From NCBI RefSeq assembly GCF_032854445.1, contig NC_088302.1:38010191-38074190 (forward strand): DNA of 64,000 bases. The letters run 5' to 3'. Positions 1 to 64,000 of the stretch are shown piece after piece. Below the pieces are notes generated by a model, which was not told the DNA's origin, did not search any database, and saw only the letters and a program-made list of their open reading frames with translations. Each line of letters opens with the position of its first letter. Position 1 is the first letter of the stretch. This stretch comes from Liolophura sinensis (lineage: Eukaryota; Mollusca; Polyplacophora; Chitonida; Chitonidae). Both the position numbers and the translations under genes were made by a program.

Positions 1-196
1 GTGTACCACCAAGCACAACCTGCTGATGGGTGTCCCACCTAAGAAGTCACAATGACTACAGTAACACCAGAAGACCTGTGCTCACTACAGCCAGTCACGT
101 GTACCACCAAGCACAACCTGCTGATTGGTGTCCCACCTAGGAAGTCACAATGGCTACAGTAACACCAGAAGACCTGTGCTCATAACAGCCTCAGTG
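1..196. repeat. 98-bp tandem repeat cut by the window edge
   Basis: The first 98 bases recur almost unchanged from position 99 (the unit begins gtgtaccaccaagcacaacc), giving nearly two copies. The second copy fades by about position 190. The array may continue to the left of the window. No coding content is visible. Confidence 0.75.
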
Positions 197-904
197 GTAC
201 AAGTGATTGGACAGTGTTGCAGAGTGATGAGGTGATAAAACAAAGAGATGGTATGATGATTTGAAGCAATAGTACAATGACATAACATAAAATGAGTGTC
301 ATTGTGTAATTTCTTCGGCCGATGTCTCATTGCTTCACATCTTTGTGTCATTGTGTCAGCGAGCATCGTATACTGCTATGACACAATGATAATCTGTCTT
401 TTATACTTTCCCATTGTATACTTTCTGCACTGGAGAGTTTCGTACTAGTCTAAGGATATTTTATTTTTTATCTGAAATGTATTAAGCGCAGTAAGTGCCT
501 TGATCGCTTATTTCATTAATGACCTCTTCCCGGACAAACGTATGATGATACCTCTTATATTTCTTACATGATGCAACTAGACATCTGTGCCCATTTATTT
601 AGAAGTCTTGGTTCTGTTTTTTGAAGGTGAGCATGAAGTATTTGAGTTTTGTCTGTGAAACCAGACATCCTTTATCATTATTAAGATGTAGTACAAAAAT
701 TCTGAATTTAACGTTTCAACGTTTTGTTGAGGTCAGTTGTGTTCTGTCATTGTCTTACAACACTTAATGTCTATATAATCAGTGCATTTTAACATGGTTG
801 AATATACAGTATTGAAATTATCCACAAAAGAGATCACTTTTATTTACTGAACTGTCTTAAAAATCCATTGAACTAAATATTTTAGAGAATAAAAGTCATT
901 ATGT
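197..904. other. Intergenic stretch, nothing recognised
   Basis: AT-rich sequence with no supported gene, RNA or repeat. A short open frame on the minus strand at 154-366 shows no features of a real protein. Confidence 0.5.
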
Positions 905-1232
905 ATGTATGTTTGAGGTTTACCGTCATACTTTTCAGTCATATGATGACGAGGAGTCATTAGGTGTGTGTATATATATTATCTTCTCGTGGCAGGGCGA
1001 GTCCATGCCGCCAAGGTGCTGCCACCACTGAAGTGTCATGCCGAACACACCAGACATGACACCCCACCTATTCACATTATACTGACACCGGGCCAATTAG
1101 TCGTGTTTCCTTTGCTCTAACCTCGCAGTGCTAAGTACCAAGCGAGACAGCTGCTAGTACTATTTTTAAAGTCGGGTTTGGTCCCATGGTCTCCCGGCTT
1201 CGAGGCGAATACTCTAACCATTAGCGGTAAAA
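905..1232 (-). mobile_element. Diverged tRNA-type SINE
   Basis: On the plus strand it starts with a tail motif (gtttaccgtcatacttttca, then tcatatgatgacga) that also occurs in the SINE copy at 38885-39213. It ends with a tRNA-like head, seen in reverse around 1195-1230 (cttcgaggcgaatactctaa). The middle part, about 1018-1190, is repeated around 54990-55180. The copy is heavily diverged. Confidence 0.5.
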
Positions 1233-1599
1233 AAAGTCAATCATTATGGATAATATTATAATTATTGTAAACACGTGCCCTTGTTACAACCATCACAACC
1301 AAAAGGGACGTTACCACAAAGTTGTAACTTCCAATCTCAGAACTCATGTTTTGGTTGACCAAGAACACCTGAAGCATTGTGAGAACTACCGGTGATGTGC
1401 TGGTGAAAGGCCATGACGCATCGTGTGGCGACAAATAATGACTTGTACTTGTCAACTGCTGGGAATTTAAACAAGACAGCCGCTTTAGGTTTTGGCTACA
1501 AGTGGCCTTCCATAATCTAGCCCGGGGGTAAGGTGCTCCACATCCAACTAGTAGTGATCTCTGTGTAATTTTTTGATATTGTCTAAATCAAGATATACA

Positions 1600-2765
1600 A
1601 TAGTAGCTCTAATCACTATTTAACCACAGTAACAGGCTCATCCAATGTGCGAATCATATTGATAACGTACAATAGCTCTGTTTACGCTTTCACTACAGTA
1701 CCAGGCCCATCCAACGTACAAATCATTCTGATTATATACGGTAGTTCTCTTCACGCTTTCACTACAGTACCAGGCTCATCCAAAGTACAAACCACTTTGA
1801 TTGTGTGTGGTAGTTCAGTTCAATCTTTCAATATCGCCACGATATGGCTGAAAAAATTGCAGGTTGGCGTTAAGCAATAATCTTTCAATCATTCAATCTT
1901 TCACTGCAGTACCAGGACCATTAAACGTACAAATCATTCTGATTACGTATGGTAGTTCTCTCCATACTTTCTCTACAGTGCTAGGCCCATCCACGATACA
2001 AATCATTCTGATTACGTATGGTAGTTCTCTCCATACTTTCTCTACAGTGCTAAGCCCATCCACGATACAAATCATGCTGATTACGTATGGTAGTTCTCTC
2101 CATACTTTCACTACAGTGCTAGGCCCATCCACGGTACAAATCATTCTGATTAAGGATGGTAGTTCTCTCCATACTTTCACTACAGTGCTAGGCCCATCCA
2201 CGATACAAATCATTCTGATTACGTATGGTAGTTCTCTCCATACTTTCTCTACAGTGCTAGGCCCATCCACGGTACAAATCATTTTGATTAGTTATAGAAG
2301 TTCTCTTCAATATTTCACTACATTATCAGGTTCATCCAATGTACAAATCATTCTAATTACATGTGGTAGTTCTTTTTACTCTTTCACTTCAATACCAGGT
2401 CCGTTCAGTGCACAAATCATTCTGATTACCTTTGGTAGTTCTCTTTACTCATTCACCACAGTACCAGGCCCATCCAAGGTATAAATTATTCTTGTTACGT
2501 ATGCTAGTTCTTTTCACTCTTTCACTACAGTACCAGGTCCATCCAACTTATAAAATCAGTCTGATTACATAATCTTAGTTCTTTTCACTCATCCACTACA
2601 GTTCCAGGTTCATCTCGCGTACAAATCATTCTGATTACGTATGGCAGTGCCCTTCACTCTTTCACTACACCACCAGACAAATTCAAGGTACAAATCATTC
2701 TGATTACGTATGGTAGTTCTCTTCACTGATTTACTACAGTACAGGTTCATCCCATGTAGAAATCA
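1600..2765. repeat. 69-bp minisatellite array
   Basis: About 17 diverged units of 69 bp run through this block. The best copies lie at 1910-2290, where unit landmarks such as the cgatacaaatc motif recur exactly 69 bases apart. Because 69 is a multiple of three, long frames stay open on both strands (206 codons on plus, 129 on minus). These are by-products of the repeat, not genes. The array lies just beyond the 3' end of gene A. Confidence 0.8.
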
Positions 2766-2839
2766 TTATGATTACGCTATAAAAAAAAAACCTTGCTAAG
2801 AATACCAAAGAAAAAAGTCCTGTTGACGTACATGTACAT

Positions 2840-2845
2840 TTTATT
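2840..2845 (-). promoter_or_regulatory. Possible polyadenylation signal of gene A
   Basis: The minus strand reads AATAAA here, about 395 bases past the gene A stop codon. Placement relative to the gene is the only support. Confidence 0.35.
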
Positions 2846-3239
2846 TCCTTTATGATAATGTCAAATAATCAGGCATTTTTATTAACAGTTCATGGCGGTT
2901 AATATACAATATAACCCATATAAAGATGTGGTTAGCATGGCTGACGTGGAATAATACAACCATCAGTCTGTCTGACTCTGCTTTGTGGCATGGATATTTC
3001 TCTACGACACTCCTTTGCGTTGCCTGTCTCTATTTCACTGTTTTACTTCATTTTCTCTCCAATAATTTACTTTTACGGTAACGTTGGACTTGGTATTGCT
3101 AAAGTTGAAAAAAATCTGTACAGTTCATCCCTAAAACTCTGTCGATATTCTTGCAGGCAAAACTAAAGTCAAAAAGGCCACCAATCCACATAGACTTCAT
3201 GGTAAAAGTTTGATAAAATGATATGGTGTTACAAATGAT

Positions 3240-6200
3240 TTACTTCTTCCAGGAACTCTGGCCATAGTTCTGGTTATAGTGCGTGTTGTAGGCGCCGTAG
3301 TTCACGCCAGACTGCTGAAGGTTCTGCATGTACGGGTTGCCGTAATATTGCTGGAAGTATTGTTGTTGCTGACCTCCACACTGGCCGGCCAGGTTGTTCA
3401 AGGATCGATAGATGCTGGGAATAGACAAACATAAGATTTCAGAGAGGTTGTGAGAACACAAGAGAAGGAAACACAGGGTCGTGAATATTCGACTTTAAAT
3501 GTGAAACATTCATGGAAATGGCTGTAAACAAACAAATGAATAAATAAGAATACGTTAGTACTGGGATGGTCATGATTAGAAAAAACAAGCGCAAATTCGC
3601 AACAGCTGTGAGATGACGCAAACAGCTTGAACCAGCTTCACACGAAGCGAGTCTCCACTAGCGATCTGTTGAGTGTTAGCGGTTGCAGAAAAGTAACTGT
3701 GAGCGTTGTTCTCATACAATACGAGTGGGCCTATAAAGGTCGCAGTAAGCTAGCAAAAGAATAGCTACAGGTATGGCTCGCTTGCCAAAACTCGTGTTTC
3801 GTGTCGACAACAAGTTTCGTGTCGTCTTGTACTCGGAGATCCTCGTTGAATGACTAAGTAATAAGATAGGATAGGAGGCCAAAAGCTGGATCGACTAACT
3901 GACCGAAGGACCGACCCATAGAAAGAGTGGCATGGAGAACTGCTTGGCGCATCTACGTTAAGCGCATTAGCCTATATTTCGCCTATAATACTGCCAGTCT
4001 GATATGAATTTTATGACGTATACAGAGCTCCTTTAAATAAAACCAAAAGTTCTGGAAACTGAAAGCCATTCAAGGCTTTGAAAAGCTCTTGAATTTCCTA
4101 AATTTTATTGAAAAAAAAAACAAAAAAAAAACAACGTGCAATAGCTAAAGATGTTTGACTGAAATTCGTAGAAGTTGGCAACGGGGTGGGCTTTCCTTCA
4201 TTGATTAATTGATTGATTACAGCTCAATGCCTAATCATGGTTAATGATTGCTTATCTGGTGAAAGGCTAATATATGTATTCTTCTCGAAGAGATCTGCAA
4301 AAATTCTTGATTTTAAAGTTCAAAAAAAAGGGTGAACCCTGTTTGAGCACTGAACTCATGTTTGTGTCTGAACTCACCAGTAATCTGTGTAGCCTGTGCC
4401 TTGATAGTTGTTGTACATAGCCTGGCAATTCTGTGGGCTGCTGATCACGTTACAGAACTGACCATTCTGCCAGTAACAAGAGTTCTGTCCCCCTAGACCG
4501 ATAAGTGCACCGTATCCCTGCTGGTTTATCTGGGAGCAGGAACCCCCGCTGGGTAACAGAGATCCCATGTGACACCGACGAACGTTATTGATGTAGTTCT
4601 GACCCTGAAAATGATAGAATGAACACATGATTTGGGGAAACGGAGTACTGATGCTGACGGTACAAGGAGATCAACATATAATGCTGACGGTATAAGGGAA
4701 TGGACATGCAATGCTGGCGATAAAAGGAGATGGACGTACAATGTTGAAGGTACAAGGAAATGGACGTTCAGTGCTGTCGGTACAAGGAGATGAACATACA
4801 ATGTTGACGGTACAAGGAGATAGACATGCAATGCTGTCCGTTCAAGGAGATGGACATCTAATGCTGTCAGTACAGTTCATTTATTTGATTGGTGTTTTAC
4901 GTCGTACTCAAGAATATTTCACTTATACGACGGCGGCCAGCATTATGGTGGGTGGAAACCGGGCAGAGCCCGGGGGAAACCCACGACCATTCGCAGGTTG
5001 CTGGAAGACCTTCCCACGTACGGTCGGAGAGGAAGCCAGCATGACCTAGACTTGAACTCAAAGTGACCGTATTGGTGAGAGACTTCTGGGTCATTACGCT
5101 GCGCTAGCGCGCGAACCAACTGAGCCACGGAGGCCCCCTGTCAATACAAGGAGATGGACACACAATGCTGTCGGTGCAAGGAAATGGACATGTTAAGCTT
5201 TCGGTACAAGCAGATGGACGCGAATATGTTTTGATGTGTTAAACGTATACAGTTAATACGAAAGGGTTTACAGCGGATTCCTGTTTCTGATATGTCCGAT
5301 TCACAATATGGCTGTAGTACTACCAATTAATGTAGCGTTAAAGCCATTCATCCTGTTCTTGTTCAAAGGTTTACAATAGTTATGCTACTACCTGTCTCAC
5401 AGCTGTAGGCTTGATACTTTTATTTAGTGAACTTCGGTAAAATGACAAAACTGAGCTAAGAAGAAAACAAAACGCTTGTTTGAAATAAGTTATTGTTTCA
5501 TGGACAAATTGTCTTTTGGTATACCATTTAAGGAAGCTCTATATTCATGCAGCATATATGTTATTTTTATGTTGAGTTTTTTGGCACATGCAGAAACATG
5601 GGGTCTTATGCTGACGTTGAATTACTTAAATTCGACTACAAGGTACGAGTCTAGCCCTTACCACTTGGTTGTAGGAGTTGTACCACTGGTTAGTTCTCTG
5701 GCAGTACGGCTGTCCGTACCCCAGGCAGTAATTCTGAGATGATGGGCACTGGTACTGTTGGTTGTAGCAGTTGTAAAAGTTACAGTTTCCTTGCTGAATG
5801 TTGTTGTAACAATTCTGTTGATTGCCCCATTCTGTGGAAACAAAGAAAAATCAACACGTACAAGTATTCGTGAGTATACTGCATTTGTGTATACCGGAAC
5901 TAAAATACATTACAGATATGCGGTGTTATCACAGCATAATTGGTGGATTATACTACATTTATGGGGGGTGGGGGGGAATATTTTAGTAACAGTTTCATAA
6001 CGTTAATAGTAGTGAGAGAAATTGACAGCGAAAAAAAACCAATTCGTGAGAAAAGTTATGAAATTAAACGTAAAATAATCATGACGTAAAATGTATTTGT
6101 TTCATTTAATTTCATTTTATTTTAAGAACACTCGACAGAGCCCATCCTTGTAGGGGAAACAGTCGTACTGGTACTTTGTCGGGTAACCAATACCTGACCA

Positions 6201-8125
6201 ACACCTGAAGTAAACCCAAAGCTCAGTGTACATTAAACAATATTACCTTCTGAACTATGAAGCGCTCGTGCTCCGGCTGTCTTAAGTGAATATTAATATT
6301 TGACTAAAAGAGAAGGAATCAATATCCTATATTTGTATAGCGTTAAAATGCTTCATTATCAGTTTTGTATGTTCTTGGAAACAAAAAGAGCTCTTGGAAT
6401 GAATGTAGCTTGTTTTGCATTTTTTCCAAACTATTTTAGTGTTTTTCCGAACAAAATAAACGTATCAAACCCTACGATATTTACATGCCATTATTTTTCA
6501 CGTATACTAATAATTTTCATTACCACGAAATCCACAAGAAGTATATCTGCTACATCTACTTCATCTTGTCTGACCGCTTTACAGGATACATCTGCAGGTT
6601 TGCATTTTTTACAGGAATATGATGTTTGTATACCAATTTTCACCCATGAATATTATTTATTTGTTAATTTATTATATAATAAATTTATTTTATAATATTA
6701 TATTACACCACAGCATTGTGCTGGGAGGAAACCGAACAGAGCCCAGGGCAAACCCACGACCATTCACAAGTTGCTGGGAGACCTCCATGAATATAGTGTG
6801 TAAGTATACAGACACATACGTTGTAGAAAATGTTGTTGTACTTCTTACAAATCAAACCTCGCTAGTTTCGTATGTATGATTTGCCACAGATCCCCTAAAA
6901 GGTTACAAATATTTCATAAATGCCAGGGAATTAAACCGGTGCCAGAGAGTGCAAATGTCGTCCGCTGAAATGTGGACATAGTACAACCTGTGATCAGGCT
7001 CAGTAAGGGATTTTTTAGAGAGACCCCGTAAAATTTATAGCCCAACATCTTAAGAATGTACACGATAATTGAAAATACCTGCCGTTTAAGGGAACTGTAT
7101 AGTTATACCAAATATTATTTTTGAGATATACCAATATGAATAGTTTTCCACACAAACTTTAAAATTAGGGTTTTTCCCATGTTTCAAGCGCGACGCAATA
7201 TTTCTGGCATGTCTGATGTCACAAGCAGAACAAATATGTCTTTTTTTAACCTCCTGGCTTTGAAAATACAGGGATAATGCTACTGATAATAATCGACTAA
7301 GACAGCATTAGAACTTGTGACAGTGCGTCACTTTGCAGATGGACACATAAGCTTGAACTGGATTCGAACTCTCGACCTGACCGGTCATCTGCGACGCCTT
7401 AGACGAAAAAGTCAGCATGAGCCAAAACGCGTAAAAGAATTGTACGTACGATTATAGTTTTGCCAAGGATTTCCTGAGTAGCCAACGCCGTAGTTAGGTA
7501 TACAGCCGGACTGTCCCCCTGTACAGCCTACACCGCCTGGGTAAATTCCGCCGCCACCGCCACCGCCACCGCCGCATTGGGTGCCGACACAACCACCGCC
7601 GCCGGGGTAAATTCCACCACCACCCCCGCATTGGTTGCCGATACAACCGCCGCCTCCAGGGTAAATTCCGCCACCGCCACCGCCGCATTGGCCACCGACA
7701 CATCCACCGCCACCGGGGTAAATTCCACCGCCACCGCCACCGCCACATTGTGTGCCGACACAACCACCGCCTCCAGGGTAAATTCCACCTCCTCCGCATT
7801 GACCACCAACACATCCACCACCCCAGGTTCCGCCACCCCCACCGCATTGTCCACCCACGCATCCACCGATCTGCGGCCTACAATTGCCACCTTGGCAACC
7901 ACCTATGGGTTGCCTGCAGCCAGAACCACCACCCTGGCATCTTTTGCCACCTTGCCATTTCCACGCAGTGACTTGCTTCTTCCTCCAGCTCGCAGCTTTC
8001 GCTGTAATATTTGCCTTAGGGTTCTTGTCAGCTTTTTTATCTTTCTCGTCCTGACACTGGCAATTATGAAATGTGAAAACCAGGATTAAACATGAAGCAA
8101 GTAAAATTAAATATCGATGTTCCAT
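3240..8125 (-). CDS. Gene A: secreted Gly/Cys-repeat protein with stanniocalcin-like domain
   Basis: Four exons on the minus strand: 7450-8125, 5662-5831, 4378-4604 and 3240-3414, with intron phases 1, 0 and 2; the product is about 415 aa. Residues 1-24 are a clear signal peptide. A short Lys-rich stretch follows, then at about 60-215 six copies of a unit with a CVGxQC pair in glycine runs ending IYPGGGG. Exons 2-4 encode a Cys-rich Gln/Asn/Tyr-rich domain (CNFYNC, YCQR, GQNYINNVRRC, CYWQNGQFC, YCIYRSLNNLAGQC) and a QQY-rich tail. The start is the ATG ahead of the signal peptide, about 60 bases downstream of a TATA box. Every splice site is GT/AG, and codons rejoin sensibly: C+AA gives Gln at the first junction, TG+C gives a conserved Cys at the last. 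The domain is shared with genes B and C and resembles stanniocalcin in Cys spacing (inferred). A role in extracellular matrix is inferred from the signal peptide and Gly/Cys repeats; no enzyme motif is seen. Confidence 0.8.
4640..5225. repeat. 30-bp minisatellite in intron 2 of gene A, split by a SINE
   Basis: Units of about 30 bp (gctgacggtacaaggagatg and variants) run from about 4650 to 4874 and resume at 5138-5220. The interruption is a full SINE. The ATG-containing unit keeps short frames open, but these are not coding. Confidence 0.75.
4875..5137 (-). mobile_element. Full-length tRNA-derived SINE (V-SINE/RUDI-like)
   Basis: Read on the minus strand it begins with a tRNA-like head: box A near 5105-5130 (tggctcagttggttcgcgcg) and box B near 5050-5064 (gagttcaagtctagg). 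Next come a body with a conserved tail (acgtaaaacaccaatcaaat) and an A/T-rich end. It is flanked by matching 11-base copies at 4864-4874 and 5138-5148 (ctgtca-g/a-taca), as expected of a target duplication. This is the most complete copy in the window. Confidence 0.85.
6709..6786 (-). mobile_element. SINE fragment in intron 1 of gene A
   Basis: Matches the central body of the SINE at 4875-5137 (gcattgtgctgggaggaaac, then cccacgaccattcacaag). Both ends are missing. Confidence 0.65.
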
Positions 8126-8186
8126 AATTTCAACCGATGGTGACTCCCCTCTCCAAAACTGCTGGTATCTGAGGGTTGGGAATGTG

Positions 8187-8196
8187 TTATATATAT
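8187..8196 (-). promoter_or_regulatory. TATA box of gene A
   Basis: The minus strand reads ATATATATAA about 62 bases upstream of the gene A start codon. This distance leaves room for a transcription start near 8160 and a short leader. Confidence 0.6.
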
Positions 8197-8199
8197 CAG

Positions 8200-9164
8200 G
8201 GAGGTGTCGGGCATAGTTTCCGCTCCGTGAAAGGATGTACAGTTCTCTTTGTGCTCCGCTTTTTAATCTCTCTAATCACTTGACATTTCCAGACTCTGGC
8301 TTGGGTCAATTTGGCCGCGGTTTTATTGCACGGATGAGGAATGCTCTGAGAGTTCACAACTCTCCGTCAATATTATCATAGCTAATAAAATGCCTTTATA
8401 GTCAGTTCTTCGTATACAAAGCAACTCACTAAATTACTGAGCCAAGATTCACAGGGATATATCAGTTTATTTTAGTTATGTCTTAATTATATTTAAAAAC
8501 AAAATAAAGGTAATATAGACAAAAAAAAAACAAGAAAAATAATGAAATACCAGTGCTGTTACTCCGATGGACTCTTCTGGGCCTTTAGTGTTTTCAATGC
8601 GCTGATGTGTTTTTTAGCATGATGTTATTTTACTATGCACGATTGCAATTTTGCTGTGTAATGAGAACCTTGGGAGACTGGGGCGATGTGTGCTGCCAGG
8701 AAGGTTTTATCTGGAATGTGCAACTTGACCAGTTTCCGGTGTATTCGCTGTTACGCACCTGATCAGAGGCTGACGGAGCTGAACGCCGACATGTCGTTAT
8801 CGTGTGAGACTGGGGATGCTGGTAATCACACAGAAAGGCCGAGACGTCATTTTGTGGTGTTGCCTTGTTGGGATCTGACCGTGATTCTCACTGCCGGGTT
8901 AGAGAATTGGGAAATGGGAAGGACCGTGCCCTCCCTTCATGCTACACCGGACTTTACCAGACTTCACCGTTGATCTCGCGCGCTCGTATGTCCGTCTCGT
9001 GCGCACCACCAGCTTTTCCGTCTGAGGAAATGCTCGAAAAAAGGGTTGCTGTTGCGGAAGAAACATTGCAGGCCGTTTTGCTCATCTCTGTGGAGTTGTT
9101 TTACAGTCATCACACACTTTCGAACGCTCTGGATTTTATCTTATTCAAACTACAGTATATTTAT
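8200..9164. other. Intergenic stretch, nothing firmly recognised
   Basis: Upstream flank of gene A. A frame at 8686-8973 on the plus strand stays open for 95 codons but lacks a signal peptide, splice context or a recognisable domain, and I do not call it a gene. Confidence 0.4.
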
Positions 9165-9276
9165 TTGTTTATTTGATTGGTGTACCATTTTTAACGTCTT
9201 CGGTATAACCCGATCCGGGGCTGATCCCGACTTCGAGGCGGACACTCTAACCATTAGGCCACCAAAGCGGTACTCA
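9165..9276 (-). mobile_element. SINE with a second type of tRNA head
   Basis: The plus strand starts with the common SINE end (tatttgattggtgt) and within about 110 bases reaches a reversed tRNA-like head (actctaaccattaggccacc). This head differs from that of the main SINE family. The body between is mostly absent. Confidence 0.55.
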
Positions 9277-9564
9277 ACAATGTAAACTGCAGTTTAAAAC
9301 GACGTGCTATCTTCAGGAACAGCTATGATCTCCGAACGTTTAGATCTCCGAAGGCTTGCATGTACATCAGTTTTTGATTCGCGAGAAATGTGTTGCTTCT
9401 AAGAAAGCAGTTTGAACCTGATAATTTTTTTATGTAAAATTCTGCAGTTAACTGGAATTCATGACATTATTATATATTTACTCATGGAAAAAGTACATAC
9501 ATGAAAGCGTACGTTACCAGTGAGCATCTTAATATGGAATCTGGTCTGAAATGAATCAACTCTG

Positions 9565-9752
9565 GGGCCTGTCTTACAAAGCTGTTGCAACGCATTTACC
9601 CTGGTCACGTATATCTCTACTATATATGGTGTCATGAACGTTAAGCCATGCGCATTTTGCGAAGTAGTCGCAAAATGCGCATGGCGTAACGAGATGCGTT
9701 ATCATGGTAAATGCGCTTGACTTGCGACATGCGTTGTAAAACGGAGTCCTGG
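9565..9752. mobile_element. Foldback/MITE-like element with a long hairpin
   Basis: At the centre, 9639-9662 and 9668-9691 form a stem with one mismatch and a 5-base loop; 9645-9662 pairs perfectly with 9668-9685. Further out, ttacaaagctgttgcaacgc on the left mirrors ttgcgacatgcgttgtaaaa on the right. No coding sequence is present, as expected for a non-autonomous inverted-repeat element. Confidence 0.6.
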
Positions 9753-10074
9753 TTATTATTCTACACATATAGTAGTCTATTCAACTGCCACAGAGAAATG
9801 CCTTGGCAGCTTTGAAAGGTTTGTAAATATGAATGTCATTGTTTCTGAGCTGACGCTCGCTCAAAGGGCTATTTCTTAATCAGTTTTTAAACTTTCAAAA
9901 TAAAGATTTTTTCGGCATTACGCAAAACGCTGTTAGATTCACTCTGCATCTAAAGACCTGTTTTGGGGTAGCCTTAATTTTAAACTATAACTTTTAAATA
10001 TTCTAATACACAGTACATGTATATCTGTTATGTTTAAGACTTAACAGTTCACATCAGTATTATATAAACTCACC

Positions 10075-10284
10075 ACCCAGGAGCATCCCACCAATGCGGT
10101 CGCTGTGAGTTCAAGTCCAGCTCATGCTGGCTTTCTCTCCGGCCATACGAAGAAAGGTCTGTCAGCAACCTGTGGATAGTCGTGGGTTTCTGTCCGGTTT
10201 CCTCCCACTATAATGCTGGCCGCCTTCGTATTAGTGATATATTCTTGAGTACGGCGTAAAACTCCAATCAAATAAATAAATAAA
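10075..10284 (+). mobile_element. 5'-truncated SINE with perfect target duplication
   Basis: Carries box B (gagttcaagtccagctcatg) and the conserved tail (acggcgtaaaactccaatca) ending in AAATAAATAAATA. Perfect 12-base duplications (tataaactcacc) flank it at 10063-10074 and 10285-10296. The box A part of the head is missing. Confidence 0.85.
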
Positions 10285-10296
10285 TATAAACTCACC

Positions 10297-12611
10297 GCCT
10301 CTTATAAACCCAGAGCAGTTAAAACTGATTTCTTAAAAAAAAACGCCAGGAACCATGTCATATACCCTTGTTCACGAGGAGAGGTATTCATTTTGTAAGT
10401 TAAGAGAAAAAAATTGAGCAATAGATGGATTTATTTATTATTTGATAGGTGCTAAACACTATATTTCAAAATGGTTCCCTTGTATGATGGCCTTCAGGTT
10501 TATGGGTTGAGAAAACTGGACTGGCTGGTGTAAATCACCCCCTTTACACTCAAAAAATTAATCTGTTAACTTTAACAGAAAGTCTGTTGTCTGAGTGATG
10601 CGAAAATGTATTCTGTTATAGTAGCAGATTATTTTGTTAAATGTAACACACATATTCTATTAATTCTAACGATGATATCTATTAGACTATAACAGGATGT
10701 CATCTATTGGGTTTTGCATGCTACAAGGCGAGACCTTGGTTATGTGACCCAAATAACGTTGAAAGCGATCTCAAACCTCATTCAACTAAACAAACGAGAG
10801 ATTCGAGTCTCTCTGTGACCATATTAGCTGCGAAGATAACGAAGTTTAAAGGAAAAGAAAACTTAAAAACATGACACTATAGGCTGAAAAGAACACATTT
10901 TTTTCTATCTGGTGGTGCCCGCTGCATATTTTTGCGATTTTTCCTCGCCATACACGTAAAGCCTGAATACGCCAAAGCTGAAATAAATCGCTAAGTCCAT
11001 CGCGTCCTCCATCTTTAACACCCTGTAATTTATGCGGGGGTGTGTTGCCTCTCAGCCAGTGAGAGTCGTTAAAACTGCCGGCTTGTTCGTGTAAACTCGG
11101 AGCCTACGTCCAACATTCCGGTTTCCCGATCGTCAAGCGGAAAATGAACTGTCCTGTTCGCTATCTTCTGGGAAGAAGAGTTCTACCGGAGATGTACGAA
11201 CTGCACTTCGGTGGTTTCAGACGGCAATTCTCCTCCTAACACAGAAGACTTCAGGACTAGTTCTTAGGCAAAATGGAGTCGCCCACAGCGGATGTTGGCA
11301 CAGACTTTATTTATAATTTATCACCATGAGGTACACATTAGAATTTTGTTATGGCATGCACCTGCGCGGAAATGCATACTCTTCTCAATGGTATTTGATT
11401 GATATTTAAATTTTCTTCTCCTTTAAGCCATAGAAGCCCCTTTCCTTGTAAGGTTTTATAATGAAATTTACTAGAGGATCTTGTCTTGCCAGTAAGCGTA
11501 TATATAGCTCTTGAGAATACAGATTTGCAGATTTAAATGATATTCAAGATGCTAAAAAGATGACGATAGCTTTCCTTTACACTGGTTTATTCAGTCTGCT
11601 ATTGAACAAACAATGTAGTCACTCTTATTAAAATCTATCAATCAATCAGTCAACTGATCAACTCATTAGGGACAATCAGTAAACTAGTCAAGACGTAAGA
11701 AAAATCAACCAGTCAACCAGTAAATGCATTAAGAACTTTCAGTTAACCAATCAATCATCAATAATGGAAATAAATGAATTAGATGAACAACTTTTCAGTC
11801 CACAGTGGAAACCAGCCAAGAACTCAATCAGTCAATTCATATTGGAAATCGCCGTATTCCCTTCCGGATCAAACTATTTTGAAAATGAAACAAACAACTA
11901 ATAAATTGCCAAAACTAGACCATTTAATTTTTGAAACAAAAAACTATTTGTAATTAAATTTCATTTATTTTACGTTGGAACACGTCTGGATTCTGCTTTT
12001 TTTTTTAAGAATCATTTTTGAAACTTGAACGTCATTAAAGTACCGTAATCATTTCCAGCTTCTTCACGTAACATTTTCTAGTTGTTCTTCCTGACTTCAT
12101 CTTTATATACCGCCGGGCATCGTAAAGTGAAACAGTTCATGATTTTTATTTAATTTTTTATTTATTTATTTATTACATCGAATCTCTTGCTTGCAGACTA
12201 ATGCCTATAATGCAAAATAGCCACTACTGACCAGTGACATTACAGTACTCAGCACACATTCTGTTGGTATCCGTAACAGCATGTTAGCCAGTTTATTGAG
12301 ATTGCATATACACACGTATCACATATTACCATAATAAGATGTTAGCTACATGACCAACTTGTTACTTCCATGTAATAGAGTATAAACATATCTCCGAGGA
12401 CAGTCAAATTTCTCAATTTGGTAAATATATTGTGTGACAGGTATTTCCTGACGATGTGATAAATGTATGTCGAAATATTTCTTCGAGGTTACATGTATAT
12501 TTTTTTATTCTCGAGTATAAATACAGAACATGAACATTAGAATATTTAACGTTTATTGACTGTTTGTTTGCGTAACATCCCTACACAAGAACTGGGAAAG
12601 TGTTAAGCTGG
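10297..12611. other. Intergenic stretch between genes A and B
   Basis: No supported gene. Around 10550-10700 there is AT-rich sequence with a short palindrome (ctgttaactttaacag). Around 11630-11850 runs of CAATCA/CAGTCAA-type short motifs give a loose cryptic repeat, and 12155-12175 is a TTTA repeat. Confidence 0.4.
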
Positions 12612-12738
12612 GGCCGGTTTCATGAAGCTTACTTAGTGTTAAGTTGCCGCTGGCTAAGTGCACTTTATATCTCCACAACATACGTTGTCAAGCTAATTAG
12701 CGGCTTATTTACCTAAGTGAGTTTCATGATACCGGTCC
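12612..12738. mobile_element. MITE-like inverted-repeat element
   Basis: Left end gggccggtttcatgaagctt continues acttag. The right end, read in reverse, is gggaccggtatcatgaaact followed by cacttag. These are imperfect terminal inverted repeats of about 27 bases around a 127-base element with no coding content. The ends resemble those at 21712-21838 and 56150-56352. Confidence 0.6.
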
Positions 12739-12951
12739 CTGTTTGAATTTATAAACTCAACAGTATAAATATTCCCACAAGAATTATTTAAAATAAAAGA
12801 ATTATTTGAAACGATTTCCACTTATATCTATTCTTTCATTGTTAATTTAATTACCAGCAATATCTCCATTTACAGCTCAAAAGATTCATTCCCAAAACTT
12901 TTCCTACTTATACAAAACTGGATTATGGTTATTTCTTTATTTTTATTTTTA

Positions 12952-15900
12952 TTATGTGAAGTTTTTGTCGTAATTCTGCCTGTAGCTGTCAGTATCCACG
13001 TCCGCTTTCTCCAGCTCTGTATCAAAATTTGTCTTGAAGTTACTGTTGAAGGAAGCCTGTTGTGTGGCATTGCATTCTTTCACCAGATTAGACATAGATC
13101 TGTATATGCTGGAAACATAAGAAGCATATATCATATTTTGAAATTCTTCTATTTTGAGGAAGATTAAACAATTTATCTCAAGCCGAATGAAAATACTGAA
13201 TCGAATGAGACTGCAGTCCGGGAATATGCATCTTTTTCAATAAAATGTCTCTCCTGGAAATATACAACAAGTAGCAAGAAAAACCAAGAAGTAAGAAAAC
13301 ACGACTATTAATTACCGTACATAATGATATGAAGAAAGGATCAAAACTGATTGAATAATAAGGTGATTGATTATATGAACCCCTTTTTGTGTCTAACTAA
13401 AACTCCGGTTCAAAGGAGAAATGTGCGTGCAGAATTGAAACTTTGCCTTTTCAGCGGACAGGAGAAAATAGGCCTGAGGTAGAAAATACCATTTGTCCGT
13501 ATAGGCTTTATGGTTAAGTGTAGTTAGCTTTCAAATGTCATCGAGTCCACACTGCAAGCTTTTGGTTCAGTTCACATTGCTGTTTGTGTAGATATTGATA
13601 ATAAACTAAGTCAGCGAGGTGCAAAGGAAGTAACTGTCACCGTTAGAAAATAAAATTGCGCGTTGAGGTGCCCGTGTAATTCTGGATGCGAGCAGTAATG
13701 GGTATACGTTTATGTATTAACGTGTACAAGGTCATAAGTGTCGATTATGTCATCTTTGTCATTAGCGGTGCTATTTAAACACTCCTTTTAGTGATAGCTA
13801 AAACCAGGAATAATTAAGTGTCTATTTAAATCTCCTCACGTCTGTCCTAAAGTCCGAAAGTAATGTATTTTGACAGAGATGGATTAGTTTGCGCTTCAAT
13901 GTGTAACGTTCAGAGGTGGAATTGTATGGTTACAGTTGCAAAAACTTCAACAATCCACTAAAGTTTGACAATTTTTAGTATCTAAACTTTGTGCTTTACT
14001 TTGTATCATTTGTAACACAACCCACAGTGTAATGACCCAGGAGTCTCTCACCATTGCGGTCGCTGTGAGTTCAAGTCCAGCTCATGCTGGCTTCCTCTCC
14101 GGTTGTAAGTGGGAAGGTCTTCAACAAGCTGCGGATGGTCGTGGATTTCACCCGGGCTCTGCCAGGTTTCCATCCACCATAATGCTGGCCGCCGTCGTAT
14201 AAGTGAAATATTCTTGAGTGCGGCGTAAAACACCAATCAAGTAAATCAATAAATGTAACACAACCACACTGGTCTGTTTCTCAGTCAAGATAAATGAACT
14301 GAAGAATCAAAGAGAAACCTATCCCTTGCTTTTGAGCATTGTGGTTAGGGTGGTTCTATCTCCTTCTTCCGGTCTCGGTCGTTCTTACCGCTTACTGCTG
14401 TTAGTGGTAGCAGTTAAGTTTGGACAAAGCTTCACAGGCCTAGGTAGGGCAATGAAACTTACAGACCATGAGTGTTGCAAGAACGGAAGCTCGATATAGA
14501 GCGATCATAACAGCAAAGCGTAAAAGCTGGTGACATATTTATTTATTTATTTATTTGATTGGTGTTTTACGCCGTACTCAAGAATATTTCACTTATACGA
14601 CGGCGGTCAGCATTATGGTGGGTGGAAACCGGGAACCGACTGGTAACATAAGCCAATGAATTGAGCAGGACATTATTTTACGCAGTGTGAAAGTAAACGA
14701 AATGCTTACCAATAACTTGAGTAATTTATTCCTTGGACGCTGCTGTACAAAACTTGACAGTCGGTTTTGTTGCCGATGACTTGGCAGAATTGACCATTTT
14801 GCCAAAAGCAGTTGTCCTTAGCCCTGCCTCCCGCCACAGCACTAATACCCTGCAGCTCTGTCAGCGAGCAAGTTGTCAAACCGCGCGCTATAGCACTGAT
14901 CTGACACTCACGGACTTTCTGAATGTATTCTCGACCCTGTGGATGAATACAGAATTTAGTTAGTGCTAAAAAAAAATGTGTTTACAAATCATTTATCTGA
15001 AGAAATATTTAGTATACAGATTGAATTACTATTTTTTGTGGCCTGTAATACACAGTATTTGAGAAATATTGGTATAAGCTGTAATTCAAAAATTGTGCTA
15101 CACTGTAGATCATTTTGGTCAGCCATTTCTTACTAAACTAACACATCTTAATCATATTTGCGTCCATGCATATTTAATCTTTTTGCCATGTATACATTAA
15201 AAAGATATTTACTTGTTATCATATGCGTATTGTGGTTATTTTTACTAAGGGTTTTAGGAGGGTTAATAGGGGTGTATATTGCATTACGTTTTCCGACTAG
15301 AAATAATAATTTCTTTGTTCTTTACTCAATAATTTTCCTCTTACACGGCGTTGATCAGATTTATAGGTGGAAGCAACTGGAGTAAACCAACGTCCTTTCC
15401 CGTATCTAAGAAATCTGACTTAAAGCCGCAGCGAGAGCTAGATTCGATCCCGCAACCTTACTTACTACGACAGATCGGCAGCAACGGTAAGAACGCTTTA
15501 GCTGACTATATTGTACTGTATACGTTACCTTGTCGGAATAGGCTGTAAGGCTATGATTTGCACGCTGACAGTAAAACCGTCCTACATCCACAGCAGCGCC
15601 TTCCATCCCGGGACACGGGTTGTTTTTGTTTAGGCATTCATAAAACTGGCAATCGGGGGCTTGAATCTGGCTGGCACAGTCTGTCAACAAAACGCATAAA
15701 ATCTCTTCACATCAAAAATACTATACATAGTGAAGCATACTACACCGTAAAAAATAGTACTTAACACAACAATTTGCATCGTGTATTCTTTCTTATAGTG
15801 TACGTCTATGGCGGTTCGTGCTGAATGTTGTTTTGGAAATTGGTCTTTTCATTATTGACTGAGAGCGTCCATTTTGGTTGAGGGCTGGTATACGAATTTC

Positions 15901-18900
15901 CCCCATAGATACTCACGAAATACACCGTCAAAAATATAATTTGCCCGATTAGCAAGACTCCATCAAAACTTCCTTCTAGCTCTTCTCTGTAACAAACAAA
16001 TCCCCTTCTGTGTCGTCATGATGCGGTTGAAGTTTGCCCGTTTCAAACATACAGATGATGTATTCTTCATTTTTTCGATGGTCTTATGTTAAAGTTATTA
16101 CCGAAACAGGGCAGTAAAGCTTAACGGACGTCTTTGTCTCAAGAAATCCATACCGGTATCTGACAACGAGAAACATTACTTGCCCAAACAAGTTGACCCC
16201 AAACTGAGTAAAAACACGTCCGTCTATGCAGTGCTTGTGAACTATATCTTTACTTATAGGAGCACAACTACACAGAACCTTAGATGTATTACAGCAAAGA
16301 AATAGTACATCGCTTAAGTTGACTGACATGTTTTAGGCGGGCAATGATTCATTGCTTAATGCAACACTTACTGCTGGTTCCCCAGGGCTGTCGTGGTGGC
16401 TGCCAGGGCTGACCGTGGCCACATCCTCCTGGGGGTCTCCGTAACCCTGGCCTACATCCCTGGGGTTGACCCGGAGGGGAGCGAGAGGGAAGTTTCCAAG
16501 GAGGTCTCGTGGACGGTCGACAGCCACCAGATTGCCCACCTCCTGGTGGACATCTCGGGGGTCTTGTCTGATATGGTGGCCTCGTTTGAAAGGGTGGTCT
16601 TCGTGTTATAAAGGGACGTCGCGTCTGAGATGGTGGTCTTTGCGTCCTATGCGGGGGTCGCGTCTGATATGGAGGCCTTCGTGTAACTGACGGTCGACAG
16701 CCACCAGATTGCCCACCTCCTGGAGGACATCTTGGGGGTCTTGTCTGATATGGTGGCCTAGTTTGAAAGGGTGGTCTTCGTGTTATATATGGACGGCGCG
16801 TCTGAGATGGTGGTCTTTGCGTCCTATACGGGGGTCGCGTCTGATATGGAGGCTTTCGAGTAGCAGACGGTTGACAGCCACCAGATTGCCCACTTCCTGG
16901 TGGGCATCTTGGGGGTCTTGTCGGAAACGGTGGTCTTTGCGTCCTATACGGAGGTCGTGTCTGATATGGAGGCCTTCGAGTAGCAGACGGTCGACAGCCA
17001 CCAGATTGCCCACCTCCTGGAGGGCATCTCGGGGGTCTTGTCTGATATGGTGGCCTAGTTTGAAAGGGTGGTCTTTGTGTTCTATAGGGACGGCGCGTCT
17101 GAGATGGTGGTCTTTGCGTCCTATACGGGGGTTGTGTCTGATATGGAGGCTTTCGAGTAGCAGATGGTCGACAGCCACCAGATTGCCCACCCCCTGGTGG
17201 GCATCCCGGGGGTCTTGTCTGATATGGTGGCCTAGTTTGAAAAGGTGGCCTTTGTGTTCTATAGGGACGGCGCGTCTGAGATGGTGGTCTTTGCGTCCCA
17301 TACGGGGGTTGTGTCTGATATGGAGGCTTTCGAGTAGCAGATGGTCGACAGCCACCAGATTGCCCACCCCCTGGTGGGCATCTCGGGGGTCTTGTCGGAA
17401 AGGATGGTCTTTGCGTCCTATACGGAGGTCGTGTCTGATATGGAGGCCTTCGTGTAACTGACGGTCGACAGCCACCAGATTGCCCACCACCTGGGGGGCA
17501 CCCCGGGGGTCTTGTCTGATACGGTGGCCTCGTTTGAAAGGGTGGCCTTTGTGTTTGTGGAGGCCGACATCCGTTCGGTGAAGAGGGCCCTGGTCTACAT
17601 TCAGGAGGCTTTGTCTGGAAAGGCCTTCTTGTGGTTGGTCGGTTTGTGTACCAAGGGTCACGTGATGTTGCCGGTGGTCTTTGGGGATTTCTTGTGGTTC
17701 TCCACGGTCTTTGTGTTTGAGGAGGCCGACATCCAGTTTGCCCTGGGCGACATCCAGGAGGTCGTGTCTGAAAAGGTCTTCTTGTGGTTGGTCGGTTTGT
17801 ATTCCAAGGGTCACGTGATGTTGCCGGTGGTCTTTGGGGATTTCTTGTGGTTCTCCACGGTCTTTGTGTTTGAGGAGGCCGACATCCAGTTTGCCCTGGG
17901 CGACATCCAGGAGGTCGTGTCTGGAAAGGTCTTCTTGTGGTTGGTCGGTTTGTGTACCACGGGTCACGTGATGTTGCCGGTGGTCTTTGGGGATTTCTTG
18001 TGGTTCTCCACGGTCTTTGTGTTTGAGGAGGCCGACATCCAGTTTGCCCTGGGCGACATCCAGGAGGTCGTGTCTGGAAAGGTCTTCTTGTGGTTGGTCG
18101 GTTTGTATTCCAAGGATCACGTGATGTTGCCGGTGGTCTTTGGGGATTTCTTGTGGTTCTCCACGGTCTTTGTGTTTGAGGAGGCCGACATCCATTTTGC
18201 CCTGGGCGACATCCAGGGGGTCGTGTCTGGAAAGGTCTTCTTGTGGTTGGTCGGTTTGTGTACCAAGGGTCACGTGATGTTGCCGGTGGTCTTTGGGGAT
18301 TTCTTGTGGTTCTCCACGGTCTTTGTGTTTGAGGAGGCCGACATCCATTTTGCCCTGGGCGACATCCAGGCGGTCGTGTCTGGAAAGGTCTTCTTGTGGT
18401 TGGTCGGTTTGTGTACCACGGGTCACGTGATGTTGCCGGTGGCCTTTGGGGATTTCTTGTGGTTCTCCACGGTCTTTGTGTTTGAGGAGACCGACATCCG
18501 TTTTGCCCTGGGCGACATCCAGGGGGTCGTGTCTGGAAAGGTCTTCTTGTGGTTGGTCGGTTTGTATTCCAAGGTTCACGTGTTATCGGAGGCCTCTGGG
18601 GATTCCTGGTGGTTCTCCACGTTTGTCTCGTGGGCCTGGGTGTGCTTACGTGCCATGGATCGGGTAATGGTCGAGTCGGCCTTCTGCTTGGGGGCCTTCT
18701 CTGGGTGGTAGGACGAGTGTACCAGGGTGGTCTTGTTGTGTTCGGGCGGTTAGGCCTCCGGGTCGTACTCATGCGTTTTGCTGTGACCCACGACCCACGT
18801 TTCGGGCGATTAAGCAGTTCCTTTTGGGATAACCGTTGCGATGACGAAAACTGACTTTCTGGAATAGCATCCGCCAGCTTTTCTTGAGAAGCATCTTGAA

Positions 18901-19057
18901 GAGTGTCGTTCTTTGCATGATCGGGTATATTCTCCCAGACCCACACTGTCTGCTCACCGTGGATGGATTTTCTCCACTCCCCACAAACGCAGGTAATCCA
19001 AATGAGATAGAATAACGAAATGACGAGGATACCGCGTCCATGGAAATGCCTGAGCAT
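12952..19057 (-). CDS. Gene B: secreted Pro/Thr/Arg-repeat protein with stanniocalcin-like domain
   Basis: Four exons on the minus strand: 16372-19057, 15529-15680, 14710-14936 and 12952-13108, with intron phases 1, 0 and 2; the product is about 1073 aa. Exon 1 encodes a signal peptide (residues about 1-26), a possible furin site (RPKR), then two repeat arrays. The first has seven 51-aa units of the type RPWRTTRNPQRPP with a CRPGQNGC Cys pair; the second has seven CPPGGGQSGGC units spaced by PPYQT/RRP stretches. Exons 2-4 encode the same Cys-rich domain as gene A (CQFYECLNKNNPC, YCQRANHS, GREYIQKVREC, CFWQNGQFC, YCIYRSMSNLVKEC). Exon 3 is 227 bp in both genes. The frame through exon 1 would run 7 codons past the donor if unspliced; the AGC-A/gtaagt donor joins in phase to exon 2. 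A matrix or adhesive-type structural role is inferred. No catalytic motif is seen. Confidence 0.8.
14023..14253 (+). mobile_element. SINE in intron 3 of gene B
   Basis: Carries box B (gagttcaagtccagctcatg), the central body and the conserved tail, ending in a TAAATCAATAAA run. The 12-base duplication tgtaacacaacc lies at 14011-14022 and 14254-14265. The first part of the tRNA head is missing. Confidence 0.85.
14534..14634 (-). mobile_element. Truncated SINE in intron 3 of gene B
   Basis: Only the tail third is present: a TTTA repeat, then gattggtgttttacgccgta and the gcattatggtgggtggaaac body. It ends about 75 bases from the exon 3 donor of gene B. Confidence 0.75.
15800..15925. repeat. Dispersed repeat, copy 1
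   Basis: This part of intron 1 of gene B matches 31400-31510 at several points: a ttttgg/gaattggtcttt core, then gcgtccattttggttgaggg and tatacgaat. It is a pair of copies of an unknown interspersed element. Confidence 0.4.
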
Positions 19058-19110
19058 GTCTGAAGACGCGCGACCGGCTCCCGTTTGCCTTTTCTGGGAG
19101 AATGTCTGTC

Positions 19111-19118
19111 ATTTATAG
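19111..19118 (-). promoter_or_regulatory. TATA box of gene B
   Basis: The minus strand reads CTATAAAT about 55 bases upstream of the gene B start codon. Its placement relative to the ATG is similar to the gene A TATA box. Confidence 0.6.
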
Positions 19119-21711
19119 TTCAGGAGTCACACAACTTTATCACAAGACTTCATGAAGGGAGGTGAGACAGACAAAGGAATTCCACTGATATATAGCCTTT
19201 ACAAGTGTCTCCGAGGTGCTTTGGCCCTGCATGGGAAGATGTCCCCGTTCGCTCGAAGATACAAACTCCCGTCTTAAGCCATTGTTCATCTTAGTTAAAT
19301 GTCGTATCATCCCTCAAACATTTAATTAGACAAAACTATGCTAAGGGCCAGTAACTAGTTATTTAAAAACACCGACATTTGTTCACTTTTTTGTCACTGT
19401 TTACATCAGCTGATTTCACAAATCTGAGCTTATTTTTTGTGTTAAAAAATATCCACTACAAATAAAACCAAGTCTGATTCATTTGGTCTTTACGTCTTTT
19501 TTCCCCTTTATATCCCCGTTTAATAGTAACTGCAGGACGTGTTATAATCTAAACAATTATTCACACATTAAGTAAAAAAGAAAAGCAAGTTATAATATGT
19601 TCACTGACCGACGGAATTAACAGGTTCACACTGAATCGGCATCACCAACTTTCCTCTAATTTAATTGCTTGTCACTTTCAGGAGTGGCCTTTTGTGGTGA
19701 GGTTTGTCAAGCATCTAGCCAGGCCAGTCGTTTTCTCCGGTAATTCATTATAAGAAGCCGACTGGCGTTGTGTAAGTGAAATACTGCTGATTATGGCGTA
19801 AAACATCATTCTTACATGTAACTAACTGAATGGTAGCCTCATGTAGAAAATTTAAATAAAATTCGACAAGATTTGTTATTTGAAAATTTATGTATACTAG
19901 TTATATATTAAGTCATGCGACGGCTGAAACAAAATGTGACGGAAAGTTCTAATATCATTATTATCGAAACGTAATACAAGTATATCAAATACATCATCAA
20001 ACCTTATTTTCTTTACTGTTACAAAACACAGTGCATGCACAAATGAAGTAAACACGCTTCAATTAAATGCAAAGTATATTTTTGTTATTTATGTATTATT
20101 TGATTTCAAATTTTTATGTATGTCCAGGCTTAAAGGGTGAAGCGGAAAAAGAAGGAATTAGATGCATATTAAAGAAAATTTATGCCAACATACTGTTATA
20201 TTGTTAAAGCCTAGTGACTTTATTTTATTATTTATGTAATTTTGGTGATGAATTCAAAGTGCTGTTGATAACATGCAAGCCGGTTGGACATCAGATTTGC
20301 CGGCATATACAGATTAAACGGCCTATTATCCGTGGGATCTACATTGCCCTGTGCTCATCAATCGAGCTTCTAAATGGCATTTCAAAAAATTTATGTGTGC
20401 TTTTGTTTCCTTTGTTTTATTCGTTGGCACGTTGTAAAACAAAAAATGGTTTATGTAACTACTTAAGAGAGTCATAGAAGCATGCAGTGTTTTAAATTTT
20501 ATGGTACACAATACCGTTCTAGAGAGGTCAAAGTGTATGAAACTAAGACGGAAATGTTGTACACTCGTTATTATAATACCCACTAATATTATATTATTAA
20601 TAATACTGTAAAGTTTCAACCTCTAAAGCATTTTTTAAGTGGAAATTATGCATACAATTATTATGAAAATTACGCTAAAACGATTTGTTTGGGTCACTGA
20701 AGATGCAACCTTCATAAAACTGTGCATATTATTTCTCTACACCCCATGGGTCTGTCAGAATGTTTCAAGATATTGGCTGCAGAGGTTGTTGAAAAGGTTG
20801 GAGAATTAGTGTATGTTTTAATCATAGTATGAGAATGATTTTCCTTTACAATAGGCCATACATGGCAGTAAACCAAAAACAAAGAATGGTTTGCTGTACT
20901 CGTTTCGTGTCCTCTATAGCGTTTCGTGCTTACTGCATTTAGAAAAGCACTTGTCCAGGACTTGTGTATCTTTTGAAGGAGTCGTGAAAATTTGCAGTGG
21001 TGTAGTCAAGCGAATCTGCATACTTAGACATATAAGCCGTATCGAGTATCCGCACCATACATGCCCTAAAAAATTCTTCAGGTTGTCCCGTTTAATCCAT
21101 GCCCAAACACATAACAGCCATGCAGGTACCAAGAGGGTGGATCACAGCTTACAACATCTAGGCTACTGGGCCCATCGCCTACACGGGCTATATATGTAAA
21201 TACCAAGTTTGGTCATGTACAGCTGCCACTCTGATAATGGAGTTAGTATCACTTTGACAGCTGAGTGAAATATATATGCAATATGTTTGAAATGGCAATA
21301 GTCACGTGATTTATTATACATGAGTAACATACTCAACTCGTCCACTGAAGGAAACTTATGACGTCATATATACATTACAGTGGTTCGGGTGTCTGAATGC
21401 AATCCAAAATTTAATCTGACTCTCGTATAGTTCATTACTAACATACCGGTATAAAGGCCATCTAGCTACAAGTATTTCAGTGTTTGCTTTCACTTTCGAT
21501 ATTATTTCGGTGTATCCCTGTGCACGCTTGAGGCTGTTCTTATAAGACCGACATATTCATAAGGCTGCCTCATTGGAACGGCATGTTGAAGACACCATGC
21601 AGAGGACCAATTCTCACAACTTACTGGTATTTAACCCATCCCGGCATACTGAGAGCCAGCAAAGTTTTAAATAAAGTTTGCACATAAATATATATAAATA
21701 GGCCAGGGATC
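19119..21711. other. Intergenic stretch between genes B and C, first part
   Basis: No supported gene. A badly decayed SINE tail is visible near 19690-19812 (gtgtaagtgaaatactgctg, then tggcgtaaaac). The rest is AT-rich with no recognisable feature. Confidence 0.4.
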
Positions 21712-21838
21712 GATTTTCACGAAGCACTCTTAGCGTTGCGTTCACTTAACTACCACTGAAACCAGTAGTGTAGGCATTACGTCTTCATGGTAGTTGCGAG
21801 CTCGTAACGTTAAGAGAGCTTCGTGAAAACTGGGTCCT
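21712..21838. mobile_element. MITE-like inverted-repeat element
   Basis: Left end agggatcgattttcacgaag then cactcttagcgtt; the right end in reverse reads aggacccagttttcacgaag then ctctcttaacgtt. The two ends are imperfect inverted repeats of over 30 bases around a short spacer. No coding content. Confidence 0.6.
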
Positions 21839-22479
21839 TGTAACAGGGAGCTTCATTACGAATGCCTACCAGACACTCTGGACTGTTACTTATGAATGTA
21901 TTTGAAGACTTTACTTTCACACAGATAAGTTCACAATGCACATACATTTAGATAAAAACCTCCAACTACATGCAGCTCATCTTTTCAAAACCACCTACCC
22001 CTTTTCCGGCTTCTTTCATACACTGACATATTTACCGTGTTAAGATAGGAAATGTATCTGAAAAAGTGACGTCCGTGTGTATCGTGTTTCGTGAAAGACT
22101 CGTTACATTTTTATATCATTTCAAAGTTTGTGTTATCTCTGGCTTTCTTGGTACGAAACGCACGAAATTTTGCGAAAGTACAGGCCTACCATAGAGAGGT
22201 ACATTCCTTATCTTCCACACATGAACCGGACCAAAGTCATATAAGTGATTTAAGGACACTAGTATTTGGAAACTAACCAAAAAATATATTTACAAAAAAA
22301 TTATTTCAAATCTAATTTAACAATATATAGTGAAGTAGCTATAAACAATTCTTCCGCTCTTATACAGTTAATATATATGCAAGTGTTAAGTCTTTTGTCA
22401 ACCTCTATATCTATCTCCTTGACTTACTTTCACGCTGTGATTTTTTATTTTTCAAGCTAACAGCATGAATATCTCAAGC

Positions 22480-23560
22480 ATGCCCTTTCACTTTATACCA
22501 AGTTTTCAAATCTGATTGAAATTATTATACGTAACATTGGTACCAGTGTTTATTCCTGATGCTGGGTCTCATACACTGACCATAATACAGACTACTATAT
22601 TCAGACTTGCCTTCTCACTTTTATACCAAGTTTTCAAATCTGATTGAAATTATTATACGTAACATTGGTACCAGTGTTTATTCCTGATGCTGGGTCTCAT
22701 ACACTGACCATAATACAGACTACTATATTCAGACTTGCCTTCTCACTTTTATACCAAGTTTTCAAATCTGACTGAAATTATTATAAGTAACATTGGTACC
22801 AGTGTTTATTCCTGATGCTGGATCTCATACACTGACCATAATACAGACTACTATATTCAGACTTGCCTTCTCACTTTTATACCAAGTTTTCAAATCTGAC
22901 TGAAATTATTATAAGTAACATTGGTACCAGTGTTTATTCCTGATGCTGGGTCTCATACACTGACCATAATATAGACTACTATATTCAGACTTGCCTTCTC
23001 ACTTTTATACCAAGTTTTCAAATCTGACTGAAATTATTATAAGTAACATTGGTACCAGTGTTTATTCCTGATGCTGGGTCTCATACACTGACCATAATAT
23101 AGACAACTATATTCAGACTTGCCTTCTCACTTTATACCAAGTTTTCAAATCTGACTGAAATTATTATAAGTAACATTGGTACCAGCGTTTATTCCTGATG
23201 CTGAGTCTCATACACTGACCATAATATAGACTACTATATTCAGACTTGCCTTCTCACTTTTATACCCAGTTTTCAAATCTGACTGAAATTATTATAAGAA
23301 ACATTGGTACCAGTGCTTATTCCTGATGCTAGGTTTCATAGACTGACCATAATATAGACTACTATATTCAGACTTGCCTTCTCACTTTTATACCAAGTTT
23401 TCAAATCTGACTGAAATTATTATAAGTAACATTGGTACCAGTGTTTATTCCTGATGATGGGTCTCATACACTGACCATAATATAGACAACTATATTCAGA
23501 CTTGCCTTCTCACTTTATACCAAGTTTTCAAATCTGACTGAAATTATTATGACACAGTAT
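22480..23560. repeat. 128-bp satellite-like tandem array
   Basis: The landmark ataccaagttttcaaatctg recurs at 22495, 22623, 22751, 22879, 23007, 23134, 23262, 23390 and 23517, a spacing of 128 (twice 127) bases. Each unit also holds ggtaccagtgtttattcctg. There are just over eight well-kept copies, and two or so decayed copies follow to about 23770. No coding potential. Confidence 0.9.
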
Positions 23561-23770
23561 CGATTACAATGTTTATTCTTGATGTAGGGACCAATAAATT
23601 GACTAAAATATGGACTACTGTACTCAGATTTGCTCCCTCAATTTATACCAAGTTTAATATCTATCTTAAAATTATTACCGACATAGTAGCATTGGTACCA
23701 ATGTTCATTCTTAATGTTGATACTAGGATAAAGTGACTGACATATCAACTACTATATTGGGGTTTACATT

Positions 23771-24214
23771 TGTATTTATATTACGTCCACGTTCAAGGAA
23801 GTACTTCCCAGATGTCAAGGCAGGCCTGTTGTCATCAGAATCTAGCTAGTCATACGTCACGGATATGCAAATGAATCTTACAGCCAATCACCAGCGCCTA
23901 GATCGTGCAGGCCTCCCAGTGTTTACCTATCCCGCAAATGTCACACTGCTGTGGGCTGATGGTATTCATTACACTGGGCAGTATATGTTGGCCGTTCGTA
24001 CCTAGACCCGGTACAAGCTGTATCGTCCACACACTTAACCAATCATGCAGGCTTGGTATAACAGCCAAGGTGGTAACTGTATGCTACAAACGACGAACAT
24101 CTTTAATACCTGGATAATGGCGAAGAGTAAGGTTGCATCATCTGTTCAAAAGGATAGAAGCCTGTGTCAGTTAGTGACGTATACCTTTGTTCTATTAGTT
24201 AAACACACACATTT
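23771..24214. other. Intergenic stretch with one unexplained open segment
   Basis: Between two tandem arrays. One plus-strand frame near 23905-24010 reads like a protein fragment (VTLLWADGIHYTGQYM) but stops at once. No splice sites or homologous exon support a gene. Confidence 0.3.
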
Positions 24215-24380
24215 TCCCTGTATCAACTGATCACACATACATATTCCATCTATCAACTGATCACATACATATTCCCTCTATCAACTGATCACACATACAT
24301 ATTCCATCTATCAACTGATCACACATACATATTCTCTGTATCAACTGATTTCACATACATGTTCCCTGTATCAATTGAAG
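24215..24380. repeat. 33-bp minisatellite
   Basis: About five copies of tatcaactgatcacacatac plus atattccctc, with small length changes. Confidence 0.8.
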
Positions 24381-25376
24381 GGAAGTGTAAGGGAAAGGAA
24401 CGCACCAAATTTAATGGTTGAAGTTTTGACTTAAATCTAAGATTGCTTCGTGATCCTGTGGCCCAGGGCTAATACGCCACAGTACAGCAGCGTAACTTAC
24501 AGCAGAAATCCATGTGGTTTACTGCATTCTGGACTTCGTTGTCTATCTCATTATAGTATCCCATTATGATTTATAGCTAACTATTCCAGTGCGTACGTAA
24601 TCATTTGGTGGCATAAGTTTATACTGCCAAAACCTGTTTTCTAATTAAAGATATTTTCATTTAATTAAGAAATGATGTTACAAACTTTGAAAATATTCTC
24701 TTGATTCGACGATTTTCCATCGCACAGCTTTGTACTCGTTACAAAACCCTCCTGCTAAATTTCGTTTCGATTTTTGATGGGAACATCTACAGTAATTACA
24801 ATCACATAACATCGAAAAGTATAATATGATTTTTATTTTGGAATAGTTTTATATTATAACCCAGATACAATACATTGTAATCAATAACATATATCCCTCA
24901 GACTTTGCGAAACCTTATGGTTAGTCGTTAAAGAATGGCCTGTTGTGGTTTCATTGGTCCGCTTCATGAACGTGCCCGGAAATACTGCGAAAAAGGTTTC
25001 GTCGTCTCATTGAAAAAAAAAAATCTAAAAACAGCTGCATGTCCACCCGACCGACTTCACGTGTATACAAACGCGGGCTCCCTATGAATTCATTACCCCC
25101 GGTATAAATGTCGACTTGACATGCCTTCGAAGAGCATTGCGTCACGGTTCTAGACCAAATGGAGGCTAGAACACGAAGGTAGCAATGCGTGTTGATGACT
25201 TTTAGCGAAAAAAAGCTAATTAAGTTTGCGTTTCTGTGGATTGTTTGTAAACTAAAGTTCGTCAGTGCCCATTTATATCAGGCTGACAGAGACGAGTTAA
25301 TGAGGACATTCGGACGTGATCTGGCAAAGTGTCGTGATAATGATTACCACCGCCTAACCCACAAGCCTTCCCCGAA
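24381..25376. other. Upstream flank of gene C
   Basis: No supported gene. Short open frames at 24951-25145 (minus) and 25189-25386 (plus) show nothing recognisable. The gene C promoter is expected at the right end. Confidence 0.4.
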
Positions 25377-25390
25377 AACCATTTAAATAG
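25377..25390 (+). promoter_or_regulatory. TATA-like element of gene C
   Basis: ATTTAAATAGG lies about 95 bases ahead of the gene C start codon. It fits a transcription start near 25415, but support is only positional. Confidence 0.4.
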
Positions 25391-25476
25391 GGTTGCCCAA
25401 GCAACTATCTGCCTCTTTTCCCCTTGATTCTTGATTCTGTTCGAGTATTAGCGAAAGAAGACACCCCTGTGATAAG

Positions 25477-28400
25477 ATGCATATGACTGGGGTGGCCTCA
25501 TTGGCCGGTCTCCTCCTGGCGGTGACCTTTTGTAATGCAACGACCTTGGACCCTCTATGGACTGCTGGGGAGCGGGGACCAGATCCAAGTAAGTCTAACA
25601 TTGGGTCAGTTTCATGAAACGTTTTCAGTGTTAAGTAGCCCTTGGCTAATTGCGCCTCAAATCTTAATACTAGGTAAAGGCTTACTTATAGCGAAGCACG
25701 CTTCGTTAAACCGATCTCTGCTGATCATGAAAGTTCATCACTGCATGGTACTTCTCTTTTCCATGTCTATTTCCTAGTTTTGAGGAAATGCCAAAAAGTG
25801 GAAGACATGAAATTTAGTTAAGTATAATTTAATGATTCCAAAATATCATCAAATATGTTTGTAACCCGGTAATTTTTAAGGCACAGTACTTTCTGGCTCG
25901 CGTCAAAGTTCTTTGCCGGAATAATGAAAGTTCCCATTGTTAAGGCTAAGTCGTCTCAAGAACAAGCCAATGGGCTTTGGTAAGACAGCCTGTTACGACG
26001 ATGTTAGGACGGAGAAGTCTGACGCTCGTCTCAATGATTAAGCGTCCTAACAGAACTTGCATCTATGCTACAAAACTGGCACCCATGTCTTAAAACAGCC
26101 TAAGGTCCTCATAACTACCCTTGTACCAAGGTCTTCATAACTACCATTGTACCAAGGTCCTCATAACTACCCTTGTACCAAGGTCCTCATAACTACCCTT
26201 GTACCTTCTGTATAATGCTTTGCAATAGGGAAGGAAACCTAAGACAAAGGTTAAATGGTGAGAGGAGTCTTTGATTTATTGCTCCAAGCTATATTTAGCA
26301 TACCGGTAGGATCAATAGTCTTGATCACAAAACAGCCAACATAACTACGATAATAGCCAATGTTGACGCTATTAAGTTGCCATGGTAGTTACATTCTTAT
26401 ACCATGACACGGACTGCAGTACACTGATCATATCGCTCCTATGTTTATCTTAAGTGTTCTTTGGAAAAAACACCTTTGCTGTGCAGTGATTCAAAGGGAA
26501 TTTAGCATTTGTTGAACCTAGACCTAGGATATATTAAGGGCTCCATCCCTGAAAGGCTAACATTTTCTAGATTTGGTTTTCGAAACCTTTTTCTGTAGTC
26601 TGTCAAACGTAATTTCTTTTGTAACAAAATCCAGTGTTGCTATGGTTAGGTTTGATGTTCGTTTTACCATTCGTTTCACCAACATGTTGAGCGCGTGGAA
26701 GCACCCAGCGTTTTAACACCGTTGTTTCTTCACACCCAGGTCTGGTTACTCCTCAATGTGTGGACGCTGGCGACTGCAACATGTGTAAGTTCTTTGGGTG
26801 GATCGCTCATCGTCAGAACTGCGATGCCAGCGTCACGGAGTTGCTGAACCGTTACTGCGTGGCCACTGATGCTAACTACAACTCCCTCTCCAGTACCGTG
26901 AGTACTTGTTCCATTTCATTATCACCTGTACACAGGCGAGCTGAAAAAAGGGATAGAATTTTCAGCGACAGTTGGGATGTTGTAAAATATTTTTGCCTTA
27001 AAGTAGACTGACTGAAAGAATACGTATTTATGGCTGTTAATGCACTCATGTTAATACATCAAGAAAGATTTACTTTCTGAAAGTGAAACAACAACCTAGA
27101 GACCAGTGAAAACACTGTCTTGAGTGAAACTCTAATAATCTATCCGTTTCCATCTGACTTGGTAGCTCGGTTGGTAAATCGAGCAGTGTGCCTGGGCATT
27201 TAGAGTTTTTCTTGTTGGTCTCAAAATAGTTGTTCCAGTGTTGGAAATTAAATTTATGAGAGACATTTATGAATTTACATCATTCGATGACTTATGTTAA
27301 CTTGCAGGGAAAGGAGTACGCCACCTTAGTCAAAGCCTGCCAGATCAAAGCTTTGATTCCCTTCTACGGAACGTCTGCCGGAACTTGCTCCAAAATTGAG
27401 TCTGTTGCGCAGCTCTCGTGGTTCGGCACGGCTGGTTCTCATCTGAGCTGTCTCTTCCAGCAAGGTCTTCTCTGTGACCTCATTAAGAACGATCAGGACT
27501 TAGAAGTTTACTGGCAAATTTATGAAGAATGTACCACTCCCGAATCTGAGGCGTAAGTATACATGTACTTACTTTTAAACTGTCAATTAAGTACCCTGAA
27601 GAATGGTCTGTAGGCTGTGGATTCAGGGTTTATGTGGAGGACAGAGAGTGAAACGAGGGACGCAATGGCAGTGTGATAGCTTGCAAATCATTACACGTAA
27701 CCGACGAAATACGACCTCTTGTCAATTTTTCTCAGTTAGGGTATTGTTCTTAAAGTTCATGTAAATGCTTAAATAGTAGAATATCCCCTGGAATCATAGC
27801 TTATGTAGAATTAGGCAAAAGACGTCACAGGTCTATAGGCCTAATTACTCAAAATGCCGGTTGTCATCACATTTAACATACAATAGCATTAAAAGAGTGA
27901 GGGTTTTGGAACACCGGGTTCCAAAGTCCTGGAAAGTCCGTTTGTGTGTAGTTCTTTAAACTTTGCTTGAGTATAATACTCATAAGATGCTATATAATTC
28001 TATTTATTTATTTGATTGGTGTTTTACGCCGTACTCAAAAATATTTCACTTATACGACGGCGGCCAGCATTATGGTGGGAGGAAACCGGGCAGAGCCCGG
28101 AGAAAACCCTCAACCATCCGCAGGTTGCTGTCAGACCTTCCCACTTACGGCCCGAGAGGAAGCCGGCATGGATGCTATATAAAAGCATAGGCACAACAAA
28201 ATGGATATCATCTTGATCACAAGAAACAGTTGTATTTCATTATGATTCAGGTATAAAATTATGATTTAGCCATAAAATCGTTCTTTGATGTACAGGATAA
28301 TAACCTTCATGCAATCACTGGCCAAAGGAAAGTGTGATGCCGCAGCCAGCAACAACCTGGAGGATTTTATTCAAGACAAATTTGACCAGCCAGACCCTAA

Positions 28401-28779
28401 CCAACCACCAGCCAATCCCCCAGCACCATCGAGACGACCACCAGGCAATAACTCACCATCGAGACGACCACCAGGCAATAACCAGCCATCGAGACGACCA
28501 CCACCCAGTAACCCAGACCCTTGGACACCAGAACCAGCCATTACCCCAGACCCATGGCCTCAACCTCCCGCACGTCCCTCACCTCGACCTCGACCTCCTG
28601 TAAGACGCCCAAATAAAAACAAGAACAAAAACAAAAACAAGAACAAGAACAAGAACAAGAACAAGAATAAGAATAAGAACAAGAATAAGAACAACAAAAA
28701 CAACAATAAGAATAATAATAGACGGCCAACTCCCCCTACTCCTAGGGTTCCTCCCCCTTACAACCTTCACTACTGGTAA
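25477..28779 (+). CDS. Gene C: secreted stanniocalcin-like protein with Pro-rich and Lys-Asn tail
   Basis: Four exons: 25477-25588, 26740-26897, 27308-27552 and 28296-28779, intron phases 1, 0 and 2, about 332 aa. Exon 1 gives a signal peptide (residues about 1-20) and a short linker; a second in-frame ATG two codons later could also serve as start. Exons 2 to early 4 form the Cys-rich domain shared with genes A and B: CVDAGDCNMCKFFGW, GKEYATLVKACQIKALI, CLFQQGLLC, FMQSLAKGKC. Exon 4 continues into a tail of SRRPPGNN repeats, PDPW/PRPRPP stretches, about fifteen Lys-Asn pairs and a Pro-rich end. Unlike A and B, the low-complexity arm is C-terminal and has no Cys. It lies on the opposite strand to A and B. 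Structural or matrix-binding role is inferred from composition; the basic tail could bind acidic polymers. Confidence 0.8.
25603..25720. mobile_element. MITE-like fragment in intron 1 of gene C
   Basis: Begins gggtcagtttcatgaaacgt then tcagtgttaagtagccc, like the left end of the element at 12612-12738. The right end is less clear. Confidence 0.4.
26096..26206. repeat. 26-bp tandem repeat in intron 1 of gene C
   Basis: Four copies of aaggtcctcataactaccct plus tgtacc stand side by side. Confidence 0.85.
27998..28170 (-). mobile_element. SINE in intron 3 of gene C
   Basis: Tail, body and part of the head of the main SINE family, 5'-truncated. Perfect 12-base duplications (gatgctatataa) flank it at 27986-27997 and 28171-28182. 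Its right edge is 125 bases from exon 4 of gene C. Confidence 0.85.
28605..28726 (+). repeat. Coding AAC-AAG microsatellite in gene C
   Basis: Alternating AAC/AAT and AAG/AAA codons give the Lys-Asn stretch of gene C, grading into Asn runs at its end. The pure runs make length variation likely. Confidence 0.85.
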
Positions 28780-28951
28780 ACGGGTGGATAAGCAGACCCC
28801 ACAGTTTGTAAAATGTTTGTTTGAGTTTTATTTGAAGTCGGCAGAGAATACCCATGTATGAGCTTAAGAATCAGTCCTTCTGGTTCGACGCTGTTAATTT
28901 TGTCCTTTTTTGGAGATGAACGTATCTGTGCGCTTGTTTTACTGCGTTCGA

Positions 28952-28957
28952 AATAAA
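28952..28957 (+). promoter_or_regulatory. Polyadenylation signal of gene C
   Basis: AATAAA about 173 bases past the gene C stop codon, the first such hexamer downstream. Confidence 0.6.
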
Positions 28958-29099
28958 TTCTGCTTTGCTATTATTAATTCATCTTCATGACTTGTGATTT
29001 GCTATGTCCATTGCGGATTAATTGATCAGCCTTACCTTTCAAACTTGCTGCCACGAGACAAATGGCGTGTGCTGTTTCCTCTCTTTTGGAGTTTAACCC

Positions 29100-29282
29100 T
29101 GCGTGCAAGAATATCTTACTTATTCAACGGCGTTTCCTCTCTAGTCGTACGTGGGAAAGCCTGATGCCAACCTGCGGATGATTTAGGGTTTGCCCCAGGC
29201 TCAGTTCCGTTTTCTCCCGCGATAATGCAGACCGTTGTGGTATAGGTGAAACACCACTCAAATACATATATAAATAAATGCT
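29100..29282 (+). mobile_element. Decayed SINE
   Basis: Recognisable parts of the main SINE (gtcgtacgtgggaaagcctg, cctgcggatgatttagggtt, gataatgcagaccg) end in an ATAAATAAAT run. Heavily mutated. Confidence 0.55.
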
Positions 29283-30159
29283 TGGCCTTGTAGAATTCTC
29301 AAGTCCTTGGTGTTCAGGTTTACCAAGTTCGGTTACACTATATACAGGGGTCTATGGCTCAACTCCACAAGCTCCTCAAAGAATGAATACAAGGCCAAAG
29401 TATACAACGTTTCGTCCACGTAACTGCCAGGGCAGCTAACGATTACGAGCGGTTTGTGAAACTGGGGCCAAGTTTAGGCCTATATAACTTGATTTGAGCT
29501 GAATTTATTTCTTTGTTTCTTTAATTATTTTTCATTGAGGTATTATGACGTACTCGAGATTTTTTCTCTCAGACTTGTAAGACCAGTGGGGGGAAGTATA
29601 CTTGGATTTGATGCACCTGAACAGTTAACCTGATTTTTGTGTACCTGATTTTGTGTACCTGTTTTTGTGTACCTGCATGTACTCAGTCAACCTGATCTGA
29701 GTGTACGTGAAGATTTTTTCACTCCGGTTTGCTCCAGAAACCCACCAAGTATTTGTCCTGGACAAGACATAACGGCATGAAAACGGACAACTAGCCAGTC
29801 TAATTACATTCCGCCACATTTACTCCTGGGATTGAACACAGTGTGAGTGGTTAGTGCAGAGCCCAACACCCTAACAACCTGTCTGCTAGTATCTGTTGTG
29901 GGATTACCTTGGGTGTGAGACTGTGTGCAGAAGTGTCATGCCTAAAGAGCAGGAGTTTAAACTGTAGCCTGTCTGTAGGCTAAAGAATGAAAAGATCAAC
30001 AAGTGTACGTAACAGCCGTAAACATTAATTTCAGAATACTAAAAATGAATAATTAATTTTTAGTTCAATTTTAGTCACCTGGATTACGCGGGCTTAAGCA
30101 AAAGTGGACAAATGCACCAGAGAGCAGAGTTCACAACAAGCATTTTTGAGTCATGTTGT

Positions 30160-30745
30160 TTTCTAAAAATGGAACTGTGTCTTCAAATATAATCGAAAAG
30201 TTACCAGTTTTAAATTCCTAGGGGTCTAATTCAATAACCATTTGAACTGGCAAACGCATCTTAATAAACTCTCAAAAAACTCTCGAAACACTGGAATAAT
30301 TCACCCTATAAAAATCTTTCTAAATAAAAAGTCTTGTTCCTTCTGTATAATTCTCTTATATTATCGTATGTAACTTACCGCAATCTGCCATAGCGTAACA
30401 TTTTCAGGTGCCATCTGCAACCGTGATTAACTCTCCAGAAGTGAGCTATTCGCGTAATCTCGGGTAGGTATGTTTATAGAGGACCATTATTTGACAAATT
30501 AAATGGCAGGACTCTTCCCGAAATCAGCTATCATAATGACTCATATTTTCGTTCATAAATCTGTTCACCATCAAAATATTGTTCCAGAAAAATCTCGACA
30601 TTTCTTTAATACTGATTCCTCTGTTCATCACTATCCAACCCATAATGCCTCTCTGAACATATATCGTCCTTACTTCCGCTCGGAGCTTTCAGGTTAGTCA
30701 GTTAAAGTAAAAGACTGTGGAACAACTTGTCAAACCTATAATCTA
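30160..30745 (+). mobile_element. Relic of a LINE reverse transcriptase (L2/CR1-like 3' end)
   Basis: Broken frames read like the C-terminal part of a non-LTR retrotransposon polyprotein: VTSFKFLGV, then LNWQTHLNKLSKNSRNTGII, later RLWNNLS. Stops and frame changes interrupt all of it. The clade assignment is a guess from general motif order. Confidence 0.5.
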
Positions 30746-33397
30746 TAATATCCATTTCATTATTTAAGGGGGTGCTACTTTAACGTAATCTCGATCAATG
30801 TGTCAAGCACAATATTTTGTTGTATTTATCTGACTGGTATTTCAGCGCTGTACTCAAGGATATATCACTATTACAACAACCGACAGTTGTATGGGTGTAG
30901 GGAACAGCTATTCCCGGAGAAAACGTTCGGCTTTTGGCAAGTAGCTTTTGAACTTTTCCACATGTGACCCACAGATATTATCCAGATTAACAAGATGAAA
31001 GTGTATGTCTTATTGGAGTTGAGCAAGGGTGAACGGATTTTTTTTCTTACGAATTCCGGTGGCCGATGTTCAATGCCTGTTGCCATCTAGCCCCCGAGAA
31101 CAGTGTAGCCCCTATAGGCCACTGGACCTCGGTTATCCTTTCCCGAGACTGGGGTTGAACCAGTGCCTCTCAACAACTTGCGCTCGAACAGCCATCTCAA
31201 ACAAAATAAGATGTTTTTACAAGACAGTGTCTTTATTGACATGTAGACTGACGAAGGTATTTGATGGCTGGATTCCGGTATATGTCCTGTAATATGTGTA
31301 TACTGAATTCATTCATTCATCTTTCCATCATCATTGGAAACTGTTCCTCTTCCTCTTTAAATGAATCCGTCCTAATTTCGTACTACATATGCTTTCTTAG
31401 TTCTGTGGGGGTTGTGTTTAACGTGGTTTTGAGAATTGGCCTTTGCGATTACAGACCTGGAACGTCCATTTTGGCTGACGGCTGTATACGAATGTATGTT
31501 TCGACGCATAGATCCAAGCTCTTCAAATCCGGATCCAGTTGTTTATATCTTTACATCAAATACATGCACCAAAGTCGTCCAGTTGCTTAATAGGACTTCG
31601 CTCTTCCGTCTTCATTCATACTGTGCCCGAATTAAACCACATACCTTCGGCAAGTACCCGACAAACATCTTTACTTAAAGCCATAGCCGAAAAAGCGAGA
31701 TCGTAGCTACACAGAAATACCTTACGTAAATACCGGTGAAATGTACCAGTGCTTTGCACCAGTGGTATAAATGTCACAAACGTAAAGGTTTTTCTTTTAA
31801 TACAACATTTTATTTATCAGTCATCAAATAAATGATATAAAAGATAAAGGTATATGTCAATTTACATACTCTAAAGTTCAACTTGAATACCTGCGTTATT
31901 TACGTTGATGAGAAAAAGGACAAGTGAATGTACAGAAACCGTAAATGTTTAATTAAAACTAAAGCAGCGTACGACAAACTGGACCCAACTGGCCAGCTCA
32001 CCTGGTTTATCTCCGTCCACTGCCCGGGGACGTCACGTCAGAGGCCCCGGTAAATGTCAGGGTCGACCCGGTGACATCCTCTAATATGATATCCTGTGTC
32101 CGGCTGACCGGTCCCCGTTGTATGCACTAACATAACTGTATCACCGACATCAAAGACATCGGGGATTAATAATGCATTCGCACTATGCCGTGAACATACC
32201 GGAGTAAAGCAGCGGAAGATTTTTTCTGTAATGAAGCACAATATTTTGTTACCTTCAATTTCCACTAGACAAGAAAGATTATCATGATGACTGATAACAT
32301 TACAAGTGCCAAAAAGTGTACACTTACGGGAGATAACGCTTAAATGTATACAAGCCTAATCTGAAACTGAGAAAACTTAAAATTATAAAAGTCACTTTAT
32401 ATATGTTTCACTGTAAAAAATTTTCAGCTATTATACCAAAAAAAGATTAAATGTATAATAAAAAGTAAATATATGTATATTTATTTTGTAAGGTGGAGTT
32501 ATAACTCGACCACATTTCCAAACCAACCAAAGTCTATCGTATTGTGTGTGACGAAAAGTGAGAGAATCAGTGGGACACAGCCCTACAAGTATTTTAATCC
32601 AACTGATGTTTCAACTATATGATCGTACTTTGGTGTGAACATCTGATCAGAAAAACGTTGATGATATTTACGATCCCTGTACCACAGCTGAACAGAAAAT
32701 AATTAATTCTGCACGATACAAAAAAAATACATGTGAGAGAAAAGCCAAAGCCTGGGTGATGCTCTATTGTGACTGCCATCTCATTAGGCACAGTATATGT
32801 TCACTGTAATCAAGCCTCTACTCTTACATTTGCATAGACGCAGCCATGACAGCAGTAATCCATTTCAAACCAATTATTTACTCCATTTCAGAGAAAAAAG
32901 AACAATGTATACAAAATTACAGCGCGTACAAGAACGAAAAACACACGGTAGCGAGTAAAAGTCGGAGAAATTCAGTTTAATTGACTGCTTTTCATTTACA
33001 TATTATAGCAATAGGGCTTATGGGTGCATGGCACAGTCGTGGAAGTATAGCAAGAAACGGACTCGCCTTTCCAGGTACCTGACAAACCTCATGATGTGAG
33101 GCCGCATCAAAACCAACGGGACCTAGGTTCGAACACTAGATATTATTTGGTATGGGCAGGTCGTCTTCTGAGAGCGAAACGGCTTGATTATGGATGCTGT
33201 TAAAAAGGGGGTAGACCAAAAGTGACGCCCCATAAACTCATCACTCACTTTGTAGGGGATAATAAATGAAAGTTTTGATCTTCTGTTTACATGACTAAAT
33301 GTGGCGGTTGATGTACTGTTGTGACGAATAATAAATTTCACATTATACATATACAAGTTCAGCCCGGCTTCGGTAGATATTAGTGCTACAACACACA
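30746..33397. other. Intergenic stretch downstream of gene C
   Basis: No supported gene. A decayed SINE tail lies near 30820-30900. The segment 31400-31510 matches the dispersed repeat in intron 1 of gene B. A minus-strand frame at 32038-32265 is open for 75 codons but unrecognised. Confidence 0.4.
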
Positions 33398-33651
33398 ATA
33401 GCCGTTGGCGTTCAGCATGAAGGGGATAGTGCAACGACTGGTTGATCCATATCAGTATAATGGCTCGGGCGGGACGGCTTACTTGCCTTCGGTAAGGTGT
33501 CTCAGTGAAGCAGCACTAGATAAAAGTGCGGAGGAAATCCGTCCTGCAACAAGGAGGCACATTACATGCAGTCTAAGTATTCCTTCGTCGTCATATGACT
33601 GAAAAATTGTTCAGTACGACGTTACATCCCAAGCACTCACTCACTCACTCA
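33398..33651 (+). mobile_element. SINE of the second family
   Basis: Reverse-oriented relative of the copy at 38885-39213, sharing aggggatagtgcaacgactg, ctcgggcggga and tcgtcgtcatatgactgaaa, and ending in a run of cactcactcactcat. Confidence 0.75.
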
Positions 33652-36501
33652 TAGCAGCCGTACATCTTTATAAAGCTGTAAACGTTACAGCACAGTAGTG
33701 TACGTAGTCTAAATTGCTTTGTACGTGCTATAAGATATGTCTGTTATATGGAGTACAAGGCATGAAACTCTTCAGCACCGCCGATTAGCCCTTGCCCCAG
33801 CGAAGCCGCTCGAAACTCTCGTTTGTGGCTTTAAGTCAGGAGGCGTGTCATGTAGTTACCGAGTGCGGTGGTTACCTCCTGGTTCGTGACTCCGGTATAC
33901 TCCAAATATGAGTTTATTTTTGATAGTTTCAAAATGCTATGGCATACGGAGTTTCATAGCGAAACTATTTGTTTGGGAAAGGCTTGTGAAGTTTATAAAT
34001 GCATAAAATAACATACTACAGCATTACAAGTAACACCAGAGCAAAGGGAATGTTATCGCTGCAAACGTAGCCGGTGAAACAGGGTTTGATTTCTATATGC
34101 CTTTTTTAAATGCTAATCTATGCAAGGTATGCATGCCCTAGCACTATGTAGCTTAAGCGGATTTAGGTAAAAGTTGCAGTGGTGTTAACAGCCGTTTATT
34201 ATACACCATTAGTCTAGTATTACTGACACATTAATATACACTCACATGAAAGTAGTGCAAATGGGCCAGAACTCAGGCCTCAGTGACACATCGTGACAGC
34301 GTGACACAGTTGACACAGTTGACAAATGGACACCTTGTGAAACCCGAACCCTTGCCAATTTCTATCAGTTTGTAGTTTCATTCTAACTCTTCACGTTAAT
34401 GCTTGAGTAGTAGCCACTTACACGTCCTCTAGCAAATATCAATTTCGTTGACTGATCAGTGGTTTACTCCCAGCTTGCCTCTACCTGAAAACCTGAAAAT
34501 CAGCCGAAGATAAGCTAAATAAATAAATAAAATGTTAGATGTCACTGGAAAATCCTAAACTGCACTATGACCTAACTGAATTTCAATGCCTGAATGCATT
34601 CTGCTTTGGTTACCAGACTGCCTTGCTCTGAATACAGGTTACCAAGGAAGAAACGCATGGCTGTATGTTCGCACAAATCTGATGTAGTTCAGAGAAGAAT
34701 AATTAACTTTCCCACGAGGTTACAAAAGGTGAGAGGTCGGAACATCATGAAATAATTATAAAATAAGCCACAGAAGCGTATCTAGCCACGAGACCAGGTC
34801 AAAATGGACGTCCATCTCAGCATCTTGAGTCACCACCATGTGCAAGTTAGGTGTTTTCTTTTTAGAGAACTTTTACTTATTTTATATGAGACGAGAATGT
34901 CATGGCATCTATAAAAATTGTTTGTAATGCACAATTTGACAGGAAGCATGTTTGTTATGGAAAAACTTGAGATAATTATATAAGAATAGACGTATGTGCA
35001 CAGACTCCGCTTGTGTATAGCTTAGTTTGTTACCCTTCATGGAAAAAGTTGGTACAACACTTTCCGTATGTTGTCATTGAATGGGTAGATAACCGTACAG
35101 GTATTTGAATCATAAAAGTCAGAACTGCTGGATACAAAGCCTAGAGATTGGAGTGTCGGTTCAGCTCGGCAATGCACAATCAAAAAAAAAAAAAAAAAAC
35201 ACTTACAACGATTAATCAGATTCCCCAAATTGCCAAAATCTCAATTAGATATAAGTGGATAAGAGCAGATCATGAATACATGTGTGTAGTAATTTTTGTT
35301 ATTAAATCCATGTGTGTAATGACTGTCACGGACGCTGGTTAATAAAGAGCTAATTTTTGAGGATTTGTACTAACAAGCAAGTTCACCCGGTGGTTTGGCT
35401 CTCATCACCGGCTCTCCGTAACTGGAACTATGTCTGCCAGCCTCTTGTACGAAGTAAAGGCTCTTAACTTATCTGCTCGCATTTTTGATTTCGCGTGATG
35501 TGTCAGGGTGTATTGGTCGGCTTCATTCTGATAGGCTTGTATTTTATGCCATGTGCTAATCCTAAAAGTCACTTCTTATGAGGTTAACAAGTACACTGAA
35601 CTTAAATATTTTGAAATAGGTTTTGTTATTATCTAGTTCGTGGGTGAGCCTGATATGATATGCGAAAGATATTGACGGGAAAGGTACCTACGATCATTTT
35701 ATTTCAATTTAATTTCCAAAATTCTGTGATATCTTTCATTTATATATTAACGGTGTGATTATATAAGACGAATACGCCCATGTCAGAACAAGTTTAAAGT
35801 CACGACACGAGTTACCCTTTCCTTGGCTATCGTCTGCTTTCCGTAAAGCGCGCTAGTCCGAGGTAATTCATGAACTCTCTGGTTTTCCGCCACGGTCACG
35901 TCCCCGGGCTTAGCGGTAGTCAGAATTATTGTCCCATCCTATCATTAACAAGCATGAAGAATGTAACGCTTCGGGATGAAGTATGAGAAAGTATCGCCCG
36001 TCCCGCACTGGGGGCCGATGGTGGTGCAGACGTGCCGCGCTTGGGAGGGGGCGACTTATCCCCGGCCACATTAACCAACACACTCTTTACACCGATTAGG
36101 GCTCTGTGAAATATTAGCGAACTGTTTGGTGCTTACGAAGTTAAGACAACTGGGATCAGAGAATGTTTGTCAAACGTGCCCAAACCGTGAATCCGAGCAG
36201 CGCCGAAACATTTCCACCTGCATATAAAATGCTGGCAATTTGTTCGAGGTGTAAAGGTAGAACAAAACCTTTGAGGCGAGTAGCAACTGTATAGAGCCGA
36301 GCCCTCCAAGGCCGACGGAACAATAGCCTAGAGGACAGCAGCGCCTTGACAAGGTTGTGGTCCGCACTTATTCTTAATTTGCAATATCTATATTTATCCC
36401 ATCAAAGTTTTTTCTCATTGGTGAATCATTTTGGAAGAGGTGAGCTTTGTGAAAAATATTAGACGATTAACACTTTCAGTCATACAGTTCGACGAACGAA
36501 A
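33652..36501. other. Intergenic stretch upstream of the first deacetylase gene
   Basis: No supported gene. A 9-base tandem (tgacacagt) is seen near 34300 and an 18-base A run near 35183. Sequence near 36385-36397 (ctatatttatc) could be a weak TATA element for the next gene. Confidence 0.4.
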
Positions 36502-37911
36502 ATGACAACATGGTTGCTGGTGATTGGCCTATGTCTCATGTGGGCATTCTGTCTCAGTCAAGGGGAATTCTGCTCCTATGAGAATTGTCATCCACCAAAC
36601 TGCCGCTGCAAATCAGATGACATTCCCGGAGGTTTCGATCCTTCTAACACTCCCCAGATGGTTATGCTAACGTTTGATGACGCTGTTAACGACGCTAACT
36701 ATTACAACTTCCGTAAACTTCTGGACGACAAATATAATCCTGGGGGGTGTCCGGTTCTGTCCACTTTTTACGTGTCTCACGAATACACCGATTATCAGAT
36801 GGTCCAAGAACTGTACAAGGCGGGCCACGAAATCGCTAGTCACTCCATTAGTCACAGACAACCGGCAGCTTGGTGGGAATGGGCCACTTATGATGACTGG
36901 AAGGCAGAAATCGAGGGCCAGAGGCAGATGATAGCCGAATGGGCTTACATTCCAAAATGGCAGATCCGAGGTATGAGAGCCCCATACCTCCAAGTCGGTG
37001 GCAACGCCCAGTTCCAGATGATCAGTGATCTGCGAGAAGACAACTTCCTGTACGACTCCTCTCTGCTTTCCTACCGTCACCGCCAATGGCCCTACCCCCC
37101 ACCCAGCTGGCCATACACCATGGACTATCCCCCGGGAGATGAGTGTGGCATCGAGCCATGCCCATGGTGGACCCTGCCTGGTGTCTGGGAGGTCCCTATC
37201 GTAGATTATGAGGGTCTGAACGGGGAGGCCTGTTCAATGGCGGACGACTGCACCTGGAGCTATTCCGAAGACGAAGTATATCTGTACCTGGAGAAGAACT
37301 TTAATCGTCATTATTATTCCAATAGAGCACCATTTGGCATATACCTACACGGGCAGTGGCTAGAAAACTGGTCAAATTTCAACGCCCTAAACCGATTCAT
37401 TAACGATATCACGCAGAAGGGAGACGTTTATTTCGCCACAGCCTGGCAGGTCATCAACTGGATGATGTACCCAACCCCTCAGTCTGACATCGGTAACTTT
37501 TTCTGTCCAATTCGGGAGAACGCCTGGACTTGCGAACAGGATACCATGAACGTCTGCGAGTACGACATTAATGGATATCTGACCGGTTCAAAGCGCAGGC
37601 GCAGAGATGCCACATCCGCCAATGGCACACACACTTCCGGCCCCCGGCAGCAATCGGTTTCCAGGGACCACAGCAGCAAAACGTACAGAGAAAGACTCCG
37701 ACAATACGAGCGTGCGCACCACAAACAAAACTCTACGGTAAGCTTGAAAAACCTTTTACGCCAAAATTTGCATAAAAGAGATCACGTAAAAGATGAAGTG
37801 AAGAAGTCTCGAAGTAAACGGCAGTCTTACACAGAGCATCGTCTCCACTCATGCAAGTCTGAGTGCCCACCCACGTACCCCTGGCTCTATAATATCGACG
37901 GGTACCAGTAG
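36502..37911 (+). CDS. Chitin deacetylase, secreted (polysaccharide deacetylase family)
   Basis: Intact 469-aa protein in one exon, with a signal peptide at about residues 1-21. A short Cys cluster (CSYENCHPPNCRC) precedes the carbohydrate esterase 4 domain. Motif 1 is TFDDAVN (57-63), with Asp59 as likely base and Asp60 as metal ligand. Motif 2 is HEIASHSISH (109-118), His114 and His118 completing the metal site. Motif 3 is RAPYL (159-163); LHG appears later. The overall order is that of animal chitin deacetylases, which remove N-acetyl groups from chitin outside the cell. At about 362-368 comes a basic SKRRRR site, then a basic linker, a second furin-like RSKR, and a final segment with CPPTYPWL. 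No LDL-receptor or peritrophin chitin-binding domain follows. The deacetylase at 46373 has the same architecture. Confidence in family is high; in substrate, moderate. Confidence 0.93.
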   Translation: MTTWLLVIGLCLMWAFCLSQGEFCSYENCHPPNCRCKSDDIPGGFDPSNTPQMVMLTFDDAVNDANYYNFRKLLDDKYNPGGCPVLSTFYVSHEYTDYQMVQELYKAGHEIASHSISHRQPAAWWEWATYDDWKAEIEGQRQMIAEWAYIPKWQIRGMRAPYLQVGGNAQFQMISDLREDNFLYDSSLLSYRHRQWPYPPPSWPYTMDYPPGDECGIEPCPWWTLPGVWEVPIVDYEGLNGEACSMADDCTWSYSEDEVYLYLEKNFNRHYYSNRAPFGIYLHGQWLENWSNFNALNRFINDITQKGDVYFATAWQVINWMMYPTPQSDIGNFFCPIRENAWTCEQDTMNVCEYDINGYLTGSKRRRRDATSANGTHTSGPRQQSVSRDHSSKTYRERLRQYERAHHKQNSTVSLKNLLRQNLHKRDHVKDEVKKSRSKRQSYTEHRLHSCKSECPPTYPWLYNIDGYQ

Positions 37912-38884
37912 CCCGGGGACAAATCAACGCCAGCATATTGGCAAAGGGGCAATGGGTCAACAAATTCAATGACTTTCCCGCCAGCAAGTTTTGAAAATGT
38001 ATTTGTTTGAATATCATGAATTGTGTAAATTATTACTTTATGTACAGAAATTTCCATGTGTATGCTCATACTAGGATCGAGTATTTCAAAGTGTTATTAC
38101 TGACACAAGTGCAGCTTTTATACACAAAACATATACCGATAAGATATTCAAATAGCTGTGAGTTTTTCAATGTAAAAAAGATAATGAACATCACTGTAAA
38201 CAGAATTTACAACGTTCCAGCTTTGTTGAACATCAACATATGGAAAACGGTGAAGCCTGCTAATGCATAATCATATGCTGTTAATTATTTGTTTTCATTC
38301 ATCTTTACGTTTATCGTTGCTGTACATGAAAGCCTGTGTATAAAAGTAAAACCAGTGTGTAGAAATCTAAGTATATGGATGATGTTTTATTTTATCGATA
38401 CAAAAAGTAAATCTGCCATGTATATGTAGCTCAATTGTTCCGTGCTGATTTGAAAGCAGAACGGGCTTAACACCTGAGCTGACATAGCGAAGGCCGTATG
38501 TTTGGATGTGGAAACCAGTAAACATGTCAGAATAAACAAACTTCGTCGGATGTCTCATGTGTAGTAAACACAAGTGTGACATTGTCCACACCCAGATCAT
38601 CAATGGTTAAAAGCCTCTATCTACCGCTAAGTGCAGGATATGCAGAAAACATACGGCTGATTTTGTTTTCTTTGCGGTTAGCGGTCAACCGCTGGTGTTT
38701 TTTTACTGAAATATCGTATATAGTCACCATGATAGCCGTGCGTATTAAATATATACACTTATCAAAATGTCTGAAAAAGGAAACAAAAAGCGTACTGGAA
38801 TCTTACACCCGATTTTGGACTTTTGACCATTTATAGGTCGAGGAGGTGACAGCATCATCCAGAATCTATGTTTTGCAGTTTCAA
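37912..38884. other. 3' flank of the first deacetylase gene
   Basis: Probable 3' untranslated region and intergenic DNA. The first clear AATAAA is at 38531-38536. No gene is supported. Confidence 0.4.
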
Positions 38885-39213
38885 GTGAGTGAGTGAGTGC
38901 TTGGGGTTTAACGTCGTACTCAACAATTTTTCAGTCATATGACGACGAAGGAATCATTAGGGTGCATGCACGTGTAATGTGCCTCCTTGTTGCAGGACGG
39001 ATTTCCACCGCTCTTTTATTTAGTGCTGCATCACTGAGACGACTTACCGAAGGCAAGTAAGCCGCCCCGCCCGAGCCATTGTACTGATACGGGTCAACCA
39101 GTCGTTGCACTATCCCCTTCATGCTGAACGCCAAGCGAGGAAGTTACAACTTCCTCTTTTAAAGTCTTAGGTGTGACTCGACCAAGGATTGATCCTGGAT
39201 CTACCGGTCCCGA
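38885..39213 (-). mobile_element. SINE of the second family, with target duplication
   Basis: The plus strand starts with gtgagtgagtgagtgcttgg, then the tail domain (gtttaacgtcgtactcaaca, tcatatgacgacga), and ends in a possible tRNA-like part (gaccaaggattgatcctgga). Perfect 11-base duplications (tgcagtttcaa) flank it at 38874-38884 and 39214-39224. Confidence 0.8.
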
Positions 39214-39224
39214 TGCAGTTTCAA

Positions 39225-42200
39225 AGACATTTAAATACTTGCCTGTTCATCGCTTCACACCATTCTCTGCTGCCTCATGTTTTAGATATGCTCCCGTCAC
39301 GACATGGCTGAAATATTGCCTATGTGGCAAAAAAAGTTAAAGCGTTAAAATTTTGTTTCGTGAATTTGGAATATGACTGAATAATATATAATATTTGGCG
39401 ACAAATACAACGCCTTCGATTTATGTAACGAGGATATTTAAAAATTATTTATTTTATTCAGCTTGTATTTGATTTATTTTTTGATTAATGTTTAACATCG
39501 TATTAAAGGGATTTCCACTGTTATGACTCCGGTCAGGCTTGCGGGCGCTGAAAGCCTGACAGCCAACACTAAGTCACCGCACTTCAGACTTAAAGCCACG
39601 TCCGAAGCAGCGAGCGCTGGATTCGTAATAGTGACCCCCATTGGTCAAGGGACTAACAGTGACAGCTTTAACTGTCTCACCCTGCGAGGACCCCGGATCG
39701 GACTTTAACTTGTACCCAAGAATATACCATGCAGGTGTTCAAGTTGGTACGACGTGTCCATGTTTAAACCGCCCTTGGCCAAGTCTCTGGTAAACTTCCA
39801 AGACAGCAAGGCAATAAAACCCGCCCCAACTGATCATAGCGTCTTGGTGAGGATACTCGCGAGGCTGTTTGAACAGTTTAACGTTCGTATGAAAATATCT
39901 TTTCTGCACCAATGCGGCCTATATATATTTACCTCATACCTACGTAAGTTCGCAAGTAAGGCACTCCGGTTTCCTTCCACGTATGAAACTAGTTGCCATC
40001 ATGTATATAAGTGACAAGTTCTTCAGTACGGAGTTAAACAACACCCAAATAAATGAAATAAGTAGATGCAAAGGGTTGAACCACACCATAGATCTACATG
40101 AGGGTTTTTTTGTTGCACTGACTCCCGCTAACGTATAAGTTGAACACACATTTACATTCTGGGGAACGAAATGCCAGTAATATATGTATTATCTCAGATT
40201 ATATTCAAAGTGTATTTTAAGAAAGACACATGTAGATAAGCATACAGACAGCTTCGTCGGCATAGCCTGTACTTGTGCATTCCGAGTCACTGTTCATAAA
40301 AAGTGCAGTATTGTCACGGTGTTAAAATCATCCGCCCATTCGTGATAAACCCACGTATATATAGACATATGCCCCCTGGTGTAATTGTCTCCGATCGTCC
40401 TTATCCCCAACCTGTGGCCGCCGAGACGTTTGCACCAGAAAACTCAAATCCACTGACCTTTCTAAGAAGGTTGTCTAATGGCCTGGCAAAAGACAACAAA
40501 GCCTTTATTTGTATCTGATATCATACTCAAGATGTATGAGTCACTTACAAACGCCTTTTTATGACATAATTCATATGTCTCTAAGTTAATAACCTCTCTA
40601 TTTCATACATACTTTGTGATAATGTTAGGAACTTTTCAGAAATGACGTCATCAATGAACTTACTGGAAACAAGGGGATTAGCTTAACACAACACCCCACT
40701 CCTATCACCACCGCCCCAAACAACCACCCACCCCTCACCACCAACACCTGAATTGATGCTCCACCTCTCGTGCAGCTATTAATAGTATTTCCCGTAAAAA
40801 ATGAACACCATTACCCTCGAATGATCATATCCTGTAAAATAATTTTGTGCTATTTCCGTACAACCTTTGTCACTAATCCTCCAGTAGCTATCAACAGCAA
40901 TTCCGGAACGATAAAATCAAACCATGAACATCACACAGAAATTTACGCCCGTGGAACCACTGACTCAATTAATAGAACAACAATTAACACCAAGTCTTGC
41001 ACAACAATTGACACCTTTTCCAGCAAAAGCATTAGCTTCCATTCCCGAATTATAGCCTGTATATACATCTGGTTATACATGCAGAAGAAAGACGGTCGAA
41101 AGCTGTCAATGATGTTTGGAAGAGATTTTCTACATATCAGCAATCTATTCGTAACGGAATTTTAATCTCCAAGCATTATTTAGTAGGCCTACACTAATGT
41201 TGAAATTCAACTGTTCATGTAAGTATCACATGTGATGAAACGGTGATGTCATCATGACCTTTAGACTTGCTAGTGCAGGTAGGAAGTATATACTGTTATG
41301 GCCAGAGATCCTCAACTGTCTTCGTAAGACATGCAAGTGATATTAAACAATGCTGAGCTTAGTTTAACATCTCTTTTATCACAGCCAACTATAAATCAGT
41401 GAACAATAAAAGAAATCAATAACGGAGAAATAATATTCGTGTTAAAGCTTTTTTGTCGTTACCATGTGTATTCTGTATGATTAAAATAAACTGCTTGTTA
41501 AAATTGGAAATGTCCAACATTCATACTTCATGTCAAGACTGTAAAAATGAAAGATACTTTGAATTCACGAAAGGGAGAGAACTTGAGAGAAAAGTCATCC
41601 GAACCGTAAGAGTTATCTGTTCTTGTTACAAGAAATTGATGCCCAAATAGTTATACACGCATCACATTGCACTTTAAGACATAATTAATACGCAACCGTA
41701 CGCGCCATGTTTTATTTCAGTCTAACATTACGCCACGCGCAAAAACTGTGCAATCTAAGCATTAGCTCACACATTCCTGTACCCCTTTAACGAGTTCCAA
41801 GTCGATAATTACACATTTCCAAACCAGTTCCCGAAGGAATAGCGCAGGCAAAAAATAATATATTAACAGTAAATAAACAGGTAACTTGTGAAAGAGACCA
41901 GTGAGTAGTTTTCATTGACGCAAGCAAAGCAGTCAACATTCTAGGCATGACATCCTATGCTGTACACCTCAGTTATATCAAATTCAAATATGAAACTCGT
42001 AGTCTGTGGTAATTTCCAGGTCGTATACAAATAGATGTATCTCAGTCTCAGGAGTTTATACCGCTCCTAGACCCAGGCTAATAGAATTAGAATAAAACTC
42101 TGACAACTATAAATCGTATTGCCTGAGGCCTAGAACAAACGTAAATTGGTCAGGCCTGATTTCACCGGTTACGTGTGACATTTTGACAACTATAACGCTG

Positions 42201-42374
42201 TTATCGCTGTCGTCGCTGCTGTAGGTTTTACTCCCCCATGCCGCTATCTTTTGTATTGATTGTAACTAATCATGCTGATGTAGCCTAATAAGCGCCTCTA
42301 ACCGGAAATACACAACTATGACAACTGTGAAACAAACTGCCGGAGGTTCTAAACACTCGGCGTATTTTATCTGA
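39225..42374. other. Intergenic stretch between the deacetylases, first part
   Basis: No supported gene. A decayed SINE tail lies near 39960-40060, and a CA-rich pyrimidine-rich block near 40680-40760. A 131-codon frame at 40770-41165 shows no signal peptide or domain and is probably chance. Confidence 0.4.
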
Positions 42375-42389
42375 TCAGCTCTATTTAGT

Positions 42390-42647
42390 TTATTTATTTA
42401 TTTGACTGGAGTTTAACGCCGTCCTCAAGAATGTTTCTCTTGTACGACGGCGGCCAAGCAGCATTATGGCAGGAGGAAACCGGGAGGAGCCCAGCTGAAA
42501 CTCACAACCATCCGCAGGTTGCTGGAAGACCTCCCCACGTACGACGGGAGAGGAAACCAGCATGAGCTAGATTTGAACTCACAGCGGTCACATTTGTGAG
42601 AGGGTCATTGCACTGCGCTAGCACACTAACGACTAGGCCGCTCGTCC
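42390..42647 (-). mobile_element. Full-length older SINE copy
   Basis: All parts of the main SINE are present in reverse: TTTA tail, acgccgtcctcaagaatgtt, body, box B region near 42570-42585 and box A region near 42605-42635. Flanks at 42375-42389 and 42648-42662 match at 13 of 15 bases (tcagctctatttagt and tcagttctgtttagt), a mutated target duplication. Confidence 0.8.
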
Positions 42648-42662
42648 TCAGTTCTGTTTAGT

Positions 42663-43869
42663 GCAAGTTGATATTCATATCGCTTCTGAGCAAATGCGTG
42701 CTTAGAAGTCTTAAAAAAGTTGGGAAAATATTCATGTTGAGTACTTACCAAAGTCGGGTGTACATGGTCCATCTAACCACACAGTTGCCTTCTCTATTAA
42801 CTTATGAGTCGCTCCCTTCATTCGACTACCCTATACCAAAGAGAAACGGTCAATGACCTGGGATTAAGCATTACTGTACAGAAGAAGTCAGTGACTTCGG
42901 ATTATGTCTAATCAAACTTCCGGCTATGTATGGATCAGTGAGTTATGTCACTGACTTTCACTTCGACGTAAAACTTCCGGGGGCAGAGGCAAAGTACAGA
43001 GTATTAATTAAGGGTATATTACGGGTCTCAGTAGTTAGATGTATCTTAAGTAACCGCCGACAGACCGCAGTCACAAAATTCTACCCTGTGACACTCTCAT
43101 TTTTGTATGGCGTAAGAGACGATATGGTGGAAGGACTGGCACGTCTCCCTCCCCCCCCCCCCCCCAAAAAAAAATGATACCTCCCAAACATCCCAAAGAT
43201 TACAATGGTCACCGCCATCCATTTCCCCATCATTTTTACAATCATCATTATTATAATTCGTCTTCATCATTGGCTATCATCGTCAACATGAAGTTAGCAG
43301 TTTTCAACATATCATTATACATAGTATTGACATCAAAATCAATATTATAACATTATCGCTTTTATACTGGACAGCTAGGTCCTATCCAAATGACGTGCAT
43401 TAATGCGTTGTTCGTTTTCAGGCGGTAAGGGAAATTCGTGTCATTGTAAAAACCTTTTTGATTGTTGTCCACTTTCCAAGCCATATCTATCGCGCTGATG
43501 TTGATTCGTGACACTGGTACAACAATGAAAATATTACCATTGTGATTAGCCATCCAGAGATAAAACTGGCAAATAATCGAGCATTCATCTGTGTCAGGTC
43601 AAGTGTTGCATTTTACGATGGTATACAAAATATAATTTGCGCTGTCATCAGTGCATAGGCATGACTCATAAAGTTTGCAGTCAAAACTCCAATTGGTTGC
43701 TATGTTATAAAACAGGGGAGTAAATCATGGGCAGTAGAACATCTAGACTTCTAAAGCTGAACAAGGGAAACACTACCAAGAAATTCCAAAGCCTGATTTA
43801 CTAGACAAAATGTGAACAAAATACTTCTTTCAGTATAACTGGTGCCTCTTTAGAAGGTGGATACAGCGG
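42663..43869. other. Intergenic stretch
   Basis: No supported gene. There is a run of 15 C followed by 9 A at about 43151-43175. Short frames at 42926-43177 and 43362-43553 have no recognisable content. Confidence 0.4.
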
Positions 43870-44784
43870 TTGATAGCGTCGATGATCAAAACAGAGGCTT
43901 TACCAGATTTTTTCACTCATTTAAACAGTATTGATAGAAATATACGGTTTACTGTGGAGATAATGACAAATCATCAAATTTCCTTTGTAGACACCTTAGT
44001 TTCAGTTAATAAGGAGCGGACACTTGAGGTAACTATATACCGAAAGCCTACACATAGAGACCTTTATTTGGACTTCCAGTCACACCACCCACTTAATCAA
44101 AAACTAAGTGTAGTTAAAACACTCTTTAAAAGGGGTAAAACAATAACAAGCAATGACACTGCTTTACAGGTCGAGAACACCCACATAACAAAAGCACTGA
44201 AAGCCCGTGGATATCAAAACTGGGCCATTCACAATGCCCTGAAAACTAATCTCCACAAGATGCCCACTGACATACAAACAAGTAGTATAGTACTACAACT
44301 CTACCCTATGTAAAACGTTTATCAGAAAACATCAGAAGAATTTTGGTGCAACATTCTATAAAAACAGCCTTATCAGAAACTGAGAACATCTCTTGTTCGA
44401 CCTAAGGACGAGCCCATCAAAGACAAAACATCTGGTGTGGTTTATGAAATAAAATATGGGGAAAAGACATGTAGGGACACATATATTGGTGAAACACAGT
44501 AGTCACTAGGTAACCATGTTAAACAACACCAAAAACCGGTATCTAGTGGCTATGATTCTGCTGTGTTTCAACATATATGGAATTCGGGTCACAGTTTTAA
44601 TGGGGATAACGTAAATATTTTATCCACGGGGCCCCACTGGTTTGAGAGAGGGGTTAAGGAAGCCATTTTCGTAAAGGTTAGAAATCCCACTCTCAACTGT
44701 AATGGAGGACTCTTGTTTAACTTAACTAACTTATTAAAGTTAAATAGTGATTTAACTTATCACACACCTGGGACACAGTGTTGA
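43870..44784 (+). mobile_element. Relic of a Penelope-like element (reverse transcriptase end plus GIY-YIG nuclease)
   Basis: A 147-codon frame at 43870-44313 reads as the C-terminal part of a Penelope-type reverse transcriptase (ISFVDTLVSV, EVTIYRKPTHRDLYL). The match then shifts one base (LPYVKRLSENIRRIL from about 44296). The GIY-YIG endonuclease region follows (GVVYEIKYGE, DTYIGET, then a stop near 44501, HIWNSGHSF, LNCNGGLL). The 5' part is missing and at least one frameshift and one internal stop are present, so the copy is dead. Confidence 0.75.
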
Positions 44785-46372
44785 AATGTTAATTAGCTTT
44801 TGTAAATGTACCTCAACATGGTAAAATTTGTTTACTCATGTAAAACTGTAGGCCTAATATATACAAATTCTGTCACTATATACCAGCTCCAGTTGTCTCA
44901 TTGTTTAAAATTGTACAGACCCATTGTATACTTTAACCGTGAACGTGATCTGTGTTCACCACTTGTACATACTGGTTTGTTCACTTTGTGTTTGTATGTA
45001 ACTTCAGTATAAATAGGAATTCTTTTTGTTTAACACCTTACTTTGTGAAGCCGATAGGTTGTCGCCGCAACGTCAGTAAATAATACATGTATACATTGTC
45101 CAGTAGAACAGTTTTATAGTGTTATCTTTTAATGAAGTCGACTGTCGATAATTGGGAAAATTGCCTATTGAAATTAGACAATAATGATGTCATGTATTCT
45201 ACCACTAGCTCTGGAATCAATACAGTCCTGCCATTTACACAGTGAGGCAAACATTATTTTCATCGGACACTAGACTGCTGTGCCTGTAATCCGAGCAAGT
45301 CGATGTAATATATTGGATATAAATATCACCCCAGCTCATTCATAGTAAAGGATCTCCAAGCCTGTTAACTGTAAAATCAAACACTGAGTGGATACACAGA
45401 AATGCTACCCATGTATTCGCTCAGATATATCTGATTAACATTATAAAATGATATGAGCAAAATTGTATACAGATATACAAATACCGAATATATATACATG
45501 AGCAAGCCAGCTAAAACTGTCGCAGATTATTAACTCTCGTAAGAGAATTTTTTTATTGAATAACACCAAACAGCGTCCAGTTGAAAATATCTGAACACGT
45601 TAAGACCGTAGGCCTATTTTACTTGTGAACATTTGCCAGCAAAGGTTCGTCAGCACAATGAACCATTTGCACGTTTTAATCAAGTTTTATTTCCAGTCAT
45701 CTTAGTTTATTATGATAACAGAGAAAAACAAGCGGAAAACACAAACGCTAGACAACACATATAATGATAGTAAAATCTGCAGTAAACCTGTGGCCGATTG
45801 GCTCTGGTAACAGGAATGTATTGTTCACTGATAGATAATAGCGTCTACGTAAATAGAAGAGAAGTTCCTCGTGGGGTATATAGATAAGCTGTGCTGTGAT
45901 ATACGCATAATAACATCAACTGGAATATTGGCATGAAACTCTGACAAGATACTATTTACAACATAGGCTGTGTGAGAAATCTGCTGACTAGCGTTATTTT
46001 GTAACAGGATTACTTTGTAATCCGTGTCGGGGTACGTCGTAAATAAGTATTTTCGGTGGGATGAGAAAAACCTGGCTTTAGCTGGATTTTACGCAGGGGT
46101 CAGCCGTATAGGGAAGTGTCCAGTGAAACTGACCACACAGTTTGGCTTAAGGTTAGACCATTTCCTTCAGAATTTTCCCCTCTCTGTAATCCATTGGCTG
46201 TGATAAATACAGAGAGAGCCGTGCTGCGGAGCATCTGTAGGCACAACCTTGTACTTGTGCATTTGTGAGCTGTTGTGCACTCCGTTGTCGGTTGACAAAC
46301 TGTATGCCATATTGGGTTTTCACGTCCTACAGTGCAATAACCTGCTCAAAGATCGCATTTCAACAATACACG
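44785..46372. other. Upstream flank of the second deacetylase gene
   Basis: No supported gene. A TATA-like sequence (gataaata) lies at about 46201-46208, 165 bases ahead of the next start codon, with weak support. Confidence 0.4.
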
Positions 46373-48430
46373 ATGTCAGGCAATGCGCAGAAAACGGACG
46401 CCACGTCGGTCCGTGTTCAAGTCTCTGTGGTGATGCTCAGCTTAGCCGCCCTGATAACCCTCCCGTTCACTGTCCACGGTCAGGCATGCACGGTCCAGAA
46501 CTGCCGCCCGCCCAACTGCTTCTGTAAGGGAGGGGACATCCCAGGAGGCCTACCCTTGACCAGTACACCTCAGTTAGTGATGTTGACCTTTGACGATGCC
46601 GTAACCCAGGAGCACTTTTCCAATTATCAGGCGATCTACAGGAACAAGGTAAACCCCGACGGTTGCCCTGCCAGCGGGACGTTCTATGTTACCCACGATT
46701 ACTCCAACTACCAAATGGTTCAGTCGTTATATAACGACGGACACGAGATAGCCAGCCATTCAATAAGCCACCGGTTGCCTCAAGGGTGGTGGACCTGGGC
46801 CTCCACTGCCGAGTGGACGGCGGAAATCGAGGGTCAGCGTCAGATCATCTCATCCTGGACAAACATTCCGAAGTCCGAGATCCGCGGGATGCGGGCACCA
46901 TATCTTGCTATAGGAGGGGACGCTCAGTTTCAGATGATCAGCGAGCTCTTAGCGGACAACTTTGTGTATGATGCTTCCGTAGGGTCCCGCATCCACAGTC
47001 AGTCTGCCTTCATCAGCCCCACCTGGCCGTACACAATGGACTATCCGCCCACAGACGAATGTGTCATTCCACCGTGCCCGACCCAGTCCTACCCAGGTGT
47101 CTGGGAGATTCCTCTCGTCGCCACCCAGACGCCCGCTGGACAATGGTGCTCTATGGAGGACGAATGTACACCGGGCATGACAGAGAACGAAGTCTATACC
47201 TACTTCATCCAAAATCTAGACCGGCACTACACCTCCAACCGCGCACCCTTCGGAATATTCCTACACGGACCATTTCTGCAAAACCCAGCTCATTTCCGTG
47301 CCCTTGACAGATTCATCACTGACGTCACGCAGAGAGGTGACGTGTACTTTGTTACGGCATGGCAGGTTATCGAGTGGATGAGGAACCCCACACCTGTCAC
47401 TCAGCTCGGCAGCTTTTTCTGTTCAATCAGGCCAAATGCGTCGCCCTGTGACGCATCTCAGGCTAATTTCTGTCTTTATGACGGCGGCGCTAATCTGGTG
47501 AACAGAAAGAAAAGAAGTGCCGCCTCGGAGCTGAAGGTCGAGAGTGAAATGTTCGGTAGTCAAACATTAAACCAAACCAATGTCAACCAAACGACAGGGA
47601 ATCAAACCGTTGGCAACCCAAACAACGGCAACCAAACTATTGGCAGCCCAGACAACAGTAACCAAACAGTTGGCAACCCCAACAACGGTAACCAAACAAT
47701 TGGCAATCCAAATAACGGCAACCAAACTATTAGCAATCCAAACAACAGTAACCAAACTGATGGAAATCAAAACAACGGCAACCAAACCGCTGGGAACCCA
47801 AACAACGGCAATCAAACCGTTGGCAATCAAACCGTTGGCAATCAAACCGTTGGCAATCAAACCGTTGGCAATCCAAACAACAGCAACCAAACCGTTGGCA
47901 ATCCAGACAACGGCAACCAAACTGTTGGCAATCCAAGCAACGGTAACCAAACTGCTGGAAACCAGACTACCGGAAATCAGACACTTGCTGGTTTAATTTT
48001 CGACAGTCTTGTACTTAACAGTTTATACCTAGAGAACCAAATCGCCGGAAATCAGACCGCTGGAAACCAGACTGCCGGAAATCAGACTGCTGGTAACCAG
48101 ACCAGCAACTTTGAAATGGACGACTTTGAGTTAGGAAACCAAATAGCTGGCAATCAGACAACGGGGAACCAGACAACGGGCAATCAGACAGCGAGTAACC
48201 AAACAGCCAACAACTTAACAGGTGACGACACTGGGTTTTTGGAGCTCAGAGCAGAGAAGGTTGATCTCGGATATCTGGACTCCGCAAGACTGAATCCTAG
48301 ACGGTCTGCTGGCTCTCAAAGGCGGAGCTTAAGGCAGAAGCGACAGAATTATAATGGTTGGCATAATATGTACACGTGCCATCCCTGTCCCCAGTCTTAT
48401 CCCTGGCTGGGCAACCCACAAGGACTATGA
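46373..48430 (+). CDS. Chitin deacetylase with an NQT-repeat linker
   Basis: Intact single-exon frame of 685 aa. I start at the ATG at 46373 because it places a hydrophobic signal sequence (about residues 14-37) just ahead of the mature Cys cluster CTVQNCRPPNCFC; upstream in-frame sequence looks untranslated. Catalytic motifs match the gene at 36502: TFDDAV (72-77), HEIASHSISH, RAPYL, LHG. The esterase domain ends near residue 370. A furin-like RKKR site (about 378-382) follows, then about 240 residues dominated by GNQT and GNPNNGNQT units with about 26 NQT sequons, then RQKR near 653 and a closing segment with CPQSYPWLGN. The enzyme should deacetylate chitin outside the cell; the repeat would be heavily N-glycosylated if it passes through the secretory path (inference). 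Confidence 0.92.
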   Translation: MSGNAQKTDATSVRVQVSVVMLSLAALITLPFTVHGQACTVQNCRPPNCFCKGGDIPGGLPLTSTPQLVMLTFDDAVTQEHFSNYQAIYRNKVNPDGCPASGTFYVTHDYSNYQMVQSLYNDGHEIASHSISHRLPQGWWTWASTAEWTAEIEGQRQIISSWTNIPKSEIRGMRAPYLAIGGDAQFQMISELLADNFVYDASVGSRIHSQSAFISPTWPYTMDYPPTDECVIPPCPTQSYPGVWEIPLVATQTPAGQWCSMEDECTPGMTENEVYTYFIQNLDRHYTSNRAPFGIFLHGPFLQNPAHFRALDRFITDVTQRGDVYFVTAWQVIEWMRNPTPVTQLGSFFCSIRPNASPCDASQANFCLYDGGANLVNRKKRSAASELKVESEMFGSQTLNQTNVNQTTGNQTVGNPNNGNQTIGSPDNSNQTVGNPNNGNQTIGNPNNGNQTISNPNNSNQTDGNQNNGNQTAGNPNNGNQTVGNQTVGNQTVGNQTVGNPNNSNQTVGNPDNGNQTVGNPSNGNQTAGNQTTGNQTLAGLIFDSLVLNSLYLENQIAGNQTAGNQTAGNQTAGNQTSNFEMDDFELGNQIAGNQTTGNQTTGNQTASNQTANNLTGDDTGFLELRAEKVDLGYLDSARLNPRRSAGSQRRSLRQKRQNYNGWHNMYTCHPCPQSYPWLGNPQGL
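47553..48225 (+). repeat. Coding GNQT repeat of the second deacetylase
   Basis: Short units of 15 bp (ggcaatcaaaccgtt) and 30 bp (adding aatccaaacaacggc) are arrayed in frame. Three near-identical blocks are broken by two non-repeat stretches (about 47985-48040 and 48105-48140). Units near 47811-47870 are identical at DNA level, implying recent duplication. Confidence 0.85.
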
Positions 48431-50329
48431 ATCTAGCAAATACAGAGACAAACCACAGGGCATTGCAAAAACAACTTGATAATGGATATGAAAGACACTT
48501 TCCATTCACGTGTACATAAGTTCTCATCCTTTTGTCGACCAAGGCCGCCTGGATGAAATTGACATGTATAAATATAGTTATTTTTAAAAAGTTAAACTTT
48601 ACAGTAACGTAACAAGATTAAATATGAAGAAAATAATCTTTGTTATTTTGCATTTAATAACAAAACGCTAAATATGTTTCCGTGCATTTTGTTTAGACAA
48701 TTCATACATCTGTGTTTTCGTGGTCAGATTTTCCGATGATACGTTTTATTTTCGTCTCTATAAAATCAGCGAACCTATGGGCCCCTTTCTATTAACTGAT
48801 AGAATGTAAATGTTTTATGTTTTTGTATGAATATGTATTTGAAATGATGCACTGTGAAAAGACCCTGCAGGGCCAAGTCAGCATTGTTAGGCGTTCTGAA
48901 CTTCCCTATAAAAATCAGCCCAATCTTCCGCAGCAGTGGTATCGGTTCAGCGTCGGTCAGAGTGCAGGACGTCTGTGTCTGTCGGTACGTGTTTCGTCGT
49001 GCCAAGGGGTAAAAAAAACCCCAACGTGTCATGACGAAAACGTCAGGGATTGTGGGACGAGGAAAGTTTAAAGGATGATCGTGAAATAGACGGCCTTGCT
49101 TAAACCCCTTCAGGCCGGTAATACGGGACACTTCCTGTCAGGGGTAACGTAAGGTCATTCTGTTATGCGCATGCTCATTTTCTCCATCTAAAGCTTGATT
49201 TGAAAGACTAACAGGTCAAAAAGTTTGACATTTTCCGTGCTGTTTTCGACTATTATATATTTAAATATTGAGTTTTTTTTATTTAATATCAACCAGAGGG
49301 CGCAATTGTGATTTCCAAGAATTTGTTCACTGTTATTTAATAAAAGTTTTTTTAACAAATGTTTTTGGTATTTTTTTTTTGGGTATTTATTTTTTCAATC
49401 ACACGATGGCGGTCATTTCATGGTTGGAGAGCCCCAGGTAAACCACCCACCTTTGGCAAGTTAAGTAAACTATCGAATGACCGAGCTTAAAATAGCGCGG
49501 TAGGTCACGTGACTCAATGCCGAGTGGAAAGTCCCGAGGGAAAAACAAAACCATCAGTTTGGGTCTACCGTCTATAATATGTACAGCTATGCGCAAACGT
49601 CCGTGGAAGTCGTATCAGAATTCCACTAATATGATTTCTTGAGTATAAGCACTATAATGCATGTGGGAAAAGCGTTTGGCAAAATCTTGCACTCTGTCTG
49701 ACTCCGAATTTACATCCGCCAACACTGGCCGAACGGACCCAGCCCTGACGCCCGGTGCATACAAATGTCCTCTCATATCTGATATTATGTAAAATGTACC
49801 TTATTCAAAGCTTCGTACGATACTGCAACCCAACATCGTTCTTTTTCAGTGGCGTAGGAAGCGGGCTACCCGTGGAGGGTCAAAAGTTGGGGTGGTTGTG
49901 AAAGAGGGTGGTGCAACATATGCCTTTCTACCACAATCCCACACACTTTTCAACCGAGCCGTATGAAAACAAATACACCACAATGGATATCCAGTGCTTT
50001 TCCTCTCAGTTTTGAATCGAATGTCAAAACATTTTTTTTAAAAATTTGATCAGATTAACGCAATGTTATTTTATTGATCTGTTATATTAATCTTACTAAA
50101 AACTAGCGTCTACAATTTTGTACTTTTCAAACTCGGACCATGTAACTTAGCATTGAAACGGAGGGAAAACACGTACGTCTATTCCTTCGAAGGCGCATCC
50201 ATGGCGAGGTGATTAACGTGCAAGCGCAGTGCAAAGCCATAGAACCGCTGACCAAATCGGTCGCTGTGAGCTCAGGTCCTGGTTTCTTATGCAGGTAGCG
50301 TTTACCTAAACTCCGAACAGGATTCAGGA
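48431..50329. other. 3' flank of the second deacetylase gene and intergenic DNA
   Basis: No supported gene. A 118-codon minus-strand frame at 48775-49131 lacks any feature. Decayed SINE pieces are seen near 49385-49500 and 50198-50300 (the latter with a box B-like tcggtcgctgtgagctcagg). Confidence 0.4.
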
Positions 50330-53260
50330 TAAGTGATCATGTTGACAGAAAAGCTGCAAGTGCTTCGCTGATGATGTGCTGGTCCGCCCCTTTATATTAT
50401 TCCAGCAAGTAAATTTCTTTGCAATCCCACTGGTTGGTGTTTTTTCTCCATTCCGACCAGGGAAATTTCTAGAATAGCAATAGGTGGATTTCCCCGGATT
50501 CCCATTGGTTACTTCAGTGAAATAACTGTCAAATCTCGACGGCTGAAACCCTGTCTTCCTTGATATTAAAGTTAAACGGTACTAAGCCCGTTGCAACCGA
50601 CTCATACCCATGTTTCCTTCAACCAACACTCAGTAAAACTCGCCAACCATTGGCTGATCAGAAAGTCTGACCATGTATGTTTGACATGTTATTAGATTAT
50701 TCCCTTCCACCCAGTGTTTTCCAACTGGGAATTCCCCATTATGTCTCCAGTACTGGAGCTTTATGGTTTGGCATGCCTTTATGTCCTTTCAAGGTGCTAC
50801 ATATCTGCAATGAAATGGTTTTCAGCCATTTGCCCAATGCCTGTAACTTTTATTTAATTTCAATCCTTTTGAACGGGTGGGCGGAGGGTGACGGGGTTCA
50901 TATGGTATTTCCAGACTGCCATTCGATGATGACGTCATTCTTCCACTAGCTTCCAACTGAGATTTGCGACAATGTTGCAAAACCCACCGAACTTTTTTCT
51001 CTAGTGACGTAAAACGGTTGACCCAGATTTTGGGACAAGGTTCACAATGGTTGACCTATTTATACACCACCGCGTAGCTGTAATGGTCTACTCACCCTCA
51101 AACGACCTTCTCAGAAAAAGAGTACATGCACACTGACACGACGAAAGTTGTCAATGAGGTATCGCTACTCAGGTCAGACAGGAACATTTTAGGAAACGCA
51201 TGGCTGGATTTCTTTACCGAGGTTTCAGGATGACTACGCCACTCGTCTCAGTTTCATACGATGCGGACTTTTTTCGATGTTTTGGCTTTTACTTCGCGGA
51301 ACGTGGCGTCCACCCCAACGTTTGAGGGGTCTTTGGAGGATAAGCGACTTCATAATAGACATCATAGCACCCCAAGAGTAATTGTTTAAGTGCGAACTCC
51401 AGCACTGGAGAGAGTGTAGAAGGGGAAACACAAGCCCATGACCTTTCATACCAACCGATTCCAACCGCTTCTGGCCGGATGGAATTCAACTTATCTCCCT
51501 TTTTCACCAACAAACATGCAGTAAAGCTCGCCAACTCGCTCGCTCGTGGCTGATTCTCATTTTTCACACATCTGTCCCATGATCGTAACTTTTGTTTAAC
51601 TTTAAACCATTTCAGCGGAGGATTTCAAATGATATGTCCAGGTTGGCATTCGTCATTCGATGATGACGTCTCCTTAGGGTAGTTTACCCGTGGATCTCCG
51701 AACTCAATTATTCTTGCAACGTGTGTTAACTTCTCCGGTGTTTGTTATAACTGTGCATAGTCCTCCAGCGTTAATTCAGGAAGATTCCTGTTCTGCCTTC
51801 ACTGAGTTTTGGAAGTTTTGGAAAGGCTGCAAGTACTTCCCTGGGCTGTTGGCTTGCCCCCTCATATTCGTGCAGTAAGTCAACTTGTTTGGATTCCCAT
51901 TGGATAGTATTTTTGTCCTTTCCCAAATTTTCTGGAAAAGCTGTTGGTGGAATTTCCCAGACTAATGGAGAAAAAATGTTAACGTTCTAGACTTCTTTGT
52001 TCTTCAAGTCGACTGGTACCAATATTTATGTATCTATTTACCAACCAGAACACACTAAAACTCGCCAGCCTCTGGTTGCACAGACAGCTGGACGACGTAC
52101 GTTTGTCAGGTAATTGGATTATTTCGTTTTGCACATTTTTTCAAACGAGAACTTTGGTTCTAGTACTGGTACTCAGTGATTAGCTGATCTCCTTGCACGT
52201 TGTTCCGTTATGCAAAATTGCAACACTTTTGCAGAACTACTAATATTAATCAACATTTTGCAAATAGCTGTCATTTTCAATCAGGATTTTTCCATAGTAT
52301 TTCCAGGCTGGCACTCAGTGAGGACATCATCTTTCCAGCAGTTTACACGACTAAGAATTGCAACATTGTTGCAACACCAACCAAATTTTCCTCAAAAGGC
52401 TGACCCAGATTTTGCAACGAAGTCCATAAAGTTTAAAAGATTCAGACTTCCATGCACCTATTGACTCACAGAGGTTTGCAGAACTCATTCGTTTAGAGGG
52501 TTTTTCCTATGGCCATACAAAATCCTCCAGCTAAAGACGAGATGTGGCGGGCAATTGCACAGAATTCCTAGTCTCACTTCTGAGTTTGGATTAAGACCTT
52601 TTCTGCTTGCCATCTTCTCTCTCGAACAGTTGAAACATGGTCCCTGTAGGACACCGTCGCATAACTGTAAAACACTTATCCGTTCTCACACAACCTTTGG
52701 AGAACTGGAAATACACTCACGTGTCGAGAAGCTCCCATGGAATGTTCCTGGCAGTGTGGTGGATAAGATCTTGACAAAGCCACGCTTTGATTTCTTTAGA
52801 GATTTCGTTTGAAAATTGGTAAATTTCTTGGTACGATTCCTGACTTTCATACCACGGAAACGAGAATTACTTTGTAGGCATTCCGAGAGAGAGGATCTAG
52901 TACGATAAGGCAGAGAATCGGCTCCTCACAGCTACGATAAGAAACTGCAAATTTCAAAATCCCAGCACAATTCTGTAAGTTTCCGTATCCGTAGTATAAA
53001 ATTTGGTCGAAGCGCCCATAAAAGATACTTACAAAGCCATAAAACAGATCGTGATAAACCCGCCAATAATGCAATTTCCATTTGTTTCGCCTTGGAACTT
53101 TTCAACCTTTCACAATGCACGCACTGATCTACATTCTGCAATTATCTTTCGTGTAATTTTAGTTCATCGTTGTGTTTTTTAACCGTGAATTTGCCAAGGT
53201 ATTTCCACAGCGCAGCTCGGTGAGGACTTCGTCCTTTCCATCTGTTTCCGCAGCATTTGC
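50330..53260. repeat. Block of diverged copies of an unknown repeat unit
   Basis: The same landmarks recur in several places. An aaaactcgccaacc-type motif is at about 50636, 51527 and 52056; a tatttccagactgccattcg-type motif with gatgacgtc is at about 50905, 51640, 52292 and 53197; and a gcaagtgcttcgctg/gcaagtacttccctg motif is at about 50356 and 51828. The copies differ widely and have gained and lost segments. No protein-coding frame persists through them. Confidence 0.5.
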
Positions 53261-53592
53261 AACATTAGAAAGGTTTAGTTAAAAAGTTACAAGTTCAACT
53301 TCAAACCAGAATTAGTTTATATATTCTACACTGAAGTTACAAATTCAACTTCTAACTAAAGGTCCCCAAAGTTGGAACACAAGAATGACCCTTTCTTTTA
53401 CACGATGCCCGTCTTCGTTCTTTCAACAGCCTGTCACATATTAAACGGATTCATCTTTACCTCAGTCTATTTGCCGGCACAGGAGGATTGTAACATTATT
53501 GCAATGTACCTATAACGACTACATTTCTTGACATTCTTGACACAAAGGCTACCTAACACATGCAATGAAAACATACCCACGAAGAAACAACA

Positions 53593-53766
53593 GTATTTAT
53601 TTATTTGACTGATATTTTACGCCGTACTCAGTTACATTTCACTTCACATACGACGGCGACCAGCATTATGGTGCGAGAAAACCGGGCCGAAACGACTGCA
53701 TTTCTGAGAGAGTCTTTGGTCATTGCGCTGCGCTGGTGCGCTAACCACCTCTGCCACGGAGGTAAC
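53593..53766 (-). mobile_element. Internally deleted SINE
   Basis: Tail (tttatttgactgatatttta), short body (gcattatggtgcgagaaaac) and tRNA-like head (gctaaccacctctgccacgg) are present, but about 90 bases of the middle are missing. Flanks gaaacaacag and gaaacaaaag suggest an old target duplication. Confidence 0.7.
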
Positions 53767-54464
53767 CGAAACAAAAGGAAAAAGGAAAAACAAACAATCT
53801 ATATTTTAGATATAAATTTCTTTCCAAACGTATTCAATGGCATACCATACTAAAGTTTGAGACACAACCTATATCACTTACAAAATTTAAATACATGTAC
53901 TTTAAAACGCTAATTTCTACAGAAACGTCACAATGTGGGTTTAGGAAGTATGGGTATTTTACATGATCCTTTTCATTTGGCTGCCAAGAAATGGTGAATC
54001 ATCAGTGACTACTATCAACTGACAGCTACATTATAGCCTACTTACTGCTCTAACATATGGGAAGTTCAAAAGGCTGAATTCCATAAAAGTCATGTTTCGC
54101 TTTAAGTCATAATTTGAAATTTCATAAAAATGTTCCTATCACAGCAGTTAAAACTGGGAACTCCAAACATGTGTTATGTTAAAATAAATGCTTTATGACT
54201 TGGTCTTCTCGGGTAATAAACTACACAACATATTCCCGTCCTAAATCTTAACTGTAAATAAAAAAATCACTTTGCAGAATCGTCACCCTAGTGCTTTGAA
54301 TCGATGCTTACGCAGATGCCTTATCCGTAACAGTCCACACGACTTGTACAAAAACTGGAATGTTCTTCACCTTTGAAGTCTTTCCACACCCAGTGAGGAT
54401 TGCATGGAACTTATGCCATAAAGGTCCACAATTATACCATAAAATTAGGTAACTGATTATTTAG
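53767..54464. other. 3' flank of VPS36
   Basis: Presumed 3' untranslated region and intergenic DNA. No gene, and no convincing AATAAA on the minus strand. Confidence 0.4.
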
Positions 54465-57400
54465 TTAGGCAGCACGACTAAGAAACAGGTTAGGGTAAAA
54501 CCTTAGGCCTTCCACAGTCTCATCTCGACACACGCCACCAGCTTTCTCTGTGGACAGTAACCTGGACAAAGAAAACAAATAAATATGGTCAGAAGTGAAA
54601 ACTTTTCCAAGACATATGATAAAATTTGTTTTAATCAGAAAAACAAAACATCTGTACTCTCCCTGGTTCACATCTATTTATTTCACTAAAGCAACCTATG
54701 AGGCTATCAGGTCTGCATGACAATTACATCAACCCATCAGAGATCACAATACTCACCTTTCTTTGGCCAATACAACTGATAAACCAATCACAGACGACAA
54801 TTCTTCAGCAGTTACTGAGCCTTTCTCTTCTACCTGCAAACAGAATTGTACAATCATGTACATCAAAAAAAATCAGTCGCATTTAATACTTTGCTGATAT
54901 GTCAGTACCACCTACCCTGAAGTGTCAGGCCAGTGAGACAAACGGAAGTGTCATGCCAGTGAGACACCCTGAAGTGTCATGCCAGTGAGACACCCTGAAG
55001 TGTCATGCTAGTGAGACACCAGACAATACACCCTAAAGAGGTAACATTATACTGACACCAGGCCTATCAGTTCTGCTTCTTTGCTCTAGCTGTTCAGTGC
55101 TGAGTGCCAAGCCATGTAGCAACAAATACTGTTTTCAAATGTTTTGGTATGACCCGGGCCAGGTTTCATCTTAAGTCTCCCAACATCTGGTGCAACAGTC
55201 AAATGTAGATGTACCAGAATGAGGGCACTCACAAGTGCTTTTGTCTCTTTGATGACCTGTTCTTCGCTGTGCGTCTGTAGCTGTAGGACCATAACCCCAC
55301 TGTCGAACAAGCGTAACCTGGGAACGAAAAAAAAAAGTTCGAACAGTTGGCTCAATATTTCAACTGAGAAACTTAACAAAACAGATCTCTGCATTTACAA
55401 CATGTTTCGAATGATGCAAGCCAGACAAAGTAATGAAATCTATTATTAGTTTGAGTCAAACAAGAAATACCTAAACAATGTACATGAATATCACTTGATG
55501 ATGTACCATGCCTTTCAGTTTGTCACCTACAAATGCCAATCCTTGTAATTAAGTGCATAAACTGTAATTTGATTTCACATTGAAATTGCAACTGAAAGCC
55601 AAACACAAACTGCCAAATACATTTCTAGCTATGTAGATTTCACTAGCATACATAGTACTATTAATCAGCATACCTGACAGGTGTTTTTAAAATGTCCAAC
55701 ATCTCACAGGCATTCAGAAGATCTTCTGGGGACAATAGCTGTGGGACAAATACAGGTAAAAAAGAAATGACTTTCTCAAATCTTGCTGGATTAAAAATGA
55801 AAAACAAAAACACCTCAATCACCCAGCATCTTCAAGGAATAGACTAAACATTTGAAATTAAAAAACAAAAAAAAAAAAACAAAAAAAAAATATCATGCAT
55901 TCTATGTCACAATACAAACTATATTATATTTGCATACAGTATAATGGTTATTGTAATACACTGTTTATATTTTTTTTATTATTTATTAGTAAGAAATTCC
56001 TCTTACCTCCATTCCCCTGGCTCTGTTTATGCGACAGTATGCATCTGTAAGAGTCATGATCCCACCACATTCCTGAGAACATCAACATTATAACTAAATG
56101 TCCAAAGTCATGAACAACAAGGGACATAAACAACTGGCTAAGTGAGCCTAGGGCCTGTTTCACACAAGCCATTTTGGGCAAAACTTCAGTCGTCTTTACA
56201 AAATAAAATATCGAAAGTTGAAACCAAACCTGTACCACCACAGCACAGAATTAGCATTAAAAATTTCGTTGATTTCATGCATATTTATAGGAGTTTAGTT
56301 TGGATGGCAGTATTAAGCTACAGCTGAAAACAGCCTTGTGAGACAGACCCCTGGTTCAGACTTGAGTTAGGACTATTTATCATTGACTGAAGAGATCAAA
56401 GGGTTAAATCTCTTCAATGTCAAAGGGTCAATAAATTAAAGGGCGACAAGGAGAGTTTTTTATATATCAATCTCGAATCTTTTGCTCCTTCATTTTGTTT
56501 CATTTACAGAGTTTATCCGCTAGTCTGTTAACTGCCTTGTGTAGGTCAGAATTCTGGTCATAAGGTAATGATGCAATCAAACACTGAAATCCTGCAAATA
56601 ACTCTTGTCCAAACTGCATGTGAGCCTGATATGTGAAATATCACAGCTGTAGATAGGTATTCACCGATGCAAATTTTGACAAGTTCGGTTATGATCGACA
56701 AAGAGCTTCTTGAAGGTGAATGGATCCATTTTAAATGGCAATACCTTCAGTGGTGTCTCCAGTACAGAGGAGACTTCCCTGGCCAGTTCAGAGTAATACC
56801 TATCCCCTGTACCATGGGTGACCCGAGTCACAGGGTCGGGGATTCCCATACTTAACAGGTAGGACTTGAACCTGACAGTCTGAAAAAGAAAATAAAATGA
56901 AAGCTGGCACAATATCTTTCTCAGGAAAATATGATCAGTCTTTCTTTGTGGGAATGGTGCACACAGCCTAGTACACATTTTGAGAAAATGATGGGCAGTT
57001 TTACACACTTTCTTTATTCACACATTTTCTTTCTCAGGTACATGTAGTTACAGACAACATAGTACACTTTTTTGTGGGAACAATATATACAGCCTGCCTC
57101 AGTTTTTGAGAGAACACTACAGACAGCCTAACACACTTTCCCTCTAATAACAGTACACAGAGCCTAACACACATTCTAAGCCAATACTGACAGCCTGAAA
57201 CACCCCTTTCTGAAAATTGTGCAGACAGCTTAGCACACTTTGTGAAAAAAGGTACAGACAGACTAGCACACTTTTTTGCTGAGAACAGTACTAACAGCCT
57301 AGCACACGTTCTTTCTGAGAACAAAAGACAAAATATCATCTGTGTGAGAATGATACACATGGAAAACCTAGCACACTACCTTTCTGAGAATGGTACAGAC

Positions 57401-60400
57401 AATCTTACGCACCATCTTTTGGAGAATCGTAAAGGCAACTGTTATTTTGACAAGTCTGATAGAAAGGTAATGATTTACAGTTTCAGTAAAGAAGAACAGA
57501 TACTAGACAGAAAGTTCTGCCGCAAATCAGCAAAATGTTCAGTCTAGCATACAAATATAAACTTTTCTCATCTTTAGCTCAACAAATCAGTAACAGAAAA
57601 CTTTTACAACCAGCAAAATATACATATACATAGGGTGTAGATGAACTGCACAGGAAACAAAGTACTACACTAAAACTTCACACTAGATAACAATGAGATA
57701 CCAACCGTAATCCTTGGTCCAGCTATAAGGTAGTCTGTACATACTGTCATTTTATTGTACTGCCCTGGCAGGAGATGGTTGACAGATTTAGTGAATGTGC
57801 ACTAACATATAGGTATTGGGAACCAATAATTAAATATAATGTTAGAAAAGTTCAAACCTCATCCTCTGTGATGTCTCCTTGATGTTCCTTGATCTTAGTA
57901 GCTATTGTTTTGGACAAGTTCACCATTTCTTTGGCCTAAAATAAAACAATTATACCAAGTCTCATTGTAACTCATGCATACTTGTAAGGCTTTAAATTCA
58001 TTTAAATTTATACAACTTTTGAAATTTTCAACAGATAGTGAACTTAATGAGAAGAGTATATTCCTTGCTTTTTAAAGCAATATTTATTTCATTAGTTTTT
58101 TATATATTCATCAGATTGTTGTTTAACAGCATACACAAGAAGTTTTCATTAATAGGACAAGACAGCATCTGGCTAAAACGTATTTCAGTCGAAAGCAAGG
58201 CACTCAAGCTTTCTAAAAAGTATCATGCTTTTTCATTTTAATTATATTTTACCGAATAACTTGTAGAAAAAAAGAACAATATTTCACAAAAGACAGGTGT
58301 GATTTGATTGGTGTTTTACGCCGTAATGACTGGTGTGAGATGAGGCAGCAATCTTGAGAATTTTATCCAATCAAACACGTTGCTATCAGATTGCGTGGTC
58401 TACATGTAAGCTGTGACGTAGCCTTTAACCGATCACTCCATAAAGTGACATATGATAACACAGAACTACTACATAAGACATCATTTTGAGATCGTTTGCA
58501 ACGATTTAGTTACACATAGCTGAAGGGACATTTCACAAAGTGTTGTGAGGCAGGTCTGTATCATTTACGGTCTACCACAGACGTAAAATCAGTTGATTTA
58601 CAAGCCGTGTAATACTCAACGACTGTATCACAAATTATGTCAGAGAGTAGCATAGCGTCTTGGCCCAAACTGCATTCATTTCCCCAAATACATTTTTTGC
58701 TGTTCATTTTAGAGCTTAGTCAGCAGTTTCTAAATAACAAATACCAATGTCAGTGCAAAATTCAGTAGAGATGCCAAAGGTTTATGGGAATGAGAAGACC
58801 GCATCTCACTGGACAATACTTAAAACTACTTAAATCTTATGATACCATTTTTTTCTCTGAATTTATTACAATTGAAGAATTTAAATTTTGTTAATACATA
58901 CTTCTCGCATACAAGGGATGTTTTTCTGTCTTTTTTTAATAAAATACAGTAAAATGCTGTGTTCAAACCTAGGTGATTTCTCTTACATCCACGATAACCA
59001 GGTCAGTGCTACTTTCATCTTAGAAGCCACTAATACAATAATGAAGCATGAAATCCAACGACAGCTGAATGCCAAGATCAGCCACAGTGGTGATTAGAAT
59101 TATTTCCATTTGTTTCAGAACTGAGCATGAATCTAGTTGTACAACAATCCTATTGTAAGTTTGTACACATTTCACAGGGGTCAAAATCACCAGCACAACC
59201 CACCCTGAGGCTATAACCTATAAATGTCTAATGCCAGTTTCAGATACTTTGAATGGTAGTCTTTCAGTGGACATAAACATTAGTAAGGTGCTGTCTTTCA
59301 CTTTAAATACAATAGTGTTCAGTTTTATTATGGATGAGGAAACCAGGGAACCCAGCATAAACAAATCACCTTTGGCAAGTTGCAGACAGACTTTCTCACA
59401 CATGACGTAAATGTATAGACATGCATGAGGCAGCCATTTTGAGAATGTAAGATAAGTGATCCTCAAAAAAAAATTGGACTGTGCAATTGAAAGGGAAGCA
59501 TCCTAACCACTCAGCCACGACCCACTCCCTTCACATTAAAAGAAATGACAAAATAAAAAACTTTTCCCTTGAATTTTTAAATAGCATCATATCTTGGTGT
59601 CAATAAATCTACATCACTACCACATCTACCTTTTCTATCAAATTGTTTAAATCCTCAAAAGCCTGAGAGATGTTTTTGTCTGTGGCTTGTTGCTTCCTCT
59701 GAATCGAACGTTCAATACCCACAATACCAGGTCCTGCACGACGGCCCTGAAATGTTACGTACAAACATTAAAATAAACAAATTTAAAAGTAACAATGTAA
59801 TCCATTTCCTCATGAAAACAACACACACATATATATATATGTATTAGAACTTTCTTCATAGACAAAAGTGAAAAACAGTGAACAGTGAAAATTTCACACT
59901 GGTATCATACTTTTGTTGTAACATGGTTCAATTCAGCGAATCCTGATTCACACTTAAGTCACAAAGTATCATTCAGACAAAGTTGTCAAAAAAAGTAACA
60001 AATATGTAAATTTGATTTATTGCATCACATTTACCTGTACTGCACCCTTTGGTGGTGGAGGGCGACTGTGTTCCCACCTCTTCCTTTTCAGTGTCTCTGA
60101 AAAACACCTGAAAAACTGCAACAGAACAAAAACAAGCTGCATTACCATGTTGCTTGTTTGGTTTAACATCACTTTCAGCAGGCCCATCTCAATGCCCATA
60201 GCTACATGTGACATATTCATCATGCTGCCTCAATGCCTCATTGAACACACAATACTTCATTATCTACCCATGCACTCAGAGTATCCGGACACCAAACTGA
60301 ACATTACATACACATATGCTGAACATCAAGCTAGTAAATACTAAGATTTCCAATTTGAAAGTGCAAGGTCTGATGTAACTCAGAATATGAATCTCTCTCC

Positions 60401-63086
60401 CATAGAAGACAAGTGCTCTAATTGCATGGTCACCTTTTTGGGGTATTCATAGACTGACAAAGACAATAACAGCGCCTTCTTTATTTGGCCATTGGCATAT
60501 TATCGTGGATCATAGCTGAAGCAGTGAAAAAAGCATAAGGGGAGATAATCCAACATGTACTGACTTACCTCCCTTTCCCCTGACTCCCTAAAGGAAAACT
60601 TTATATAATTATTTGAACTGGAGGTCACAGGGCCAGGAGGTTTCCCAGGTCCAGGAGAGTTGAGGTGGACCAAGATCTTTGCACTGTTGGTGAAGAAAGC
60701 AATATTATTAAAGTGAATGTTATTTCTCTCACAAATGAATGACAATATTTAAGTCATGGTCAACGCATTCAGTTACTAACCAGAAACAAACAAAAAAACA
60801 TGCACATGTATATTCTTACAAGTACTGCTAATGCAGAAGAGACATTAAGATACCGGTAAGATTATCTGTCTGACATAAAATAAAAAATTTAAAATTTAAT
60901 GTTACTAAAGGTTCCTCTCCTTTAAAATAATAAAATGAATACACTGGTCTCCACATCCAGAAATAGGAAAAATCCCCTTTGCTGAGATGTAAGCAACCAG
61001 CTACATTTTCAATCATTTTAAAATGTTTCCAATTTCTGACCACTACACTTATGACTTACTAGGCAAACTGTATTAAAAGTAATATAATGTAAGCATAACA
61101 ATAAGACCTCTTAGCAAATCCTGATGGCTGTTCTTCTATGTGGACAACCAGAGACAAAGGCAGACCCAGTTTACATGTCTGAAAAGAATAAAACAACCCA
61201 TACATGTACACAAAATCCAGTCAGCAAACATAACATATTTCCACTTTTTCCATTTACTATTTACGATGTGTTCTCACATCAACTAATGAAATGCTACCAA
61301 ACTTTCTAAACAAACAGGGAGTTCAATATCCTGTGGATGCCCCTCTAAATTTAGTCTTAAAAGTACTCTTCAGTTATATTTACATGTTTTTATTTCTTTG
61401 TTGTTTGATGGTTAGTTACTTTTCACTTATACAATGGTAATATAAAAAAGTTTTATTAAGTGAAGGAAACTGGGGTTCCTGGTATAAAACAAACTTATCT
61501 TCAAATAATGTTAACACTGCACACAGAAATGGTCTCCTGGGTCATGTAGAACACTTAATTTTTCTCACCTCCACAAACAATGAGAATGGGGGAAATCAAG
61601 AAATTTCCAAGAATGGGACTGATTATCATAGTCTTCAGATTTATTTCTGTGTAAATAACAAAGGGGCATGTCAATGCTGTTTCTAACCAAACCTGACCAT
61701 CAAAACTGTTTAACCTTCAGAAGTAAAGCTTTTGAAGTTTAGATAGAACTGAACTCACCGGATCTCTGTGGTCTCTCCACAACAGCCTGTGTGTGGTCAG
61801 CTAAGTTACCATAGTCAAAAGGGGTCTAGAAAAAAGAAAAGATATACATTAATGAATTTTATTTATTTACTTGGTTAGGGCTTAACACCATGCTCATGAA
61901 AAATGTCACCCATTCATGTATGCATGATGGCAGCTTATAGGTAGAATCAAGATTACTGGCCAGAGCAAGATAAAACAATAACATTTATCAGGTACCGAAC
62001 AGACCTCTATTAAATAAAGCCACTTAACTAGCAAGAGATGGTTTTGAGCATAAGACATTAATGGTCAAATTTATTTATTTATGTGTTTGATTATTGCTTG
62101 TCACCATTCTCAAATACTTTTCAGCTGGTCTGCAACACATTAGACTGCTTCTCGTTATCAAGTCTAACAAGGAGACAACATCTAGTGAGAGCGCAGAAAT
62201 CTAGCTCTTGTCCAGCTACTGAAAGACAAACGCCTCTAACCACCTAACAAGGAGCCACTCCTCTCACTGCTGAAAGGCTAACTGGTTGGGACTATTATGT
62301 TTTCAATAGGTATTGTTTTAATTTATCAATTGGTTCAAATATTTTTGTTGTTAGGTCAAACAGATTTGTACAAGTACAGCAATGAAATAGGCTGGGGGTA
62401 AGCGCTGGAATTCTGCTATAAAACATTTACAAGGGGTGCAATATTATCATGAATACTAAGCAAGAGGAAAACAGCCAACTAACTAAACTCCAGATACTTA
62501 ACCACTTGAAATCTGTAAATCTGCAATATTAATGTGCTTGCCACCCACAAATGGGGTCTGTCATCATGAAAACTTGTACATAATTCTGCCAGATTGATCA
62601 ACCTACGTGTGTAAGTGTTGTTAAAATAACAACTTTCAGTGGTTGGCCATTTTTTTGTCTTACCTTAATTTATTCACACAGCTAGATGTGTATGGGTAGT
62701 TGATTTAATTTTAATTCTTTATTTATCCCTGAAAAAGCATGTTGTACATGTCGTATATCCTGGCATGTCATAAGAAAGATTTTAGTTTCCTATTTCAGTC
62801 TCTTGCAAAGCAATACCTTCCTGTCCGTCACACTGTTTTAAACAGGACCTATAACCATAAGTAAAATTACTGTATTTTCAAATTTCGATATTTAAATTGT
62901 AGTTGGCCTATCACTCAGTTTCATGCAGTTTTCAACATCTGAAATAAATGTGAGTTTTGACACACTAATGCAACATAGACCACTGCATACTTTGAATTCG
63001 CCATCATATATGCGTACACCAGTCTGCTTATGAACTAGACTTTCTTCAGAATCCCAGGTTGCATTTGTCCATTCAAATCGGTCCAT
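54465..63086 (-). CDS. VPS36: Vacuolar protein-sorting-associated protein 36 (ESCRT-II subunit)
   Basis: Thirteen exons on the minus strand: 62991-63086, 61759-61825, 61108-61178, 60569-60683, 60035-60115, 59630-59746, 57858-57935, 56745-56879, 56007-56072, 55674-55738, 55233-55317, 54757-54833 and 54465-54561. They encode about 382 aa, close to the animal VPS36 length. The first six exons give the GLUE domain (MDRFEWT start, [23 protein letters not shown]) and the linker to IVGIER. The rest is the winged-helix core ([43 protein letters not shown] end). VPS36 binds phosphoinositide and ubiquitin at endosomes and, with VPS22 and VPS25, sorts cargo into multivesicular bodies. All junctions are GT/AG. 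Exon 2 is odd: it is 67 bp between two phase-0 junctions, and FDYGNL and TTHRLLWRD lie in different frames, so the gene as written is frameshifted there. Confidence 0.95.
54912..55020. repeat. 26-bp tandem repeat in VPS36 intron 11
   Basis: Four copies of ctgaagtgtcatgccagtga plus gacacc stand in a row. They run into sequence matching the middle of the SINE at 905-1232 (54990-55180). Confidence 0.75.
56150..56352. mobile_element. MITE-like element in VPS36 intron 8
   Basis: Left end agggcctgtttcacacaagc; the right end in reverse reads aggggtctgtctcacaaggc. Imperfect terminal inverted repeats enclose about 200 bases. The ends belong to the same type as 12612-12738. Confidence 0.5.
56930..57430. 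repeat. Diverged ~45-bp minisatellite in VPS36 intron 7
   Basis: Units of the type gtacagacagcctagcacac, then ttttctgagaaca, recur about eleven times with changing spacing. Open frames on both strands here are repeat by-products. Confidence 0.65.
58296..58326 (-). mobile_element. SINE tail remnant in VPS36 intron 6
   Basis: Only tttgattggtgttttacgcc plus a few bases remain. Confidence 0.5.
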
Positions 63087-63384
63087 TTTTTCTCGTCTCT
63101 TAACAATTCATCTTTTCGTTCCCCTTGTGGATGTAGGCTGACGAGTACTGTTGCACAAAAGTAAATGTAAATTTGTAACTCGTACGTTTCTGTCAAATGA
63201 AATAAGAATGTGGAAGCTAAGACACAATCCTCTTAGCTATAAAATATCTCACACCATATTCTTTCGACTTAAACGGGTTGATGACATCTCGCATTAGTTT
63301 TAATTTCCGTATTTGATGGTTTGGCATTTCCACAAGCCGTTCCAGGCGAAGTACGAGTGCCTGTCGCCATCGCAGTTTTGAAGG
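63087..63384. other. Upstream flank of VPS36
   Basis: Probable 5' untranslated region and promoter. No TATA box is evident, as is common for housekeeping genes. Confidence 0.4.
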
Positions 63385-63624
63385 TCACCACGTTCTGGTG
63401 GGACAGATCTCATTGGAGTTCTCTTTAGTCGGGGAAAATGTTGACCAGATTTCTTCCCGTTGTTCGTCTAGCAAATCAGCAAACACGTGAGTAGACGGTA
63501 CATCGAGTGAAAAGGATCCGAAATTGGGTAGATCACTAGTGAATGAGCTACAACATTTTACGATCCATCGAAAGATGGCGATATTTGGACCCTCGGTGAA
63601 ACCGTGAACCTTAGGCGCTGTCAT
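63385..63624 (-). CDS. Unrecognised small open frame upstream of VPS36
   Basis: Seventy-nine codons on the minus strand, starting MTAPKVHGF and ending just upstream of VPS36 on the same strand. The composition is protein-like (varied, with FADLLDEQREEIWSTF), but I recognise no family. It could be a first exon, an upstream open frame of VPS36, or chance. A weak donor (AAC/gtggtg) lies at its end. Confidence 0.2.
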   Translation of the reverse strand: MTAPKVHGFTEGPNIAIFRWIVKCCSSFTSDLPNFGSFSLDVPSTHVFADLLDEQREEIWSTFSPTKENSNEICPTRTW

Positions 63625-64000
63625 TTCTGTGTATAAGTCATATTTTTAGACATTTGCCCATGTATAAATAAGGGTACAGTTACCATAGTGCTACCAGTGC
63701 GTGTTTACCTTTGCTGACCCAACAAAACTTTCACTGGCCTGGGAACAGCATGCTAGTGTTATTTGAAGCCCTGGTGCAGTATGTGCAGTGCATCTCAACT
63801 AGAATGGGATCAGGTTAGGCCCAAAAGACTCCAACTAGTTTTCTTATACTGGCCTGGTGTCATTGAATTCTCTACGCTAACGGTGTTAATTTCATACTCA
63901 GTGAAGGTTCAGGCCAATTTTCCTTGCTATCGAATTAGCCCAAAGCTGAGCTGGACGTTTCTATCATAACGCCCAGCTTCGCTCATATGGACTGTAAACA
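63625..64000. other. Window end, nothing recognised
   Basis: No supported feature. A 68-codon plus-strand frame at 63763-63969 has no recognisable content. Confidence 0.4.

Follow-up and report, generated by a model that had tools for sequence, protein, structure and literature searches.

Three stanniocalcin-related genes with long arms in the chiton Liolophura sinensis, candidate extracellular matrix proteins

The window analysed here is a stretch of 64,000 nucleotides (C8:38,010,191-38,074,190; C8 counts 58,388,612 bases) from the genome of the chiton Liolophura sinensis, a species named L. japonica at first publication and given its present name by correction (PMC12441733). The genome that we searched comprises 632 contigs (609.46 Mb), and assembly GCA_032854445.1 is described as having 632 scaffolds, scaffold_4 included, and 609.5 Mb (PMC11068029). 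Within the window lie three predicted genes of four exons each, here called A, B and C. Gene A, on the reverse strand, begins with exon 1 (7450..8125), which encodes a leader-like N-terminus and an arm rich in Gly and Cys, continues with exon 2 (5662..5831, 170 bp), where the stanniocalcin-related domain starts, and exon 3 (4378..4604, 227 bp), and ends with exon 4 up to the stop (3240..3414), beyond which AATAAA occurs at 2883 and 2845. Gene B, on the same strand, is composed of exon 1 (16372..19057), with a leader-like N-terminus, a furin-like site and an Arg/Pro/Thr repeat arm, exon 2 (15529..15680, 152 bp), exon 3 (14710..14936, 227 bp) and exon 4 up to the stop (12952..13108), with AATAAA at 12947. 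Gene C lies on the forward strand, so that B and C stand head to head; its exon 1 (25477..25588, 112 bp) encodes a leader-like N-terminus and a short stretch devoid of any arm, followed by exon 2 (26740..26897, 158 bp), exon 3 (27308..27552, 245 bp) and exon 4 (28296..28779), which carries the end of the domain and a Pro-rich, then (NK)n tail, with AATAAA at 28952. With exon coordinates rebuilt from the sequence, the introns are GT-AG in nine cases out of nine, their phases (1, 0, 2) are common to the three genes, and each gene has a single open frame from ATG to stop, for predicted spliced proteins of 415 (A), 1073 (B) and 332 aa (C). The rebuilt models thus bear out the four-exon plan, the phases and the exon sizes that the initial annotation had proposed. 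TATA-like sites are found 60-137 bases upstream of the three ATGs and AATAAA signals at most 500 bases after the stops, both as consensus matches rather than proof.

Several other features share the window with these genes. Two tandem genes for chitin-deacetylase-like proteins (PF01522, 3.2e-11 and 1.4e-10) occupy 36496-37911 and 46370-48430 on the forward strand, some 8 kb and 18 kb downstream of C, and in the second of these proteins two furin-like sites flank a long run of NQT N-glycosylation sequons. A minisatellite with a 128-bp unit (8.4 copies, 96% matches) separates B from C at 22484-23550, and at 1604-2766 a 69-bp unit is repeated in tandem about 17 times (75% matches). One dispersed repeat, SINE-like by eye, recurs in introns of A, B and C (about 4870-5130, 14080-14250 and 27990-28180), as well as in an intron of gene D, introduced below. 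Finally, an open frame at 43816-44313 (+) presumably resembles a fragment of a retroelement reverse transcriptase.

The domains encoded by exons 2-4 of A, B and C resemble one another through a series of short blocks. One block reads CNFYNC in A, CQFYEC in B and CKFFGW in C; exon 3 contains GQNYINNVRRC, GREYIQKVREC and GKEYATLVKAC, respectively; C[YF]WQNGQFC in A and B corresponds to CLFQQGLLC in C, and IYRS[LM]xNL, in the last exon of A and B, to ITFMQSLAKGKC in C. All the blocks on which the initial annotation had relied are therefore present, even though the exon 3 block of C reads VK and not the VR that had been claimed. When compared with phmmer (against a database of four real and 2000 shuffled sequences), A and B match at 3.6e-40, A and C at 1.2e-11 and B and C at 1e-7, which confirms the three genes as one family; the likeness among them exceeds chance. 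Moreover, the eight genome-wide matches of B at E<=10 are, without exception, exons of A, B, C or F, the last being one of the short genes described below.

The initial annotation had also proposed to compare the domain with the stanniocalcin profile of Pfam, and no direct match emerges: when the domains encoded by exons 2-4 of the three genes are scanned, Pfam returns no family at E<=10, and a joint A-C profile searched against the PDB finds no stanniocalcin at E<=10, its top match being an unrelated protein at 0.031. Full-length A yields a sub-threshold glycine-rich Pfam match only (E 0.011), while AlphaFold models of exon 3 only, as a contiguous translation, reach a pLDDT of 51.5 for B alone and of 51.3 when the exon 3 rows of A and C are added. 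Since the initial annotation had itself held that its reading would fall if no profile or structural match to stanniocalcin were found, the direct Pfam and PDB profile negatives, taken alone, would bring it down.

The chiton genome nevertheless harbours stanniocalcins of its own, through which A-C can be compared with the family. When the genome is searched with PF03298, a single exon is hit (28.1 bits), located at 45.58 Mb on the chromosome that carries A-C. Around it and around the matches of its protein lie, 7.5 Mb from A-C, three complete short genes in tandem, D, E and F (loci L024 and L025 on C8). They encode proteins of 193, 194 and 197 aa, which end 21 or 22 residues past the tenth Cys, from four exons of 103-106, 161, 215-224 and 103-106 bp with phases 1, 0, 2, hence with a short exon 1. 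A TATA-like site precedes D, none being found before E or F, and the N-termini of all six genes, A to F, are hydrophobic and leader-like as judged by eye. Exons 2-3 of D match PF03298 at 42.1 bits (8.4e-11, for a cut-off of 23 bits) and the D-F profile retrieves stanniocalcin-2 from the PDB at 1.6e-9; the predicted products of D, E and F are ordinary stanniocalcins. When the six-gene alignment is scanned, three of the six members match PF03298, with a best value of 2.5e-12 (the members are not named in the output, and A, B and C have no match individually), along with three chance-level families hit by one member each (E 0.012, 0.014 and 0.071). A joint profile of all six genes finds stanniocalcin-2 in the PDB at 7.6e-8, weaker than D-F alone, and A-C therefore add no signal of their own.

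The link between the two sets of genes emerges when they are compared with each other. In a single hhalign comparison, the A-C and D-F alignments match over 139 columns at E 1.7e-10, and phmmer relates D to A at 1.7e-9, to B at 2.6e-9 and to C at 6.1e-5 (again among four real and 2000 shuffled sequences). At face value, an unrelated Cys-rich domain might have come to resemble stanniocalcin by convergence, a reading that the failure of A-C in the direct Pfam and PDB profile tests would favour. To exclude a mere Cys pattern, we shuffled all residues but Cys, and no Cys-fixed shuffle attains the real profile scores: the D-F profile gives 54.2 bits for A, 47.8 for B and 29.9 for C, against top shuffles of 16.2, 15.6 and 13.6 (2000, 1991 and 1916 of 2000 shuffles scored, respectively), and the A-C profile gives 49.7 for D, 38.2 for E and 44.5 for F, against 16.8, 17.5 and 16.8 (in all comparisons, 1916 to 2000 of 2000 were scored, the rest being unreported by HMMER). 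Furthermore, introns 2 and 3 fall in identical alignment columns and phases in all six genes, and intron 1 is always in phase 1, 1-7 residues ahead of the first Cys; a review describes STC1 and STC2 as sharing exon boundaries. Convergence is thus very improbable in our view.

The Cys residues follow the same scheme. In STC1, the disulfides are C45-C59, C54-C74, C65-C114, C98-C128 and C135-C170, with C202 serving for dimers (PMC2744999), from which the pairs C1-C3, C2-C5, C4-C7, C6-C8 and C9-C10 would be expected in the chiton genes. In the alignment, A, B, D, E and F occupy all ten columns of this scaffold and C nine of them. In C, Trp takes the place of C3, and a further Cys, located three residues ahead of C2, could stand in with shifted spacing. 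Domain Cys totals are 13, 12, 11, 10, 10 and 10 from A to F, two extra Cys being common to A and B at identical columns. No Cys follows C10 in any of the six genes, which therefore lack a dimer Cys like C202 of STC1 or C211 of STC2; ancient fish STC1 is also reported without the C-terminal dimer Cys (PMC2744999), and this residue is therefore not strictly defining of stanniocalcin. Altogether, profile comparison, intron columns and phases and the Cys scaffold make it well supported that A-C are strongly diverged paralogues of the short stanniocalcins D-F; the divergent branch that the initial annotation had suspected is upheld through D-F as a bridge, not through the test that it had proposed. 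Because they remain below the Pfam threshold, we file A-C as stanniocalcin-related paralogues and not as Pfam members.

Genome searches with the single proteins B, D, C, A and F recover exons of A-F; all other candidates are weak, with an E of 0.135 or higher. Three of these (L017, L018 and L019, E at least 0.135) were rejected, as their translations show no family motifs by eye; one further weak candidate is on C6 and another on C1 (E at least 0.135 as well). Within the reach of these searches, the genome would contain six members of the family, which all map to C8 and form two clusters separated by 7.5 Mb. A tree of seven sequences (A-F, with stanniocalcin-2 as the outgroup) unites A-C in a clade with a UFBoot of 97, within which A and B group at 79; no clade is made up of D, E and F alone, F adjoining A-C with a support of 71. 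The root of this tree is weak because the outgroup branch is long.

What sets A-C apart is their arms. The arm of A (201 aa) contains 18 Cys, including seven CX4C units, and the whole protein is 26% Gly. The arm of B, counted after the leader, reaches 869 aa, with 30 Cys in 15 regularly spaced loops (six CX6C, eight CX9C and one CX10C), and is built of a 153-bp unit in 6.8 copies, plus longer units; protein B is 20% Pro and 16% Arg, with a pI of 11.7. RPKR, at aa 84-87 of B, is a strict furin-like site ahead of the repeats, and no other strict site occurs in B, nor any in A or C. Protein C is 13% Pro, and its tail (145 aa; Pro/Lys/Asn) is free of Cys. One might suspect that what looks like an arm is in fact a separate gene or a non-coding repeat attached to the domain by mistake, which we hold to be scarcely credible. 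Without exon 1, A and B would lose both leader and start codon, the phases fit in all three genes, the tail of C sits in the same exon as the end of the domain, and D-F, too, follow this plan, their exon 1 being short; it is on account of phase, splice sites, the leader-like N-terminus in exon 1 and this common plan that exon 1 is predicted to join exons 2-4 in A-C.

The initial annotation had regarded the arms as unrelated, which is borne out for A and B as far as tested: apart from the Cys pairs, the two arms are not significantly alike, and when the A arm was shuffled 300 times with Cys held fixed, 95 of the shuffles scored as high against the B arm. For the tail of C, 14 of 300 shuffles score as high against the B arm, a weak signal that is perhaps compositional, and 117 of 300 against the A arm. 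A point missing from the initial annotation is that the arm is located in exon 1 in A and B and in exon 4 in C, which suggests that arms were gained at least twice. No published account of an armed stanniocalcin was found among the matches listed, a search that covered a library of PMC papers, judged by titles, listings and a few passages.

Common ancestry, a shared four-exon plan, a kept Cys scaffold and arms at two places are supported by the sequences. Beyond this, our best guess, which we regard as on balance probable, is that A-C serve as extracellular matrix proteins, with a stanniocalcin-type domain as their foundation. We infer their secretion into a matrix from their composition, from eggshell listings, from STC2 in the hen uterus and from the chitin-deacetylase-like neighbours of C; A-C themselves were seen in one species. 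Stanniocalcin-1 is indeed listed in the eggshell proteomes of ostrich and zebra finch, and STC2 is reported as raised in the uterus of the laying hen; the deacetylase genes may owe their position to chance. The stanniocalcin-related domain would then be a compact, disulfide-locked head holding a partner or a surface, and the long arms would supply bulk and charge, to which those of A and B would add numerous Cys pairs that could form loops or cross-links, in a setting such as cuticle, radular or shell-plate matrix. More tentatively, a family of hormones or protease inhibitors may have turned structural, with three paralogues gaining unrelated arms at two gene sites, two of them with Cys-pair arrays able to cross-link a chitin or mineral matrix.

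A kept Cys scaffold also suggests a working fold, and A-C could still be soluble stanniocalcins engaged in signalling or protease inhibition, whose arms would only anchor them (e.g., on chitin or on polyanions) or prolong their lifetime. A flatworm study lists stanniocalcin under peptidase-inhibitor family I100, STC2 inhibits PAPP-A (PMC9780223), and the RPKR site of B could free a pro-piece. We nonetheless find this unlikely: Cys120 of STC2, the covalent link to PAPP-A (PMC9780223), has no counterpart in the alignment of the six chiton genes, the domain of A has drifted to a Gln/Asn/Tyr-rich sequence, and a genome search for Peptidase_M43 returned no exon, which is a weak negative given that exons were searched apart and no candidate even scored.

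Arms of low complexity are also found in proteins of mucus, adhesives, silk and defence, and the repeat-rich, mostly basic and Cys-rich make-up of A-C would fit mucus, adhesive or immune-defence proteins of epithelia equally well as skeletal matrix. In mussel, stanniocalcin ranks in the top 25 transcripts of a column taken as gill from its neighbours (big defensin, dermatopontin). A Pfam scan of the three exon 2-4 domains and of full-length A, however, reveals no defence domain, and we deem an epithelial role of this kind improbable. If the matrix-protein reading of A-C were confirmed, a family of hormones or inhibitors would have been recruited as building material in a mineralising animal, named genes would be at hand for tests in radula, girdle and shell-plate tissue, and the missed annotation would be explained by a domain that is below the reach of Pfam without its bridging paralogues.

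Among known chiton proteins, RTMP1 of the teeth is comparable to A-C in being secreted, as A-C probably are, and in having long Gly-rich repeats beside a more compact region (PMC6351634). As described in the part of that paper devoted to it, RTMP1 has Gly/Ser-rich, then Trp/Phe-rich and His-rich regions, and no stanniocalcin domain is named there; as this make-up differs from that of A-C, identity with RTMP1 was rejected (PMC6351634). With the stanniocalcin family (PF03298; vertebrate STC1 and STC2; chiton D-F), A-C have in common the scaffold Cys in order, the four exons and an N-terminus that by eye is leader-like, but they differ from it in lying below Pfam detection, in bearing long arms and, for A and B, in possessing two extra Cys.
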